DNA from: Alishewanella agri BL06
GTDB taxonomy: Bacteria > Pseudomonadota > Gammaproteobacteria > Enterobacterales > Alteromonadaceae
Length of the DNA stretch: 64,000 nt
Assembly: GCF_000272005.1 (NCBI RefSeq)
Contig: NZ_AKKU01000011.1
Location: 1 to 64,000, forward strand
Reading direction: 5' to 3'
Positions 1-64,000 of this stretch are shown here, piece after piece; positions within the stretch are counted from its first letter, which is position 1, and the number at the start of each line of letters is the position of its first letter. The notes below the pieces were generated by a model that ran no database searches, had not been told where the DNA came from, and worked only from the letters and a program-made list of their open reading frames with translations. A program made the position numbers and the translations under genes.

Positions 1-2
1 GC

Positions 3-19
3 GGGGGCCAATGGCCCCC
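3..19. terminator. GC-rich hairpin at the window edge, possible terminator of an upstream gene
   Basis: A perfect 7-bp stem (GGGGGCC / GGCCCCC) with a 3-nt loop. No run of T follows, so it is at best a weak intrinsic terminator for a gene lying outside the window. Confidence 0.3.
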
Positions 20-118
20 TACCACTAAACAAGAGTGAAATATCCAGGAAGGAAGGTGTAACGGCTGCTAGTATGCCGTTATGCTGTGGCAATTTTATGA
101 CAGTTCACTGGCAATTCC

Positions 119-850
119 GTGACAATTTCTGATACTCCACCACCAAGCAGGCTTGCGGTACTGATTGCGCAAAGTGGGCTCTGTTCGCGTCGTGCCGCCA
201 GTCGCTTAATCAGTGCTGGCAGAGTGACGGTAGCCGATAAAGTCGCCAGTCACACCTTACATTTGTCTGATAGCTCGACAATCCGGGTGGATGGTAAACC
301 ACTGCCCGGCCGTCCGGCGTCTTGTTATTATCTGTATCACAAACCAGTCGGTATTGATTGCAATATCCGCCCGGACGATCCGGCCAGCATTGCGAGTGTG
401 CTGGCACAACTTCCCGAGCGACTCTACCCGGTGGGCCGGCTGGATAAAGATTCCCGCGGGTTATTATTGCTCACCAATGATGGCGCCTTAACACAACGCT
501 TACTGCATCCGGATTCACATCAGCCGAAAACCTATCTGGTTACCGTCGACAAGCCCATTACCGCAGAGCTCAGCCAGCAGTTTGCCGCAGGGATTAGCTG
601 GCATGTCGGACCGCATCAATATCAGGCCAAGCCCTGTGAGGCGGAAGTTCTTGCCCCATACCAACTAAAAATCACCTTAAAAGAAGGTCAAAACCGGCAA
701 ATTCGTTATATGTGCCGGGCATTGGGCTATCGGGTACTGGATTTATGCCGGGTTGCCATTGGTGAGCTGCAGTTGGGGGCACTTGCAGCGGGCGCTTTGC
801 GGCCAATCAGTGCAGAAGAATTAGCGTTACTGCAAACTAGGGCGTGTTGA
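119..850 (+). CDS. rluF: RluF-like 23S rRNA pseudouridine synthase (RsuA/RluB/E/F family)
   Basis: The protein has 243 aa. It should isomerise a specific uridine in rRNA to pseudouridine, acting on the ribosome in the cytoplasm. An S4 RNA-binding domain covers residues about 10-57 (SGLCSRRAASRLI). The catalytic domain carries the family signature GRLDKDSRG with Asp109 as the expected nucleophile, followed by LLLLTNDG. The stretch YLVTVDKPI and the NRQIRYMC motif near the C-terminus resemble RluF more than RsuA or RluB, so the RluF assignment is by remembered similarity. The start is a GTG; the ATG at 97 is out of frame. The gene is convergent with the next one, and the two coding regions overlap by 24 bp at their 3' ends. 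Confidence 0.8.
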   Translation: MTISDTPPPSRLAVLIAQSGLCSRRAASRLISAGRVTVADKVASHTLHLSDSSTIRVDGKPLPGRPASCYYLYHKPVGIDCNIRPDDPASIASVLAQLPERLYPVGRLDKDSRGLLLLTNDGALTQRLLHPDSHQPKTYLVTVDKPITAELSQQFAAGISWHVGPHQYQAKPCEAEVLAPYQLKITLKEGQNRQIRYMCRALGYRVLDLCRVAIGELQLGALAAGALRPISAEELALLQTRAC

Positions 851-2044
851 CGTTTGCTGCTTATAACGCCATAACAGCCAACACAGTGCCAGCGTGACAC
901 TAAACATCAGTACCGAACCGAGCACCACACCTTGCCACTGCCCTGCTTGCCAGAACGGCTGCAAATAGAGGGTCCCGGAGCTGGCCCCCAGATAGTAAAA
1001 CACCAGATAAAGCGCACTGGCACTGGCTTTCGCCCTTGTGGCATGCTGACTGACCCAGCTACTGGCCAGTGAATGGCACAGAAAAAAGCCAAAAGCACTG
1101 ACAAAAAAACCGGCCGCAATCAGCAGCAGACCTGACCCCAAGGTGATAACAGAGCCTAAGATCATAATAAGAATGCCTACCGCCATCGCTAACGGCGCAC
1201 CAAGTTTTGCGGCGATCTTTGCTGACAGCGCCGAACCCAAAGTGCCGGTGAGATAAGTCACAAACAACAAACCAATCAAACTACTGCTTAATAAAAACGG
1301 TGCCGCCGCCAGTACGAAGCTGATATAGGTATACTGATTTAAAAACACCAGAAAATTTAGCCCGCCAATCAGATAGACCAGTAGTAACAACGGCTGGCGC
1401 AAATGAAAGAGGTTGTCGCTAAGGGCTTGCTTGAAGCGAAACGAGGTACGCTGAAATTGGGTAGACGCGGGCAGATAACGCCAAATCAACCAACAGCTGA
1501 TCAGGCCAAGTAAGGTCATCGGATAAAATACCCACTGCCAGTGCCCTAAATCGGCCATAGCACCGGATAATAAGCGGCCGGAAATACCACCGAGCGAATT
1601 GGCACTGATATAAAAGCCAACCGCGGTGACCAGAGCAGGTTTGCTATACTCTTCGCCCATCCAGGCAATAGCAATAGCCGGCAAACCACCTAAAAACAGC
1701 CCCTGTACCGCACGCCAGAACAGCAAAGCTGAAAAAGACTCCACCTGACTTAACATCAGGGTACTGAACGTCATCCCGGCCAGAGTAATTAACAATAGCT
1801 TTTTCCGGCCCCAGGCATCCGACAGTGCCGCATACACCAGTAACGACAAGCCAAGACAAAGTGTGCCGATAGTATAGACCCAGCTTACTGTCAGTGCCGA
1901 TAGCTGAAACTGCCGGCTTAGCTCCGGTAATAGTGGTTGCATCAGATGCAGGTTGGCAAACACCGCCGCAGCTGCCACACAAAGTGCCAATGCACTGCGA
2001 TAAAACGCCACCGATTTATATTCAATCAATGTCTGTCGTCCCAC
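827..2044 (-). CDS. MFS transporter, YnfM-like
   Basis: The protein has up to 405 aa and is strongly hydrophobic, with about twelve predicted membrane segments, as expected for the major facilitator superfamily. The sequence between segments 2 and 3 (SDAWGRKKLLL) is the classical MFS loop motif. The N-terminal half (FANLHLMQPLLPELSRQF) resembles E. coli YnfM and related drug or arabinose effluxers; the substrate cannot be read from the sequence. The start used is a GTG at 2044 with a poor ribosome binding site; a TTG five codons downstream is an alternative. The gene ends 24 bp inside the converging RluF-like gene. Its upstream region contains a REP-like hairpin. Confidence 0.75.
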   Translation of the reverse strand: MGRQTLIEYKSVAFYRSALALCVAAAAVFANLHLMQPLLPELSRQFQLSALTVSWVYTIGTLCLGLSLLVYAALSDAWGRKKLLLITLAGMTFSTLMLSQVESFSALLFWRAVQGLFLGGLPAIAIAWMGEEYSKPALVTAVGFYISANSLGGISGRLLSGAMADLGHWQWVFYPMTLLGLISCWLIWRYLPASTQFQRTSFRFKQALSDNLFHLRQPLLLLVYLIGGLNFLVFLNQYTYISFVLAAAPFLLSSSLIGLLFVTYLTGTLGSALSAKIAAKLGAPLAMAVGILIMILGSVITLGSGLLLIAAGFFVSAFGFFLCHSLASSWVSQHATRAKASASALYLVFYYLGASSGTLYLQPFWQAGQWQGVVLGSVLMFSVTLALCWLLWRYKQQTSTRPSLQ

Positions 2045-2116
2045 TACGCCACTACTTCGACACAGACGGCCATTGTACCCGAAATCCCTGCTCCCGACAC
2101 GCCACTCTTCGTTACG

Positions 2117-2164
2117 ACTCCGGTACCGGTCCGACCTCAGACCGGTACCGGAGTGCGGTCTGAC
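2117..2164. repeat. REP/BIME-like inverted repeat, locus 1 (no DnaA-box feet)
   Basis: Inverted arms ACTCCGGTACCGGTC (2117-2131) and GACCGGTACCGGAGT (2140-2154) are separated by 8 nt. The right part continues into GCGGTCTGAC. A 28-bp stretch (2137-2164) recurs exactly at 3367-3394 on the other side of the neighbouring gene. This copy lacks the TTATCCACA foot. It lies in the intergenic region between divergent genes. Confidence 0.85.
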
Positions 2165-2283
2165 TAGTAGCCGAGTAGAAGACTTGCAAAAAATCGAAAG
2201 AAAAGACGGATTATTTGCACTGGTCTAACCGCTGCACCGCCCATATCTATGTCACACGAAGAAACCACAACCACCGGAGTGTT

Positions 2284-3351
2284 ATGAATACTGTCTTTTC
2301 CCCGATTAAACTGGGCGCAGTCGCGCTGAAAAACCGCATTGTGATGGCGCCATTAACCCGTTGTCGTGCGACTGTCGATCACTACGCCACCGCACTGATG
2401 GCTGAACATTATGCCCAGCGTGCCAGTGCCGGCTTGTTGATCGCCGAAGCGACCATGGTTGCTGAGGGTAATTCGGCATTTTATCGTGAACCTGGCATCT
2501 ACTCTGCCGCCCATGCCGAAGCCTGGCGCCAGGTCACCCAAGCAGTACATGCGAAAGATGGCAAAATTTTCCTGCAGATCTGGCACGGTGGCCGCGCTTG
2601 TCACCCGGCATTAAATAACGGCAAAGTGCCGGTATCTGCCGGCACCACCGCCATTAACGATTACACTCATACCCCTGAGGGCAAAAAAGATTACACCGCG
2701 CCACGTCAGCTAACCACAAATGAAGTGGCAGAGGTGGTCGAACAATTCCGCCAGGCGGCGTTTTATGCCAAACAAGCTGGCTTTGACGGCGTGGAAGTAC
2801 ACGGTGCCAACGGCTATTTGATTGACCAGTTCCTGCGTGATGGTATTAATAACCGTAATGACCGTTACGGTGGCAGTATCGAAAACCGTGCCCGCTTCCT
2901 GCTGGAAGTGCTGGATGCCGTGATCAGCGTCTGGGGTGCCGACCGGGTTGGTTTACGCTTATCACCTCTGAACAGCTTTAACAGCGCGAAAGACAGCGAC
3001 CCGGTAGGTCTTATTTCTTACCTGGCAAAAGTGTTAACTCCGTTAAATCTGGCCTACCTGCATCTGATGCGTGCCGACTTTGCCGGTTTACAGTTTGGCG
3101 ACGTGGTCAGTGCAGCACGCGCTAATTATCAGGGTAACTTACTGGTAAATATGGGTTACGATCTGGCAGAAGCGAACCAGGTAATTGGTCGCAACCAAGC
3201 CGATGCCGTCGCGTTTGGCAGTGCCTTTATCGCTAACCCCGATTTGGTTGAACGGCTGGCTCAGGGCTTACCGCTGGCGCAGCCTGATGTGGCGACCTTT
3301 TACACTCACGAAGCTCAAGGTTATACCGATTATCCTCGCGCCAGCGCCTAA
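2284..3351 (+). CDS. Old Yellow Enzyme family ene-reductase (NemA-like)
   Basis: The protein has 355 aa. It is an FMN-dependent flavoprotein expected to reduce activated C=C bonds or nitro compounds with NAD(P)H in the cytoplasm. The (beta/alpha)8 signature is clear: MAPLTRCRA near the N-terminus for FMN binding, IWHGGR at about residue 99, EVHGANGYLIDQFLRDG at 171-187 (with the substrate-orienting His173/Asn176 pair) and DRYGGSIENR just after. The ATG at 2284 is preceded by GGAG at 2275-2278 and gives the canonical OYE N-terminus (TVFSPIKLG). A longer reading from a TTG at 2215 adds 23 unrelated residues and was not used. The gene is flanked on both sides by an identical 28-bp piece of the REP-like repeat. 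Confidence 0.88.
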   Translation: MNTVFSPIKLGAVALKNRIVMAPLTRCRATVDHYATALMAEHYAQRASAGLLIAEATMVAEGNSAFYREPGIYSAAHAEAWRQVTQAVHAKDGKIFLQIWHGGRACHPALNNGKVPVSAGTTAINDYTHTPEGKKDYTAPRQLTTNEVAEVVEQFRQAAFYAKQAGFDGVEVHGANGYLIDQFLRDGINNRNDRYGGSIENRARFLLEVLDAVISVWGADRVGLRLSPLNSFNSAKDSDPVGLISYLAKVLTPLNLAYLHLMRADFAGLQFGDVVSAARANYQGNLLVNMGYDLAEANQVIGRNQADAVAFGSAFIANPDLVERLAQGLPLAQPDVATFYTHEAQGYTDYPRASA

Positions 3352-3362
3352 AAGTTGAAACA

Positions 3363-3397
3363 CTGGTCAGACCGGTACCGGAGTGCGGTCTGACCAG
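3363..3397. repeat. REP-like unit, locus 2, forming a hairpin after the OYE stop codon
   Basis: The unit has the family core CCGGTACCGG preceded by CTGGTCAGA. The terminal arms CTGGTCAGACCG and CGGTCTGACCAG pair with 11 nt between them. It begins 12 nt after the stop codon of the OYE gene, so it could shape the 3' end of that transcript. It has no poly-T tract and no TTATCCACA foot. It shares 28 bp with locus 1. Confidence 0.85.
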
Positions 3398-3517
3398 CTT
3401 AATGCGGCCTGCTTGCAGCTGGCGGTCAGCTCGGGTACAGTTGTGAGGTCAAGAATGGGGTGAGATCGGCAGATCTGGCCCCTTTTTACCTTATATACTA
3501 ATAACGAGAAACTTCTT

Positions 3518-4861
3518 ATGCATGACGCATCCTGGCGGGATTTGCCCCCGCCCACGCCTTTTTATCGCTGGATGGTGTTGCTGTTTGTCAGCCTGGCGAT
3601 GTTTGGTAACTACTACATTTATGACTCGCTCTGGCCTATCGTCGATTTACTGCGCGAACAACGCGGATTCAGCTATCAGCAAATTGGTTGGCTTTCCACT
3701 GCCTATAACGTAGCGGCACTGCTGGTATTACTGGCTGGTGGCTATTTGATTGACCGCTGGGGTACTAAAAGAGCCATTACGCTGTTTGCCTTGATTTGTT
3801 TATTTGCCGCGCTGGTTACCGCCTGGAGCCCGAATTTTGAGATGATGCTGGCCGGGCGCTTTTTGCTGGGTTTAGGTGCCGAACCCCTGATTGTTGCCGC
3901 TACCACCGTACTGGCGAAATGGTTTAAAGGCAAGGAACTCAGTTTTGCCTTTGGTATTAACCTGTCCATTGCCCGTTTAGGCTCTACTGCCGCTGACTGG
4001 TCAACCGGTTTTGCCAGCCCGCTTTACGCCAACTGGCAAGACCCATTGTGGCTGGCGACCGCCGTAGCCGGGATTTCAGTTAGTGCCGCTATCCTGTACT
4101 GGATTTTAGAACGTCGCGCCGAAGGCCGTTACGGCCTGGGCGTGGTTGAAAATAACGAAAAATTGGAATTTAAAGGCCTTTACAGCTTCAGTGCCTCGTA
4201 CTGGTATGTGGTAGCGCTTTGTGTGGTGTTTTATGCCACCGTATTTCCATTTCGTAGCTTTGCTATCGACTATTTTCAGCAAGCGCATGGCCTGGACCGC
4301 GAAGCCGCCGGTATTCTCAGCAGCATTTTGCCGGTAGCCGCCATTATCGCGACGCCGCTCTTTGGTCTCTGGGTCGATCGCATCGGCAAACGCGCCCTCT
4401 TTATGGCCGCCGGCTCGCTGGTGCTACTGCCGCTGTTTTTAATCGTCACCTATGCGCCCGCCGGTCCGCTGGTGGGCATTAGCATCCCCTTTATTGGCAG
4501 TGCCGTGGTGCCACTCACCTTATTACTGGTGATCACCGTACTGGGCATAGTGTTCTCACTGATCCCAGCCGTTATGTGGCCTTCTGTTGCCTATATCGTT
4601 GATGGGCGCCGTCTCGGTTCGGCCTATGCACTCATGACCTTTTGCCAGCAAATCGGCTGGGCAATAGTGCCGCTAACCATTGGTTTCCTGAACGATAAGT
4701 TTATGGCTGGCCCGGATAATATCGGCGGCTATACACCGGGTATGTGGCTTTATACCGGTATGGCATCACTGGGTTTATATTTCTCTTATAAACTCTGGCG
4801 CACCGAGCAAGGCCCGCATGGTCATGGTCTGGATACCATTACCAGTAAAAACTCTGCCTGA
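3518..4861 (+). CDS. MFS transporter, MFSD1-like
   Basis: The protein has 447 aa and about twelve predicted membrane helices. MFS loop motifs are visible after helix 2 (GGYLIDRWGTKRAI) and in the second half (FGLWVDRIGKRALF). The N-terminal part (MFGNYYIYDSLWPIV) and the long helix 4-5 region recall bacterial relatives of MFSD1, some of which move dipeptides; this is inference and the substrate is open. A GAGA sequence lies about 9 nt before the ATG. It runs in the same direction as the OYE gene, with a REP-like hairpin between them, and is followed by a clear intrinsic terminator. Confidence 0.75.
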   Translation: MHDASWRDLPPPTPFYRWMVLLFVSLAMFGNYYIYDSLWPIVDLLREQRGFSYQQIGWLSTAYNVAALLVLLAGGYLIDRWGTKRAITLFALICLFAALVTAWSPNFEMMLAGRFLLGLGAEPLIVAATTVLAKWFKGKELSFAFGINLSIARLGSTAADWSTGFASPLYANWQDPLWLATAVAGISVSAAILYWILERRAEGRYGLGVVENNEKLEFKGLYSFSASYWYVVALCVVFYATVFPFRSFAIDYFQQAHGLDREAAGILSSILPVAAIIATPLFGLWVDRIGKRALFMAAGSLVLLPLFLIVTYAPAGPLVGISIPFIGSAVVPLTLLLVITVLGIVFSLIPAVMWPSVAYIVDGRRLGSAYALMTFCQQIGWAIVPLTIGFLNDKFMAGPDNIGGYTPGMWLYTGMASLGLYFSYKLWRTEQGPHGHGLDTITSKNSA

Positions 4862-4883
4862 CGCAGTACCGTTAATAGTTAAC

Positions 4884-4910
4884 AAAGGAGCCGGCAAAGG
4901 CTCCTTTTTT
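4884..4910 (+). terminator. Rho-independent terminator after the MFS gene
   Basis: Stem AAAGGAGCC / GGCTCCTTT with a 6-nt loop, continuing into a run of T. It lies 23 nt after the stop codon of the upstream MFS gene. Confidence 0.9.
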
Positions 4911-4994
4911 ATTCCCGGTAACTAAATTTCGGCTAAAGTTTACACTAAGCTGGCCGTTAACCCGTTAAGGCCAAAATGTAACAGGAGCGCCGCT

Positions 4995-5600
4995 ATGAGT
5001 ACCATCAAACCCGATGCCGCGATTAATGCTAACCGCCAGACTGCCTTTAAAACCGAATTGCCGGCCAGCGCCAATGTCAAAGCGCAGGAAAACTACAGTC
5101 AGATGCTGGAAAAAACCGGCAAGGCGCAGATGAATGCCGCCATCCTGCAAGCCAACGAAAAAGTGGCATTACAAAGCGGTAATAATTCGCTGAGTTTATT
5201 GTACAAGACTGCGCTGGAAGGTATTAACAAAGAGCTGGAGCCAATTTTTGGTAAAAATGCCGCGCAAAAAATTTATGACTCCGGTATCGACACCTCACCG
5301 GAAGCCACTGCCGGCCGTATCGTTGGCTTTGCTACCAGCTTGTTTTCTCTATATCAGCAACAGCGCCCATCTGATGACCAGGAACAACAGCTGGATGAAT
5401 TTATGGCTGTAATTGGCAAAGGCATAGAACAAGGCTTTGCCGATGCGATTAAAATTCTCGAAGGTCTGCAGGTTTTTAATGGTGAAGTAAAAACCGGCGT
5501 CGATACCACCTACGATTTAGTGCAACAGGGTTTACAGAGCTTCCGCGAAAAGATGCTGGAAAGCTTTACCAAGCCTGAGCAGCCAACTGCGTCTGAGTGA
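4995..5600 (+). CDS. DUF5610 domain protein
   Basis: The protein has 201 aa and is soluble, with no signal peptide and no membrane segment. It is rich in Gln, Ala and Lys. The central part (EPIFGKNAAQKIYDSGID, then AGRIVGFATSLFSLYQQQ) and the tail, a repeat of GI/GF-rich helices, match what I know of DUF5610 proteins of Shewanella, Pseudomonas and Vibrio; their function is unknown. AGGAG at 4982-4986 is a good ribosome binding site. The gene stands alone after a terminator and converges on the PaeA-like gene, with only 27 bp between the two stop codons and no obvious terminator there. Confidence 0.7.
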   Translation: MSTIKPDAAINANRQTAFKTELPASANVKAQENYSQMLEKTGKAQMNAAILQANEKVALQSGNNSLSLLYKTALEGINKELEPIFGKNAAQKIYDSGIDTSPEATAGRIVGFATSLFSLYQQQRPSDDQEQQLDEFMAVIGKGIEQGFADAIKILEGLQVFNGEVKTGVDTTYDLVQQGLQSFREKMLESFTKPEQPTASE

Positions 5601-5627
5601 TAGCGCTCCCTGATTAAAGTATAGTGC

Positions 5628-6917
5628 TCACGGCTGCTCTATCCGGGTTACCAACAGCTGGTCTATTTTGTAACTATCAATATCGACCACTTCGAATTTA
5701 TAGCCGCCGTGCAGCACAAAATCAGTGCGTTTCGGGATTTTGCGCAGGCTGTACATCATAAAACCAGCGATAGTTTCGTAATTCTCTGCATCGGGAAAGC
5801 TATCAATACCCAGCACCCGCATTACGTCGGCCAGTGGCGTTAAGCCCTCCACCAGCCAGGAGTTGTTATCCCGGGCTACGATTTGATCTTCTTCTGAGCT
5901 GACTAACTCACCCATGACGATACTCATCACATCTTTTAACGTGATAATGCCCACTACCAGCGCATATTCGTTCAGGATAATCGCGAAGTCGATACCTGCT
6001 GACTTAAAGTGTTCCAGTACTTCGTACAGTGACAAGGTATCCGGAATAATCAGTGGCGCCCGCACTATGCCCTCTTTACTCAAAGAAATAGGTTGGTCAT
6101 GCAGCACCTGCATTAAAATATCCCGGGTATCAACATAACCCACCACCTGATCCAACACCTTGTCGCATACCAGAAATTTGGCATGCGGATGCTCGGCAAT
6201 CTTGGCTTTGATATTGTCTTGCGATTCATCCTTGGTGAAGAAAATCAGGCTCTCACGCGCAGTCATTGCCGAGGTCACGGTGCGGGATTCCATATCAAAC
6301 ACGTTTTCCAGCAGTTGATGCTCGTGCTCCTGTAACACCCCCGCCTGAGCACCGGCATCCATCATTGCCATAATATCGTCAGGCGTAATGTCATCTTTGC
6401 GCATCGTTGGTACTTTAAACAAACTAAAGAATAAGTTTGCCAGACCGTTAAATAACCAAACAAAGGGGCGAAGTACCAAAATAAGAAACAACATCGGCGA
6501 CACGATACGAAGTGCGATTTGTTCAGGTGCAATCATCGCCAGGCGTTTTGGCATAAGATCAGCAAACAAAATAAATAAGGACGTAACAAAAAATACCGAC
6601 AAGGTAAAAGCCGCCGGCTGTACCCAGGGCTCTGAGCTAATCAGTGCCAGTAAGCTCGAAAAATAAGGGGTAAAAGCCGATTCACCCAGAATACCGCCGA
6701 GGATTGCAACGGCATTTAGGCCAATTTGCACCACCGTAAAAAAGTTACCCGGATGTTCCTGCAACTGCAGTACTTTTTCTGCCCGCACATCGCCTTCAGT
6801 TGCCAGCATCCGCAATCGCATCTTGCGCGATGCGGCCAGAGCAATTTCAGAGATCGAAAAAAACGAACTGGCTGCGACCAGCAAAAACATCACCAGCAGG
6901 TATTCAAGGGTTGTCAT
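5628..6917 (-). CDS. paeA: PaeA (YtfL)-like inner-membrane transporter, CNNM/CorC family
   Basis: The protein has 429 aa. The order is a DUF21/CNNM membrane domain (about 1-190, several helices, with FFSISEIALAASRK at the N-terminus), a tandem CBS pair (about 205-335, including KFLVCDKVLDQVVGYVDTRD) and a C-terminal CorC/HlyC domain (about 345-425, ending DSYKIDQLLVTRIE). It matches E. coli YtfL almost along its whole length, and that protein (PaeA) is linked to export of cadaverine and putrescine. The export role here is therefore family knowledge rather than something visible in the sequence. The gene diverges from the GGDEF gene, with 164 bp between their starts. Confidence 0.85.
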   Translation of the reverse strand: MTTLEYLLVMFLLVAASSFFSISEIALAASRKMRLRMLATEGDVRAEKVLQLQEHPGNFFTVVQIGLNAVAILGGILGESAFTPYFSSLLALISSEPWVQPAAFTLSVFFVTSLFILFADLMPKRLAMIAPEQIALRIVSPMLFLILVLRPFVWLFNGLANLFFSLFKVPTMRKDDITPDDIMAMMDAGAQAGVLQEHEHQLLENVFDMESRTVTSAMTARESLIFFTKDESQDNIKAKIAEHPHAKFLVCDKVLDQVVGYVDTRDILMQVLHDQPISLSKEGIVRAPLIIPDTLSLYEVLEHFKSAGIDFAIILNEYALVVGIITLKDVMSIVMGELVSSEEDQIVARDNNSWLVEGLTPLADVMRVLGIDSFPDAENYETIAGFMMYSLRKIPKRTDFVLHGGYKFEVVDIDSYKIDQLLVTRIEQP

Positions 6918-7081
6918 AGATTATCCGCAACAAAGCTATTAAAAAGCGCCAGAGCCAACAGCTGTCAGCTACGCCATTGGTAGTATACGTTATTTCACTG
7001 TTTGGCTGACGCTATTATCTGGACTTTACTGAAAAATTTAGTTACAACTACGGCTAATATATAGCGAGCTGCGATAATAAT

Positions 7082-9160
7082 ATGCTTAAGTCAGCGCTTA
7101 CAGTAGCCATCCTGTGTTGTAGTTTTATGACAGCCTCTGTGTCGCCGTCAGCTTATGCTTATACTCAGGATCTGGATAAACCGCTAACGGTGTTATCGAT
7201 ACAACAAGCACAAGACGCGGAGCTGGAAGCGCAGCTGGACCGCTACCTCAACCTTGAATTTCGTGAACCGGAAACAGCTGCCGCTTTACTACAAAGTATT
7301 GTAAACCAGCTGGATGACACTACCCCCATTGAAACCTACGTTAGAGCAAGGACTTACCAAATCCTGGCAAAGTTTTACAGCAGACAAGCCGACGATGAAA
7401 CTGAAGCAATGCAGTTACTGACCGCACTGCAGGCAAAAGCTGATAAACCTATTACTGTCAACGCCTTAACGGAAATCAATACACTCCAATTGCAGGTGCT
7501 GCTGTTAAAATCACAGCTAAACGAAGCCTATCTGCAAGCTGAAACAGTCAAAGAATACTTAGCGGATACCAATAATCCACGCATCCTCTATTGGACGCAC
7601 GGCATGCTGGGTAATCTCGCCCGCACCGACGGCCAGTTTGAACAGGCGTTGGTGCATTACAGTAGTGCCATGGATGCACTGCAACAATTGAATGATGACC
7701 GTTTACTGCTACGCCGCTCGTCCCTGAACTGGCAAACGGCTCTGGTATATACCGAGCTAAAAAACTGGACGCAGGCCAGACCGCTACTCGAAAACCTGAT
7801 TGAAGAAGTTAAAAAGCATGGTCAGGACGATTACTTAGGTGATCTTTATCTGGCACTCGGTTATGTGCTGAGTATGCAAAAAGATTTTCAGGCGGCGGAG
7901 CAAATCAACCAGCAAGGGCATGACTTAGCCAGAGCGCGCAAACAACCATCTTTAGCGCTGACCTTTATGAATAACCAAGCTTCAATTCTGATTGAAGAAC
8001 AACGCTATGCCGAAGCTAAAACCATGTTGGAAACAGCATTAGCGGAAGCTGAAGCGTTAGAAGATCCCAACACTTATCAGATTATGCGCTTAAATTTGGG
8101 CTATATCCGCGTGATGCAGGGCGATACTGCGGCCGGTTTAGCACAGATGGAGGCGGCCTATGCGTACTATGAAGAGTTTGGCGTTAAGACCGAGCTGGAA
8201 GGCCATCTGGAATGGCTGGCCAAGGCCTACCGCGCTGCCGGCGATTATTTAAAACTGGCAGATACGCTGCAAAAGCAAATGGCGCTGCGTGAGGAAATTT
8301 TCTCTGAAAACAGAGAAAAGCGGATCAATGAATTGCAAAGCCGTTACGATCTCAAATCCCAAGCACAGCGAATCACCATTTTGCAGCAGCAAAATGATTT
8401 GCAGGAAGAGCTGATTAAAAACAAACAACTACAACAACAAATCACCCTACTATTTATTATTCTGATGGGGCTGGCTGCCGTGATGCTGGTTCAGTTGTAC
8501 CGTAAAGTACGCCGCTCTAATTTGCGGCTGCGGGAAATGAATAAACAACTGGAATATCAGTCGCTGCGCGATCCCTTAACGGGCTTGTATAACCGCCGCG
8601 CCATGCAGGAAAAGATGGCAAAACGCCATCAGGAAAGCCAACCCGCACGCTGTGCACTCTTACTGCTGGATATCGACTTCTTCAAACATATTAATGATCA
8701 TTATGGCCACGCTGCCGGCGATGCGGTGTTGATTGAAATCAGCCAACGCTTACAGGCGCTTTGTCAGGAGTCGGAACTATTAATCCGCTGGGGTGGTGAG
8801 GAGTTTTTAATCGTGTTGCAGCGCCCACAGCAAGACGACATCGACCAGCTCTGCCAGACACTGCTCCATAAGGTGTCTGAGCTGCCAGTACTGTTTGAAG
8901 GCAAAGAAATTCCCGTTACCATCAGCGGTGGCTTTATCAACCTGCCCTTTGCTGGCGTGCCAGAGCATCAATTCAACTGGGAACGCGTACTTCAGGTGGC
9001 CGATATGGCACTGTACCTGAGCAAAGTGAACGGCCGTAATCAAATCAACCTGGTAACCGGCCTGAATGTGCCGTTTGCTGATGCCGAACCCCATCTGCAA
9101 TCCGATCTGTCAGGCGCCATTCGCGAGAACATGATCCAACTCCACACCATCAACGGCTAA
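7082..9160 (+). CDS. TPR-containing membrane diguanylate cyclase (GGDEF)
   Basis: The protein has 692 aa. A signal peptide (about 1-26) is followed by a periplasmic, helix-rich region resembling tetratricopeptide repeats (about 45-400), a coiled coil, one membrane helix at about 454-473 and a cytoplasmic GGDEF domain. The domain starts at LTGLYNRRAM (about 498), has LLLDIDFFKHINDHYGH and an intact GGEEF at 571-575, so it should make c-di-GMP from two GTP. The inhibitory RxxD site that normally lies five residues before GGEEF reads QESE, so product inhibition is probably lost. The TAA stop is followed by one base and then a REP-like foot. A role in biofilm or polysaccharide control is plausible from context only. 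Confidence 0.88.
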   Translation: MLKSALTVAILCCSFMTASVSPSAYAYTQDLDKPLTVLSIQQAQDAELEAQLDRYLNLEFREPETAAALLQSIVNQLDDTTPIETYVRARTYQILAKFYSRQADDETEAMQLLTALQAKADKPITVNALTEINTLQLQVLLLKSQLNEAYLQAETVKEYLADTNNPRILYWTHGMLGNLARTDGQFEQALVHYSSAMDALQQLNDDRLLLRRSSLNWQTALVYTELKNWTQARPLLENLIEEVKKHGQDDYLGDLYLALGYVLSMQKDFQAAEQINQQGHDLARARKQPSLALTFMNNQASILIEEQRYAEAKTMLETALAEAEALEDPNTYQIMRLNLGYIRVMQGDTAAGLAQMEAAYAYYEEFGVKTELEGHLEWLAKAYRAAGDYLKLADTLQKQMALREEIFSENREKRINELQSRYDLKSQAQRITILQQQNDLQEELIKNKQLQQQITLLFIILMGLAAVMLVQLYRKVRRSNLRLREMNKQLEYQSLRDPLTGLYNRRAMQEKMAKRHQESQPARCALLLLDIDFFKHINDHYGHAAGDAVLIEISQRLQALCQESELLIRWGGEEFLIVLQRPQQDDIDQLCQTLLHKVSELPVLFEGKEIPVTISGGFINLPFAGVPEHQFNWERVLQVADMALYLSKVNGRNQINLVTGLNVPFADAEPHLQSDLSGAIRENMIQLHTING

Positions 9161-9161
9161 C

Positions 9162-9262
9162 TTATCCACACGTCTCCGGTACCGGCCCGACCAGTTTATC
9201 CACAGCACTCCGGTACCGGTCCGAGGTCAGAGCTCATACCGGTACCGGAGACGTGTGGATAA
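9162..9262. repeat. REP/BIME-like cluster, locus 3 (three units, three DnaA-box-like feet)
   Basis: Three units: TTATCCACA-CGTCTCCGGTACCGG at 9162-9185, a second in the same direction starting at 9196 (TTATCCACA-GCACTCCGG...), and an inverted one ending TGTGGATAA at 9254-9262. Units two and three form a long hairpin around a 19-nt spacer. The cluster fills the space between two convergent genes: the left foot starts 1 nt after the GGDEF gene stop and the right foot directly abuts the stop of the antiporter gene. It could act as a bidirectional 3' end. Confidence 0.92.
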
Positions 9263-10690
9263 CTATAGGGGTTGGTAGAGGCGTTTCAGTTTTAGTGAGG
9301 TGAAAAACACCCAGCGCTGCCTGCGACCAAGCTGCAGCAGCCAGCTACCGGCGAAACGCTGTAACAGATAATAAGTTGGCAGGGCCATTAGCAGTGGCCA
9401 TATCGCAGCCCAGATAGCAGCAGCCGTCAACGCCTGTAAACTTAAGGAGGTATAAGAAGTAATGCCCAGCGGTAGCCAGACCGAAGCACTAGCTGGCATC
9501 ACCCCACTCCAACTCAGTAGCACCGCGGCGACAGCTAATAACAGCACCGGCCCGCGCTGCAACCAGGGCATATTGCTGGCTGAAGTCTGGCTTAGCAACG
9601 CCAGTTGTTCGGCCTTTAGTCGCATCAGTAAATGACAAAGTGCCAAGGCGGTGCAAAGCGCGCCTAAATATAGTAAGTTTGCCGCCGGCAAGGCGAAGGC
9701 GGCAGTAGCTTGTTTTAGTGCTGTTTTCGCCATAGCGCCACTCGTAAATGGCAAGGCGGCTAAACTGACGATAAAGAAACCCAGTAACAGCTGATCCCCA
9801 GTGCCAAACCGATAACGACTGGCACTGCCAGCAAGTAAAAACAGGGCACCTTTGGCAAAGGCATGATGCGCCGCATAGCCAACCAGTGCAATCAGCGCCA
9901 GGCTCTGCTGCGCGGGCGGCAACAACCAGCTCAAACTCAATAACATTAGCAGATAGCCCATTTGGCTAACCGAAGAATAGGCCAGGATTTGTTTGCTTTT
10001 TTGCTGGCAAAGTGCCGCCAAGGCACCAAAGATAGCCGATACAAACCCCAGCCATAACACCCCCTGCCCCCATTGCTGCAGCAGGGGATCTGTTGCCGGT
10101 AAGAATAGCCACATACCAAAGATCCCGGCCTTGATCATAGCGCCGGATAACACCGCACTGGCCGCTGCCGGTGCCACAGGATGCGCCTGAGGTAACCACA
10201 GATGTAGCGGAAAGAATCCGGCTTTTAGGCCAAGCCCCAGCACAAACAGGCTGATAGTTAGATGATCCAGAGGGACATTTTGCCAGCTTTGCCAATCATA
10301 AAGCCCACCGGCCGCACTTGCCCGCAGCACCAGTGCACTAAACAGCAGCAACTCCCCTATTACCGCCAGCTGCAAATACAACCTTCCAGCGCGCCGGGCT
10401 TGCTTAGTGCCACTGTGCAGCACCAAGCCGGTTCCGGCCAGACTCATCATACTAAAGCCGAGATAAAAACTCAGGGCATCCTGTGCCGCAATCAACAGCA
10501 CATTCCCGGCAAAACACAGCAGCATAAACAACCAATAACGACCCGCCCGCGGATCCTGTTGCTGACTGCTCAAGCTATACAACAGAGCCAACAACCAAAG
10601 CAGCAGTGTAAACAACAGCCAGCCCTGACTGACCGCAGAGGTAAAACCCAGACCAGCGCCGGGCCAGAGTAAATGGCTCAGATCAATCAT
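9263..10690 (-). CDS. Mrp-type antiporter-like subunit (third MrpD/NuoN-like protein of the operon)
   Basis: The protein has 475 aa and about fourteen membrane segments, in the proton-conducting transporter family (Proton_antipo_M). The broken-helix signature KAGFFPLHLWLPQAH and the following Lys in GAMIKAGIFG are present, as is a Lys near helix 12 (SGAMAKTALK). The conserved glutamate of transmembrane helix 5, present in the two paralogues upstream (CLELLG and FYELLT), is replaced by Ser here (GFSMMS). That residue is needed for proton transfer in studied relatives, so this subunit may be structural or altered. The ATG at 10690 overlaps the previous gene by 8 bp; a TTG at 10714 is a longer alternative. 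It is the last gene of the operon, and its stop touches a REP foot. Confidence 0.8.
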   Translation of the reverse strand: MIDLSHLLWPGAGLGFTSAVSQGWLLFTLLLWLLALLYSLSSQQQDPRAGRYWLFMLLCFAGNVLLIAAQDALSFYLGFSMMSLAGTGLVLHSGTKQARRAGRLYLQLAVIGELLLFSALVLRASAAGGLYDWQSWQNVPLDHLTISLFVLGLGLKAGFFPLHLWLPQAHPVAPAAASAVLSGAMIKAGIFGMWLFLPATDPLLQQWGQGVLWLGFVSAIFGALAALCQQKSKQILAYSSVSQMGYLLMLLSLSWLLPPAQQSLALIALVGYAAHHAFAKGALFLLAGSASRYRFGTGDQLLLGFFIVSLAALPFTSGAMAKTALKQATAAFALPAANLLYLGALCTALALCHLLMRLKAEQLALLSQTSASNMPWLQRGPVLLLAVAAVLLSWSGVMPASASVWLPLGITSYTSLSLQALTAAAIWAAIWPLLMALPTYYLLQRFAGSWLLQLGRRQRWVFFTSLKLKRLYQPL

Positions 10691-12194
10691 CAAAACTAAA
10701 CTCCCGCTCGACAATCAGCTCGCTCCAGCTGAGCGGGCTAAGCTCGGTACTGGCGAACAGCCCCATTAATAGAATTAAGCCCAGCGTAAACATCGACGGC
10801 GCCAGCAGCATCCAATGCGTTTCGAAGCGCGATGACAACCGCTGAGGTGAGGGCCAGGCGCTGTACTGCACCCCAAACCAGATCCGGTAAACTACCGGCA
10901 AAAAGTAGCAGGCATTTAACAAGCCAGATAACACGAATACCAGAATTACCCAGGGCTGTGCCACCTCAGCCGCACCCAGCCCCAAGTACCATTTACTAAT
11001 AAAGCCCGCCGCTGGTGGAATGCCAATCATTCCGAGCGCCCCGATAGTAAAAGCCAGCGATGTCATAGGCATCTGCCGGCCAACACCGTTTAACTCACGA
11101 ATTTTATGGATCCCCAATGTCTCGGCATAATTACCGGCGCAGAAAAATAACGTGATCTTCATTACACCCTGATGCACCAGATGCACCAAAGCTCCCACAG
11201 CCGCCAGAGGCCCGAGCAGGGCCACACCCAACGTAATGTAAGACACCTGACTAATGGTCGAATACGCCAGGCGCTTTTTCAGATCCTGCTGCGCCAGGGC
11301 GCGCCAGGAGCCAAATAAAATGGTAAAAGCAGCTAAAAACAGCAGCGGCCAGGCCAAATCGAGGGCTCTGACTACCTCTACGCCAAAAACATCATATACC
11401 ACCCGCACAATACCGAAGGCTCCGGCTTTCACTACTGCTACCGCATGCAATAAGGCGCTGACCGGTGCCGGTGCCACCATCGCCTGAGGTAACCAACCAT
11501 GTAACGGGAATAACGCCGCCTTTACGCCCAGACCGGCAATCAGCAGAGCAAAAGCGACTTGCAAAAGTATACTTCCGGAAGCAAGCAGTGGTGCCAGATA
11601 ACCGCCGGGTGTAAAGTCCGGGCTACCGGCCAGCAAATGCAATAGCGACACACCTAACATCAACAACAAGCCGCCACTTAGGGTATAAGCCAGATAACGA
11701 CGTCCGGCAGCAAGCGATTGTGGCGTTCCCCGATGTACCACTAATGGAAAGGTTGCCAGCGTCAGCAGCTCATAAAACAGTAAGAAGGTAACCAGATTAC
11801 CCGCCAGCGCCAACCCCACAGTGGCACTAACACAAAGACTAAAATAACCGAAAAAGCGCGAACGCAGCGGTGAATGCTCTAAATAGCCAATGGCATAAAT
11901 CGTCGTCGCCAGCCATAGTACCGACGACAACACCACGAACAACAGCGATAAGGCATCAGCTTGTAAGATAAGATCTGCGCCCGGTAAAAAGGCGATCCGG
12001 TAATAATAACTCTCACCCTCTTTTACCCCTTGCCACATCAGAAAAACTAACACCAATTTCAGCGTGACACCCAACAGGTTTAAAAACGTTCGTAGCGCTA
12101 CCTGCTGCTCCTTTAGGGTAAAGATCAACAAGCCCGGTAGTAGCGAGCTTAGCACTATCAGTAGCGGCAAATAGTCCAGTAACCAGGCTTGCAT
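10683..12194 (-). CDS. Mrp-type cation/proton antiporter subunit, second MrpD/NuoM-like protein
   Basis: The protein has 503 aa and about fourteen membrane segments. All hallmark residues of an antiporter-like proton channel are visible: Glu in LLFYELLTLATFP (helix 5), Lys in KAALFPLHGWLPQAM (helix 7), Lys in AVVKAGAFGI (helix 8) and Lys in GFISKWYLG (helix 12). It should carry protons across the inner membrane as part of a multi-subunit Mrp/Mbh-like complex. Its ATG shares one base with the stop codon of the preceding gene (TAATG), indicating translational coupling. It could equally be called MrpA-like because of its NuoL/NuoM flavour, but it lacks the long MrpA C-terminal extension, which is encoded elsewhere in this operon. 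Confidence 0.85.
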   Translation of the reverse strand: MQAWLLDYLPLLIVLSSLLPGLLIFTLKEQQVALRTFLNLLGVTLKLVLVFLMWQGVKEGESYYYRIAFLPGADLILQADALSLLFVVLSSVLWLATTIYAIGYLEHSPLRSRFFGYFSLCVSATVGLALAGNLVTFLLFYELLTLATFPLVVHRGTPQSLAAGRRYLAYTLSGGLLLMLGVSLLHLLAGSPDFTPGGYLAPLLASGSILLQVAFALLIAGLGVKAALFPLHGWLPQAMVAPAPVSALLHAVAVVKAGAFGIVRVVYDVFGVEVVRALDLAWPLLFLAAFTILFGSWRALAQQDLKKRLAYSTISQVSYITLGVALLGPLAAVGALVHLVHQGVMKITLFFCAGNYAETLGIHKIRELNGVGRQMPMTSLAFTIGALGMIGIPPAAGFISKWYLGLGAAEVAQPWVILVFVLSGLLNACYFLPVVYRIWFGVQYSAWPSPQRLSSRFETHWMLLAPSMFTLGLILLMGLFASTELSPLSWSELIVEREFSFDD

Positions 12195-13612
12195 TACAGC
12201 TCCTGCTTTAACAACGTTAATAGCGGCATACTAAACAGCGCCATCGCCCAAACCGCTAATGCAGGTAACAACGCCAAATATTGCGGTAAGCGCTGTGGGG
12301 CGAAATCCGGAGCGGTGGGTTCAGCACGATCAAAGGCTAACACCACGACCCGAAATACATAGGCTGCCGCCAGTAAGGTCGCAACCGCTAATACCAATAA
12401 CCAGAAATACTGCTGACTTTGCCACAACCCCAGTAACAGAGCCCATTTGGCCAGAAAGCCACCGCTGGGCGGTAAACCAATTAAACTGCCACCGGCCACC
12501 GCAAAAGCAAACATCGCCAGCGGCATTGTCTGGCTGGCACCTTTTAGCGCACTAACCTGTTTTGAACCCAGCGTTTGCTGCAACTCGCCCATCGCCAGAA
12601 AACTTGCTGCTTTCGCCAGTGCGTGCGCCAGCACAAATAGCCACAATGCGGCGACAAACTCAGGCAAATTAAAGCGCAACACAAAGGCCAGAGCCAAAGT
12701 CGCGTAACCCAACTGCGCCACGGTTGAGTATGCCACCAGCGATTTGCCGTAAGGCGTGCGCAAGGCAGCAATACCGCCGAACAGCAAAGCTCCAAGGGCC
12801 GCCAACGCAAACAAATAAGATGCCGGCAGCCAAAATGCTTGTGGTGCCAGCTCTGTCCAAACCAGATAGAGAATAAACAGCGGGCCTTTTACCACCAATG
12901 CCGACAACAACGCACTGACCGCCGCCGGTGCCGCGGCATGAGCCGCCGGTAACCAAATATGCAATGGCCAACAGGCTGCTTTCAGCATTAGGCCCAGTGT
13001 TATCAGGAGCAGCGCCATGGCGTTCAGGCGATTTGCCTCTAGTTGCCCGGCCAAAAGCGGCAGATCCAAGGCGCCATAACCGGCATACAGCAGTGCCACC
13101 CCAAGCAAGTAGCAAAGTGATGCAAATAACGAAAACAATAAGTAATTCAATGCTGGCTTTAGTGCTTTATCACCCGATAGCGTGACCAGAGCCACCGCTA
13201 CCATGCCAAGCAACTCGAGACAGACATACCAATTGAACAGATCCCGCGCTAACCATAATGCCTGTAAGCTGGCCAGCAGCAAGCTACTGAGTGGCCAGAA
13301 TGCTGCCGGCAAACGGTCGCGAGCTTGTACCGCTAAGGCATAACCTGACACCAATAAATGCAACAACGCCGAAAGGAGCAATAATAATGCGCTAAGGCTG
13401 TCGGCTTGCCAGCGGATCGCCAGTAGCGGGCTCCACCCGCCCAGTAACCACTGCTGTTCACCATGCAATAAAATTTGCTGTAAAAAGTAACCGGCCAGCG
13501 GCACCGACAGCAGCGCTACCGTTACATGCAGGCTGCGGGCAAAACGTGGCCAAAGCAGCATCAATAAGGCTGCGCTAAGCGGCAAGGTTACCAACAATAG
13601 TGCCGGAAACAT
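12194..13612 (-). CDS. mrpD: Mrp-type cation/proton antiporter subunit MrpD, first of three
   Basis: The protein has 472 aa from the ATG at 13612, which shares one base with the stop of mrpC (TGATG). A longer reading upstream only translates the mrpC region out of frame. Helix 5 keeps Glu (WYVCLELLGM), helix 7 has KAACWPLHIWLPAAH, helix 8 has VVKGPLF and helix 12 has GGFLAKWALL. The position directly after MrpC and the overall length match MrpD. It belongs to the inner-membrane complex that exchanges Na+ or another monovalent cation for protons, helping in pH and salt homeostasis. Confidence 0.85.
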   Translation of the reverse strand: MFPALLLVTLPLSAALLMLLWPRFARSLHVTVALLSVPLAGYFLQQILLHGEQQWLLGGWSPLLAIRWQADSLSALLLLLSALLHLLVSGYALAVQARDRLPAAFWPLSSLLLASLQALWLARDLFNWYVCLELLGMVAVALVTLSGDKALKPALNYLLFSLFASLCYLLGVALLYAGYGALDLPLLAGQLEANRLNAMALLLITLGLMLKAACWPLHIWLPAAHAAAPAAVSALLSALVVKGPLFILYLVWTELAPQAFWLPASYLFALAALGALLFGGIAALRTPYGKSLVAYSTVAQLGYATLALAFVLRFNLPEFVAALWLFVLAHALAKAASFLAMGELQQTLGSKQVSALKGASQTMPLAMFAFAVAGGSLIGLPPSGGFLAKWALLLGLWQSQQYFWLLVLAVATLLAAAYVFRVVVLAFDRAEPTAPDFAPQRLPQYLALLPALAVWAMALFSMPLLTLLKQEL

Positions 13613-13896
13613 CAGTCGGCCCTCGTCAGTAAACGTCCGAGCAATGCCAGCGCAAAAGCGGTCGCACTCACGGCTACGACCAGGCCGGTCAATACCAGTG
13701 CATGCAACACACTGTCGGCCGGCTCTCCCTGCATCACGGGCCGATAGGCCAAGGTTACCATCAACATAAAGATGCCAGCGCCGATCACGTTTAACGCCAG
13801 AATACGACGCAATAATTCCGGACCACGCCACAAACCGAGGCCGCCAATTCCGACCAGCAACACAGCGGTGCCAAGATACAAATAAAAGCTAAGCAT
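13612..13896 (-). CDS. mrpC: Mrp antiporter subunit C (NuoK-like)
   Basis: The protein has 94 aa and three membrane helices. The motif DSVLHALVLTGLVVAVSATA is close to the MnhC/MrpC signature, and the fold is that of NuoK. It overlaps the fused MrpA-tail/MrpB gene by 8 bp at its start and the following mrpD by one base. In known Mrp complexes this small subunit sits between MrpA and MrpD and helps to form the lateral proton path. The protein is a little shorter than typical MrpC (about 110 aa). Confidence 0.85.
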   Translation of the reverse strand: MLSFYLYLGTAVLLVGIGGLGLWRGPELLRRILALNVIGAGIFMLMVTLAYRPVMQGEPADSVLHALVLTGLVVAVSATAFALALLGRLLTRAD

Positions 13897-14803
13897 CCGC
13901 GACCTCCGGTTTTGGCTCGCCGACCACTAACAAGGTTAAGGTCACCGCTATTGCCAGGGTGGCAAAACTTTCCACTATTAAAATTACCGCACCGGCGATG
14001 GACTGTGGCCAGCTTAACCACACAGCACCCAAATCTTGCAGCAGCAGGCTAACAGCCCCCGCCAACACAAATGCCAGTAAACCGCCGAGCACTAACATTC
14101 TTACCCAGAAATGCCGCCAGCTTAGCCAGCTTAATTGTTGATTTAGCCTCAAAATCACCAGGCCTGATGCCAATAACGCGCCGGCCTGAAAGGCGCCACC
14201 GGGCGCTGCGGCACCGCGCCAAAGCAAATAACCACTGACCAGCAATAACAATGGGCTTAGCAGCCTGCTCCAGCTGATACTTAACGACCAACCGCGATAA
14301 CGGGGCAAATCGCCCGGTGCCTGCCTTGCCCCCAGTAATGCCAATAGCAACACTAACAGTTCCAGTAGGGTATCCCAGGCACGGAAATTGAGCAGTACGG
14401 CGGTAACCGGATGGCTAACCCCGCTTTGCGGTAAATGTTGCTGCACCAGAGCAGGAATAGCAGAGCTGGGTTGTAGCGGGATCTGCGATAGACTTGCCAG
14501 TAATAGTGCAGTGACTAAACCGATAAATGTCAGTGGTCGCCACAGCGCCGGTTGCGGATAAGCCGGTTGTTTGGCATAACGCACCAGCGCAGTAAAACAT
14601 AAGGCACCGGTTAAACCAGCTCCAATAGCCGCCTCGGCCAATGCCAAATCCGGGGCTTTTAACCGGGCCCAGGCCAATGCCATCATTACGCCAAAGGCAA
14701 TAAACAAGGTTACCGCCTGGGTCAGGCTGCGGCTGAGCATTGCCGCACCCGCTAACAGCAGTAATAGCGCACAAAGCACCAGATCAAACAGCAATAACGC
14801 CAT
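13889..14803 (-). CDS. Fused MrpA C-terminal domain (DUF4040/MbhD-like) and MrpB
   Basis: The protein has 304 aa and about nine helices. The first part (residues about 1-85) carries the DUF4040/MbhD motif KAPDLALAEAAIGAGLTGA, which in standard Mrp systems lies at the C-terminal end of the large MrpA. The second part (about 125-300) is MnhB-like, with VLLNFRAWDTLLELLVLL and a GGAFQAGAL loop. The MrpA tail is therefore attached to MrpB and freed from the large antiporter domain, an arrangement seen in Mbh/Mbx-type and some Mrp-like operons. The start codon overlaps the end of mrpG. Domain limits are estimated by eye. Confidence 0.8.
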   Translation of the reverse strand: MALLLFDLVLCALLLLLAGAAMLSRSLTQAVTLFIAFGVMMALAWARLKAPDLALAEAAIGAGLTGALCFTALVRYAKQPAYPQPALWRPLTFIGLVTALLLASLSQIPLQPSSAIPALVQQHLPQSGVSHPVTAVLLNFRAWDTLLELLVLLLALLGARQAPGDLPRYRGWSLSISWSRLLSPLLLLVSGYLLWRGAAAPGGAFQAGALLASGLVILRLNQQLSWLSWRHFWVRMLVLGGLLAFVLAGAVSLLLQDLGAVWLSWPQSIAGAVILIVESFATLAIAVTLTLLVVGEPKPEVADA

Positions 14804-15108
14804 TAGTCCTCCTGCTGCGTAGCAGATTCCGACGGCTGCTCGTCGCTAAAACGCGCCAACAACTGACAAGACACGGCACCGGATGCCATCACGATCAGCC
14901 AGATCAATGCCATTAACAGCCCTTCACGCCAGCTACTTTGTAAACTCAGCCCCAGCACCAGCAACCCAAGGCCAAGCGTATCGGCCTTGGTAACCGCATG
15001 CAAACGGGAAAAACTATCGGGAAAACGCAGCAAACCTATACTGCCCGCCAGGAAGAACATTAAGCCCAGCGCCAGCAAAAGCCAGCTTATCATCAACATA
15101 ATTGTCAT
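14803..15108 (-). CDS. mrpG: Mrp antiporter subunit G
   Basis: The protein has 101 aa and three helices. GSIGLLRFPDSFSRLHA followed by TKADTLG is the classical MnhG/PhaG signature. The ATG overlaps the mrpF stop in an ATGA arrangement, and its own stop overlaps the next start, which supports one polycistronic message. It is an accessory subunit needed for assembly of the Mrp complex. Confidence 0.9.
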   Translation of the reverse strand: MTIMLMISWLLLALGLMFFLAGSIGLLRFPDSFSRLHAVTKADTLGLGLLVLGLSLQSSWREGLLMALIWLIVMASGAVSCQLLARFSDEQPSESATQQED

Positions 15109-15377
15109 AGTGATGTCCTCTGCCGTGACCGTTGTTTTTGCTGTCGCAGCCGCTGCACCAGTGCGGCCGGCGCAGCAGCCGCCAGAATGGCTAGCAGTAA
15201 GGCGACATCCAGTAGGGCTGGTAGCGCAAAAACTTTACTGAGTACCAACAAAATGGCGACACCGGTACTACCGAAGAGTTGAATAGTTAAGAGTCGGTCC
15301 AGCAGCGCAGGACCTTTTAGCACGCGCCAAATCCCCAGCAGCATCGAGAATAGTAAGATTAGGGCCACGACACTCAT
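15105..15377 (-). CDS. mrpF: Mrp antiporter subunit F
   Basis: The protein has 90 aa and three helices. WRVLKGPALLDRLL and a following Asp-containing helix (ALLDVALLLAIL) match MnhF. The ATG at 15375-15377 overlaps the mrpE stop (ATGA). A longer reading beginning at 15452 only translates mrpE sequence out of frame and was rejected. Confidence 0.88.
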   Translation of the reverse strand: MSVVALILLFSMLLGIWRVLKGPALLDRLLTIQLFGSTGVAILLVLSKVFALPALLDVALLLAILAAAAPAALVQRLRQQKQRSRQRTSL

Positions 15378-15874
15378 GGTTGCTCTCCTGACCCACTTTG
15401 GCCAAAAAGCCGTGCCAACTGCCACTCCAGGGCGGCAATTTCCTGTTGCCAATTAGCCGTTTGATCTAACACATGCAGCCGTAACATGCCGTCTGGTTGC
15501 AAACTTATTGTGCAGGTGCCGGGTAATAAACTGATCAGAGAAGCCAATAACAACCGGCTGGCAGGTGAAGTGAGCTGGCTTTGATAGTGACAAAAGTTAC
15601 TACTGTCCAAAGGGCGCCACCCCAAAGCACGCACCGCGACATCAAAACCGCCCAGCAACAACTGACGACCGAACAACAACAAACATGCAGGCAGATAGCG
15701 CCAGCGCAGCGCCGGCATAGGTAGCGGATAATGCCACTGCCACAGCAGCAACAAAGGAAGCAGCAAGGTGAAGAAGCCCCAGCCGGAATTAGCTGTTAAC
15801 ACTGCCCAGCAGGCCGCTGCAACCAAACCAAACCACAACGACCGACGGAGGAACAACCACAACGTAATTGTCAT
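15374..15874 (-). CDS. mrpE: Mrp antiporter subunit E
   Basis: The protein has 166 aa. Two or three N-terminal helices are followed by a cytoplasmic domain with LLPGTCTISLQPDGMLRLHVLD, the MnhE signature. It is the first gene of the eight-gene operon mrpE-F-G-(A'B)-C-D1-D2-D3. This order, with E first and no large MrpA, differs from the classical A-B-C-D-E-F-G order. The promoter should lie in the 273-bp divergent region upstream, which also holds a REP-like hairpin. Confidence 0.87.
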   Translation of the reverse strand: MTITLWLFLRRSLWFGLVAAACWAVLTANSGWGFFTLLLPLLLLWQWHYPLPMPALRWRYLPACLLLFGRQLLLGGFDVAVRALGWRPLDSSNFCHYQSQLTSPASRLLLASLISLLPGTCTISLQPDGMLRLHVLDQTANWQQEIAALEWQLARLFGQSGSGEQP

Positions 15875-15971
15875 ATCGCACCGCCTAAGTTAACAAATCA
15901 CTCGCGATTATTACAAATAACCGAGCAGAGATCGATAAAAGCCGCCGACTTTCAATCCCCAAACCAGAAAC

Positions 15972-16044
15972 AACTTATCCACACGTCTCCGGTACCGGAC
16001 GGAGGTCAGAGCTCTTACCGGTACCGGAGACGTGTGGATAAGTT
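15972..16044. repeat. REP/BIME-like perfect inverted repeat, locus 4, in a divergent promoter region
   Basis: Two perfect 27-bp arms, AACTTATCCACACGTCTCCG plus GTACCGG and its complement, surround a 19-nt spacer (15999-16017). Exact DnaA-box-like feet lie at 15975-15983 and 16034-16042. This is the most regular copy in the window. It lies between the divergent mrpE and prpE-like genes, so here it cannot serve as a 3' end. The rest of the 273-bp intergenic region shows no other clear element. Confidence 0.95.
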
Positions 16045-16146
16045 TTGTTGAGAGGATTGGCAAGGCTATAGCCTATAGTCTAAGTTTTATTCAGCGTGAA
16101 ATTTTGTAAAGTGTCGACATAACGTCCCAAAAAAGAGGCAAAAACC

Positions 16147-18030
16147 ATGTCTTACCGTACCGAACACCAAGAATCAGTCGACAATGCGGCAAAATTCTGG
16201 GCTGATAAAGCGAGCAAGCTGGCCTGGTTCAAGCAACCAACCCAGGTCTTAACTGAACATCAGGGACAATATCAATGGTTTGCCGATGGCGAACTTAACA
16301 CCAGCTATCTGGCTCTGGATTATCATGTTGAACAGGGCCGTGGTGAGCAAGCAGCGCTGTTTTATGATTCACCGGTCACCGGCAGCAAACGCTGCTACAG
16401 CTATCGGGAGTTGCGTGATGAAGTAGCGAAATTCGCCGGCGTTTTAAAAGCTCAGGGCGTAGGCAAAGGTGACCGCGTTGTGATCTACATGCCGATGGTG
16501 CCAGAGGCCGCAATCGCCATGCTGGCTACGGCTCGTTTAGGTGCGATTCACTCGGTGGTTTTTGGTGGTTTTGCGCCACACGAGCTGGCTGTGCGGATTG
16601 ACGATGCCAGTCCGAAGGTAGTGGTGAGTGCGTCCTGTGGTATCGAAGTAAACCGTATTATCAGCTACAAACCGTTACTGGACAGTGCCCTGGAAAAAGC
16701 CAGTCATCAGCCCGAGCGCTGCATTATTTTGCAGCGGCCACAACACAGTGCCAGTATGGTCGCCGGGCGAGATTTAGATTGGCATCGCGAAATGCAACAG
16801 GCCGCGCCTGCCGGGCCGGTTGCGGTAAAAGGCACCGATCCGCTGTATATACTGTACACCTCCGGCACCACCGGTAAGCCCAAGGGGGTGGTACGTGATA
16901 ATGGCGGCCATGCCGTGGCGCTGCACTACAGCATGCAAGCGATTTACAATATCAAACCGGGCGAAGTATTTTGGGCTGCATCCGATGTGGGTTGGGTAGT
17001 TGGCCACTCTTATATCGTCTATGCACCATTACTGGCTGGTTGCACCACGATTTTATATGAGGGCAAACCGGTGTTTACACCCGATGCCGGTGCCTTCTGG
17101 CGGGTTTGCGCCGAATATGGCGTTAAGGCTATTTTCGCAGCGCCTACTGCATTTCGGGCGATCCGCAAAGAAGATCCGCATGCCGAATTAATGAAACAAC
17201 ATGACCTGAGCAAACTCGAAACCATCTTTATGGCTGGCGAGCGCTTGGATCCGCCGACTTATCACTGGGCCTGTGAAGTCTCCGGCAAACCGGTGATTGA
17301 TCACTGGTGGCAAACCGAGACCGGTTGGGCTATCTGTGCCAATTTAGCCGGTATCGAATTATTGCCAGCCAAAGCCGGTTCCGCCACCCGGCCAGTACCG
17401 GGCTACAATGTACAAATCCTGAATGACGAAGGCCAACAGGTTGCTGCGAACCAGCAAGGTAATATCGCCATTCAATTGCCTTTACCACCCGGCTGTTTAA
17501 GTACTATCTGGGGCAATCCAGACCGTTTTTTCGCGGGCTATCTGAGCCAGTTTCCGGGCTACTATGCCACCGGCGATGGCGGTTATCTGGATGAAGACGG
17601 TTATTTATTTGTGATGGGCCGAACCGATGATGTGATTAACGTTGCCGGGCACCGCTTATCCACCGGCGAAATGGAAGAGATTATCGCGTCGCATCCCGCC
17701 GTGGCCGAATGCTGTGTAATTGGCTTACCAGATGAACTAAAAGGCCAGCAACCGGTTGGTTTTGTGCTGCTGAAAAACGGTGTCACCACCGATGCTGAAA
17801 CGGTTCAACAGGAGTTAGTGGCCTTAGTTCGCCAGGAAATTGGGGCTGTTGCTTGCTTTAAGCGGGCATTGGTGGTGCCGCGCTTACCGAAAACCCGCTC
17901 AGGCAAAATCTTACGTAAACTGCTGCGGCAAATCGGCGAAGGCGAAAATTACCAAATTCCTTCGACTATCGATGACCCGGCTAGCTTGCCTGAGCTAGAA
18001 GCCCTAATGAAAAAACACGGCTTAGCCTGA
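16147..18030 (+). CDS. prpE: Propionyl-CoA synthetase-like acyl-CoA ligase (PrpE)
   Basis: The protein has 627 aa, matching the length of PrpE (628 in E. coli). It should activate propionate, or acetate, with ATP and CoA through an acyl-adenylate in the cytoplasm. The AMP-binding loop YTSGTTGKPKG lies at 237-247, the second signature WWQTETGW follows, the hinge region reads GRTDDVINVAGHRL, and the C-terminal catalytic Lys587 lies in TRSGKILRK. The overall pattern (FGGFAPHELAVRIDDA, ASDVGWVVGHSYIVYAPLL) fits PrpE better than Acs, but substrate choice between C2 and C3 acids is not certain. An AGAGG sequence precedes the ATG. No other prp genes are present. The stop is 1 nt from a REP foot. Confidence 0.82.
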   Translation: MSYRTEHQESVDNAAKFWADKASKLAWFKQPTQVLTEHQGQYQWFADGELNTSYLALDYHVEQGRGEQAALFYDSPVTGSKRCYSYRELRDEVAKFAGVLKAQGVGKGDRVVIYMPMVPEAAIAMLATARLGAIHSVVFGGFAPHELAVRIDDASPKVVVSASCGIEVNRIISYKPLLDSALEKASHQPERCIILQRPQHSASMVAGRDLDWHREMQQAAPAGPVAVKGTDPLYILYTSGTTGKPKGVVRDNGGHAVALHYSMQAIYNIKPGEVFWAASDVGWVVGHSYIVYAPLLAGCTTILYEGKPVFTPDAGAFWRVCAEYGVKAIFAAPTAFRAIRKEDPHAELMKQHDLSKLETIFMAGERLDPPTYHWACEVSGKPVIDHWWQTETGWAICANLAGIELLPAKAGSATRPVPGYNVQILNDEGQQVAANQQGNIAIQLPLPPGCLSTIWGNPDRFFAGYLSQFPGYYATGDGGYLDEDGYLFVMGRTDDVINVAGHRLSTGEMEEIIASHPAVAECCVIGLPDELKGQQPVGFVLLKNGVTTDAETVQQELVALVRQEIGAVACFKRALVVPRLPKTRSGKILRKLLRQIGEGENYQIPSTIDDPASLPELEALMKKHGLA

Positions 18031-18031
18031 G

Positions 18032-18098
18032 TTATCCACATGTCTCCGGTACCGGTAGGAGGTCCGAGATCGGACCGGTACCGGAGTCGTGTGGATAA
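18032..18098. repeat. REP/BIME-like inverted repeat, locus 5
   Basis: TTATCCACATGTCTCCGGTA... and its near-complement ending TGTGGATAA (18090-18098) flank a 19-nt spacer (TAGGAGGTCCGAGATCGGA). The right arm has one change from the consensus (GGAGTCGTG). It begins 1 nt after the prpE-like stop and lies 15 nt from the stop of the converging small gene, so it is placed to act as a shared 3' hairpin. Confidence 0.93.
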
Positions 18099-18113
18099 TT
18101 CTTAAGTTTTTAT

Positions 18114-18422
18114 TTATTCAGCATGTTCAGGGAATTGCTGCAGGCGAATGCCAGCAAAAGATTTGCGGCATAAATAAAAGGTAATTGGCCGGGTAATCAA
18201 CGGATACAACACCACTAATAACGCCACATATCCGGCTATGGCCCAGCCCTCAGCGCGAGCTATTAGAATAAACAACACTGATAAAATAATTAACTTAATA
18301 ATATTAAGCGTAATTTTTGTTGGCGCAGGCAAGCGGTCAGCGGCAGCACGAATCACCTGCATCCGTTGCGAAAAATTCAAGCCCTGCAGTTCAGGGATAT
18401 TTTTGCTATTAAAATAAATCAT
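18114..18422 (-). CDS. Small conserved membrane protein (DUF6170-like)
   Basis: The protein has 102 aa. A soluble N-terminus (MIYFNSKNIPELQGLNFSQR) precedes two membrane helices (about 44-60 and 66-85) and a short tail. The N-terminal pattern resembles small Alteromonadales proteins annotated DUF6170; the function is unknown. The ATG at 18422 has AGGTGG at a good distance; a GTG three codons upstream is a less likely start. Its upstream region is a tandem pair of REP-like units. Confidence 0.6.
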   Translation of the reverse strand: MIYFNSKNIPELQGLNFSQRMQVIRAAADRLPAPTKITLNIIKLIILSVLFILIARAEGWAIAGYVALLVVLYPLITRPITFYLCRKSFAGIRLQQFPEHAE

Positions 18423-18457
18423 TAGTTCCACCTATAAACGCAAAACGCCTCGTTACA

Positions 18458-18525
18458 ACTGGTAAGACCGGTACCGGAGACCTGTGGATAAACTGGTCGG
18501 GCCGGTACCGGAGACGTGTGGATTA
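18458..18525. repeat. REP-like tandem pair, locus 6 (two 34-bp direct units)
   Basis: Two head-to-tail 34-bp units, 18458-18491 and 18492-18525, both begin ACTGGT and share the core CCGGTACCGGAGAC. The first ends with an exact TGTGGATAA, the second with TGTGGATTA. The second abuts the stop codon of the yjbH-like gene with no gap. This direct tandem arrangement defines the single unit of the family and recurs beside the RAYT gene. Confidence 0.92.
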
Positions 18526-20625
18526 TTAGTCGAAGAACGGTGAGCGCTGCTCGGTTATATCAATTAACTTGATGGGGCGGTTCAATGGTTGCCCTCCATC
18601 TCTGCCAATTGGTACCCAAGGTATTCTGCCTCGCCCTTTGGCTGGTTTTACGGAAAATAGATCGAATGGGATCGAAATATAAAATCCTTTTGTAAAACTG
18701 CCCTCACCGTAGTCAGCGGAAGATGCATCGGTTATAGCCGCATAACCGCCCACGATAATGCCGCTATCAAATCGCTTAGCAAAATCAAAATTTACCCCTT
18801 TATCTTTTGCTAAAAACTGACCGATATTAAACGTTAGTCGGGTATCAGGTAAGAAACTCGGTTGCCAATAGATATTGAAATGCCCAGTCAGTGTTTTGTA
18901 ATCGAAGAAGCTGAAATCATCTTCATAAGATCGTTGTCTGACATAGTTCAAATCAAAACCAAAAGAAAAAGTGCTATCAACAGGGCGATATAATACTTCA
19001 GCACCCGCACCACCAAACATGGTTTCAAGATAGCCGGCATAAGCCTGCGCAAAAACGGCTGGCGCAATTTCCTTCTGCCAATGGCCATACATATTCTCCA
19101 TACCAAATTTACTACGGGTGACATATTCCCTAACAAAGGTTCTCACGCGCGGTAATCGGGACTCAATAGCATCAACTTTAAAGTTAAATTTATCGAAGTT
19201 TTCCAGAACCGTTAGCTTCCCAGTCGCTGCTAAGCTAAAGTCCGAGTTAAAACGGTATCCAGCGCCAAGGTAAAGACCACCTTGATACATGTAGAAATAT
19301 TCAGGATTACCAAAAGATTGTACCCAGAACACTTCTGCACCGGTATAAAACCCCTTGTATTCTGGTACCTCTACTATGCTAAGTGAATTTTCATCAGGTT
19401 GCTGTCTTACATAAGTCGATCGAATATCTGGTTGAAGCTCCTGGTAAGCAACGGCACTCACAAAAGCATCAACATCAATCACCTTTTCTACCTGAACCAG
19501 GTTGTTGGCGTGCTCCACAACCCGAATAGTTTTAATGTGCTCAGGTAACTGGGAAGCAATAATCCTACCTACTCGCTCAGTGGCCTCATTATCATCACGG
19601 TAAGCAAAGCTGGTTCCGTGAATAATAAATTCGTTATTTGCGACATGAATAGTTTTAGGTAGAAATGCCGCGTTATAGTAGAGATTCGTCGTTAGCGTAT
19701 TAAAGTTAATACTTGCAGGATGCTGTGAACGATCAGCGGATACAGCAACAGGTGCGGGTTTAATTTTTATCTGGTTTGCACTGTGCATATTGAAAGCGTA
19801 ATGCACACCAAACCCTACAGTATTACCTCGCTGATAATTTAAATCAAAGGTCAAATCTTGCCAGCGATAGGATGCGCCAAAGTTCCAGCGCGAATTTTGT
19901 GGTAATTCACCTGCGGCATCATTAACATAATTGTTACCCTCATACTCAAGCTTGAGCGTTAATGGTTGCCAGGGCGTTTGATAGTCAACACCACCAAATA
20001 ACGAGGCAGCACCTTTAAAAAACTTACGAAACTCTATCTTACCACCCTGACCACTAATACCACCCGGTCGCTCACAAAAGCTCTGTCTCACCTCACAAAA
20101 AGGGTTAGTAATATTACCCGCCGCCCCCAAGTAACCCCAGCCCATACCGAGATGAAAATCAAAAGCTCCCAGTTTTTTACTTAGGGAAACGAACTCACTT
20201 TCAAATAGCCCGGTACCACCAAAGTCCCTCAGGCCAATGGCAACTTCCGGGGTGTAATTACTTTCTTGCCAAACTCTGAATTTAACGTCAAGACCTTTAT
20301 CTTTGAGTGTTTGATCATTACTAAATCCAGGCGAATCGCTGTAAAGCCTAGTCCGCACATCTGTATAACGTGCCGAGGTTTCCAACCATGGAAAAAGCTG
20401 AATACTAACGGACCAAAAACGGTACTCATTATTGTCAGTATAATTTAATGAAACACTCCCTTCATCTGCCATCCGGGCGGTAGGAACTTGAATTAACCCC
20501 ACACCGCCATGCACTGCCTGTGATGGTTTTGCCGCAGATAACTGCCAGGAAGACTGCGCATTAGCCGCGAAAGCTGCGTTACAAGCTATTGCTAAAAGCG
20601 ACAATGTAAAAGCATTCTTTTGCAT
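18526..20625 (-). CDS. yjbH: YjbH/GfcD-like exopolysaccharide outer-membrane protein
   Basis: The protein has 699 aa with an N-terminal signal peptide (about 1-23, ending FAANA). After it comes HGGVGLIQVPTARMADEG, the start typical of YjbH-domain proteins, then long stretches of alternating hydrophobic and aromatic residues expected for outer-membrane beta strands. In E. coli the YjbEFGH and GfcABCD modules accompany production of an exopolysaccharide or group 4 capsule, and this protein is thought to be an outer-membrane component. It starts directly at the end of the GfcC-like gene. Its stop touches a REP-like unit, which also marks the end of the 33-kb minus-strand polysaccharide block. 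Confidence 0.85.
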   Translation of the reverse strand: MQKNAFTLSLLAIACNAAFAANAQSSWQLSAAKPSQAVHGGVGLIQVPTARMADEGSVSLNYTDNNEYRFWSVSIQLFPWLETSARYTDVRTRLYSDSPGFSNDQTLKDKGLDVKFRVWQESNYTPEVAIGLRDFGGTGLFESEFVSLSKKLGAFDFHLGMGWGYLGAAGNITNPFCEVRQSFCERPGGISGQGGKIEFRKFFKGAASLFGGVDYQTPWQPLTLKLEYEGNNYVNDAAGELPQNSRWNFGASYRWQDLTFDLNYQRGNTVGFGVHYAFNMHSANQIKIKPAPVAVSADRSQHPASINFNTLTTNLYYNAAFLPKTIHVANNEFIIHGTSFAYRDDNEATERVGRIIASQLPEHIKTIRVVEHANNLVQVEKVIDVDAFVSAVAYQELQPDIRSTYVRQQPDENSLSIVEVPEYKGFYTGAEVFWVQSFGNPEYFYMYQGGLYLGAGYRFNSDFSLAATGKLTVLENFDKFNFKVDAIESRLPRVRTFVREYVTRSKFGMENMYGHWQKEIAPAVFAQAYAGYLETMFGGAGAEVLYRPVDSTFSFGFDLNYVRQRSYEDDFSFFDYKTLTGHFNIYWQPSFLPDTRLTFNIGQFLAKDKGVNFDFAKRFDSGIIVGGYAAITDASSADYGEGSFTKGFYISIPFDLFSVKPAKGRGRIPWVPIGRDGGQPLNRPIKLIDITEQRSPFFD

Positions 20626-21386
20626 CAGTAGACCCTATTCACTGCAAGAGTAATTAATAATTCATTAATCTCTGCCATCTCGTCTGATAGCCAACCAACC
20701 TGAAAAGGAATAATCACCATTGCGCCGGGCTCTGGTTGCAGCTGACTGGACTGCCACAATTGAACTCCAGCCTTAACAACTTCTCCATTTGGTTTCACCA
20801 CATATAAGTTAGCCGTGTCAGCAAAAGACGAAAGTCTAATATTCTTGATATATTCGTTCAGCGATGTAGCTGGTTGATAGGCAAGACGAACAGACGATGA
20901 AATCGCCCCGACAAAAGATAGATATGAGGGGCGTTCATTTAATAACAATTGATAAGTACCAGGCGTAAAACGTGGATTCTTGGCCGGTGCTATTCTGGCA
21001 AGATCATAATCAACAGTAATTAGTACACGTTCTGCTAACTGCCAGCCAGAAACCTCTGCTTGCAGGGCTAACAAAACATTTTGTTGCTCTGGCGTACTGT
21101 TAGATGCGATATGCTGTAACTTAGTCAATAATACTTGTCTTTGTGGTTCCAAGCTAACCGTGTTTAACCGAAACAGCTTGCTGGCCGGCCAATACCACTG
21201 TTGTTTTAATGCTACCGGCTCCAAAACTTCGGCTAAGGTGGGTAACTGCTCAAATGCATATAAAGTGCTGTTAACCCGCACTTCAACTTTTGCGTCAGTT
21301 GTAAGAGCATCACTTTGCTCCATAGCTGTCAAATCCGTTGTTGCTACCGCCAACAGCGTTAATAAGAAAAACTCTTTTATACTCAT
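20625..21386 (-). CDS. yjbG: YjbG/GfcC-like capsule biosynthesis protein
   Basis: The protein has 253 aa with a signal peptide (about 1-21). The periplasmic part has ubiquitin-like/SLBB-type beta-grasp features: the end reads VVKPNGEVVKAGVQLWQ then EPGAMVIIPFQ, as in GfcC proteins. It is expected to act in the periplasm with the YjbF lipoprotein and the YjbH outer-membrane protein. Its start overlaps the yjbF-like stop by 4 bp and its stop overlaps the yjbH start, so the three are probably co-translated. Confidence 0.82.
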   Translation of the reverse strand: MSIKEFFLLTLLAVATTDLTAMEQSDALTTDAKVEVRVNSTLYAFEQLPTLAEVLEPVALKQQWYWPASKLFRLNTVSLEPQRQVLLTKLQHIASNSTPEQQNVLLALQAEVSGWQLAERVLITVDYDLARIAPAKNPRFTPGTYQLLLNERPSYLSFVGAISSSVRLAYQPATSLNEYIKNIRLSSFADTANLYVVKPNGEVVKAGVQLWQSSQLQPEPGAMVIIPFQVGWLSDEMAEINELLITLAVNRVY

Positions 21387-22096
21387 AGCTGCTCATCCCC
21401 GGCGACAACTAAACCACGGCGTTTTAACGCTCGAACTACCTCGCTCACATAAACCAGTTCGTAGGACGCTTGCCCGGCGGTAAGTTGCTGGCGGGACTGC
21501 AAGACTCGCCCAGTTTGAGCATCCAGCCAATACAGATTTTGCCAACTACCATCAAAACGCCAGAATCGAGGCTTAGTATCAATTGCAACCTGCTCGATCA
21601 CTAACACTGTTGGTAAAACATGGTTAAAATATGTGAGTTGATAATTGTGGTGTTCCGAAAATGTTGAGCGCAATTCGGTACCATATTCACCGAGCTGCCA
21701 ATCCGCTGCAGTTCGCCACTGTGTGCCTCGGAACGCTCCCTGCTTAAGCGGATCAGCCTGGCGATTACTTAGAAATAGTAAATCATTGCCCAAACCAAGG
21801 GTTCGCACAATACGGCCACTCTCAGTAACCACCATTTCCTGTTCGCCAGATACCCACTTAAATTGCTGCTGCTCAATAAAAGCCAAAGCTAATGCAACTC
21901 TGGGTTTTTCTCCCTGACGTAAATACATAAAATCGTATGGTGCCTCAGCTATCGCCGAATAAGTTAACGACACATCTTCTGGCGTGCTAAGCGCTAATTT
22001 AAACATCTCATAATATGTTCGGTAAGTGCCCGCACATGCGCTGAGCAGGCTAACGCAAACTAAAACCGCCAGCAGTTTTACCTTTTTTATTGTCAT
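21383..22096 (-). CDS. yjbF: YjbF/GfcB-like lipoprotein
   Basis: The protein has 237 aa. It has a lipoprotein signal with lipobox LLSAC, so the mature protein should start at Cys21 and be anchored to a membrane. The rest (YYEMFKLALSTPEDVSLT, then LGLGNDLLFLSNRQADPL and an aromatic-rich C-terminus) fits the GfcB/YjbF family, whose structure is a closed beta barrel-like fold. It lies downstream of a terminator that separates it from the yjbE-like gene, so its expression may depend on read-through. Confidence 0.82.
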   Translation of the reverse strand: MTIKKVKLLAVLVCVSLLSACAGTYRTYYEMFKLALSTPEDVSLTYSAIAEAPYDFMYLRQGEKPRVALALAFIEQQQFKWVSGEQEMVVTESGRIVRTLGLGNDLLFLSNRQADPLKQGAFRGTQWRTAADWQLGEYGTELRSTFSEHHNYQLTYFNHVLPTVLVIEQVAIDTKPRFWRFDGSWQNLYWLDAQTGRVLQSRQQLTAGQASYELVYVSEVVRALKRRGLVVAGDEQL

Positions 22097-22126
22097 TTAT
22101 ACTGTACCCTGATAAAGAACCGGAAC

Positions 22127-22155
22127 AAAAAAGCCGCCTTCTGGCGGCTTTTTTT
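22127..22155 (-). terminator. Rho-independent terminator between yjbE-like and yjbF-like genes
   Basis: An 8-bp stem AAGCCGCC / GGCGGCTT with a TTCT loop, flanked on both sides by A/T runs, so it could work in either direction. For minus-strand transcription it lies 13-40 nt after the yjbE-like stop. It would lower transcription of yjbFGH relative to yjbE unless an antiterminator such as RfaH acts. Confidence 0.88.
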
Positions 22156-22167
22156 CAACACTATCCG

Positions 22168-22575
22168 TTATGGGGTAGTGATAATAGCAGGGTAAGTTGA
22201 AGTCACTGGAACCGTAATGGTAGTGGTAGCGGTACCGGTACCAGTTACAGTTACCGTTGTACTGTTATTGGTACATACACCGGCAACCGGCTCACCATCG
22301 CCTTCATTACAAATCAATCGGATTTGAGGTGTAGTTGTGGTTACAGTACCTGGTGGCGGTGGTGGTGGTGTAATTGGTAACACGCCCGATTCCTGTGCGT
22401 TCGCAATAATAGCGGCAGCAACTGCTGCAGTTACACCCAACGCTGTGATAGTCGCTACAGTAACACCACCCAAACCAGCAACGCCAGTACCACCGGCCGT
22501 CGCGCTAGACTCAGTTTGAGCTGATACGCCTAAAGATAATGTTAAAGCCAACGCTGCTAAAGCGAATTTTTTCAT
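22168..22575 (-). CDS. yjbE: YjbE/GfcA-like small secreted Thr-rich protein
   Basis: The protein has 135 aa. After a signal peptide (MKKFALAALALTLSLGVSAQ) it contains a Gly/Ala-rich hydrophobic segment (about 28-63), a run of six prolines (about 71-76), and a tail very rich in Thr with TVTVTGTGTATTT-type repetition. YjbE and GfcA are similarly small, low-complexity and Thr-rich, and gene order (E-F-G-H) supports the name; sequence alone would not. The ATG at 22575 has an AGGGA ribosome binding site; a longer start at 22638 lacks one and would hide the signal peptide. Confidence 0.72.
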   Translation of the reverse strand: MKKFALAALALTLSLGVSAQTESSATAGGTGVAGLGGVTVATITALGVTAAVAAAIIANAQESGVLPITPPPPPPGTVTTTTPQIRLICNEGDGEPVAGVCTNNSTTVTVTGTGTATTTITVPVTSTYPAIITTP

Positions 22576-22675
22576 TGTTGATCCCTCGTTTAAAAACTTA
22601 ATTGTTAAAAGGTTACAGTAAAACAGGTTGCTCCGCAACCAAATACAACTGACAAAAATTCAACTATCGCCAAAA

Positions 22676-24655
22676 TCAGGCAATCTGCTGCTTGGGTTTG
22701 GATGAAACTACAGTTAAACCAGCAACAGTATCAAGTTTAGCGACGTCATTTAACTGCTTGGCTGTTAACAGAGCACAAGCAGCGTTAACCACTAAATCGC
22801 TGGTTGCATTAGTATAATAAAATTCTGTAGGTGCACTACGAATAATTTCTATTATTTCTTCTACAGCAAAAAATTTACAGGCTTTGTCCAATCGTTGCAA
22901 CAAATGTTCCATCTCGGGCCAAGTCAAATAAACTTCATCAGCAGCCATAATACGGCTATGCTCTGTTTGCCGTACATTATTTCCGATCAGTAACTCTTCG
23001 TACAACTTTTCTCCAGGCCGCAAACCAGTGTATTTAATTTCAATATCGCCATTTGGATGCTCATCATCCCGCACTTCTAAACCCATTAAATGAATCATAC
23101 GACGGGCCAGATCCGCAATACGCACAGGCTCTCCCATATCTAACACAAAAACATCGCCGCCTTTGCCCATCGCACCGGCTTGCAACACCAACTGCGCCGC
23201 TTCGGGTATAGTCATAAAGTAACGGATAATATCTTTGTGAGTTACGGTAACAGGCCCCCCCTTACGAATTTGCTCCCGAAACAGCGGTACTACTGAGCCA
23301 GAGGAACCTAACACATTACCAAAACGTACCATGCAAAAACGTGTCTTGCTTTGGTATTGCGCCAAAGCTTGCAATACTAGTTCAGCCAGTCGTTTAGATG
23401 CTCCCATTACGTTAGTAGGGCGTACCGCTTTATCCGTAGAAATAAGCACAAAGGTGTCAACACCGGCTTTTATTGCGGCCTCAGCTGCATACCAAGTACC
23501 AAATACATTATTGCGAACACCCTCAACAACATTGTATTCGACCAAAGGTACATGTTTATAAGCAGCCGCATGATAGACAGTATTTACTCCAAAGGCACGC
23601 ATAACACTTTCCATACGACTTTGCCGCTGAACAGTGCCCATTACCGGTATCAGGTTAATCTCCAGACCCTCGGAACTAATTGTCGATTTAAGTTCCTGCT
23701 CAATGGCATACAGAGCATATTCCGACAACTCAAATAAAACCAGCGTGAGGGGCTCACACCGAATAATTTGCCGACATAATTCTGAGCCAATAGACCCCCC
23801 AGCTCCGGTAACCATAACAACCTTGCCTTTGATGTTGGCATGTAATAATTTTTTTTTCGGTGCTACCGGGTCGCGACCTAACAAGTCTTCAATTTTAACA
23901 TCTTGCAACTCATCAATGCGCATACTGCCGTTAACTAAATCACTCATACCAGGAATTGATAACACCGGAACCGGTAATTCTTCGAGTCGATCTAATACTT
24001 CGCGACGGCGAGAGCGACTGGCTGAAGGCATCGCCAACAAAATACGGCCGATATTACGCTGTTTAACAATACCCGCGATATTATCAGGGCTACTGACCGG
24101 AATACCCAAAATGGTAGAACGCTGTAAGGTAGTATCATCATCTACAAACATCACCGGATGATACTGTTCGCCGTTAATCAATGCCTGTGCCAATTGCCGG
24201 CCAGATGAACCGGCACCATAAATAAGTACGCGGGTTTTGTGGTTGTTATTATTGGGTCTTAGCAATAACCGTGCGCCCAAACGCACCCCACCTGATGTAA
24301 CCAACGCCAACAAAGCGTACACCACCACCATATTGGTTTTGTCGTGCACACCTAATACCGCAAACATTAGCGCCAGAATAACGCCACTACCCATAATGCC
24401 AAAAATAACAGCACCCAAGGCGTGCTGCCCAACATAGCGAATTACCGCGCGATACAAACCCAGCTTAGTAAAAATCAGTAAGGTTAACGGCAGCGTTACG
24501 GCAAACGCCAGCACCATAAATTGAAATTGGCTAATATCACCATTTTGGGTAAGCACAAAAGACAACAGCAACGACATGGTTAAAAACAATGAATCTATTA
24601 CTACTGAAATTATGCGCTTAGCCGAACGCGGCAGCGCCAGCAACCATGCAAGCAT
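22676..24655 (-). CDS. wbpM: WbpM-like UDP-GlcNAc C4,C6-dehydratase (membrane-bound)
   Basis: The protein has 659 aa. Four N-terminal membrane helices (about 10-110) are followed by a first Rossmann-like domain (VLIYGAGSSGRQLAQAL at about 143) and a catalytic SDR domain beginning with VMVTGAGGSIGSELCRQI. The active-site stretch STDKAVRPTNVMGASKR has Met in place of the usual Tyr, a mark of the WbpM/FlaA1-type large dehydratases. It should convert UDP-GlcNAc to the 4-keto-6-deoxy sugar at the inner membrane, the precursor of QuiNAc, FucNAc or bacillosamine. A matching reductase (32296-33237) lies in the same block. The 121-bp gap upstream holds three copies of a heptamer repeat. Confidence 0.9.
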   Translation of the reverse strand: MLAWLLALPRSAKRIISVVIDSLFLTMSLLLSFVLTQNGDISQFQFMVLAFAVTLPLTLLIFTKLGLYRAVIRYVGQHALGAVIFGIMGSGVILALMFAVLGVHDKTNMVVVYALLALVTSGGVRLGARLLLRPNNNNHKTRVLIYGAGSSGRQLAQALINGEQYHPVMFVDDDTTLQRSTILGIPVSSPDNIAGIVKQRNIGRILLAMPSASRSRRREVLDRLEELPVPVLSIPGMSDLVNGSMRIDELQDVKIEDLLGRDPVAPKKKLLHANIKGKVVMVTGAGGSIGSELCRQIIRCEPLTLVLFELSEYALYAIEQELKSTISSEGLEINLIPVMGTVQRQSRMESVMRAFGVNTVYHAAAYKHVPLVEYNVVEGVRNNVFGTWYAAEAAIKAGVDTFVLISTDKAVRPTNVMGASKRLAELVLQALAQYQSKTRFCMVRFGNVLGSSGSVVPLFREQIRKGGPVTVTHKDIIRYFMTIPEAAQLVLQAGAMGKGGDVFVLDMGEPVRIADLARRMIHLMGLEVRDDEHPNGDIEIKYTGLRPGEKLYEELLIGNNVRQTEHSRIMAADEVYLTWPEMEHLLQRLDKACKFFAVEEIIEIIRSAPTEFYYTNATSDLVVNAACALLTAKQLNDVAKLDTVAGLTVVSSKPKQQIA

Positions 24656-24753
24656 TTTTCTACTCCATCGTACCGGTTTCAGTTACCGGCACCAAACATA
24701 ACAATTTAGCGTGCAAGTATAGCAGCAAAGCAAGGCTATTTCATTACCCGCAA

Positions 24754-24774
24754 CTCAACACTCAACACTCAACA
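24754..24774. repeat. Heptamer tandem repeat (CTCAACA x3) after galU
   Basis: Three perfect copies of CTCAACA end 2 nt from the galU stop codon, within the galU-wbpM gap. They belong to a TTCAACA/CTCAACA family found six times in this window, only inside polysaccharide genes or at their borders. Confidence 0.85.
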
Positions 24775-24776
24775 CT

Positions 24777-25679
24777 CTAATCCCCCAGCTGTTTTACCAA
24801 CCACTCCTTAAAAGCCGAACCTAAATTCTTATCGCGTATTCCAAACTCAACAAAAGCCTGCATATACCCCAGCTTATTACCGCAATCATGGCTGCGACCT
24901 TTTATTTGGTACGCATTAACTTGTTGCTGATCCAATAACATGGCAATCGCATCAGTTAGTTGAATTTCATCTCCCGCACCTATTGGCGTACGTTTAAGGC
25001 ACGGCCAAATATCCTTGCTAAACACATAGCGACCCACTACCGCTAAATTGGATGGAGCTTGCTCAACTGTCGGTTTTTCGACAATCTCTGTCATTTTAAC
25101 CGAGTCACCCGGGGCTAACTCCACGCCAGCCACATCAGCAATACCATAATTACTCACGTTTTGCTTCGGAACAGGCTCAACCATTACCTGACTTACTTGT
25201 GACTCTGTAAACAATTTGACCATTTCGGCTAAATTATCTTGTTTTAAGTCACAGTCATAACTATCAACTATCACATCGGGCAATAACACGGCAAAAGGGG
25301 CATCGCCAACCAGCGGCAAAGCACACAACACAGCGTGACCAAGCCCCTTAGCCTCACCCTGGCGGACATGCATAATGGTTACGTCTTTCGGGCAAATATT
25401 TTGCACTTCATCCAATAACTGGCGCTTTACCCGCTTTTCCAGCATAGATTCCAGTTCAAAACTTTTATCAAAATGGTTCTCAATGCTATTTTTAGATGAG
25501 TGCGTAACCAGCACAATTTCTTTTATGCCTGCCGCAATACACTCTTGCACCACATACTGAATAAGAGGTTTATCCACAACCGGCAGCATTTCTTTTGGAA
25601 TAGCTTTAGTAGCAGGCAACATCCTGGTTCCCAAACCTGCTACAGGAATCACCGCTTTACGCACAACATTATTTGCCAT
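24777..25679 (-). CDS. galU: UTP-glucose-1-phosphate uridylyltransferase GalU
   Basis: The protein has 300 aa. It makes UDP-glucose from UTP and glucose-1-phosphate in the cytoplasm, feeding Ugd downstream in the pathway. The nucleotide-binding signature [20 protein letters not shown] is at the N-terminus, [12 protein letters not shown] follows, and EKP and the C-terminal [12 protein letters not shown] are typical of bacterial GalU. The ATG at 25679 has AAGGA before it; a TTG two codons earlier is less likely. The gene contains one exact TTATCCACA (25570-25578) in the VVDK codons, which I take as coincidence. Confidence 0.93.
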
Positions 25680-25696
25680 TATCAATCCTTGCTTTA

Positions 25697-25717
25697 TTCA
25701 ACATTCAACATTCAACA
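25697..25717. repeat. Heptamer tandem repeat (TTCAACA x3) overlapping a gene end
   Basis: Three perfect TTCAACA copies. The stop codon and last three residues (Val-Glu-Cys) of the UDP-GlcA epimerase gene are made of this repeat on the minus strand, and the array reaches to within 18 bp of the galU start. Confidence 0.88.
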
Positions 25718-26712
25718 CTATAATACCCTCGATACCAGTCCACAAACCGCTGCATCCCCTCCTCAATCGGAGTTGCCGGTTTAAAGCCTACCGCAGCTTG
25801 TAAATCATCAATATCGGCATAGGTCGCCGGTACATCCCCAGCCTGCATGGGTAAAAATTCTTTTACCGCTGTTTTACCCGTGGCCTTTTCAATGGCTTCA
25901 ATAAAGGTCATTAACTTAACTGGCTGGTTGTTGCCTATGTTAAACACCTTGTAAGGCGCAAAACTACTGCTGGCATCACTACCATCCCAATCAGCATGTG
26001 GCTTAGGCGGTAACGCCTGAATACGCACTACACCTTCAACAATATCATCGATATAAGTAAAATCGCGGAGCATCTGGCCATGGTTAAACACCTTAATTGG
26101 CTCGCCGGCTAAAATGGCTTTTGTAAATAAAAACGGCGCCATATCAGGGCGTCCCCAAGGGCCGTACACCGTAAAGAAGCGTAACCCTGTAGTCGGAATA
26201 CCATATAAGTGGCTATATGAATGGGCAATTAACTCGTTGGCTTTTTTAGTAGCGGCATAAAGGGAAACCGGGTGGTCTACCCGGTCGCCGGTACTAAAGG
26301 GCATTTTACTGTTCATGCCATAAACCGAACTGGATGAGGCATAAACTAAATGCTCAACTTTATGCTGGCGACAGCCCTCTAAAATAGTCAAAGTACCAAT
26401 CAGGTTGCTGTCGGCATAGGCCATCGGGTTTTGCAGCGAATACCGCACCCCTGCCTGAGCGCCGAGGTGAATAACCCGCTGAAACTGCTCGCTCGCAAAC
26501 AAGGCGGCAATACCATCACGATCGGCCAAATCTAACTGCACGAAACGAAAACCTGGTTGCTTCTGAAGCTGTGACAGCCGATCACGCTTAAGTTGTACCG
26601 GATAATAATCATTAAGATTATCAAGGCCTACAACTTGATAACCGAGTGCCAACAAACGTTGGCAAACATAAAAGCCAATAAAACCTGCCGCTCCGGTAAC
26701 CAGAAATTTCAT
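25705..26712 (-). CDS. UDP-glucuronate 4-epimerase-like SDR
   Basis: The protein has 335 aa. The SDR start TGAAGFIGFYVCQRLL, the stretch GLDNLNDYYPVQLKRDRL typical of UDP-GlcA 4-epimerases, and catalytic YAATK are all present, as is the downstream LRFFTVYGPWGRPDMA. It should interconvert UDP-glucuronate and UDP-galacturonate. It follows ugd by 9 bp, which fits the flow UDP-Glc to UDP-GlcA to UDP-GalA. The last residues YSVEC and the TGA stop are encoded by the heptamer repeat, suggesting the original 3' end was modified by repeat insertion. Confidence 0.85.
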   Translation of the reverse strand: MKFLVTGAAGFIGFYVCQRLLALGYQVVGLDNLNDYYPVQLKRDRLSQLQKQPGFRFVQLDLADRDGIAALFASEQFQRVIHLGAQAGVRYSLQNPMAYADSNLIGTLTILEGCRQHKVEHLVYASSSSVYGMNSKMPFSTGDRVDHPVSLYAATKKANELIAHSYSHLYGIPTTGLRFFTVYGPWGRPDMAPFLFTKAILAGEPIKVFNHGQMLRDFTYIDDIVEGVVRIQALPPKPHADWDGSDASSSFAPYKVFNIGNNQPVKLMTFIEAIEKATGKTAVKEFLPMQAGDVPATYADIDDLQAAVGFKPATPIEEGMQRFVDWYRGYYSVEC

Positions 26713-26721
26713 AGCGGTTCC

Positions 26722-28065
26722 CTACGCCGGATTCCGAACAGAATCACCACGACCGATAGCATAGTAGGTAAAACCACGGAGCGCTAAGCGCTTTGGTTCG
26801 TACAGATTACGGCCATCAAAAATTACCGGTTGCTTTAATTGCGCTTTAATCAGCTCAAAATCGGGGGCGCGGAATTGTTGCCACTCAGTACAAATCACCA
26901 GCGCATCAGCACCTTTTAACGCGGCCTCTTTGGTGCCAACCAGCGTTAAATCATCGCGAACGCCATAGATACGCTGCGTTTCTTCCATCGCTTCCGGATC
27001 ATAAGCCTGAACTTTAGCCCCCGCGTGCCACATTTCTTCCATTAATACGCGGCTACTGGCTTCCCGCATATCATCAGTGTTTGGTTTAAAGCTAAGGCCC
27101 CAGATTGCGATAGTTTTACCGGCGAGATCGCCTGCAAAATGCTGTTTAAGTAATTCTGGCAATTTAAATTTCTGTTTGTTGTTAACCGCTTCAACCGCCT
27201 GCAACACCCTTGGTGTATAGCCCATTTGTTCAGATGAGCGAATCAATGCCTGCACATCTTTAGGGAAACAAGAGCCACCATAGCCACAACCCGGATAAAT
27301 AAAGTGGTAACCAATACGGGGGTCTGAACCTATGCCTTTTCGCACTGCCTCGATATCCGCGCCAAGTAATTCGGCGAGATTCGCCATTTCATTCATAAAA
27401 GAGATTTTTGTCGCCAGCATGCAGTTGGCGGCGTACTTGGTGAGTTCGGCCGAACGCACATCCATAAAAATCATCTTATCGTGATTACGGTTGAACGGCT
27501 CGTATAGCTCCCGCATGAGATCTTTTGGTCGATCATCATAAGTGCCAACGATAATCCGATCCGGACGCATACAGTCATTTACTGCTGCACCTTCTTTTAA
27601 AAATTCGGGGTTAGAAACCACGTCAAAATTAATGGCTTGCTCACGCTGCGCCAGCACTGAAGCAATGGTTGCTTTGACTTTGTCGGCCGTACCGACAGGT
27701 ACCGTGGATTTATCGATAATTACTTTCGGCGCCTGCATATAAGTGGCAATCGTTCTGGCAACCGCCAACACATACTGCAAATCGGCAGAGCCATCTTCAT
27801 CAGGTGGTGTACCCACTGCAATAAACTGCACTTCACCATGCTCTACACCAGCCTGCGCATCCGTCGTAAAATTCAGGTAACCACTGGCAAAATGCTTTTC
27901 AACAAGGGGCGTAAGACCAGGCTCATAAATAGGGATGATGCCTTTCTTCAGATTCTCAACCCGATCTGCATTCACATCGACACAAAGCACCTGATGCCCC
28001 ACCTCGGCCAACACCGCCGCCTGCACCAGACCAACATAACCAATACCGAATACTGTGACTTTCAT
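26722..28065 (-). CDS. ugd: UDP-glucose 6-dehydrogenase Ugd
   Basis: The protein has 447 aa. It oxidises UDP-glucose twice with NAD+ to UDP-glucuronate. The Rossmann start [17 protein letters not shown], the motif [12 protein letters not shown] at about 150, and the catalytic Cys266 in YGGSCFPKD are intact, as is [14 protein letters not shown] in the third domain. It lies between galU/UDP-GlcA epimerase and a HepT-MntA pair, with its start 4 bp inside the HepT gene end. Confidence 0.94.
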
Positions 28066-28541
28066 AAAGCTCCCTTTAAAACACCATACCTTGCAGAAAA
28101 ATGAATGACATGATCAAGTACTTTTAACAACTCTTCTGCCATAACAAAAGCTCTATTAAGTAAGGTACTTTGAATTTCAGGATCGTCGGGGTAGTCGTGT
28201 GCAAATTGGTTGCGCATTTCCCTAAGTTTTAGCCACTGATCAACTGAACTCAGCGCACCAATTTTCTCAAGTCTGTTCAATTTATCTATAAAGGTGTTAA
28301 GTTCACCTTCTTCATGAGTCAATTCAAGCACCGCTGGTAAAAGCTTAGCGCCCATTACATCCTGCAATTTAGAAAAGCGCACAATAAATTGATCAAATAT
28401 TGCCAGTTCGATCTCGGTCAGTTGCGCCAGACTATCGGCCGTAAAAGGTTTTTTTTCAGCTAAATGCGACATGGACCAGCGCAAACGCTCAGCATGTACT
28501 TTACATACATCAATTATTCCCTGAAAAACAGCCTTATTCAT
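28062..28541 (-). CDS. hepT: HepT-like HEPN toxin
   Basis: The protein has 159 aa and is mostly alpha-helical. It carries the HEPN ribonuclease motif RX4HXY as R110-NQFA-H115-D-Y117 in [12 protein letters not shown]. HepT toxins are RNases or RNA-binding HEPN proteins that are neutralised when the MntA partner modifies the tyrosine next to the HXY motif. The gene directly follows the MntA-like gene with a 4-bp ATGA overlap. It is longer than many HepT proteins (about 130-140 aa). Its end overlaps the ugd start by 4 bp, so the module is embedded in the polysaccharide operon. Confidence 0.83.
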
Positions 28542-28840
28542 AACGGAACACCCGTCTCTTTAGCAATTTTATAAATGGGTAATACTGTTCCGGCTTTACG
28601 GTTAACCACAAGATCGATTTTTTGATCACCCAGAGCACGGTGAAGATCAACAAGAGCATTGAGCTTAGCCTCAACGATCTCGTCGACAGAACAGATTTCC
28701 GGTTCAATGTAGAGATCAATATCACCACCTCTGGCGTTATCATCGACCCTTGAACCAAACAAACGTAACTCAGAGTTCTGACCAAAATGCTTTAACAACA
28801 CTTGCCTGATAATTTGCTGTTGTGGTTCAGTTAGCCGCAT
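28538..28840 (-). CDS. mntA: MntA-like minimal nucleotidyltransferase antitoxin
   Basis: The protein has 100 aa. The minimal nucleotidyltransferase motif is GSRVDDNARGGDIDL, with G29-S30 and the metal ligands D40 and D42, and a third acidic or related position in KIDLVV. In the studied system MntA AMPylates HepT and thereby blocks it. The ATG at 28840 has GAGGGG upstream; a GTG at 28858 lies in a heptamer repeat and is less likely. It is the first gene of the pair. Confidence 0.83.
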   Translation of the reverse strand: MRLTEPQQQIIRQVLLKHFGQNSELRLFGSRVDDNARGGDIDLYIEPEICSVDEIVEAKLNALVDLHRALGDQKIDLVVNRKAGTVLPIYKIAKETGVPL

Positions 28841-28850
28841 AGCAATACCC

Positions 28851-28871
28851 CTCAACACTCAACATTCAAAA
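28851..28871. repeat. Degenerate heptamer repeat before the mntA start
   Basis: CTCAACA, CTCAACA, TTCAAAA in a row, 10-31 nt upstream of the MntA-like start codon and next to the end of the beta-CASP gene. Since 7 is not a multiple of 3 and it borders the ribosome binding site, copy changes would alter spacing. Confidence 0.75.
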
Positions 28872-28875
28872 CCCA

Positions 28876-30282
28876 TCATTCCGCAATCACCACTTTATCC
28901 GCATAAGCAGCCAAAGCAGTTTGCAGAGCTTTCTTCGCATCGACATCACCATGCACAATCCGCACTTGCTTTGGCCGTTTGCGCATACCTTTTATAAAGC
29001 GAGTTAACCCTTGCTGGTCGGCATGGGCAGAATAGCCGCTTAATGTTAACACTTCTGCCTTAATATCAATACGCTGGCCGTCAATATTAACATAACCACC
29101 TCGCGGGCCATATTGCTGGATCGCCGCACCAAGCGTACCACGCGCTTGATAACCTACAAATACTACCTGATGCACCGGGTCACCCAGCATAGCCTTCAGA
29201 TAATTTACCACTCTGCCACCCTCACACATACCACTGGCGGCAATAACGATAGCCGGTTTACGGGTACTGCTAAGTAAATTTACCGCAGCCAAATGTTCTG
29301 CGTGGCTATCAATAGTATACAGCTGGCTAAAATTTAGCGGGTGGCGACCTTCCTGCAAGCGTTTTAGTGCTTCGTCATCCCAGCATGCGGCCAGTTGTTG
29401 GTAAGCCACATTAAATTTAGCGGCCAAAGGTGAATCTACAATGACGGTCAGCTCATCCCAGCCTAAATGCTGGTGAATTTTTTTGCCACGTAACCGATGA
29501 ATTAACGTTTCCAGCTCGTATAGCAACTCCTGAGTACGGCCGATGCTAAAAGCCGGAAACAACACAGTGCCGTTATCCTGCAACGAATGCAGCAATGCTT
29601 GCTCTAAGCGCTTAATCCTATCCCGCCGGTTATCGTGCAACTTATCACCATAGGTACTTTCAATTACCACAATATCAGCAGCATAAGGCGGTTTTGGTGC
29701 GGGTAATAAGGGGGAATATGGCGCCCCCAGATCACCGGAAAACACCGTTAAAAAAGGTTTGCCGGCAACCCAATGTTTAATTTCAACATAGGCAGAGCCC
29801 AGAATATGCCCGGCTTTTTTTAGCCTGAAGTGTGCCTTAATACCGTTAAAAGCAGGGAACTCAACCCAGGCGTTAAACTTACAGGGCACAATCTGGCGGG
29901 CAATGGTACGCAAAAAGCCGTTAATCAGCTGCTCGTCGCGCGTTACCCCAACTTTAAGTGCATCTTCCAGTACTAAAGGTAACAAATGAGCTGAGGCTTC
30001 AGAGCAAAAAATAGGGCCGGTAAAACCGGCCGCCAGCAAATAAGGAATTCTTCCGACATGATCGATATGGACATGGGTAACAATAAGAGCGCGGATATGA
30101 GAGATGGGAAAGTTGATTGCAAGATTAGCTTTGCTGCCGCTGCCCTGCTCGTCCCCCTGAAATAAGCCGCAGTCGATTAGCACGGCGTAGTCTGGTGTTA
30201 TCAAATACTCATGGCAGGAACCGGTAACACCGTCGACTGCTCCGTGATGAATTATACGAGGTGAGCAAGTAAACTTTGACAT
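28876..30282 (-). CDS. Beta-CASP metallo-beta-lactamase-fold hydrolase (RNA-processing type)
   Basis: The protein has 468 aa. The metal-binding motif H70-V-H-I-D-H75 (THVHIDHVGR), GHILGSA, SGDLG and the beta-CASP features (FPAFSIGRTQELLYEL, SGMCEGGR, and the late SGYSAHAD) are all present. Family members are RNases of the CPSF73/RNase J-like group or related hydrolases. Whether this one acts on RNA is family inference. It lies between glmM and the HepT-MntA pair, in the same direction, an odd companion for sugar genes. Confidence 0.82.
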   Translation of the reverse strand: MSKFTCSPRIIHHGAVDGVTGSCHEYLITPDYAVLIDCGLFQGDEQGSGSKANLAINFPISHIRALIVTHVHIDHVGRIPYLLAAGFTGPIFCSEASAHLLPLVLEDALKVGVTRDEQLINGFLRTIARQIVPCKFNAWVEFPAFNGIKAHFRLKKAGHILGSAYVEIKHWVAGKPFLTVFSGDLGAPYSPLLPAPKPPYAADIVVIESTYGDKLHDNRRDRIKRLEQALLHSLQDNGTVLFPAFSIGRTQELLYELETLIHRLRGKKIHQHLGWDELTVIVDSPLAAKFNVAYQQLAACWDDEALKRLQEGRHPLNFSQLYTIDSHAEHLAAVNLLSSTRKPAIVIAASGMCEGGRVVNYLKAMLGDPVHQVVFVGYQARGTLGAAIQQYGPRGGYVNIDGQRIDIKAEVLTLSGYSAHADQQGLTRFIKGMRKRPKQVRIVHGDVDAKKALQTALAAYADKVVIAE

Positions 30283-30327
30283 CCTTGTCTCCGCTTTATT
30301 ACAAAAAAGTTAAAACACAATAATAGT

Positions 30328-31671
30328 TCAACTTTTAACAGCGTAAGCAATCATCTCCGCCATCTGCCGGCAAAGAACAGCATCAGCAGCCTCCACCATT
30401 ACCCGAATAAGCGGCTCAGTGCCGGATTTTCGTAGTAATACCCGGCCATTGTCGGCTAATTGTTGCTCTGCCGCACTTACTGCTTGTTTAACAGCGTCAG
30501 ATTGCAGTACTGCAGCGGCCTCACCTTCTACCCGCACGTTAATCAGCACTTGCGGCAGCTTTTGCATACCCAGCTTAAATTCGGCCAGTGGTTTGCCGCT
30601 TTGCAGCATCGCAACCAATACCTGTAAAGCCGCTACAATGGCATCGCCGGTGCTTACTTTATCCAGCAATAAAATATGACCGGAGTTCTCGCCGCCAATC
30701 ACCCAATTATGAGCTTTTAGCTGCTCTAGCACATAGCGGTCGCCTACTTTGGCTCTGACGAAAGGAATATCCAGCGCCTTTAACGCCAGCTCCAATCCCA
30801 GGTTAGCCATTTGGGTGCCTACTACACCACCTTGTAAGGTGCCATTTTGTTTAGCAGTGCTGGCCAGCATATACAGAATTTCATCGCCATCGACCACAAC
30901 ACCATTATGGTCAACTAACATAATGCGATCGGCATCACCGTCAAGCGCCAGGCCTAAATGCGCCTGTTGCGCCACAACAGCCGTGGCCAGGCTGTCGAGA
31001 TGGGTGGCGCCACAATGGGAATTTATATTAATACCATCTGGATGGTCGTGAATGGCTACTACCTCGGCGCCCAGCTCGCGGAATACTGCTGGCGCTACTT
31101 TATAGGCAGCACCGTTGGCACAATCCACCACAATTTTCAGTCCGGCCAGGGTTAAGCTATTAGGGAAAGTGCCTTTACAAAACTCAATATAACGGCCAGA
31201 GGCATCATCAATACGCCGTGCTTTACCCAGCCTTTCGCTACTGGCGTAATCAATACCATATTGCAAAGCATGCTCCAGCAAGGCCTCTATTTCTGACTCT
31301 TGCTGATCGGTAAGCTTGGTACCGCTGTTGGAGAAAAACTTAATGCCGTTATCATAATAGGGATTATGCGAGGCACTAATCACTACCCCGGCATCGGCCC
31401 GAAAGGTAGAGGTTAAATAGGCTACCGCCGGCGTAGGCAAAGGGCCGGCCAAAGCAATATTCACCCCAGCAGCCGATAAACCAGCTTCCAATGCTGATTC
31501 CAACATATACCCACTGGCACGGGTATCTTTACCAATTAACACTTCTTTGGTGCCAGCTGCGCCAAGCACTTTACCGGCAGCCCAACCTAACTTCATGGCA
31601 AAGTCTGCCGTCATCGGAAAGGTACCGACCTTACCGCGTACACCATCGGTACCGAAATATTGGCGTTTCAT
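30328..31671 (-). CDS. glmM: Phosphoglucosamine mutase GlmM
   Basis: The protein has 447 aa, as usual for GlmM. It converts glucosamine-6-phosphate to glucosamine-1-phosphate, towards UDP-GlcNAc. The phospho-serine loop is [13 protein letters not shown] with catalytic Ser101, the metal loop [12 protein letters not shown] is intact, and the phosphate-binding [14 protein letters not shown] is at the C-terminus. It starts 5 bp after the phosphoglycosyl transferase gene. This is probably an extra copy dedicated to the polysaccharide, since the housekeeping glmM usually lies near folP; that cannot be tested within the window. Confidence 0.92.
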
Positions 31672-31676
31672 CCTTG

Positions 31677-32231
31677 TTACCTCTTAATACGATCACCACT
31701 GCCTTTACCAGCAACGGTCATAAAGATATATTTAAAATAATTTGCTAAGGTTAAATTTTCTAACATCTTGGCATCGGTTTCAGCCAGCAGCTCTGGCGTA
31801 GACATATCAATTTCATTTACCTGCGCTAAACCCGTAATACCAGGGCGAGCATTAAAAATACCTTTTTTGTCCCGCGCTGCTGTGAGTTCTTCCTGGTTAA
31901 ATAAACCCGGCCTTGGACCAACTAAGCTCATATCGCCCCAAAATACATTCCAAAGCTGAGGTAATTCATCTAACTTGGTTTTGCGTAAAAAACTACCAAA
32001 GGGAGTGATGGCGCTGGCACTAGCAAGATGGCTAGCAACCGAAGCAGTATCTTTTTTCATAGTACGAAACTTAACCAGCGTAAACGGCTTTTTATTACGC
32101 CCAACTCTAACTTGCCGGAATATTGGTGAGCCTGTGTCAAACAAACCAATAATGGTTAAAATAACCAGCACAGGAAACCCTACCACTAAGCCACAAAAGG
32201 CAAAAATAATATCCAACAACCTAATTAACAT
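31677..32231 (-). CDS. Monotopic phosphoglycosyl transferase (PglC/WcaJ C-terminal type)
   Basis: The protein has 184 aa. One N-terminal hydrophobic re-entrant helix ([21 protein letters not shown]) precedes the catalytic core with [27 protein letters not shown] and LVGPRPG. It should transfer a sugar phosphate from a UDP-sugar to undecaprenyl phosphate at the inner membrane, starting repeat-unit synthesis. Beside a WbpM-like dehydratase and a WbpV-like reductase, UDP-QuiNAc or UDP-FucNAc is the likely donor. The size corresponds to the minimal PglC form, without the extra helices of WbaP or WcaJ. Confidence 0.87.
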
Positions 32232-32259
32232 ATAACCTCAAAAGGAAATAAAAAAGAAA

Positions 32260-32308
32260 TTCAACATTCAACATTCAACATTCAACATTCAACATTCAAC
32301 ATTCAACA
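32260..32308. repeat. Heptamer tandem array (TTCAACA x7)
   Basis: Seven perfect copies of TTCAACA. The array starts 29 nt upstream of the phosphoglycosyl transferase start codon and runs into the last codons of the SDR gene before it, which ends Asn-Asn-Val-Glu-Cys-stop because of the repeat. It is the longest array of this family in the window. Confidence 0.95.
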
Positions 32309-33237
32309 TTATTAAAGCACCGCCTAATCCCCTCTTCCACCGTAATCGGCGGCTTCCAGCCGAGAGTCTCTTTTGTATGGCTAATATCTACCTGTAAATT
32401 GCCACACAACCTATCAACAATAGCTTGCTTACCCGTAAGTTTACCAGCCAGTCTAAACCAACTCTCAGGCACTGGGATAAGTCTGGGAGTTTTTCCATAG
32501 GCTCGAACCATTAGCTGTAACAGCTCGGTGGTTGACAGGTCACGGTCATCACTCACTAAAAATGTTTGATTGGCAGCTTTGGGATGATCAATACAAACTT
32601 TTATCAGGTCGACCAGATTGCTGAGCGCGACCATACTTCGCTGGTTACGAATAGCTCCTAGGGGCAGCGGCAAGTTCCTTTTTGCGAGACGTAGCATCGC
32701 AGCAAAATTTGCTTTTACTCCCGGACCATATACCAGCGGAGGACGAATTATTACAAACTCCATTCCGGTGTCCGAACATAATCTTTTTAAAGCAGCTTCG
32801 GCTTCCGCTTTGGAGATCCCGTAAGGATCAGTTGCTTTGCTTAAATCATGCGCAGTAAACGGCTGCTCTGGGAGCGTTGCTTCACCGTTCACTTTAATCG
32901 TACTAATAAAAATAAAACGCTTTACGCCGGACGCTGCGGCTTGACGAGCCAGATTAAGAGTTCCGGCAACGTTGACCTCACGGTATGCTGCCAGCGGGTC
33001 TGCAGCCGTATCATCCATCACATGTACACGCGCAGCTGCATGAATGACGACCGAAACGCCGGCCAGGCAGTCGGAGTAGTCTTCAGTAGTAGTAAGCTCT
33101 TTCTGAAAAAACTGTCCTGGCTGCCCCGCTATGTGACGACGCCCGACGAGTCTTAATTGGCTTCCGGATAGCGCGGCCACCAGGGCCGATCCAACGAAAC
33201 CAGTGTGACCGGTAATTAAAATTACATCCTTAAGCAA
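32296..33237 (-). CDS. UDP-4-keto-6-deoxy-GlcNAc reductase-like SDR (WbpV-like)
   Basis: The protein has 313 aa. The SDR start ILITGHTGFVGSALVAAL, the active-site Ser/Thr region FISTIKVNGE and catalytic YGISK are present, and RPPLVYGPGVKANF follows. The pattern is that of WbpV/WreQ enzymes, which reduce the product of WbpM to UDP-N-acetylquinovosamine. The C-terminus FNNVEC and the TGA stop come from the heptamer array. It begins 1 bp after the preceding glycosyltransferase gene, so it is clearly in the operon. Confidence 0.78.
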   Translation of the reverse strand: MLKDVILITGHTGFVGSALVAALSGSQLRLVGRRHIAGQPGQFFQKELTTTEDYSDCLAGVSVVIHAAARVHVMDDTAADPLAAYREVNVAGTLNLARQAAASGVKRFIFISTIKVNGEATLPEQPFTAHDLSKATDPYGISKAEAEAALKRLCSDTGMEFVIIRPPLVYGPGVKANFAAMLRLAKRNLPLPLGAIRNQRSMVALSNLVDLIKVCIDHPKAANQTFLVSDDRDLSTTELLQLMVRAYGKTPRLIPVPESWFRLAGKLTGKQAIVDRLCGNLQVDISHTKETLGWKPPITVEEGIRRCFNNVEC

Positions 33238-33238
33238 T

Positions 33239-34360
33239 TTAACGCCCCAATAATTCCTGATAAAGCTTCAGATGGATGCCCACTACTGTGTTGATATCAA
33301 ACTCAGCCTCTGCCAATCGCCGGCCGTTAAGGCCCAGCTTCAGGCGCAAATGCTTATTAACACTCAGTTTTTCGATCGCATCAGCGAGTTGTTCTGCATT
33401 TTTGACTTCGACAAGCAAACCCGTTTCGTCAGGAGTAATAGCATCACGACATCCCGGCACATCTGTAGTAATCACTGCTCGCCCACAAGCTGCAGCTTCA
33501 ATGAGTGATTTCGGTAGCCCCTCGCGATAACTTGGCAGCACAGCAACATGACAGTTAGCGTAGGTTGAATTAACATCTTTAGAATAGCCCCAATACTCGA
33601 CTAAACCGTCAGAGACCCAACTATCAATTTGTTGCTTAGTAACTGACTTTGGATTTTCATCAGTATCACCAACCAATACCATACGACAATCCAAGCCTCG
33701 GGCTTTAAGCAACTTCGCAGCTTCAACAAATTCTAAGACGCCCTTGTCAACTAAAAGTCTGGCAAGTAACAGAAAAACCGGCGCCCCCGCTGGCTCCTCA
33801 CTAATCACGTAATTATTTAGGTTAACTCCCGAGCCACGGATTGTAACCGCCGCATTTTCTTCAATGATTTTTTGAGAAATAAACAACTGCTTATCTGTAT
33901 TATTTTGAAAGATAACCCTCGTTGCCGAATTTCTGAGTGCAAAGCGGTACAGTAAACTAATAAAAAAACGCAACAACTTAGCTTTAAAGCCTTCAGCGAT
34001 GAACACAAAACCCAGACCTGAAATCGATGCCACCCTGGCTACGCGAAAAAAACGCGAAGCGATACCAGCGTACAACACGGGCTTTATAGTAACCATATGA
34101 ATCAGCGATGGTTTAAGCTTACTAATTAATCTCCATATGGAAAATAACGTTTTGAGCTCTGCAACAATTGAGGTTCCACTTCGCTCTAGCTTTAACTCAT
34201 GCACTACGAAACCAGAGGATACCAATACATCTGCTTTATCTGTGAACTGACACGCGACGTGAACCTCATAACCCGCCTCTTTTGCTGCAACAGCTATAGG
34301 CAAACGATGCGAAACAAAGAACCAATCTACGTTTACGACGAAAAGTATCTTCGCTTTCAT
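33239..34360 (-). CDS. Glycosyltransferase family 4 (WbpT/PglA-like)
   Basis: The protein has 373 aa, GT-B fold. The N-terminal domain has VVNVDWFFVSHRLPIA, a start shared by PglA- and WbpT-type enzymes. The C-terminal domain has the nucleotide-sugar-binding stretch VLPSYREGLPKSLIEAAACG with the EX7E motif. It should add a GalNAc- or GalNAcA-type sugar to the lipid-linked intermediate in the cytoplasm; the exact donor is inferred from neighbours. It overlaps the preceding asparagine synthase-like gene by 4 bp. Confidence 0.82.
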   Translation of the reverse strand: MKAKILFVVNVDWFFVSHRLPIAVAAKEAGYEVHVACQFTDKADVLVSSGFVVHELKLERSGTSIVAELKTLFSIWRLISKLKPSLIHMVTIKPVLYAGIASRFFRVARVASISGLGFVFIAEGFKAKLLRFFISLLYRFALRNSATRVIFQNNTDKQLFISQKIIEENAAVTIRGSGVNLNNYVISEEPAGAPVFLLLARLLVDKGVLEFVEAAKLLKARGLDCRMVLVGDTDENPKSVTKQQIDSWVSDGLVEYWGYSKDVNSTYANCHVAVLPSYREGLPKSLIEAAACGRAVITTDVPGCRDAITPDETGLLVEVKNAEQLADAIEKLSVNKHLRLKLGLNGRRLAEAEFDINTVVGIHLKLYQELLGR

Positions 34361-36294
34361 TTATGGTACTTCTCGAACCAAGCCTGAAACATTAATATAT
34401 CCCAAAGTTGGTACTGCCAATTTCTTTTACCGGATTTATGTTCTTGCCACATGCTACTAATTATATTAGCGTCAAAAAATCCCTCCGACACCAGACGTTC
34501 ATGATTAAGCAAGTTCTCAGCCCACTCCAATAAGGGGCCTCGTAACCAGCTATCCAATGGAACTGCAAAACCCATTTTAGGTCTTTCAATCAATTCCTTA
34601 GGAACGTACTTGTAAAGAATCTGTCGAAGGCACCATTTGGATTGGCCACTTTTTAATTTAATCGATAGAGGCGTTTTCCAGGCTAACTCAAAAACGTTGT
34701 GATCTAAAAATGGCACCCTGGTCTCAAGAGATACCGCCATTGCAGATCGGTCAACTTTTACAAGAATATCGTCAGGAAGGTAAGTTACGGTGTCCAAAGC
34801 CATCATTTGTAATATTGGATCGTCAACCACAATTCTTCGTTCTGGGTCAGTCAGTGCGGTAAGCGGTTCCTTACTACCTAAAACTACCTCTTGAGGGCTC
34901 TGCCAGTGAGAAACGAGTCGTAAATATAGTTCGTTAATGTCTTTTGACGTAATCACTGCAGCAGCTTTGTGTAACTTGTCTCCCAAATTACGAAGTGTGT
35001 ATCTCTTGGGGAGTATTCTTCCAATAAAGTCCCAGGCTTTAACAGGTACTAATAAAAGCAGACGAGAAAGAACCTTACGTAAAAACACCGGGAGTCTATT
35101 CAACTTTCCCCATGTATTAGCGGTAAGCATATAACGATTATAGCCACAGAAGAGTTCGTCTCCAGCATCACCGGATAATGAGACTGTGACATGCTGCTTT
35201 GCAATTTTCGATACTAAATAAGTGGGAATTTGAGAAGAGTCTGAGAATGGTTCGTCAAAAATTGCCGGGAGTTCAGGGATAACTGCAAGCGCATCCCGTG
35301 CTGTAACGTAAAGCTCTGTATGCTCAGTCCCCAGATGAGTGGCAACTTCTTTAGCAAACTTAGCTTCGTTAAAGCGCTCGTCATCAAAACCAATAGAAAA
35401 TGTCTTGACAGGTTTATCCGACTGTTTCTGCATTAAAGCTACGATTAAGGAAGAGTCAATTCCACCGGATAGAAATGCTCCTAACGGTACATCAGCGAGC
35501 ATCTGTCCAGAAACGGCTTTTGACAGACACTTCTCAATTTCATCCAATTGCGCTGTAACGTCACCTTCTGATTGGTTTGCAAGAGCATTTAAAATTACGT
35601 CTCTAGCAGACCAATACTCCTCGTAAGTGCTGCCAGCATCGCCTCTAAATGACACTATTGTGCCCGGCAGTAATTTAAAAACACCTTTATAAATTGAATA
35701 AGGTGCCGGTATGTAGTTGTGCCGAAGTAACAAAGCGATTGAATCACGCTCAATTTCTGCAGAAAACTCTGGATGCTCGCGCAACGAACTCAGTTGTGAA
35801 CCAAAGATTAGTGAACCTTGATTTAAACAATAGTAAAGTGGTTTCTCGCCAAAACGATCTCTGGCTAAATAAAGTTCCTTGCGTTGACTATCCCAAAGTG
35901 ATAGCGCAAACATACCCGTCGCTTTTTGCAGGGTGAGCTTGAGCCCCCATCTTTCGATTGCGACTAACAGAGTCTCAGTATCTGAATGACCAGACCAACT
36001 AACTGCAACTGTTTGCTCGAGCTCGCGTCTTAACTCGTTATGATTATAAATTTCACCATTAAATGCGATCACATATCTGCCGCTCTGTGAACGCATTGGT
36101 TGATGCCCAGCTTCGGAAAGATCCACGATAGCCAAACGGCGATGAGTAAAACCTATAGCATCAGCCGCATCAAAAAAGATTCCCGAGCTGTCAGGGCCCC
36201 TAGTGATGATTACATCACCCATCCGATGAAGTAACGCTTCATTGTCAGCAACTGTTGTTCTTCCAAATGACCAATATCCAGCAAAACCACACAT
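34357..36294 (-). CDS. Asparagine synthase-like amidotransferase (WbpS-like)
   Basis: The protein has 645 aa. The N-terminal glutaminase domain starts with catalytic Cys2 (MCGFAGYW) and contains RGPDSSG and FNGEIYNH. The C-terminal synthase domain has the PPi loop AFLSGGIDSSLIVAL and SLSGDAGDELFCGYNRY. AsnB homologues inside polysaccharide clusters, such as WbpS in P. aeruginosa, are believed to amidate uronic acids, and genes for GalNAcA and GlcA/GalA precursors are present here. A metabolic asparagine synthetase cannot be excluded. Confidence 0.85.
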   Translation of the reverse strand: MCGFAGYWSFGRTTVADNEALLHRMGDVIITRGPDSSGIFFDAADAIGFTHRRLAIVDLSEAGHQPMRSQSGRYVIAFNGEIYNHNELRRELEQTVAVSWSGHSDTETLLVAIERWGLKLTLQKATGMFALSLWDSQRKELYLARDRFGEKPLYYCLNQGSLIFGSQLSSLREHPEFSAEIERDSIALLLRHNYIPAPYSIYKGVFKLLPGTIVSFRGDAGSTYEEYWSARDVILNALANQSEGDVTAQLDEIEKCLSKAVSGQMLADVPLGAFLSGGIDSSLIVALMQKQSDKPVKTFSIGFDDERFNEAKFAKEVATHLGTEHTELYVTARDALAVIPELPAIFDEPFSDSSQIPTYLVSKIAKQHVTVSLSGDAGDELFCGYNRYMLTANTWGKLNRLPVFLRKVLSRLLLLVPVKAWDFIGRILPKRYTLRNLGDKLHKAAAVITSKDINELYLRLVSHWQSPQEVVLGSKEPLTALTDPERRIVVDDPILQMMALDTVTYLPDDILVKVDRSAMAVSLETRVPFLDHNVFELAWKTPLSIKLKSGQSKWCLRQILYKYVPKELIERPKMGFAVPLDSWLRGPLLEWAENLLNHERLVSEGFFDANIISSMWQEHKSGKRNWQYQLWDILMFQAWFEKYHK

Positions 36295-36295
36295 A

Positions 36296-37420
36296 TTAAG
36301 AATCCGAGACTAAAGATTTATATAAATTCATGTATTTAACAACTACACTATCAAAGCTGTACTCATTTATCATTCTGGCTCTTGCCATACAACCTAACTC
36401 AATACGCTTCTCATGAGAATAATCCAACATTGTACTGAGTGCCTTTGCAATACTTTCTGGTTCAAAACCGTCGACAACGATACCTGTGCTACCTAGAATT
36501 CGCTCAGCATCACCTGCTCGTGTAGCAACACAGGGTATTTGATGCATCATTGCTTCCCCAAGCACATTAGGGAACCCCTCGGTTCTGGAATGTAAACAAA
36601 AAACATCCATAAGCGCATAGTGTCTGCCAACATTTGATTGCTCCCCGAGCAATATAAAATTTGAGGGAAAACCTGTAGACTCAATCAACTGAACAAGCTC
36701 AATATTTCCAGTATCATTCCCCCGACCAACCATAATAAACTTTAGATTACTATATCGTTCCAGCAACAAACCTGCAGCTTTAACAAAAAGATCCTGCCCT
36801 TTGTCTGAACTAAAGCGCCCAACAGAGCCGATAACTTTTTCGCCGGGTTTAATATTAAGCTCTGTTAAAAATTTTTTCCTATCTTCAAAATCTACAACAT
36901 TAGGTGGTATTGCAAATCCATTACCAATAACAACAAACTTACTTCTTGAATAACCCAACTGGCGGTGGAACTCCAAAGAAGCTTCAGCCACGCAGACAAT
37001 TCTTTTTGGTATTACGTAAGACAAGCCAGATAAAAAAAATCGGACAACAGCTGTCGCATAAGAGCCCTTTTTTAATCGGGTTGTTCGAATACTCCATATT
37101 ACATTTTTTATACCTGCCATCCTAGCTGCAATACCGCCAATCAGATCAGCATGATATAGCCATGTGTGAACTATATCAGGATCTTCTTCTCTAAAAAATT
37201 TTGATAATTTATATAGTACTATTGGAAGTCTAAACAAGTTATTCACGGGAAGGGAAATGACTTCGACACCGGATTTAATAAGCTCTTCACCCACAACTCC
37301 AATTTCGTTTAACACTATAACTTTAGCATTAACACGGTATTTATTGTTAAGGAGAAGTTTCTTTAAGGTGATCTCAGCTCCACCTAAATCAAGACTTGTA
37401 ATCACGTGATAAATCCGCAT
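36296..37420 (-). CDS. Glycosyltransferase family 4
   Basis: The protein has 374 aa, GT-B fold, with HVITSLDLGGAEITLKKLL at the N-terminus (typical of GT4 enzymes) and the donor-binding region VFCLHSRTEGFPNVLGEAMM at the C-terminal half, where the EX7E pair is E and E around GFPNVLGE. The sugar is unknown. It overlaps the wzy-like gene by 32 bp and is 1 bp from the next gene. Confidence 0.84.
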   Translation of the reverse strand: MRIYHVITSLDLGGAEITLKKLLLNNKYRVNAKVIVLNEIGVVGEELIKSGVEVISLPVNNLFRLPIVLYKLSKFFREEDPDIVHTWLYHADLIGGIAARMAGIKNVIWSIRTTRLKKGSYATAVVRFFLSGLSYVIPKRIVCVAEASLEFHRQLGYSRSKFVVIGNGFAIPPNVVDFEDRKKFLTELNIKPGEKVIGSVGRFSSDKGQDLFVKAAGLLLERYSNLKFIMVGRGNDTGNIELVQLIESTGFPSNFILLGEQSNVGRHYALMDVFCLHSRTEGFPNVLGEAMMHQIPCVATRAGDAERILGSTGIVVDGFEPESIAKALSTMLDYSHEKRIELGCMARARMINEYSFDSVVVKYMNLYKSLVSDS

Positions 37421-38687
37421 GGCGTTCTCTAGTTAAAAACTGGTTTACATAATAAAAACAGACTAGAAGTATAATAACTCTGCCTAGATAATTTTGATAA
37501 ATGAAAGGCTCTTTAACTTCCGAGAGGAACAAAAGAATGAGGAATAAATTCCAATAAAACTTACCAAAAAAAATTAATCTTGACACTTTAAAAAATAAAA
37601 AATAAAAGAATAAAAAATAAATCACAACAGATAAAATAATACCAACTGCCGATATAGACTTGAGATAACCTGAATCGCTTCGATAAAATTGACAATTTTC
37701 AAAGCATCCGAATCCAAAAAGCAAATATGCAGGATGTTCAGGAAAAACTAGCATTTCAAATAAATCGTTTGTTGATCCTGTTTCAAAGCCTTCACCCGAA
37801 AAAAAATTATAAAATAACTCTAAGGCAAATGGCAAAATCGACGACAATTCATTATAGAAAGCCGAAAAAGATGAAATAAGTACAAAACACAATATTATTA
37901 AAACCAGATAAAAACCTGTTCTAAATCTAAGCAGCTCTGCAATAAGCCAATATGAAAACATTACTAAACTTAAAATAAGCCCTGTCCGAGCCACGAAGAA
38001 CTGAGCAAATATGATAACTACAATATAAGCAAGACAAATGCTAGAGCTTAGTAATTTTGCTTTATTACAAATAATTGCGCACATGACCGAAAAAGCAAGA
38101 AAAATTGACAAACTTGCACCACCGGCAGCAGCGATACCTCTTAACCGCCAGTCAACATTCAAGTAATCAATGTTTGATCGTTCCTGATGGTAAAGAAACG
38201 ATTCTACAAACAATCTTAACTCAGAAATAAAAAAAGAAGCTATTATAATAATAGAATTGAATAATGCAATGTAAAGAACGATTTTAAAAATATTATTAAT
38301 ATCAAAAAACTGCTTAAGTAAAAAAACGCAAAAAACAAAGCAAAAAAGCGTACAAACCAAAATGTTAATCAAAATAATTGAAAAATAAAAAAGACCACCT
38401 GAAAGGCCAGCAACAATTTCAATAAAAGATGCATATATCAAAAAAAACAAAATAAAAAAAATTACAGTCAAAGATTCGCGAGAAACCAAAACATTACAAG
38501 ACGTAAGAGGGTATTTGATAAATGCTAAAAAAAACCCAAGAATCAGCGCAAAATAAGCAACAGGCAACCGAACCGAGTAAACACTAAATGTAGTATTAAG
38601 TATATAAAAAAGCAAAACAAAAAATACAATTACAGCACTAAACACCGCAGTAGAATCATTACTTTTAAGGCTGTTTATATATGGCAT
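37389..38687 (-). CDS. wzy: Putative O-antigen/exopolysaccharide polymerase Wzy
   Basis: The protein has 432 aa and is very hydrophobic, with about eleven or twelve membrane segments. It has a larger periplasmic loop around residues 285-325 (FFSGEGFETGSTNDLFEMLV, then GFGCFENCQFYRSDSGYLK). No other family motif is obvious, as usual for Wzy. The call rests on topology and on position between a glycosyltransferase and wzx. The gene is markedly AT-rich compared with the flanks, common for polymerase genes acquired by transfer. Confidence 0.7.
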   Translation of the reverse strand: MPYINSLKSNDSTAVFSAVIVFFVLLFYILNTTFSVYSVRLPVAYFALILGFFLAFIKYPLTSCNVLVSRESLTVIFFILFFLIYASFIEIVAGLSGGLFYFSIILINILVCTLFCFVFCVFLLKQFFDINNIFKIVLYIALFNSIIIIASFFISELRLFVESFLYHQERSNIDYLNVDWRLRGIAAAGGASLSIFLAFSVMCAIICNKAKLLSSSICLAYIVVIIFAQFFVARTGLILSLVMFSYWLIAELLRFRTGFYLVLIILCFVLISSFSAFYNELSSILPFALELFYNFFSGEGFETGSTNDLFEMLVFPEHPAYLLFGFGCFENCQFYRSDSGYLKSISAVGIILSVVIYFLFFYFLFFKVSRLIFFGKFYWNLFLILLFLSEVKEPFIYQNYLGRVIILLVCFYYVNQFLTRERHADLSRDYKS

Positions 38688-38887
38688 TACTCAACCAATC
38701 AGTTAATAAATCGAGAATATTTTAAGCTATAGAATAACGGTTAGTAAACAAAAAATTAAAAAATAAAATTCAAAATTTCAAATTGTTATGTGATAAATGC
38801 GATTAAGAATTTTAGAAAATTAGACAGACAAACCTTGCAAATGGAAAACCTTTTAACAGAGAAAGAAAAAGTAAATATAAAAAATAT
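38688..38887. other. AT-rich intergenic region between wzy and a GT2 gene
   Basis: 200 bp with very low G+C and no coding potential that I can support. It is the largest gap inside the minus-strand block downstream of wza. No hairpin with a T-run is evident. It may mark the junction of an inserted segment. Confidence 0.5.
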
Positions 38888-39799
38888 TCAATCATCATAT
38901 TCCAAACGGGGAACAATCAACTTTCGTGAACTAACAAATACTGAATAAACTCTTCTAGGGGACACTAAAGAAAAGCTTTTCAGACACAAGATAAAGAAAT
39001 CAAATGAACTTGACCTAAAATTCTTTATGTCATAAAAAAAATTAAGAAGCGAAAAAATAAATATTTCCTTCCGCTTCGACGGGAACATTTTTAAAAAAGT
39101 TAAAGCGTGCGCCGCATATAATTTCTTAATTTTAACGCTAGAACTTACTGTTATCGCACCTTTAGCAGACACTCTATACTCTATATACACTTTGTCGAGT
39201 ATCATTCCTTTACCTAAGGATAGATATTCCCATGTATAATACAAATCAAGTAATTTCAGACTACTATCCTTCGTTTTCCTACAGACTTTTCGATACATTA
39301 TACTGCTGTGGTTAGCAACTGCCCCTAGTTGCAAACTAGACTCAAAAGTTATAATACCATCTTCAAACATTGAATAATCATATTTCTCACCAGGGTAAAA
39401 ACCGCCAGAGTCGTTAAAGAAATTAGCTCTGGTCCAACACACACTGAAATCTGGGTTAGTGTCCATAAAGTCACTTTGGGCTTGCAGTTTTCCGGGTAAC
39501 CAACGATCATCTCCATCAAGATGACACACATATTCTCCCGTTGCTAGATTATGAGTCTCTATAAAATTTTTAAAGGCACCAATGTTATTTTCCCTGGGCA
39601 CTAGCTTCAAAAAACTATATTTCTTCGTGTAGTGCTCTATAATTTTAGCAGTGCCATCAGTAGAGCAATCATCGCTAATAATGACTTCAAAATCGAAATT
39701 AGTCTTTTGTGAAACAACACTGTCTAAACATTCCGCAATATACTGAGATTGATTATAAGTTACGATACAAACCGAAACCTTAGGCTTAAAACTACTCAT
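38888..39799 (-). CDS. Glycosyltransferase family 2
   Basis: The protein has 303 aa, GT-A fold. The start VSVCIVTYNQSQYIAECLDS, the nucleotide-binding IISDDCSTDGT and the metal-binding HLDGDDRWLP (DXD-like) are clear. It should transfer a sugar from a nucleotide donor to the growing repeat unit in the cytoplasm. The first residues overlap the end of wzx by 8 bp. The C-terminal third is AT-rich and Lys/Phe/Ser-rich, like wzy. Confidence 0.85.
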   Translation of the reverse strand: MSSFKPKVSVCIVTYNQSQYIAECLDSVVSQKTNFDFEVIISDDCSTDGTAKIIEHYTKKYSFLKLVPRENNIGAFKNFIETHNLATGEYVCHLDGDDRWLPGKLQAQSDFMDTNPDFSVCWTRANFFNDSGGFYPGEKYDYSMFEDGIITFESSLQLGAVANHSSIMYRKVCRKTKDSSLKLLDLYYTWEYLSLGKGMILDKVYIEYRVSAKGAITVSSSVKIKKLYAAHALTFLKMFPSKRKEIFIFSLLNFFYDIKNFRSSSFDFFILCLKSFSLVSPRRVYSVFVSSRKLIVPRLEYDD

Positions 39800-41306
39800 T
39801 AATACCTACAATAGCTTTCAACTTCCTTCTAAACTCGTTTAAACTCAACGCTGTTAGAAAGAAAATGGTTATCGATATAAGACTCAATTCAATGAACATT
39901 GTTGTCCTTGATTCGCTATTCGCCGAAAATGTAAATAACAACGCCAAGGCAGCTGGGACAGCTAATACTTTAAAGACATCGAAAGCCAGCCATGAGAAAT
40001 GGAATTTTTCCAAATATTTGTTATGAACAATGCCAGTCCAAAAAAGAAAATACACTGCATTTGTAATTACCCATGCAATGCCAGCACCAGTCATACCAAA
40101 GTTTTTTGTAAAGAAATATAACAGCGGCAGCAAACAGCTAACAAATAGTAAACTTCCCAGAACATGTAACTTGAGATTCCCTAACGCATATTGTAGATAA
40201 TATGGGAAAGCGGCTATTACTAGCATTAAATATCCAGCAGCATACAATTTAAGCGTTGAAGACGCCGTCGTTGCAATATGTAAATCTGCAGTCCATACAA
40301 AAAGAATTTTTTCTGCAAAAGCAATTAATATAATACCTGAGCAACCCGCTAACAGGCAAACAAGGCGTGTTGCGGAGCTATAAATTTTTAGCAATTCGTC
40401 TCTTTTACCTTCGGCTTCGAGTCTTGCCATTCTCGGCATTATCGCACCACTAATGGGTCCTGCAATCATCATTATTCCGTTAGCGACAAGAACAGCAAGC
40501 GTAAAATAGCCATAGTGCTCAAGTGTCAATAGTTTTGACATAATAAGCTTGTCGGTTTGGGTGACGATCACCCACAAGCCTGAGGTTAGGGCAATACTCA
40601 TCGAAAATGAAATAATCGGTGCTAGAGGCTTTAGAGACCAAGAAAGACTTTCTGATAATTTTTTGGGCAACCTGGGAGTTTGCGATAATGCTTTTAAAAG
40701 TAGTGCAACAAATTCTGTTATCGCTACTAGCAATTGATATGCAAAGAAAACTGTAACATTCGCACCAAAAAACCACATTACTGGAAATACTAATAGAAAT
40801 CTCATTGTGGCGATAATAATATTAAAGCCGCCAAGCCAGACTAGTAGCTCTCCGCCTATTACCACACCTCTGTATAATCCCGTCATCCATCTCAAAGCAG
40901 TACAAACCGCCATAATCTTTATGGCAATGACAACTTCGGAAGGATTGAGATTCTCGATACTTAGCCAATTACTGGCAATACTCTCTGATAGATAGTAAAG
41001 TGCCCCGCCCCCCAACACCGCTATCGATGAGAAAATCAGATTCATTGTCCGAAACAACTGAGTGTAAATTAATTCACTTAGAACTCCCGCGCGATATCTT
41101 GCTGTCTCACGGCTTATTGTTGGGGTGAGCCCTAGATCAAGAAGGCCAAAAATCGCCTGCAGCATCGCAAAGAAACCGATAAGGCCATAAGCTTCAGCAC
41201 CGAGCCACGTTATGTAAAAAGGTAATATCATTATCCCCAGCAAAACAACATATGCCTGACTGATATATGACACAAATATATTTTTATTTAGAGATATTGA
41301 TTTCAA
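39792..41306 (-). CDS. wzx: Wzx flippase (polysaccharide transport protein)
   Basis: The protein has 504 aa and about fourteen membrane helices. The start (NKNIFVSYISQAYVVLLGIMILPFYITWLGAEAYG, here shortened in meaning to a typical MATE/PST-type N-terminus) and the later TGLWVIVTQTDKLIMSK fit RfbX/Wzx proteins. It should flip undecaprenyl-linked repeat units across the inner membrane. Position between a transferase and the sugar-acetyltransferase gene, with wzy nearby, supports a Wzx/Wzy-dependent pathway. Confidence 0.85.
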   Translation of the reverse strand: MKSISLNKNIFVSYISQAYVVLLGIMILPFYITWLGAEAYGLIGFFAMLQAIFGLLDLGLTPTISRETARYRAGVLSELIYTQLFRTMNLIFSSIAVLGGGALYYLSESIASNWLSIENLNPSEVVIAIKIMAVCTALRWMTGLYRGVVIGGELLVWLGGFNIIIATMRFLLVFPVMWFFGANVTVFFAYQLLVAITEFVALLLKALSQTPRLPKKLSESLSWSLKPLAPIISFSMSIALTSGLWVIVTQTDKLIMSKLLTLEHYGYFTLAVLVANGIMMIAGPISGAIMPRMARLEAEGKRDELLKIYSSATRLVCLLAGCSGIILIAFAEKILFVWTADLHIATTASSTLKLYAAGYLMLVIAAFPYYLQYALGNLKLHVLGSLLFVSCLLPLLYFFTKNFGMTGAGIAWVITNAVYFLFWTGIVHNKYLEKFHFSWLAFDVFKVLAVPAALALLFTFSANSESRTTMFIELSLISITIFFLTALSLNEFRRKLKAIVGINE

Positions 41307-41358
41307 GAATTTATACTAGTTAGGTTACTGTGCTTTACATGCAAAGTTACTTCAAAAT

Positions 41359-41928
41359 TTATTGACAAAGTAAGTCGACAAATAACTTTTCAAGCTCGAG
41401 TAAATTTTTTTTTCTTTCTTTAATATATTTTAAAGGTGTACCTGCAAATATCGACCATGGTTTACAATGACCTTTTACGACACTTAGAGCGCCAATTGCA
41501 ACGCCATCTGCTAATGTAGAGCCAGGCAAAATCACACTGCCACACCCAACAATTACGTGTCTTTCTAACGTAACGGCTTCATTTTCGACATTCTTGTATT
41601 TGTCAGGAATACATGGATTTGTCATAGTTTCGCCTGAGTAATCATCACTAGAGCTATATATCGAAACTCGTGAAGATAGATTAGCGAAATCTTTAATCAC
41701 TATTGGCGCTTTGCCAATTAAACTGGTGTAAACAGCAATATGAATATGACTGCCTATGTCTACTCCGCCATCCCCTGCAGATATGACAACAAAATCATCG
41801 ATTCTTACATTGTCGCCAATGGAGACATTCTTAGCATTAAAAATGCTCGCCTTCGTAGAAATACGGACATTCTTACCGACTTTTCTGAAGCCTAACTCTT
41901 TTAGCTCGTTATCAGATAGAATCGGCAT
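41359..41928 (-). CDS. Left-handed beta-helix acetyltransferase, probably for a dTDP-amino sugar
   Basis: The protein has 189 aa with hexapeptide-type repeats (VSIGDNVRIDDFVVIS, then VDIGSHIHIAVYTSLIG and HVIVGCGSVILPGSTLADGV) forming a left-handed beta helix. It should transfer an acetyl group from acetyl-CoA. It overlaps the aminotransferase gene by 17 bp, which suggests N-acetylation of the 4-amino (or 3-amino) dTDP-sugar that the aminotransferase makes. O-acetylation of the glycan is an alternative. Confidence 0.78.
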   Translation of the reverse strand: MPILSDNELKELGFRKVGKNVRISTKASIFNAKNVSIGDNVRIDDFVVISAGDGGVDIGSHIHIAVYTSLIGKAPIVIKDFANLSSRVSIYSSSDDYSGETMTNPCIPDKYKNVENEAVTLERHVIVGCGSVILPGSTLADGVAIGALSVVKGHCKPWSIFAGTPLKYIKERKKNLLELEKLFVDLLCQ

Positions 41929-43009
41929 ACAAAGCCTTCTTTACACCTGTAACCACTGCATGGACTTCATTATCGTTCATGTCAAAATATAAAGGTAAGC
42001 ACAATGTACGCTCTGCATAGCTTTCTGAAACTTCACATCTCGCAAACTTCTGCATTCTATAATGTTCAATCGTATTGATAGAAGGGTTGAAGTAACGTCT
42101 TGCTATAATTCCGCTATCGGCCAAACCTTTTAAAACGGCTGTACATTCTTCTTTACTTGAGAACGTAACCGGCATGTATGCACCATTCAACGTTGACTGA
42201 TTATGCCAACTTGGCTGGGTGACAATATCCTTTAATTGTGCACAGTACTCAACAAAGAGTGCTTTTCTATGAGAGATTATGTTGTCAATGTCATCAAGAA
42301 CTGCTAGCCCCATAGCAGCATGAACCTCACTCATTTTGGTATTTATACCGCTATCATTTATGTTCATGGTTTTTGTATCAATACCAAAGTTGGTCATCAA
42401 CAACGCTCGTTCATAGTCGTCACTGTTCTTAAAAATTACAGCGCCTCCTTCAACGGTGTGAAAAACTTTTGTTGCATGAAAACTGAGTGTTGACGCATCG
42501 CCATAATTAAGTACGCTGGTACCATTGACATTAACGCCGAATGCATGAGCTGCGTCATAAATGACTTTGAGATCTTTCTTTGCACTGAGCGCCTGAAAAG
42601 CATCAACATCGCAGGGGTTACCATATACATGCACCGGTACTATTGCGGTCGTATAATCATCAATAGCTTTTTCGGCATGATGAGGACACAAGTTGTAACT
42701 TTCTGCGTTTATATCAGCAAAATTTGGTGCAATGCCTTCCCATGCAAGACTGCTACTCGTTGCAATAAAAGTGAAAGGTGTCGTAACTGCATTCCCTTTA
42801 AGATTAAATACCTTATAAGCTAGCTGCATAGCGAGAGTACCATTCGCCACCAGAAGTAGATTTTTCACCCCTAAGTATTCTTCAAGTCTAACCTTAAGTT
42901 CTTGTACAAGAGGTCCATTATTTGTTAGCCAAGCTCTCTGATATACGCGCTCAAGATAATGTGTATATTTATCAAATGCCGGGAGGTAGGGTTTGTTGAC
43001 AGGTATCAT
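41912..43009 (-). CDS. DegT/DnrJ-type sugar aminotransferase (VioA-like)
   Basis: The protein has 365 aa, PLP-dependent. The internal aldimine lysine is K181 in [15 protein letters not shown], and the PLP-holding Asp is D152 in IYDAAHAFG. Together with RmlA and RmlB immediately upstream, and with no ketoisomerase gene near, the likely substrate is dTDP-4-keto-6-deoxyglucose, giving dTDP-4-amino-4,6-dideoxyglucose (VioA reaction). FdtB or QdtB (3-amino products) would need an isomerase. It overlaps rmlA by 4 bp. Confidence 0.82.
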
Positions 43010-43875
43010 TTTGTTTTAACTAACTCCGCTAAATATTGTCCATAACTGTTTTTTGCCATAGTACTTGATATCCGAACAATATCATCTGCAGTTAGCCAGC
43101 CATTCAGATATGCTATCTCTTCAAGAACTGCAACTTTGAAACCCTGTCTATGCTCTATTGTTTGCACGAAGGATGAAGCTTCCAGTAGGCTGTCATAGGT
43201 ACCGGTATCTAACCAGGCAAACCCTCGACCCAACATCTCAACATTTAGAGAGCCTTGCTTTAAATATTCTCTATTCACGCAGGTTATCTCTAGCTCGCCT
43301 CGAGCTGAGGGCGATATACTCTTTGCAATATCAATTACCGTATTGTCGTAAAAATATAGACCGGTAACAGCATAATTAGACTTGGGTTTTACCGGTTTTT
43401 CTTCTATGGATATGGCTTTTTTGTTGTCATCGAATTCAACAACTCCAAAACGTTCGGGGTCACGAACCTGATATCCAAAGACCGTAGCGCCTGTTGTACG
43501 GGATGACGCTTGTTTTAACTTGGGGCTAAAACCCTGACCATAGAAAATGTTATCGCCAAGAACTAAACAAACACTGTCGTTACCAATAAACCGCTCCCCT
43601 ATTAAGAAAGCTTGGGCGAGGCCATCGGGGCTTGGCTGAATTGCATAACTTAGATTTATACCAAAATCACTCCCATCCCCCAACAAACGCTGAAAACCTG
43701 GTTGGTCCTCGGGTGTAGTAATGATGAGAATATCTCGAATGCCAGCTAGCATTAATACTGACAATGGATAATAGATCATTGGTTTATCATAAACAGGTAA
43801 TAGCTGTTTAGAAACGCCTCTCGTTATAGGATAAAGCCGGGTACCAGAGCCTCCGGCTAGTACAATACCTTTCAT
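43006..43875 (-). CDS. rmlA: Glucose-1-phosphate thymidylyltransferase RmlA
   Basis: The protein has 289 aa. It makes dTDP-glucose from dTTP and glucose-1-phosphate. The signature [22 protein letters not shown] (N-terminal loop, here cited as positions 3-24), [11 protein letters not shown] and LGDNIFYG are intact; [16 protein letters not shown] is near the C-terminus. It is the only rmlA in the window and would have to feed both the amino-sugar route here and the rhamnose genes at 53-56 kb. Confidence 0.94.
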
Positions 43876-43878
43876 ACG

Positions 43879-44949
43879 CTAAATTCCCTTCCCTAAGCGC
43901 TCTAATTTATAACTACCATCCAGGACAGATTGCCACCAACTTTTATTATCCAAGTACCATTTTACTGTCTTCCTCAACCCTGTTTCAAACGTCTCTTCCG
44001 GTCTCCAGCCAAGTTCTCGCTCAATTTTACTCGCATCTATAGCGTAGCGCAGGTCATGCCCCGGTCGATCTTTCACGTGAGTAATTAAACTCTCGTAGCT
44101 TGGAATATTCAGTGTTGAATGTTGAACGGGTAATAGCTCTTCCAAAATTTTACAGATGGTCTTAACAACCTCAATGTTCTGTTTTTCGTTATGGCCACCA
44201 ATATTATAAGTCTCACCAACTGTACCCTCTGTAACAACCTTATAGAGTGCACGAGCATGGTCGTCTACATACAGCCAATCGCGGACCTGATTCCCCTCTC
44301 CATACACTGGCAATGGCTTCCCGGCTAATGCATTTAGAATAATTAATGGAATCAGTTTTTCTGGGAAATGGTAAGGACCATAGTTATTTGAACAATTAGT
44401 TACAATAACAGGCAAGCCATAAGTACGGCACCAGGCGCGTACTAAATGATCTGAGCTGGCTTTACTGGCAGAATAAGGACTGCTGGGCGCATAAGGAGTA
44501 GACTCAGTAAACAAATCATCTGTACCGTGTAAATCGCCATACACTTCATCCGTAGAGATATGATGAAATCTGAATGACTGTTTGCGTTCGTCTGGTAAGG
44601 CTCTCCAATAATTTCGAGATGCTTCCAACAGTGTATAAGTGCCAATAATATTGGTTTCAATGAAAGCCGCAGGACCATCAATAGACCTATCCACATGACT
44701 CTCGGCCGCTAAATGCATTATGGCATCAGGTTGATGTTTAGCAAACAGTGAGTCCATTGCCTCCGCATTGCAAATATCAGCTTTTTCGAAAACATATCGC
44801 TCATCATGTGCTACGTCGGCAACCGAATTGAGATTGCCCGCATAGGTCAATTTATCAACGTTCACTACCGAGTTGTTGGTATTTTTAATTATGTGACGTA
44901 CAACGGCTGAACCAATAAATCCCGCACCGCCTGTTACTAACAATTTCAT
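43879..44949 (-). CDS. rmlB: dTDP-glucose 4,6-dehydratase RmlB, first copy
   Basis: The protein has 356 aa. It forms dTDP-4-keto-6-deoxyglucose. NAD-binding [16 protein letters not shown], the catalytic [11 protein letters not shown] and [13 protein letters not shown] are intact, with [14 protein letters not shown] after it. Near residue 280 the protein has an extra stretch [17 protein letters not shown] where E. coli homologues have a shorter segment; its first residues are coded by heptamer repeat sequence (44113-44126). The second copy (53902-54924) has a related insertion at the same place. Confidence 0.93.
44113..44126. repeat. Heptamer repeat (TGTTGAA x2) inside rmlB
   Basis: Two perfect copies, in the coding strand TTCAACA, read in frame as part of QHSTL. 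The orientation relative to the gene is opposite to that of the intergenic arrays. It lies at the position that is also repeat-containing in the second rmlB. Confidence 0.8.
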
Positions 44950-44950
44950 C

Positions 44951-45973
44951 TTATTTACTCATAAAATTTATGTACCACGGCATTGCAGCCGTAATACCGT
45001 GCTTAATGACATGAGTCGGCTCAAACTGCAGGAGCATTTTAGCCTTGCTGACATCTGCTTGAGAATGTCGTACATCGCCAGCACGAAACTCTCGATAAAC
45101 CGGAGACTTAGAAACAACAATACCGTTGGTTTCTAATGCTTGTTTTATCGAACGGAACAAATCATTTAGTGTTGTTCTGTCACCTACTGCAACGTTATAC
45201 ACTTGATCTTTTGCATTATCAGGAGCTGTTGCTGCCAAAATATTGGCTTGAACTGTGTTTTCGATAAAACAGAAATCGCGACTGGTTTCGCCATCGCCAT
45301 TTATGTAGACATCATCGCCGTTAATCATTGCAGCTGTCCATTTGGGGATTACCGCTGCATAAGCACCATTTGGATCTTGCCGCTTACCAAATACATTAAA
45401 ATACCGAAGACCTATACATTTAAACCCATAGCTGCGAGCAAAAACGTTTGCATAAAGTTCGTTTACATACTTGGTAACCGCATAGGGCGACAGCGGATTA
45501 CCGATATTCTCTTCTACCTTAGGAAGTGCTGGATGGTCCCCATAAGTTGAGCTACTGGCTGCATAGGTAAAACTTTTCACAGCTGCATCTCGAGCAGCAA
45601 CAAGAATATTTAAGAAGCCGGTAATGTTAGCAGCATTTGATGTAATAGGGTCGGCAATGGATCGTGGAACAGAACCTAATGCAGCTTGATGTAATACGTA
45701 ATCAACGCCTTCGACCGCTTTCTGGCAATCTTCAAGATTACGAATATCACCTTTAATAAAGCTAAAACGAGACCACTGCTCCGTGCTGACCAAGCTTTTA
45801 ACTTCATCCAGGTTGTGCTGATAACCTGTAGCAAAGTTGTCTAAACCAACAACTTTCTGATTTAATTTCAATAGAGTTTCAAGAAGATTTGACCCTATAA
45901 AGCCTGCTACACCAGTAATTAGCCAGACTTTAGGAGCCCCAAGCAGCTGCTGCTTAATTTTATCGTAATACAT
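44951..45973 (-). CDS. wbpP: UDP-GlcNAc/GlcNAcA C4-epimerase (WbpP/TviC-like)
   Basis: The protein has 340 aa. It starts with an extra N-terminal stretch before the Rossmann motif [17 protein letters not shown], as in WbpP and Tvi[13 protein letters not shown], the Ser in AASSSTYGD and catalytic YAVTK are present, followed by [13 protein letters not shown]. It should interconvert UDP-GlcNAc(A) and UDP-GalNAc(A). It sits next to the WbpO/TviB-like dehydrogenase, the same pairing as in P. aeruginosa O6 and in the Vi antigen locus. Confidence 0.88.
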
Positions 45974-45987
45974 GAACCAATAACCCT

Positions 45988-47265
45988 TTAAAGACGCATA
46001 TCAACTGACTCTGCCGGTAAAACATACTTCAAATCATAAAGTACACTCTCCTTCTTAGTCAGCGCTTTGATACCAGCAGCACCCATTTCGCGAAACTCTT
46101 TATGCCCTACAGCCAGTATTACTGCGTCGTATGCCCCGGTCTCTGGCCGATTAAGCGGTGTGATACCATATTCATGCATGGCTTCCTCGCTATTTACCCA
46201 AGGGTCAAAGACGTCAGCATCAACGCCAAAGTCTTTTAGCTCAGCCAGAATATCAACCACCTTAGTGTTTCGAATATCTGGGCAGTTTTCTTTAAAAGTT
46301 AAACCCATCACCAGTACTTTAGCACCTGCAACGTGAATACGACGCTTAATCATTGCTTTAACCAGCTCACCAACGACATAACGGCCCATACTGTCATTAA
46401 TACGGCGACCGGCAAGGATGACTTCAGGGTGGTAGCCTATCGCTTGAGCTTTATGAGTTAAATAATATGGGTCCACGCCTATACAATGTCCACCAACTAA
46501 GCCCGGGCGAAAGGGCAGGAAATTCCATTTAGTACCCGCGGCTAATAAAACCTCTTCAGTATCAATTCCAAGCTTGTTGAAAATAACTGCCAGTTCGTTT
46601 ATCAGGGCAATATTTAAATCACGCTGGGTATTTTCAATAACTTTGGCAGCCTCCGCCACTCGAATAGAGCTGGCTTTATAGGTGCCTGCCGTAATGATGC
46701 TGCGGTAAAGGTTATCTACCAACTCTGCAATTTCAGGAGTTGAACCTGACGTCACCTTTTTAATAGTAGTAACACGATGTTCTTTGTCACCCGGGTTTAT
46801 CCGCTCAGGGCTGTAACCTGCAAAAAAATCCACGTTATATTTTAGGCCTGATACCCGCTCTATGACAGGAATACAATCTTCTTCAGTGGCACCGGGATAA
46901 ACTGTAGATTCATAGATAACCACATCGCCAGGTTTAATAACCTCACCTAAGGTTTCCGACGCCTTTACCAATGGAGTCAAATCAGGTTGACGATGTTCAT
47001 CTATCGGCGTTGGTACCGTAACAATAAAAATATTAGCACGGCGTAAATCAGATATTTCGTTGCTGTAGCTCAGCCTGCTTGCTAAAGCGAGTTCGCCTCT
47101 ACTCACTTCTAAGGTATGATCCTCGCCCCGCTTCAACTCACTGATGCGAGCCTGGTTAATATCAAAACCCAAAGTTTGATAGTGCTTACCAAATTCAACC
47201 GCAAGCGGTAAACCAACATAACCCAAGCCAATAATGGCGATATGTGCATCATTCAATTTCAACAT
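45988..47265 (-). CDS. wbpO: UDP-N-acetyl-hexosamine 6-dehydrogenase (WbpO/TviB-like)
   Basis: The protein has 425 aa. NAD-binding [38 protein letters not shown] and the catalytic Cys in [13 protein letters not shown] are present, with [15 protein letters not shown] in the C-terminal domain. It should oxidise UDP-GlcNAc or UDP-GalNAc to the corresponding uronic acid, which WbpP then epimerises. It lies 18 bp downstream of wzz. Confidence 0.9.
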
Positions 47266-47283
47266 TTGTTAATCCAGATTCAA

Positions 47284-48213
47284 TTACTTTCGACTAAAAT
47301 AACGTACTAAAACAATTAATGCGCTTAGCATAAAACCTAACATAGCCGCTAAAATGCAAATTAGAGCTCTAGCAGGCTTAGATTTTTTTTCTGCTACTAC
47401 AGCCGGATCCACAGTTTTGAAAACATATTCATCACGCACATTGGCTAGCATCACGGTTTTCGTTTGCTCTTCGATCAGCGAGTACAACATGGTGCGAACA
47501 TCCGCAAGGTTTGTTTGCGCAATTTGGCTGTTTAGATATGCAATACTACGTTCCGCTTCAGCTAGCTCACGGGTACGCATCTCTTCATTAATTGCTTTTA
47601 CTATGCTATCTGCCCAGTTTTTTGCTAAATAAGGTGAGAAATGTTCAACACTTAACTTTACCATGCCGGACGTTTTATCTTGGTTTACTGAAAATAGTTT
47701 TTTAAACTCTTCAACTGTTTCCAGTGTACTTGGCTTGGGTTGGAACGGAGCATTAACCTTGCGAACCCATTGCTGAGTTTGCTCATCGTAAATTTTAGGG
47801 TCTAATAGAAGTTTATCATTTGTACGGTTCCATCCTTCTGCGGCCATAATAGGTAAATACAAATCGTTTTGCTCAATAAAACGGCCGATAAACTCGCGGG
47901 ATTTAAGGATCTCCATTGCTAAACCGGTTTTGTCGCCACCGCCCAAACCGCCTAAATTAACCCCTGCCAGCGCAGCTAAACCACCTAATTGACCTGGAAT
48001 TTTTAAGCCGGCATCTTCAGCTACTGGTGCTAATGTAACTTCACTTTTATAAACATTAGGTAGACTTAAAGCATAAAACACAGCTGCTACCGAAAACAGT
48101 AAGGTAGTTACAATAATAATCCACTTGCCTTGCCACAACGCTCTAAAAAGCTCACGTAAATCGATTTCATCGTCTGCAACCTGAGAATTCGGTTGTGTTA
48201 GTTGTTCAGACAT
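47284..48213 (-). CDS. wzz: Chain-length determinant protein Wzz
   Basis: The protein has 309 aa. Two membrane helices (WIIIVTTLLFSVAAVFYAL at about 32-50 and ALICILAAMLGFMLSALIVLV near the C-terminus) surround a large periplasmic coiled domain. The start DEIDLRELFRALWQGKW and the C-terminal VDPAVVAEKKSKPARALI are classical for Wzz. It controls the number of repeats joined by Wzy. No tyrosine-kinase domain is attached, as expected for an LPS-type or enterobacterial Wzz. Confidence 0.92.
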   Translation of the reverse strand: MSEQLTQPNSQVADDEIDLRELFRALWQGKWIIIVTTLLFSVAAVFYALSLPNVYKSEVTLAPVAEDAGLKIPGQLGGLAALAGVNLGGLGGGDKTGLAMEILKSREFIGRFIEQNDLYLPIMAAEGWNRTNDKLLLDPKIYDEQTQQWVRKVNAPFQPKPSTLETVEEFKKLFSVNQDKTSGMVKLSVEHFSPYLAKNWADSIVKAINEEMRTRELAEAERSIAYLNSQIAQTNLADVRTMLYSLIEEQTKTVMLANVRDEYVFKTVDPAVVAEKKSKPARALICILAAMLGFMLSALIVLVRYFSRK

Positions 48214-48284
48214 AAGGGTCCTTGTTAGTAGTTTCGGCCTCCAGTGCTACTCGCACACCAGAGACAGCTGCTAAGCCATAATGA

Positions 48285-51011
48285 TTAGAATGAATTTAGT
48301 GCCGCAATTGCCACCGCAGTTTGGTAGAAAATCTGCGTTACCTGTGCCCACATACTCAGGCCATCCTTATATTCGGTATCCAGTGGCATAATAATGGTAT
48401 CGCCCGGTTTTAAGTCGTTGTTAGCTGTACCGAACCAGCGATTCTGAGTTGGAACCATAACCGAGCCGTCGGCACGGATTACAAATACCCGTTTTTCGTC
48501 GGCACGTTTGCGTGAACCTCCGGCAAGAGCCAGATAGTCATTTACACTCATGCCGGCACGGAAACGATGGGAGCCAGGATGCTGAACTTCGCCCATTACC
48601 GTTACTGAGTTCTGCGTACGAGGAACAAAGAGAGCGTCACCGTCTTCCATTTCTATATCAAAATCGGCTCGACCTAGCATAATTTGTTCTAAATCGATTA
48701 CCAGACGCCCCACCGGTTCAATGGTTTGCAATTCGTTAATCAGAGCCAGTGGTGGCGAAGCTGCCGCACCCAGTGCATTGGTATTGGTTAAGGCTTTACT
48801 CGCGATATCGGCTTTTAATTGTGCCAGCAAGCGTTCGGCTTGTTGTTTCTCGCGTTCTTTAATATTGTTACGTGTAAATACCGCACCATATGGATACGCA
48901 TTCTCGGTAAAACCACCGGCACGCTGAATAACGTCTGATAGCTTTTCACCTTTTATTACTTGATAAGTTCCCGGAAACTTAACTTCACCTTGCAAGTTTA
49001 CCAGGCGAACTTTTGACCAGTCCGGAATAGACAATACGTTAAGCCTATCGCGGCTTTGCAATGCAAGATCTGCTTCTGGGTTATTTAGCATTTCAGCAAG
49101 ATTGATATTGATATTTTGTTGAGTCATACCACTTTGCTGTACTTGCTGACCAGAAAAACGGCTTAGCTCGGCCCGATTTAAATAAGCGGAGTTTGTTAGC
49201 CCGCCTGCCGCAATCAGTAAGGCACTAACAGATGCATTACTTGTTAACGGGTATTCGCCCGGCACTTTAACATCACCACTAATAGACACTACTGGAATAG
49301 CCTGTAGATTATTACTTTGCTTACGTAGTTGCTGCAGCAATGGAAACAATAGTTCCCTTCGGGTCAAATGCTTGGAAAATTCAATATATTTAGAGTCTAC
49401 ATATATTTGGCTAAGCATGTTCGCCACAAAGTTTTCAATGATACTCTCAGCTGATACGTCTTGTGACTCGGTTGCGAACTGTGACGCACCGATTACAGCG
49501 GTACGCGCTTCGATATTACGGAAATTATTTGCCGCGATATCGCCCGATAAAAGTGTATTGTTAGCCAGTTGAGCCAGATGTTCTTGCACACCACGACGAA
49601 TAAAGGCATTTAGGCTTTCACGCTGATAACTTGCATTAGCTTGGTTAAAAACGACAACAATATCCTGAGGCTGCAGCAGCACCGGCTTCGCCGGCGTTTG
49701 TTGATTGTAGGCCAACGCCTCTGCCAGGTTAAACTGCATAACAACAACGTCGCCCCGGATATTCTGTTTACGAATTAACAGTGCGTAGTCGGTATCTGTT
49801 GTGTTGAGTAAATCGGACCAACTATTAGAAATAACCTGGTGCAAATGTAAACCTGACCGCCAAGCTACATGCCCAGGACGGGCAACCGCACCTGCCAACG
49901 TAATTTGCTCATGAATCCGGTTTGGTTGCTCTGGCACCAGAATACGGTCACCGGTTACTAAATTTAACTGTTGTTGTTGGCTATTATTAAAGTCAATAGT
50001 TAACAACTCCCGGCCTGCTGCGGTGGCTCGTTGCAGTGATAATGCATTAGTTTGCGCTCCGGGCTGCAGGCCACCTGCCATTTTAACCAGTGTTGACAGG
50101 TTGTCATCTGCAGCCAACTCATAATGTGCAGGGCGTCGTACTTCCCCTTCAATGGTAACAACTTTACCGACTGGGCTAATAAAAAGAACATCGCCATGCT
50201 GCAGCAGTATGTCGTTTTTATTCTGGCCATTTAACAGCAGGTCGTATAAATCGAAGGTGCTAACGATTTGCCCGTTACGGGTAACACGTATGTTACGCAG
50301 GCTACCGATTTCTGAAACACCACCACTAACAAACAAGGCTTGAGTTACCGAAGTAAGCGCCGACACCGCGTACATACCTGGGTTTTTCGCCTCGCCTGCG
50401 ACAAAAATATTAATGGTGCGAAGCTGACCCATGGTAACGGCTGCTTGCAAGCCAATATTCGCTTCAGTTAAGCGGGTACGAATTAAGTTACTGGCTTGCA
50501 AAAAGGTTAAGCCCGCAACGTTAACAGGGCCTAGATCAGGCAAATTAACATTACCTTCGCGGTTTACCACCAACTCAAGATTATCGTTTTGCTTGCCATA
50601 CAGCTGTAGTAAAAGGGTGTCGTCTGGCCCCAATCGATAATTTTCTGGGACCGGTGCATTAGCTACGGGCGCAAAAGTGCTAACGTTCGCATCGAACAGG
50701 TTTGCACCAAAGCGCTGCAAACCCTCTGGGCGAGTTGTTGAAACCCGTTCGGTGAAACTTGGCTGTCTGTCATTTCCTTGCTTTAACGGCATTACGGCTT
50801 CGTCTTGTAAGCGATCTGCAGCACCAACATTACCAAGTTGAGAAATATCAATACCATATTGCTTGGCAAGGGCCTCTTGCTGAGCTTTAGGTAACGCTTT
50901 GAACTGTTCGATTTGTGCTGCGCTGGGTTGCTGCGCCATGACACTGGCAGCCATAAAGAGTGCTGCAGTACTCACAACCAGTTTGCGAAAAAAACTTTTA
51001 GACAACCTCAT
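48285..51011 (-). CDS. wza: Wza-like polysaccharide export protein with multiple SLBB domains
   Basis: The protein has 908 aa, far longer than E. coli Wza (379). It has a signal peptide (about 1-26, ending SVMA), the poly-export domain (about 120-210, APVPENYRLGPDDTLLLQLYGK) and then about five or six SLBB domains (for example VNLQGEVKFPGTYQVIKGEKLSDVIQRAGG and VTVMGEVQHPGSHRFRAGMS, each cited in part). It ends with a hydrophobic segment. No lipobox Cys is visible at the signal cleavage site, so it may not be a lipoprotein. It is the first gene after the ops/JUMPstart leader. Confidence 0.88.
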   Translation of the reverse strand: MRLSKSFFRKLVVSTAALFMAASVMAQQPSAAQIEQFKALPKAQQEALAKQYGIDISQLGNVGAADRLQDEAVMPLKQGNDRQPSFTERVSTTRPEGLQRFGANLFDANVSTFAPVANAPVPENYRLGPDDTLLLQLYGKQNDNLELVVNREGNVNLPDLGPVNVAGLTFLQASNLIRTRLTEANIGLQAAVTMGQLRTINIFVAGEAKNPGMYAVSALTSVTQALFVSGGVSEIGSLRNIRVTRNGQIVSTFDLYDLLLNGQNKNDILLQHGDVLFISPVGKVVTIEGEVRRPAHYELAADDNLSTLVKMAGGLQPGAQTNALSLQRATAAGRELLTIDFNNSQQQQLNLVTGDRILVPEQPNRIHEQITLAGAVARPGHVAWRSGLHLHQVISNSWSDLLNTTDTDYALLIRKQNIRGDVVVMQFNLAEALAYNQQTPAKPVLLQPQDIVVVFNQANASYQRESLNAFIRRGVQEHLAQLANNTLLSGDIAANNFRNIEARTAVIGASQFATESQDVSAESIIENFVANMLSQIYVDSKYIEFSKHLTRRELLFPLLQQLRKQSNNLQAIPVVSISGDVKVPGEYPLTSNASVSALLIAAGGLTNSAYLNRAELSRFSGQQVQQSGMTQQNININLAEMLNNPEADLALQSRDRLNVLSIPDWSKVRLVNLQGEVKFPGTYQVIKGEKLSDVIQRAGGFTENAYPYGAVFTRNNIKEREKQQAERLLAQLKADIASKALTNTNALGAAASPPLALINELQTIEPVGRLVIDLEQIMLGRADFDIEMEDGDALFVPRTQNSVTVMGEVQHPGSHRFRAGMSVNDYLALAGGSRKRADEKRVFVIRADGSVMVPTQNRWFGTANNDLKPGDTIIMPLDTEYKDGLSMWAQVTQIFYQTAVAIAALNSF

Positions 51012-51057
51012 TCACTTGCTTCCGTTTTTAGTTGATTATGCATTTACAGCCTTTAGG

Positions 51058-51093
51058 TATGCTACCGCCCCTGAGTTGAGCGCCCCAGTACTG
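51058..51093 (-). promoter_or_regulatory. ops / JUMPstart element in the wza leader
   Basis: On the minus strand the sequence reads CAGGGGCGGTAGCATACC in its second half. GGCGGTAGCAT matches the ops core (GGCGGTAGCGT) at 10 of 11 positions, at 51058-51069. The preceding CAGTACTGGGGC and CAG-GGGCGG order resembles the 39-bp JUMPstart of E. coli O-antigen and capsule operons. It lies 47 bp upstream of the wza start and directly downstream of rfaH, whose product recruits to ops and suppresses polarity. Confidence 0.85.
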
Positions 51094-51114
51094 ACTGTTA
51101 TATTTTCCAGCGGG

Positions 51115-51120
51115 AGTATA
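51115..51120 (-). promoter_or_regulatory. Candidate -10 box of the wza operon promoter
   Basis: TATACT on the minus strand, about 45 bp upstream of the ops core. This would place ops in the early transcribed leader as in known RfaH operons. No good -35 is visible at 17 bp spacing, so the site is tentative. Confidence 0.35.
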
Positions 51121-51182
51121 CCTTAACTCTCCCTTCGATTTTACTATTTTAACGCTGGCATTAACCTGGTTAGCGCCAGCTT

Positions 51183-51677
51183 TCAGCTGTTTTTGTTTAA
51201 GTCTTTATTTTCAAAGCTGAGCTGCAACTGCTGCCCCAGGAAATTTAGCAGAATGATACTGCGCTGCTCCCCATCTGCTTGCTGAAACACTGCGTTTAAA
51301 CTAGCGAAGGGACCATTAAGAATTTCTAACGTATCGCCGGGTTGAAACGGCTGTGTTGGTGTTTGCTGTTGCAAAACAATTTGCTGCTGTAATAAGTTAT
51401 GCACCAATGCTGATGGCACGCGGGCAAGTGTATCACCAAAACGAACTAAGCCCGCAACGCCACGCGTACTTCGAATGGTAGACAAGTTCAGGGCTTTTGG
51501 GCATTTCAAAAAAATATATCGAGGGAACAGCGGTTCATTTATCTCCACTGTTTTACCGGCACGAAGTTTCTTCACCAAGATATGCGGTGCAAAGCTTTCA
51601 AACCCCTGGTTAGCGAGATGTTGCTGGGCGCGCTGCTCTTGCCGGGATTTGCTATATAATAGATACCAACTGTCCAT
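51183..51677 (-). CDS. rfaH: Transcription antiterminator RfaH
   Basis: The protein has 164 aa. An NGN domain at the N-terminus (WYLLYSKSRQEQRAQQHLANQ, then EINEPLFPRYIFLKC) is followed by a linker and a C-terminal KOW domain (FQPGDTLEILNGPFASLNAVFQ). The length and lack of extra domains fit RfaH rather than NusG. RfaH binds RNA polymerase at ops sites and lets it read through long surface-polysaccharide operons, also helping ribosome recruitment. An ops site lies directly downstream and some 33 kb of same-strand genes follow. Confidence 0.92.
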   Translation of the reverse strand: MDSWYLLYSKSRQEQRAQQHLANQGFESFAPHILVKKLRAGKTVEINEPLFPRYIFLKCPKALNLSTIRSTRGVAGLVRFGDTLARVPSALVHNLLQQQIVLQQQTPTQPFQPGDTLEILNGPFASLNAVFQQADGEQRSIILLNFLGQQLQLSFENKDLNKNS

Positions 51678-51779
51678 AGAGTACTACTTCCTTAATGCTG
51701 GCGTAGATGGTAAAGCTGAACAGCGCAGGACGTCAATTGTTTCATCCGACCAACCAACTAACCGCTGATTTTATCACCA

Positions 51780-53126
51780 TCACCAGCGCCATTCCCATCG
51801 GGCGCCAACCGCATGATCAAATTCTGTACTGCCACTCTCCTGTTTAGCACGCTGTAACTGGTAGTCGATACTAACTAAGCCTTTTAGCAAGGGTCGTTGG
51901 TATCCGGCTTGTATAGCAGCAGGATCAACTAATTGTTCTTGCAGAGCAACATTTTGTTGCGAGGTACCTTTACTGAACTTAAGGTAGCCACTTTCACCCG
52001 ACGGTGTAGTAATTTGTACGCCAGCGACCCATTCGCTTTTAAGTGCGGCTTGTAACTGGCCAGGCTGGATAAATAACCATTGGCTGTAGTCAGCAGAAAT
52101 ATATTGGTACTCAGTGAAAAAACGCAGTAATACAAACTGATTACCTAAATGATACTGTGCGCCGGTTAGCCAACCGGTTGCCTTTTTCTCACTTCGCTGG
52201 CTGGAGAACTCAGCATAAAGCGCGGTTTGGATGTTCAGGTGATATCGTAAATCCAAACCAAGGGTAGTTATATTTTCTGTTGGTAGCTGGTCAAAAAAGG
52301 GTTCCTGCATGCTTTGCTGGTCAAGCTTAGGCTGCAATTTTCGACCAGTTATCCCAACTTCTAAATCAGCTAGTGGTTTTAAGCCAATTCGGCTGGCCAG
52401 ATAGGTTGCATGACGGGTTGGAGCCGTGCCGGCAAATTCACCATATTGCAAATTAAACTGTACGGCGCCAAGTGAACTTAGGCGTTGGTGCAGTGGTAAA
52501 TTCGGATTAAGACGACTTATTTGTAAGCTTTTTGCCGGGCGTTGCTGGTTGTTAAAATTAAAACTACTGTGAATAGCCGGCCCCCACCACTGTTGATGAA
52601 TAGCGGCCATCATTACCCAATTACCGGCAGTATATGCACCATAGCTACCGTCCCAACTTGAGTCGTTGCTGGAAAAACTGTTAGCATCGTAAGCGTTATG
52701 ATTGAATTGTTTATAGATGCCGGTAGTCCAGTTATTATCTTTTAGTTCTGCGCCGACACTAATCATTGCTTCTTGCTGATATTGATTGCCAAAGCTTCTT
52801 TGACCCTGAGCATTTTCGCTGGCTGCCACAGCTAAACTTTTTATTTGGTCTTGTTTTGCAAAAGCGGCGGCAGATTTTATTCGTAAATAGGCATGGAGTT
52901 GAGCATCATTGAGAAGCTGCGTATCAATGGCGGCGAGGTCTTCTAATATCGGCTGCCACATTATTGGCCAGGTATTTACTGGTGTATTGATATGGCCAGA
53001 ATTCGCCAATAGATGAATACTTTGCTGCAAAAATTGGTCGTCTGTTTTTACCCATGGTGTGGCTTGCAGCCCCGGAGCCAAACTTAAACCCAAGGTTGCC
53101 AAAACTGCTTTTGATAAAACTCGCAT
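51780..53126 (-). CDS. wzi: Capsule assembly Wzi-like outer-membrane protein
   Basis: The protein has 448 aa with a signal peptide (about 1-22, ending LQA). The mature part starts with a helical segment (TPWVKTDDQFLQQSIHLL) and then shows beta-barrel-like alternation with aromatic girdles; WWGPAIHSSFNFNNQQRPAKS fits the Wzi family (SRPBCC-unrelated, 18-strand barrel). It should hold capsule or exopolysaccharide at the cell surface. It lies upstream of rfaH on the same strand. Confidence 0.85.
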   Translation of the reverse strand: MRVLSKAVLATLGLSLAPGLQATPWVKTDDQFLQQSIHLLANSGHINTPVNTWPIMWQPILEDLAAIDTQLLNDAQLHAYLRIKSAAAFAKQDQIKSLAVAASENAQGQRSFGNQYQQEAMISVGAELKDNNWTTGIYKQFNHNAYDANSFSSNDSSWDGSYGAYTAGNWVMMAAIHQQWWGPAIHSSFNFNNQQRPAKSLQISRLNPNLPLHQRLSSLGAVQFNLQYGEFAGTAPTRHATYLASRIGLKPLADLEVGITGRKLQPKLDQQSMQEPFFDQLPTENITTLGLDLRYHLNIQTALYAEFSSQRSEKKATGWLTGAQYHLGNQFVLLRFFTEYQYISADYSQWLFIQPGQLQAALKSEWVAGVQITTPSGESGYLKFSKGTSQQNVALQEQLVDPAAIQAGYQRPLLKGLVSIDYQLQRAKQESGSTEFDHAVGARWEWRW

Positions 53127-53202
53127 CTTACATAAACATCCTGTACGGGCGTATTACCCGCGGCAATGCTACCAAACCGCTGTAGGGGTTACAAGTTTTG
53201 AG

Positions 53203-53269
53203 TTATCCACACGTCTCCGGTACCGGTCGGAGGTCAGATGTCAGACCGGTACCGGAGACATGTGGATAA
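53203..53269. repeat. REP/BIME-like inverted repeat, locus 7
   Basis: TTATCCACACGTCTCCGGTA... and ...CCGGAGACATGTGGATAA surround a 19-nt spacer (TCGGAGGTCAGATGTCAGA). Both DnaA-box-like feet are exact (53203-53211 and 53261-53269). It lies between the rmlC end and the wzi start on the same strand, and it is the first copy after a 34.7-kb stretch without any. Confidence 0.94.
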
Positions 53270-53288
53270 TATATTGCATTTTTAATTA

Positions 53289-53813
53289 TTACCAATCAGC
53301 ATTCGGGGCTTGGCTATCTTTTTCTGACAGGATAGCGTCTTGTAATGGCCAACTTATGTTGAGTTTGGGGTCAAACGGCTGGAACACGCCTTCGTCCGAA
53401 GGATTGTAATAGCTGCTGGTTTTGTAAAACACTAGGTTGGTGCTGTCGAGTGCCTGAAAGCCGTGCGCAAATCCTGCAGGGATCCAGAGCTGTTGCGGGT
53501 TGTCGGCACTAAGGATGATACCCTGCCACTGGCCATAGGTGGGAGAATTTGGTCGGATATCGACCATGACATCGTAAATGCGGCCTTGTAATACGGTAAC
53601 TAGCTTGCCTTGCGGCTGTTGCCGCTGAAAATGCATCCCTCTGATTACTCCCCTGGTTGAGTGTGACAAGTTGTCCTGAACCAAAGCCTCGGTTATACCC
53701 AGCTCCTCGTAGCGCTGCTGCACATATAACTCTTGGAAATATCCGCGCTGGTCGCGGTATTGGGTTTGGCTAAGTAGCAGGCAGCCGGGTAAGGAGGTTT
53801 CAAGAATCTTCAT
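53289..53813 (-). CDS. rmlC: dTDP-4-dehydrorhamnose 3,5-epimerase RmlC
   Basis: The protein has 174 aa, a cupin. QTQYRDQRGYFQELY, QDNLSHSTRGVIRGMHFQ (with the catalytic His) and VDIRPNSPTYGQW are typical, as is WIPAGFAHGFQAL. It converts dTDP-4-keto-6-deoxyglucose into the L-lyxo form for rhamnose synthesis. It is the last of three genes rmlD-rmlB-rmlC, separated from rmlB by a degenerate REP-like element. Confidence 0.94.
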   Translation of the reverse strand: MKILETSLPGCLLLSQTQYRDQRGYFQELYVQQRYEELGITEALVQDNLSHSTRGVIRGMHFQRQQPQGKLVTVLQGRIYDVMVDIRPNSPTYGQWQGIILSADNPQQLWIPAGFAHGFQALDSTNLVFYKTSSYYNPSDEGVFQPFDPKLNISWPLQDAILSEKDSQAPNADW

Positions 53814-53836
53814 TGCAGCTCAGATTTATAATGTAG

Positions 53837-53914
53837 TTATCCACACGTCTTCGACACCTGTGTATAAAATGTGCGACTTATCCACTGGTGTCGGACACCG
53901 GTCAGAGGTCGAGC
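53837..53914. repeat. Diverged REP-like element, locus 8
   Basis: It begins with an exact TTATCCACA (53837-53845) and contains TGTGTATAA, a match to the relaxed DnaA-box consensus, then TTATCCACT. The core CCGGTACCGG is replaced by GTGTCGGACAC, itself a short inverted repeat, followed by the family spacer GGTCAGAGGTC. It looks like a second subtype with a different stem but the same feet. It lies between rmlC and rmlB. Confidence 0.75.
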
Positions 53915-54924
53915 CTGTTTTGCAGGTACCAGATTACCGTTTTTCGCAGGCCGCTGGCAAAGCTTTCTTGCGGCTGCCAGCCTAGCTCGCGATGTATTTT
54001 ACTGGCGTCGATGGCGTAGCGTTGGTCGTGGCCGGGGCGATCGGCTACATGGGTGATTAATGTTGAATGTTTAGTGTTGAATGTTGAATGTTGCTTTGGG
54101 GCGAGTTCGTCCAGTAGTGCGCAGATGGCTTTTACTACGTCGATGTTTTTGATTTCGTTGTGGCCGCCGATGTTGTAGGTTTGCCCTACTTTGCCTTTGG
54201 TCAAAACGGTAAGCAGCGCTCGGGCGTGATCTTCTACAAATAGCCAGTCGCGAATTTGTTCGCCGTTGCCGTATACCGGCATAGGTTCACCTGCCAGGGC
54301 TTTGCTGATCATAAGCGGGATCAGTTTTTCGCGGTTTTGATAAGGGCCGTAGTTATTAGAGCAGTTGGTGATCAAAATTGGTAAGTTGTAAGTGCGATGC
54401 CAGGCCCGTACCAGATGATCGCTGGCGGCCTTGCTGGCCGAATAGGGGCTGCTGGGAGCATAGGGTGTGCTTTCAGTAAAAAGATCGTTACTACCGGCCA
54501 GGTCGCCAAATACTTCATCGGTGGAGATATGCTGAAACCGAAAATTGGCGTTAACTGCGGCTGGGGCTTGCTGCAGGTATGCCCTACTCGCTTCCAATAA
54601 GGTGTAGGTTCCGATGATATTGGTATTGATAAAGTCTGCCGGGCCAGTAATGGAGCGGTCGACATGGCTTTCTGCGGCCAAATGCATAACGGCAGCTGGC
54701 TGAAATTGCTGAAATAAGCTGTCTAGAGCGGCACGGTCACAAATATCGGTTTGTGAAAAATAATAGCGGGGCGAGGCCTCGATGTCGGATAACGCAGCCA
54801 AATCTGCGGCATAGGTTAGCTTATCGATGTTAACCAGGGTGTAGTCGGTTGCCTGAAATAGGTGTCTTAGCAGGGCTGAGCCAATAAAACCCGCGCCACC
54901 TGTTACAAAAATAACTTTTGCCAT
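53902..54924 (-). CDS. rmlB: dTDP-glucose 4,6-dehydratase RmlB, second copy
   Basis: The protein has 340 aa. [28 protein letters not shown] and [13 protein letters not shown] show an intact enzyme. It contains the in-frame insertion [16 protein letters not shown] near residue 278, made of four heptamer-type repeats (54061-54088). The paralogue at 43879-44949 has a similar insertion at the same place. The last codons (NRLDL) fall next to the diverged REP-like element, and the protein is a little shorter than usual at the C-terminus. Confidence 0.93.
54061..54088. repeat. Heptamer repeats inside the second rmlB
   Basis: TGTTGAA, TGTTTAG, TGTTGAA, TGTTGAA in a row, read in frame on the minus strand as a His-Ser-Thr-Phe/Leu-Asn pattern. 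Four units add 28 bp, so the reading frame is preserved only together with flanking changes. Confidence 0.85.
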
Positions 54925-54936
54925 ATTACCTTATTT

Positions 54937-55827
54937 TTAATCTGTTACTTTATGTGAGGCTGGGCTTTGCAGCCGGGTTAGCGCCGGCTTTAAACTGTCG
55001 CGCCAGGATGGCACTGGTGTATTAAAGTGCTGCTGAATTTTACCACTGGCCAAGGCGCTAAAGGCTGGCCGGCTAGCGGCAGTTGGATAGGCGCTAGTTT
55101 GAATGGGTTCGACCTGACATTCAAGCCCGGCATCGTGGAAAATGGCGCAGGCAAAATCGTACCAGCTGGTAATGCCGTTATTGGCGTAATGCCAAAGCTG
55201 TGGCGGGTTAAATAGGGGCTGCTTTGCGGCTGCCGCCATTTGTAATAGCGCGGCAGCCAGATCGCTGGCATAGGTTGGGCTACCATACTGGTCGGCAACC
55301 ACTTTGAGCGGTTTTCGGCATTGGCCTAGCCTAAGCATGGTTTTTACAAAATTGCTGCCAAATTCCGAATAGAGCCAGCTGGTGCGGATAATCGCCCCTT
55401 TGCAGCCACTTTGCAGCAGCGCTTGTTCGCCGGCCAATTTACTGGCGCCGTAAACTGACTTGGGTGCTGGGCTATCTTGCTCGGTATACGGATGCGCCTG
55501 CTCACCGGAGAAAACATAATCTGTACTGATGTGCAGCAACACGATATTGTACAGGGCGGCTTGCGCTGCAAGGTTCGCCACGCCATCGCAGTTGATGCGG
55601 TAGGCTTGTGCCGGCTCGGCTTCGGCTTTATCTACTGCAGTATAGGCAGCGCAATTAATGATAACCTGTGGTTGGTAGCGCGTAATGGCTTGCCTGATAC
55701 TGGCAGTATCACAAATATCAACTTCGCTGCGCCCGGTGCTGATAAGCGCTAATGCAGGAAACCCAGCCGCTTCGGCTTTTAGCGCCTGGCCTAGCTGGCC
55801 ATTGGCGCCTAATAACAATACTTTCAT
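54937..55827 (-). CDS. rmlD: dTDP-4-dehydrorhamnose reductase RmlD
   Basis: The protein has 296 aa. It reduces the keto sugar to dTDP-L-rhamnose with NAD(P)H. LLLGANGQLGQALKAEA, NCAAYTAVDKAEAEP, STDYVFSGE and YGASKLAGE are all characteristic. It is the first gene of rmlD-rmlB-rmlC, with rmlB 12 bp downstream; no rmlA accompanies it here. Confidence 0.93.
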   Translation of the reverse strand: MKVLLLGANGQLGQALKAEAAGFPALALISTGRSEVDICDTASIRQAITRYQPQVIINCAAYTAVDKAEAEPAQAYRINCDGVANLAAQAALYNIVLLHISTDYVFSGEQAHPYTEQDSPAPKSVYGASKLAGEQALLQSGCKGAIIRTSWLYSEFGSNFVKTMLRLGQCRKPLKVVADQYGSPTYASDLAAALLQMAAAAKQPLFNPPQLWHYANNGITSWYDFACAIFHDAGLECQVEPIQTSAYPTAASRPAFSALASGKIQQHFNTPVPSWRDSLKPALTRLQSPASHKVTD

Positions 55828-55833
55828 AGCTAT

Positions 55834-55876
55834 ACGTCTCCGGCTCCAGTCAGACCTCCGACCGGTACCGGAGACG
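55834..55876. repeat. REP/BIME-like element, locus 9 (left arm degenerate, feet missing)
   Basis: ACGTCTCCGG at the left and CCGGTACCGGAGACG at the right flank a partly changed centre (CTCCAGTCAGACCTCCGA). There are no TTATCCACA feet. It lies 6 bp upstream of the rmlD start in the divergent rmlD/wecC region, so it is probably in the rmlD leader. Confidence 0.8.
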
Positions 55877-55972
55877 GTAGCGGTGAAGAGAATTTTGGTT
55901 GGTAAATTGTATATTCATTTTCGCGGCTTTATGATGGTTATATCACTTCTCTAGCGTTATAAGGATCGGATA

Positions 55973-57220
55973 ATGCTGTCTTCTTTTGCAAAAGTTTCTG
56001 TCATCGGCCTGGGTTATATCGGTTTACCTACTGCAGCGGTTATCGCTTCACGCGGCGTTGAGGTGGTAGGTATCGATGTGTCTGAGCATGCGGTTAATAC
56101 CATTAACCAGGGCAAAATTCATATCATCGAACCAGATTTAGATATGCTGGTACAGGCCGCGGTAACCACGGGTAAGCTGCGGGCCTCGTTAACTCCGGAG
56201 CCGGCCCAGGCCTTTATGATTGCCGTACCTACGCCCTTTAAAGATGATAAAGCGCCGGATTTAAGTTATATCCGCTCGGCGCTGGAGAATATTGCGCCTG
56301 TTATCGAAAAGGGGAATTTAATTATTCTGGAGTCGACTTCGCCGGTTGGTACCACTGAGCAAATCGCCCAATGGCTGTCGGAACTTCGCCCGGATTTAAA
56401 AGTACCGCTGGACCCTTCTGACAGTGCTGATGTGTTTATCGCCCACTGCCCGGAGCGAGTGCTGCCTGGCCGGGTATTACAGGAACTGGTAAGTAACGAC
56501 CGGATTATCGGTGGTATTACCGATCGCTGTGCCGAAAAAGCGATGGGCTTATACCAGCTGTTTGTGCGTGGCGAATGCTTGCGTACCAATGCGCGCACTG
56601 CCGAGATGGCGAAGTTAACTGAAAACGCCTTTCGTGATGTTAATATCGCCTTCGCTAACGAGCTATCGCTGATTTGTGATGAGTTAAAAATTAACGTTTG
56701 GGAACTGATTAAGCTGGCGAACCGCCACCCTCGGGTAAATATCCTCAGCCCAGGCCCTGGTGTGGGCGGCCACTGTATTGCGGTTGACCCTTGGTTTATT
56801 GTCGACTCAGCACCTGCGCTGGCGCGGATGATTCGTACCGCGCGTGAAATTAACGACAGTAAGCCGCATTATGTTATCAACAAGGTGAAAGAAGCGGCAG
56901 ATCAATTTAAACGCCCGGTAATTGCTTGTTTGGGTTTGGCGTTTAAAGCGGATATTGATGACTTGCGCGAGAGCCCGGCGCTGGATATCGCTGAGCATTT
57001 GATCAATGACAATGTTGGTGAAATTCTGTTGGTGGAGCCTAATATCAAGGCTTTACCAAAACGCTTAAGCCAGCACAATGATAAGCTGACTACCCTGCCA
57101 AAAGCCTTAGAGCGCGCCAATGTGCTGGTGGTGCTGGTTGATCATCGTCAGTTCAAAGCATTGCACATTAACGATGTAACCACCAAAGTCGTCATTGATA
57201 CCCGCGGCATCTTCGGCTAG
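55973..57220 (+). CDS. wecC: UDP-N-acetyl-D-mannosamine dehydrogenase WecC
   Basis: The protein has 415 aa. VSVIGLGYIGLPTAAVIASRG, ESTSPVGTTEQIA, HCPERVLPG (typical of WecC), GGHCIAVDPWFIVDS with the catalytic Cys, and LAFKADIDDLRESPA are intact. It oxidises UDP-ManNAc to UDP-ManNAcA. The 2-epimerase partner WecB is not in the window. An AAGGAT ribosome binding site precedes the ATG. It is a lone plus-strand gene among minus-strand sugar genes. Confidence 0.9.
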   Translation: MLSSFAKVSVIGLGYIGLPTAAVIASRGVEVVGIDVSEHAVNTINQGKIHIIEPDLDMLVQAAVTTGKLRASLTPEPAQAFMIAVPTPFKDDKAPDLSYIRSALENIAPVIEKGNLIILESTSPVGTTEQIAQWLSELRPDLKVPLDPSDSADVFIAHCPERVLPGRVLQELVSNDRIIGGITDRCAEKAMGLYQLFVRGECLRTNARTAEMAKLTENAFRDVNIAFANELSLICDELKINVWELIKLANRHPRVNILSPGPGVGGHCIAVDPWFIVDSAPALARMIRTAREINDSKPHYVINKVKEAADQFKRPVIACLGLAFKADIDDLRESPALDIAEHLINDNVGEILLVEPNIKALPKRLSQHNDKLTTLPKALERANVLVVLVDHRQFKALHINDVTTKVVIDTRGIFG

Positions 57221-57230
57221 TTCCCCACAC

Positions 57231-57290
57231 TTATCCACAGCACTCCGGTACCGGTAGGACCTCTGACCGGTACCGGAGACGTGTGGATAA
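57231..57290. repeat. REP/BIME-like inverted repeat, locus 10 (short-spacer type)
   Basis: TTATCCACAGCACTCCGGTA... pairs with ...CCGGAGACGTGTGGATAA across a 12-nt spacer (TAGGACCTCTGA). Its sequence differs from locus 11 at a single base. It separates convergent wecC and the phosphomannomutase gene, with the right foot 1 nt from the latter's stop. Confidence 0.94.
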
Positions 57291-57291
57291 G

Positions 57292-58707
57292 TTAGTTGAG
57301 TTTTATTTTGGTGCCAAGATGTGCCAGATGTTTGGCAGTGATATCGGTATCAGCTTCGCTGTAAATTCTAAGTTCAGGTGCATTGCCTGAGGCTCTGAAA
57401 TGCAGAATATGGCCATTATTCAGGGTAAGACGAACACCGTCAGTTTGATCGATATCTTGCGTGGTTGTGTCTGTCATTCCCAATTGCTGCAAAATAAGTT
57501 CAGGCTGAGACGCCGCGATAGCCAGCAGCTTTTGGCTTAGTTCCGCCGGAACATTTTGGATGCGTTCACTGGCAGTAAAGCGTTGTGGCAACTCCCGACT
57601 CAGAGCTGATAATGGTTTACCTTCAGCGAGCAGCATAATAGCGATAAAAGGGAGTAAAGCATCACGGGTGGGTAATGCCGATAGCTCGTGGCTGTTTACT
57701 TTGATGTCAGACGCCAGTAAAAATCCCCCATTTGCCTCGAAGCCCGCTACGCTGGCATATTGACGCTGTAATAGCTGCATGCCCTCAATAACATAAGGCG
57801 AGCCTATCCGGGTGCGCTGTACCTCAGTAAAATTACCGCACAAATCGATGGCACTATTGGCATTTATCGGTACGGCCAAAGCCTGTATTTTCAGCGCTTT
57901 GGCGGTGAGCAAGCCAACCGTATCCCCACGCAGCCAATTACCGTTTTCATCAGCAATAAGTGGCCGGTCACCATCGCCGTCAGTTGAAAAAATAGCATCA
58001 AACCGATAAGTTGTTGCCCATTTCCGGGCTTTTTGTTGGTCAGCTTCTGAGACTGCTTCGGTATCGATGGGGACAAAGTGATCGGTACGCTCCAGCCGGG
58101 TAACCTTAGCACCAAGCTCAGTAAGTAGTTGATGATACAGGTCGCGCCCGGCACTGGAGTGTTCGTAAATGCCGATATGTTTACCTTTGAGGCAGTTTAC
58201 CGGGCAGATTTCCCGATATCGTTGCAAATAGGCATGCGCCGCTTTGCCATCGGCAGTAAGTGTGCTTGGCATGGTATGCAGCAGCGTGTCAGCACAGCTG
58301 AGAATACTTTGCTCATCCGCTTTACTGATTTCGCCATCGGGCCGATAGAATTTAATACCATTACGGTCGAATGGAATATGACTACCGGTAATCATAATCG
58401 CAGGTATCTGCTCTTTAGCCGCCTGCAATGCTAATGCCGGTGTCGGTAACACACCGTAATAATGAACAGCTAAACCCATCGCCTGAGCCATAGCTGCACA
58501 ATGTTGCGCCATAACCGGGCTACTTGGGCGGTTGTCGATACCGATAGCCACTGCAGAGAATGAGTAACGCCTCGCCATTGTCTGTAAAAAGCTTTGAGTA
58601 AAGGCAGAACACACTGTTGGCGAAAAGTCTTTTACCAGCCCCCGCGCGCCGCTGGTGCCAAAGGCGATACCACTGCAATGTATAATATCACTTAGTTTTC
58701 TACTCAT
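57292..58707 (-). CDS. manB: Phosphomannomutase (ManB/CpsG-like)
   Basis: The protein has 471 aa of the alpha-D-phosphohexomutase family. The N-terminal FGTSGARGLV, the phospho-serine loop MITGSHIPFDRNGIKFY with Ser109, and the metal loop FSTDGDGDRPLI are intact, with FRASGNAPELRIY at the C-terminus. It should make mannose-1-phosphate for ManC. The TGSHIP loop differs from the usual TASHNP but occurs in this subgroup. Phosphoglucomutase activity is possible. Confidence 0.85.
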   Translation of the reverse strand: MSRKLSDIIHCSGIAFGTSGARGLVKDFSPTVCSAFTQSFLQTMARRYSFSAVAIGIDNRPSSPVMAQHCAAMAQAMGLAVHYYGVLPTPALALQAAKEQIPAIMITGSHIPFDRNGIKFYRPDGEISKADEQSILSCADTLLHTMPSTLTADGKAAHAYLQRYREICPVNCLKGKHIGIYEHSSAGRDLYHQLLTELGAKVTRLERTDHFVPIDTEAVSEADQQKARKWATTYRFDAIFSTDGDGDRPLIADENGNWLRGDTVGLLTAKALKIQALAVPINANSAIDLCGNFTEVQRTRIGSPYVIEGMQLLQRQYASVAGFEANGGFLLASDIKVNSHELSALPTRDALLPFIAIMLLAEGKPLSALSRELPQRFTASERIQNVPAELSQKLLAIAASQPELILQQLGMTDTTTQDIDQTDGVRLTLNNGHILHFRASGNAPELRIYSEADTDITAKHLAHLGTKIKLN

Positions 58708-58717
58708 AACCCCTCAG

Positions 58718-58777
58718 TTATCCACAGCACTCCGGTACCGGTATGACCTCTGACCGGTACCGGAGACGTGTGGATAA
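58718..58777. repeat. REP/BIME-like inverted repeat, locus 11 (short-spacer type)
   Basis: Almost identical to locus 10, with spacer TATGACCTCTGA. Both feet are exact DnaA-box matches (58718-58726 and 58769-58777). It lies between manC and manB on the same strand, with one foot 1 nt from the manC stop. Confidence 0.94.
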
Positions 58778-58778
58778 G

Positions 58779-60191
58779 TTAGCTGCGGCCGTAGCGATCG
58801 GAGAAACGGACGATATCGTCTTCGCCTAAGTAGGCGCCGGATTGAACTTCAATAAGTTCAAGCGGTATTTTCCCTGGGTTTTCCAGCGAATGCACTGCGC
58901 CGATAGGTATGTACACCGACTGGTTTTCAGTGAGCAACTGCTCATGCTCATTAATAGTGACTCTCGCTGTGCCGTGCACTACTATCCAGTGTTCAGCCCG
59001 GTGATGATGCATTTGAATAGACAATTTTTCGCCTGGCTTCACGCTAATATGTTTAACCTGATAGCGGCTGCCATTGTCAATACTATCGTATTTGCCCCAG
59101 GGTCTGTATACCTCACGGTGGATATAATGCTCACTACGGCCTGCGGCTTTAAGTTGTTGCACGATGTTTTTTACATCTTGCACCTTATCTTTGGCTGCAA
59201 CTAATACAGCATCTTTTGTTTGGATGACAACGGTGTTCTGCAGCCCCACTGTTGCTACAATACCGGTTTCGGCATAGACATAATTGTGTTGAGAATTATG
59301 CTGAAACACCTGCCCCAGATGAACATTGTGCGCTTGGTCTTTGCTACTGATCTCCCAGAGCGAAGACCAGGAGCCAACGTCGCTCCAGCCAGCAGCCATT
59401 GGCACTACCACTGCCTTAGTTGTTTTTTCCATGACAGCGTAGTCGATTGAGTCTGCGACGCACGCTGAAAAGGCTTCTTTATCTACCCGGATAAAATCAA
59501 GATCTGGCTCAACATTAGAGATAGCCGCCTCGCATGCAGCTAAGATTTCTGGTCGGAATTGTTTAAGCTCAGCCAAGTAAACACTGGCTTTAAACATAAA
59601 CATTCCGCTATTCCAGTAATACTCGCCACTCTCTAAATACTGCTGAGCTGTTGTTAAACCGGGTTTCTCAACAAATTCTGCCACGCTAAAAGCTTGATCT
59701 GTCGGGGAAGTTGCTACCCCGCGACGAATATAGCCATAGCCCGTTTCAGCCGCTGTTGGGACTATGCCAAACGTAACCAGCTGATCGGCCTGCGCCAGGG
59801 TAGTCGCCTTTGCTATCGCCTGATGAAAGGTTTCACTGTCTTGAATTACGTGGTCTGCCGCAAGAACAAGCAATAGCGGATCTTGCCCTTGTCTAATAGC
59901 GGTAAGTGCAGCTAGGGCAATAGCTGGTGCGGTATTACGCCCCACAGGCTCAAGAATAATGTTATGGTTTAGCCTGTCAATCTGTCGCAACTGTTCGGCG
60001 GCAATGAAACGGTGCTCTTCGTTACAGATGACTAGAGGTGTTTCAAACTCTAAGCCCTGTAAACGCTGTACCGTGGCTTGCAACATGGTAGTGTCGCCAC
60101 ACAGTTTAAGAAACTGCTTTGGCATTAACTCACGGGATAAAGGCCATAAGCGGCTACCAGTGCCACCGGCCATAATAACGGGTAAAAGCAT
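58779..60191 (-). CDS. manC: Mannose-1-phosphate guanylyltransferase / mannose-6-phosphate isomerase ManC
   Basis: The protein has 470 aa and two domains. The N-terminal transferase has [20 protein letters not shown] and later FVEKPG. The C-terminal cupin isomerase part has [12 protein letters not shown], the metal ligands in [19 protein letters not shown] and the final FSDRYGR. It makes GDP-mannose, and in bifunctional members also fructose-6-phosphate to mannose-6-phosphate. It is upstream of manB on the same strand. Confidence 0.93.
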
Positions 60192-60269
60192 GCTCGATCC
60201 TTGACGTCGTTTTTTATGCAGTTACTTTAAATCATCGCAAGAATTAAGCAAACACTCTTGAAGAAGAAC

Positions 60270-60299
60270 TTATCCACATGTCTCCGGTACCGGTCCGAC
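60270..60299. repeat. REP-like single unit, locus 12, forming the 3' end of the RAYT gene
   Basis: TTATCCACATGTCTCCGGTACCGGTCCGACG. On the minus strand this unit encodes the last nine residues of the RAYT protein and its TAA stop. It is inverted relative to the two units upstream of the RAYT gene, so the gene is bracketed by inverted copies. Confidence 0.93.
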
Positions 60300-60917
60300 G
60301 AGTTTCGAAACAATCGGGCTGACTCGATTTTTCGATAATGCACTTCGAATAGCACTGAGTTCTTGCTCGCTGATCGGTTGAGTGAACAACTCACGATAAG
60401 CTTTCAATCGGTTAAAAGTGGTATCACCCAATGCCTGATAGGTGCGGTGAGGCTCAAGAATATTCGACTTCATACCACAAGCATTACTGTGAAAGCTTGA
60501 CCAATGATATCCACCGGGCGAACTAACCAGGCCAGCGCGCACTGGATTGAGTTCGATGTAGCGATAACAGGCGAGTAGATAGTAGTCACTTTCGATGACA
60601 CTGGCGAAATATTTACCATCCCATACCGTGCCGCTGCGTGCTTTAGTTGTATTGAAATAGCCAGCAAACTTCCGCCCCAGGCACTGCATAAAATGTGGTA
60701 CTTCCGCCCCATCCTCCGGCGTAACCAGCAAATGATAATGATTAGACATCAGCACAAAGGCATGAAGTTTCACCGAAAACTCTTGTAATTTATTACATAA
60801 GATACTGAAAAACATTGCTTTGTCGGCCTCACAGCCGAAGCAAGGCATACGATTATGCCCCCGATTAACAATATGATAGGGCATTCCACTTACGAAACAA
60901 CGCGGTTTGCGAGCCAT
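60270..60917 (-). CDS. REP-associated tyrosine transposase (RAYT, Y1/IS200-like)
   Basis: The protein has 215 aa. It has the HUH motif His60-Tyr-His62 in LMSNHYHLLVTPEDG and a candidate catalytic Tyr (Y118 or Y120) in LACYRYIELNPVRAGL. The N-terminus (RKPRCFVSGMPYHIVNRGHNR) is typical of TnpA-REP proteins, and GRKFAGYFN and SGTVWDGKY follow. Such proteins nick single-stranded DNA at REP sequences and are single-copy, domesticated-looking relatives of IS200 transposases. The last residues VGPVPETCG are coded by a REP-like unit, so the original C-terminus may have been replaced. REP-like units flank it on both sides, making it the likely driver of the repeat family. Confidence 0.9.
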   Translation of the reverse strand: MARKPRCFVSGMPYHIVNRGHNRMPCFGCEADKAMFFSILCNKLQEFSVKLHAFVLMSNHYHLLVTPEDGAEVPHFMQCLGRKFAGYFNTTKARSGTVWDGKYFASVIESDYYLLACYRYIELNPVRAGLVSSPGGYHWSSFHSNACGMKSNILEPHRTYQALGDTTFNRLKAYRELFTQPISEQELSAIRSALSKNRVSPIVSKLVGPVPETCG

Positions 60918-60985
60918 TATATTAACCTTATGTTAAATAAATTTTAAAATAGATGATGAATTAGCTGATTGCAAATCGAGCCATG

Positions 60986-61060
60986 AGTGGTACGAGGTCT
61001 AGCCGGTACCGGAGACATGTGGATAAAGTGGTCAGACCGGTACCGGAGACGTGTGGATAA
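60986..61060. repeat. REP-like tandem pair, locus 13, upstream of the RAYT gene
   Basis: Two direct units end with exact TGTGGATAA at 61018-61026 and 61052-61060. The second, 61027-61060, is a full 34-bp unit (AGTGGTCAGACCGGTACCGG... end) matching locus 6. The first is longer at its 5' side (GAGGTCTAG before the core). The right end is 1 nt from the stop codon of the SLC13 gene. Confidence 0.93.
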
Positions 61061-61061
61061 G

Positions 61062-62789
61062 TTAGAAGGGGAAAACCAGTGGGATTAGCAGAATGCTGAC
61101 CAGCAAGTAGGTGGCGGCGACAGGCGCACCGACTTTTACGAAGTGTTTCAGCTGATAGTTGCCGGCGTTAAACACCATCAGGTTAGTTTGATAGCCATAC
61201 GGCGTAATAAAGCTGGCGGATGCAGCAAAGGCAACCCCCATTACCATTGGCATGGTATTGATTCCCAGGCCTTCGGCCAAGCTAAAGGCAATGGGGAACA
61301 TCAGAGCGGCGGCTGCATTATTGGTGATGACTTCGGTTAGGGCGTAAGTGAGCAGCATAATGCCGATAAAGGTTAACAATGGCGACTGCCCAGCCAGCGC
61401 CTCGCTGGCAAACTGACTGATAAGCGCCGAAAGCCCCGTCGTGTTCATTGCAGTGGCAATACTCAGCGCGCCACAGACAATCAACCAGATTTCTACCGGA
61501 AAGCGGCGTTTAATTTCATTTACCGATAAGCAACCGCTGAACAGCAGCACCGCAAGTAAAAAGATACTGGCACCTAATAGCGAAATATCGGTTAGCACAC
61601 TGACGGCGATCATCGCCGCAAAGCCCCACCAGGTCAGCTTCTCCCGCCAGCCGCTTAACATGTGATCCGGCTTTATTCCTGATAACACATAGAAGTTTTT
61701 ACTGAGGTTTTGTCGCCCAGCGAAATCCGGGCCGGTTGCCAGCAGCAAAAAATCACCGGCTTTGAGCTCAACGTCGCCGAGCTTGCCACTTACCCTGCCC
61801 CCTTCACGGCGCAGCGCAACAACGGCTGCATCAAAGCGTGCCCGAAAGCCGGTATCTTTTAAGCTCTGGCCGATCAGAGCTGAGTCTTCTTTGATAATCA
61901 CTTCAGTCAGTTGTTGTGTTGCCAGGCCATTCTCCTCGGCGAATAACTGCAGTCCCGGAAATTGCTTTAAGCTTTGCACTTTTTGCACATTACCGCTGAA
62001 GATAAGCTTATCGCCGGCTTCTAGCAGATGATAGCGGGCGACCGGGCGGACTAACTGGCTACCACGCACGATCTCAGCTAAAAACAGCTCATCAAGATTA
62101 CGTAATCCGGCTTCTTCGACCGTTTTTCCTATCAAAGGCGAATCATTACTGAGCTTGGCCTCTAACAGATACTCGGTAATTTTTTCCCGGTTTAGCGCCG
62201 CATCCGGCAAACAGCGACTGCAGACTAACAGCACCACACCACCGGCGATCACTACGCCAAGGCCAATTAGCGTAAAGTCAAAAAAGGCAAAACCCGGCTC
62301 ACCTTTTTCGGTAAGCATCGAATGCACAATCAGGTTAGTTGAGGTGCCGATCAGGGTTAAGGTGCCGCCCATAATAGCGGCATAAGATAATGGGATCAGG
62401 AGTTTAGACGGCGACACCTTTTTATTTGATAACACCGCGTTGAGCATAGCGGCTACCACCGCCGTGTTATTTAACACTGACGATGCCAAGGCTGAGAAAC
62501 CAACAGTGCGCAGCACTGAGCCTTGGACTGAATCGGTAAACAGATAACCCGATAAGCGGCGTAGCAGGCTGGTTTTTTCCAGGGCGTAGGATATCAGCAC
62601 CAACAGCACCAGCGTTGCCAGGCCGGGGTTAGCGGCATTGCGTAGCAGCTCGTTAGTACCAATAAAGCCGCTGGCCAGCATGACTAAAATGGCGGCACCG
62701 AACACCTCGGTAGCATGTTGCTGAAAGCGTATTAACGCGACCAGCAACAGCCCCAGCAGTAACACCATCAGCAGTGCACTGCTTAGCAT
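61062..62789 (-). CDS. SLC13-family permease with two RCK-C (TrkA-C) domains
   Basis: The protein has 575 aa. Membrane helices at the N-terminal half (with NNTAVVAAMLNAVL and LIGTSTNLIVHSML, the SNT motif region) and the C-terminal half (TNNAAAALMFPIA) are separated by a soluble region (about 205-370) with two TrkA-C-like domains. It should be a Na+- or proton-coupled anion symporter. It starts 1 bp after cysN, so a sulfate uptake role is likely by context; a dicarboxylate role is the family's other possibility. Its stop is 1 nt from a REP foot. Confidence 0.82.
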   Translation of the reverse strand: MLSSALLMVLLLGLLLVALIRFQQHATEVFGAAILVMLASGFIGTNELLRNAANPGLATLVLLVLISYALEKTSLLRRLSGYLFTDSVQGSVLRTVGFSALASSVLNNTAVVAAMLNAVLSNKKVSPSKLLIPLSYAAIMGGTLTLIGTSTNLIVHSMLTEKGEPGFAFFDFTLIGLGVVIAGGVVLLVCSRCLPDAALNREKITEYLLEAKLSNDSPLIGKTVEEAGLRNLDELFLAEIVRGSQLVRPVARYHLLEAGDKLIFSGNVQKVQSLKQFPGLQLFAEENGLATQQLTEVIIKEDSALIGQSLKDTGFRARFDAAVVALRREGGRVSGKLGDVELKAGDFLLLATGPDFAGRQNLSKNFYVLSGIKPDHMLSGWREKLTWWGFAAMIAVSVLTDISLLGASIFLLAVLLFSGCLSVNEIKRRFPVEIWLIVCGALSIATAMNTTGLSALISQFASEALAGQSPLLTFIGIMLLTYALTEVITNNAAAALMFPIAFSLAEGLGINTMPMVMGVAFAASASFITPYGYQTNLMVFNAGNYQLKHFVKVGAPVAATYLLVSILLIPLVFPF

Positions 62790-62790
62790 C

Positions 62791-64000
62791 TTAGTGTTTA
62801 CTCAGCTGAGGGAAGTGCTTACGCAGCAATAATATAAGCTCTTTCTCGAACTCACTTAAGCCAGTAATCTCTTCTTCCGGAGCAACCTCGGCTACTAACG
62901 GCGCCTCAATCATCCCCGCCCCCAGCGTCAGGTTGCTTAAGCGGTCGATAATAATGAAGGCACCGGTTTGCTTATTTTTGCTGTACGCATCAAATGCCAT
63001 CGGCTCGGTCAGTTTTACATCCACCAGACCAATTTCGTTCATCGCCAGCACTTCCGCATTTTTCTCAGCCAACGTATTCACATCAATACGGTGATGCAGC
63101 TTTTCAATCTCGCCGGAGGTGGTTTTGCAGGCAAACTTAATGTAGTACTGCCGCTCTGGCTTCATGGCGTTCTCATGCATCCAAATCAGCCTGGCCCGTA
63201 AGCGCGATGACACATGTGGCAAGGCATCTTTTTTCACCAACATATTACCGCGGCTGATATCCACTTCATCGTTGAGTGTCAGCGTGACCGCCTGGCCGGC
63301 ATAAGCGGCGTCAAGGTTGCCGTCAAAGGTAACAATCTCTTTTACGGTGGAAACCGTGCCAGATGGCAACACCCGCACCGCATCGCCTATCGCGACACTG
63401 CCCGAGGCGATAGTGCCCTGAAAGCCACGAAAATCCGAGTTCGGCCGGCTGACCAGCTGTACCGGGAAACGAAAATCTTCATTGGCAACCGGGCTGATGT
63501 CGATATTCTCTAAATACTGCATCAGCGTTGAACCACGGAACCAGCTCAGTTTCTCGCTGGGATTGACCACGTTATCGCCCTCGAGCGCCGAAATGGGCAC
63601 AAAGCGGATATCCGGGATATCCAAAGCACCGGCCAGTTTCAGGTAGTCTTCCTGAATTTCCTTATAGCGGCTTTGCGAGTAATCGACCAAATCCATTTTA
63701 TTAATCGCCACGATGACATGCTTAATGCCCAGCAAGGAGCAAATAAAGCTGTGACGCCGGGTCTGCGTTTGTACGCCCTTGCGTGCATCAATCAGAATAA
63801 TCGCCAAATCACAGGTCGAAGCACCGGTAGCCATATTGCGGGTGTACTGCTCATGGCCCGGCGTATCAGCAATAATAAACTTGCGCTTGTCGGTGGAGAA
63901 ATAGCGGTACGCCACATCAATGGTAATGCCCTGCTCGCGCTCAGATTGCAAGCCATCGACCAGCAACGCCAAATCGACTTTATTGCCCTGGGTGCCGACT
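62791..64000 (-). CDS. cysN: Sulfate adenylyltransferase subunit 1 CysN (5' part beyond the window)
   Basis: About 403 residues are present; the N-terminal P-loop part lies outside the window. The reading enters as [24 protein letters not shown]. The GTPase motifs [12 protein letters not shown] (G3) and NKMDLV (G4) are intact, followed by the EF-Tu-like beta-barrel domains ([17 protein letters not shown] and [14 protein letters not shown]). With CysD it makes adenosine 5'-phosphosulfate from ATP and sulfate, coupled to GTP hydrolysis. It forms an operon with the SLC13 permease. Confidence 0.93.

Follow-up and report, generated by a model that had tools for sequence, protein, structure and literature searches.

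The window, by which we mean the whole 64-kb stretch of DNA analysed, holds a gene for a RAYT together with a family of short palindromic repeats whose outer ends are perfect DnaA boxes (Table 1). A full unit comprises an inner arm (approximately AACTGGTCAGA), a palindromic core (CCGGTACCGG) and an outer 9-bp foot that is a perfect DnaA box (TTATCCACA); another hairpin sequence replaces the core in some copies. Exact cores number 22 at 12 loci, which lie between likely genes or across the RAYT stop codon, and a mechanically called 116-aa ORF overlaps the REPIN at 53203. The stop codon of an ORF is no more than 2 bp away in 6 of the 13 elements of the window, and a seventh contains the stop codon of the RAYT gene itself. 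No Rfam family reaches its gathering threshold in the window.

The exact 9-mer TTATCCACA occurs 19 times, against a mean of 0.38 and a maximum of 2 in dinucleotide shuffles (n = 100), confirming the excess of exact DnaA boxes reported in the original prediction. In 17 of the 19, the box faces away from an exact core at a distance of 5 bp, and the copy at 25570 lies within an ORF and is unrelated to the family. The thirteen foot-bearing loci of that prediction are recovered only as 12 core loci plus a probably decayed element at 53837, with the foot present at just nine of the 12 (core loci 2120/2142, 3372 and 55862 lack a box). Its description of most loci as having two facing boxes was overstated, two facing perfect boxes being found at 6 of the 12.

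Table 1. RAYT gene and repeat elements of the window.
Feature	Position	Strand	Remarks
RAYT (TnpA-REP-like HUH tyrosine transposase), 215 aa	60270..60917	-	stop codon inside foot of REP at 60270
REP unit with outward foot, RAYT gene downstream end	60270..60293	+	box/core search
Two tandem REP units, 34-bp period, feet facing away from RAYT, RAYT upstream side	61003..61060	-	
REP array, three cores and three perfect feet	9162..9262	.	fills gap between converging ORFs, 1-2 bp from the stop codons of both
REPIN, 67 bp, facing perfect boxes, near-complete hairpin	15975..16041	.	fold z -12.1
REPIN, 67 bp, facing perfect boxes, directly after stop codon	18032..18098	.	
Tandem REP pair, one foot perfect, other with single change (TAATCCACA)	18468..18525	-	
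REPIN, 67 bp, facing perfect boxes	53203..53269	.	box/core search and folding
REP, probably decayed: core lost, foot perfect, linker CGTCT	53837..53860	+	by eye
REPIN, 60 bp, facing perfect boxes	57231..57290	.	box/core search and folding
REPIN, 60 bp, facing perfect boxes	58718..58777	.	box/core search and folding
Footless unit pair, one of B type	2118..2165	.	
B-type footless REP, GGTCAGACC...GGTCTGACC, folds alone	3360..3402	.	fold z -5.2
Core with different outer end, no foot	55862..55873	.	

Inverted pairs of units (REPINs) fold in all four cases tried (z -7.4 to -12.1); the only single unit with a foot that was tried shows no such folding (z +1), and the B-type unit folds alone. REPINs are mainly 60 or 67 bp long with box centres 51 or 58 bp apart, equivalent to 4.86 and 5.52 helical turns and thus without fixed phase. 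Within dimers the linkers that face each other mismatch, for example GCACT opposite AGACG. Outer flanks were tallied at 64 ends, of which 16 tandem-internal ends were excluded; among the remaining 48, A occupies position -2 in 43 and C position -1 in 27, giving the consensus CTAAC. The genome G230 shares ...GCCGCCACCTAAT with this genome at one place and splits from it exactly at the start of the foot, and a second orthologous place is consistent with the foot start as the left boundary. There is no evidence of a one-sided target, as TAAC is found at one end in 5 of 13 dimers and at both ends in none of 13, with approximately 0.5 expected at both.

Canonical REPs carry a GTAG/GTGG guide 0-2 nt 5' of the hairpin. 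GT[AG]G is absent from this position here, the element beginning 5'-TTATCCACA-linker-hairpin. Read on the complementary strand, the foot does contain GTGG, located 3' of the core of its own unit; only in tandem arrays does this tetranucleotide stand 5' of a further unit, 7 nt from the arm of the latter.

The repeat family and its RAYT

The genome contains 114 exact cores, of which 84 were examined in context and the remaining 30 all lack a following AG. There are 76 core+AG units, and in 60 of these the foot module is present (called at ≥6 of 9 letters). The foot does not vary freely across the genome: all 60 match 8 or 9 of the 9 letters and 56 are letter-perfect, beside three linker bases that are variable (linkers AGACG in 28, AGACA in 5 and GCAC in 21). 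The family had been described as dispersed. It is spread over seven contigs and recurs in five species, but it is clustered around the RAYT gene, where 2.9% of the genome accommodates 43 of the 76 units and 25 of the 48 loci. The many short palindromic intergenic repeats, the RAYT bracketed by outward feet and the pairs folding into long hairpins together identify the family as the REP/REPIN of a resident RAYT (a REPtron), bearing out the proposal of a REP/BIME family with its own RAYT.

The RAYT matches Pfam Y1_Tnp (2.3e-13), one of two such matches in the genome. Its AlphaFold2 model (mean pLDDT 89) most closely resembles TnpA-REP among PDB structures (4er8_A; Z 17.1, rmsd 2.6, 159 residues aligned). 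Residues H60, H62, Y113 and Y120 are invariant in a 42-row alignment, making Y113 and Y120 candidate catalytic tyrosines. The GTAG-contacting residues Q95 and R104 of TnpA-REP, so numbered in PMC6006769 and PMC8266576, align with D and E in the RAYT, although this sequence alignment is weak (E 0.047). Pfam searches with E up to 10 revealed no DnaA-like C-terminal domain (Bac_DnaA_C or HTH) in the 215-aa protein, and we therefore rejected its assignment to TnpA-REP subclass 2.1.

The RAYT of A. longhuensis (L033) is 74% identical and is also flanked by units, one end being an exact foot and the other TTGTCCACA. The next-closest RAYT (UJ63, 67% identity) adjoins a footless array with a near-identical core, suggesting that in this lineage the box probably succeeded an earlier end resembling GGTCTGACC. 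DnaA boxes are not enriched beside RAYT genes at 80 loci drawn from 466 relatives, TTWTNCACA occurring 3 times in 77 kb of RAYT flanks and 31 times in 566 kb of other sequence, a count that omits the A. longhuensis foot (which overlaps the end of the matched stretch), TTGTCCACA lying outside TTWTNCACA. Boxes as a general feature of RAYT ends were rejected on this basis.

A search of related genomes located the exact foot and core pattern in 5 of 31 genus genomes, representing five species. Among the matches there is no cognate RAYT for three of the five carriers, the best being 45%, 36% and a 45% fragment at a contig edge. In these three, core-anchored units still have the exact foot in 9 of 11 cases in G146 (examined stretches), 2 of 6 in G242 and 5 of 9 in G230. 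Feet are kept at several orthologous places while linkers or cores differ, and at others the foot is changed or lost, as TTATCTACA in G242 and at the place of 65205 in G230, which has no exact foot. Using two core windows (CTCCGGTAC / CCGGTACCG), foot:core mismatches are 11:23 / 18:38 in G230, 8:13 / 11:11 in this genome (G000), 2:4 / 7:3 in A. longhuensis (G355), 1:1 / 1:2 in G146 and 2:17 / 1:3 in G242, where the core excess is partly due to another core type. Significance was computed for G230 only (p 0.058 for 11:23 and p 0.010 for 18:38), and is to be read knowing that its own core may have drifted, that a few of the 24-26 units may be chance matches and that 6 of 10 stretches were chosen for an intact core, which biases in favour of the core. 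The comparison is thus suggestive only, hinting that in G230, a carrier without cognate RAYT, the foot may decay less than the core, with about half the mismatches.

The family resembles the REPINs and REPtrons of E. coli, Pseudomonas and Stenotrophomonas (PMC3116915, PMC8266576) in its REP-flanked RAYT, its intergenic inverted pairs forming long hairpins and its tandem arrays, and also in having an HUH transposase with a fold closest to 4ER8. It differs from them in that the foot 5' of the hairpin lacks GTAG/GTGG, a 9-bp TTATCCACA terminus standing 5' of the core instead; this difference sets it apart from a canonical GTAG-type REP. Unlike the REP doublets that PMC3116915 describes as random in extragenic space, the copies here are concentrated near the RAYT. 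The GTAG- and CGTC-tagged REP superfamilies (PMC3733652) similarly have tagged palindromic units in dimers, and of the 60 foot-bearing units here, 33 have CGTC or its variant TGTC in the linker. However, the CGTC repeats have 8-9 bp stems and, in that source, no associated transposase. Membership of the CGTC type was rejected, since 21 of the 60 units have GCAC and the family flanks a RAYT. What is new is a REP whose ends are DnaA boxes, for which we found no precedent in the open-licence literature searched, whereas the REPtron/REPIN organisation is already known. The same literature yielded no earlier report of REP sequences in Alishewanella.

DnaA boxes and the host DnaA

The genome contains 97 perfect DnaA boxes, about 67 of them inside elements, and the 104 kb from the window start contain 37, at least 35 being in elements as judged by eye. 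Among the 31 genus genomes, the five carriers have 55-97 perfect boxes, whereas the 26 non-carriers average 37.3 (range 25-51). In domain IV, the host DnaA and the E. coli protein (1J1V) share all but 5 of 71 aligned residues, the differences being confined to the last 22. Host DnaA is expected to be capable of binding the boxes as duplex DNA in vitro, and from its sequence and theirs DnaA binding to the repeats is plausible.

An E. coli ChIP-seq study found DnaA in vivo at only 13 of 32 lone perfect boxes, most being unbound, and identified a second box at a distance of 2-3 bp as a predictor of binding (PMC11317965). Such a partner is at chance level here, 3 of 65 feet having a neighbour of ≥6/9 letters versus 5.4% at random. 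Substitutions show no significant tolerance of the kind expected of DnaA, position 5 (free in TTWTNCACA) accounting for 4 of 20 changes (p 0.18), although this tally left out two TTATTCACA partners (L128 and L131, by eye beside intact boxes) whose inclusion would raise position 5. Like datA, DARS1 and DARS2 (PMC11317965, PMC4585315), the repeats place several DnaA boxes in non-coding DNA between genes, and these are consensus boxes that the host DnaA is expected to read. Unlike those fixed single multi-box loci, of which DARS2 also has IHF and Fis sites, they are mobile, and their boxes stand alone or far apart. The original suggestion of a dispersed datA is therefore weakly supported at best, given the want of close partner boxes and the clustering of the family.

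Role of the foot

We modestly favour the explanation that the foot is conserved mainly as a terminus needed by the RAYT, in a RAYT-mobilised REP/REPIN family, with no role for DnaA required. The alternative already raised in the original prediction, that the foot is the recognition or nicking end of the RAYT, thus fits the evidence best. In single-stranded form, two inverted units would make one long hairpin with two paired boxes at its base, and the RAYT would presumably act on this folded strand. The box would constitute the 5' terminus of the element, adjoining the hairpin, and insertion would place it immediately after a TAA(C)-like target that is frequently a stop codon. It would probably have taken the place of a GGTCTGACC-type end in this lineage; an effect on replication would be unnecessary to account for the data. 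This reading is consistent with the outward feet bracketing the RAYT, the near-invariant foot beside a variable linker, the feet kept at orthologous places, the folding of facing units, the G230 boundary, the CTAAC flank and stop-codon proximity, as well as with the footless UJ63 array and the lack of general box enrichment beside RAYT genes. Against it stand the missing canonical guide, the orthologous feet lost or changed in G242 and G230, and the identity of the foot with the DnaA consensus at 9 of 9 positions, which this reading leaves as a coincidence. The foot also persists in three carriers without cognate RAYT among the matches, in G230 with about half as many mismatches as the core, so that an account based on the RAYT only must assume recent RAYT loss.

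In a rival account DnaA takes part in the life cycle of the element, a captured box serving as terminus and DnaA binding at the ends modulating or timing REPIN mobilisation. Tn5 transposase acts on double-stranded DNA. The Tn5 outside and mosaic ends each contain a DnaA site, and at the outside end DnaA can out-compete the transposase (PMC3347997); the likeness is that of a transposon terminus with a single DnaA site, but the Tn5/IS50 transposase is unrelated and Tn5 has no REP hairpin family. Besides this precedent, the position of the exact 9-mer at the extreme end of the element, the closeness of the host domain IV to 1J1V and the lesser change of the foot in G230 argue for such a role. RAYT genes are nevertheless generally unlinked to boxes, the C-terminus of this RAYT lacks a DnaA-like domain, position 5 is not significantly the most variable and one of the two core windows is reversed in A. 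longhuensis; we rate DnaA involvement as fairly unlikely. The sole link between a RAYT-like transposase and DnaA found in the open-licence literature searched is TIRYT (TnpA-REP subclass 2.1), which has a Bac_DnaA_C-like domain in the protein and ends (GGGG[AT][CG]A[CG]) unlike DnaA boxes (PMC6006769); the ends described here are DnaA boxes, and no such domain was detected in the RAYT.

Alternatively, selection for replication timing could maintain the roughly 67 element boxes because they titrate DnaA or, as facing pairs, act in the manner of DARS or datA. The share of perfect boxes lying in elements, their concentration in the 104 kb and the raised totals of the carriers are compatible with such host-level control, as are the facing perfect boxes, spaced similarly to those of REPINs, in the intergenic region that separates the MutH and NUDIX genes of two genus relatives (L296 and L297), which is the place of DARS2 in E. 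coli. We consider it decidedly improbable given the chance-level partner boxes, the two out-of-phase REPIN spacings and the 26 of 31 genus genomes without the exact family. Slightly less remote, though still unlikely, is a composite scenario in which a RAYT lineage adopted the host DnaA box as its terminus, making REPINs mobile DnaA-binding modules whose occupancy couples mobilisation to replication, with the pile-up over ~100 kb acting as a lineage-specific sink or DARS-like region through which a selfish repeat tunes initiation. Least credible of all is that the foot is kept just as a hairpin stem or via gene conversion among copies, its letters read by neither RAYT nor DnaA. The feet do pair mutually in dimers, and tandem and inverted copies could convert one another, but a stem would allow compensatory change, yet the letters do not differ among the five genomes and are the same in single units, and the linkers, likewise in the stem, mismatch.

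The function of the abundant REP elements is debated, as is the role of the conserved end motif in RAYT systems. Here the end motif doubles as the best-studied protein-binding site of bacterial replication, and both the need of the RAYT for TTATCCACA and the occupancy by DnaA are directly testable with few oligonucleotides. If DnaA does bind, a mobile repeat would have raised the number of perfect boxes ~2.6-fold over the non-carrier mean (97 vs 37.3), a natural experiment for the recently revived DnaA titration model (PMC12371093).

Facing boxes 40-70 bp apart are found in 92 of 390 family genomes, with 15 sites in G000, 10 in G355, 5 in G146, 1 in G230 and none in G242 among the REP carriers, and one each in the remaining matching genomes. 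The MutH and NUDIX identities are based on Pfam for L296 and for L302 of this genome, and the NUDIX gene is presumably rppH. Motif searches of the facing-box loci of other genera (L279-L293) detected no mutH, rppH, gidA or dnaA. The DnaA motif is absent from the first 6 kb of G365 and is present at the start of G097.

A REPIN family ending in a perfect DnaA box

The repeats form a real and well-defined REPIN family in which a perfect DnaA box replaces the usual GTRG end; we found no earlier report of a REP family with DnaA-box ends in the open-licence literature. In the assembly containing the window (3.49 Mb, 30 contigs), the outer 9-bp end module (the foot, identical to the box TTATCCACA) occurs together with the palindromic core CCGGTACCGG 57 times, and the pattern read backwards not once. 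The box itself is present in 97 copies, against 19 for the reversed control. Exact cores number 114, and 76 of them have AG directly after the core on one strand; all of these, and eight of the other 38, were read. At least six of the nine foot letters are present in 60 of the 76, and all 60 have eight or nine (56 perfect), showing that the foot does not vary freely among copies, while the adjacent linker does vary (AGACG 28, AGTGC 21, AGACA 5, AGACC 5, AGTCG 1). In nine further units, the B type, the nine columns of the foot are taken up by GGTCTGACC or a close variant, and seven carry neither module. Stretches fetched around elements, window included, hold 68 of the 97 boxes, and 29 lie elsewhere without element context. 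Since 56 of the 68 precede a linker and exact core and 11 more were judged element-derived by eye (the remaining one lies in a gene, at 25570), about 67 of the 97 boxes belong to the family.

Within the window the box occurs 19 times on both strands (100 dinucleotide shuffles: mean 0.38, largest 2), and 22 exact cores are spread over 12 loci, nine of them with a foot. Seventeen boxes sit 5 bp outside an exact core and another lies in a probable decayed element, and therefore the 18 family boxes of the original prediction were counted correctly; its placing of two facing boxes at most loci was overstated, as six of the 12 core loci have two facing perfect boxes. By the open reading frame (ORF) ends used here, six of the 13 window elements have a boundary no more than 2 bp from a stop codon. 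Between about 18.5 and 53.2 kb, a 35-kb stretch flanked on both sides by REP-rich DNA has no exact core; it holds polysaccharide genes (YjbH-like, SLBB export protein and nucleotide-sugar dehydrogenase).

Read from the inside outward, the foot-bearing unit comprises about AACTGGTCAGA, the core, AG plus three variable bases, and TGTGGATAA. Measured from box to box, facing pairs in the sequence examined span 67 bp (eight pairs), 60 bp (five), and 54, 79, 88 and 101 bp (one each). Folding as single-stranded DNA was computed for four pairs, all of which formed long hairpins (z −7.4 to −12.1), for one single foot-bearing unit, which stayed unfolded (z +1), and for one B unit, which folded (z −5.2). 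The constancy of the foot is not accounted for by pairing, since the linkers of a pair are often mismatched. Immediately outside the foot, counted at 48 of 64 ends with 16 tandem-internal ends set aside, come A (43 of 48) and then C (27) or G (11), as part of a weak CTAAC consensus. At one orthologous place, the relative G230 matches this genome through CTAAT, and the match ends precisely where the foot begins; a second place agrees with this. Some neighbouring units share the foot and arms and have another hairpin (CCCT...AGGG) replacing the core.

Features of the family, its transposase and related DnaA-box sites (L, stretches fetched from this genome or relatives; C, contigs of this genome)
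Feature	Position	Strand	Remark
Perfect box in probable decayed REP element	53837		
Box inside ORF	25570		Unrelated to REP family
RAYT, Y1_Tnp protein	60270-60917	-	Profile match
Second Y1_Tnp match	L031 (C1:68348-68707)		Stronger match, 157-aa frame
Second core type, CCCT...AGGG	L113:15781-15930; L114:13651-13750; L232:14463-14583		Same arms and DnaA-box foot; interleaved with normal units
MutH-NUDIX intergenic site, relatives	L296 and L297, around 1501-1564		Two facing perfect boxes
MutH-NUDIX site, this genome	L302, about 3.2-3.5 kb		One perfect box and three related boxes

Distribution in the genus and origin of the foot

When related genomes were searched, the exact foot and core were found in five of 395 family genomes, every one in the genus of the window (57, 29, 27, 4 and 2 copies). 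The carriers are this genome, A. longhuensis, G146, G242 and G230. Their perfect boxes, 97 in this genome, number 97, 91, 74, 72 and 55 when ranked by count; the remaining 26 genus genomes average 37.3 (range 25-51). The 2.9% of the genome around the RAYT carries 43 of the 76 units (25 of 48 loci), and this crowding could mean local insertion near the transposase. The crowded region spans 2118-61060 of the window and contig C11:64001-104000 (L113-L114). Stretches syntenic with C11 from 61 to 104 kb exist in G146, G242 and G230 and, for part of this region, in Rheinheimera sp. UJ63. Syntenic stretches of carrier relatives are likewise crowded, also in G230 and G146, whose matches include no cognate RAYT: nine of 16 GGTACCGGAG sites of G230 lie inside the syntenic 80 kb, three contigs totalling 42 kb hold nine of 29 foot-and-core copies of G146, and 40 kb hold two of four of G242. 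Matches in three of the five carriers include no cognate RAYT, and the syntenic place in G242 has no exact foot or core in the 400 bp examined.

At place 65205, G146 keeps both feet with linker GCACT instead of CGTCT, G242 has one foot changed to TTATCTACA, and G230 has no exact foot. Retained feet with different linkers recur at place 90593 (both feet; G146 and G242) and at 97681-97723 (two feet; G146). Several orthologous places in G230 lack an element.

In the one 10.6-kb UJ63 locus read, the RAYT, 67-68% identical to that of the window, adjoins a 44-bp array. The core of this array (CCGGTACTGG) is nearly identical, its ends resemble GGTC.TACC, and it lacks a box. Among less closely related RAYTs of the genus, eight of 18 loci examined have GGGTCAGAGTGA hairpins on both sides. 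We infer that GGTCAGA-type ends are older than the DnaA-box foot, and that the box replaced such an end in the lineage that gave rise to this genome and A. longhuensis. The RAYTs at the eight GGGTCAGAGTGA loci (L164-L171, long hairpins) lie near an orthologue of the nucleotide-sugar dehydrogenase gene found at 46055-47240 of the window.

Transposase end or DnaA site

The AlphaFold2 model of the RAYT (mean pLDDT 89) best matches E. coli TnpA-REP (4ER8; Z 17.1, rmsd 2.6, 159 residues), followed by the IS608 and ISDra2 transposases. REP units on both sides of the gene point their feet away from it, and its stop codon falls within one of the feet. Its nearest named relatives among the matches listed are from Alishewanella longhuensis and UJ63. 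The genome has one further Y1_Tnp match, probably an IS200-type transposase.

Of the roles originally predicted for the foot, function as a RAYT end is the best-supported mechanism, and DnaA binding is a plausible addition judging from sequence. Five substitutions among 71 aligned residues, confined to the final 22, distinguish the box-binding domain of this genome's DnaA from E. coli 1J1V, and Tn5 ends bear a DnaA site (PMC3347997). The two genus relatives examined have facing perfect boxes at a similar distance (64 bp) between MutH and NUDIX genes, the same place as E. coli DARS2, which lies upstream of mutH (PMC11317965). In G230, the foot is less mismatched than the core (11:23 or 18:38 in two core windows; p 0.058 and 0.010); the other carriers are mixed, with one A. 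longhuensis window reversed (7:3). Against a DnaA role, lone perfect boxes are mostly unbound by E. coli DnaA in vivo (13 of 32 bound, with a partner 2-3 bp away preferred; PMC11317965), and a second box at that spacing accompanies three of 65 feet, the chance level. In the two main REPIN sizes the boxes are separated by 4.86 or 5.52 helical turns, foot changes show no significant excess at the position that is free for DnaA (4 of 20, p 0.18), and boxes near RAYT genes are at background (3 in 77 kb vs. 31 in 566 kb; 80 loci among 466 relatives). The RAYT protein has no detected DnaA-like domain. The odds that a given 9-mer equals the DnaA box in either orientation are near 8 in a million; because repeat families, offsets and known motifs together offer many chances of a match, our rough guess is that coincidence is unlikely but not negligible.

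In other genera (L279-L293), where a motif search of 3 kb each found no mutH, rppH, gidA or dnaA nearby, each genome has a single site at which perfect boxes face each other; in many, a GTGGATAAGATC-like motif separates the two boxes.
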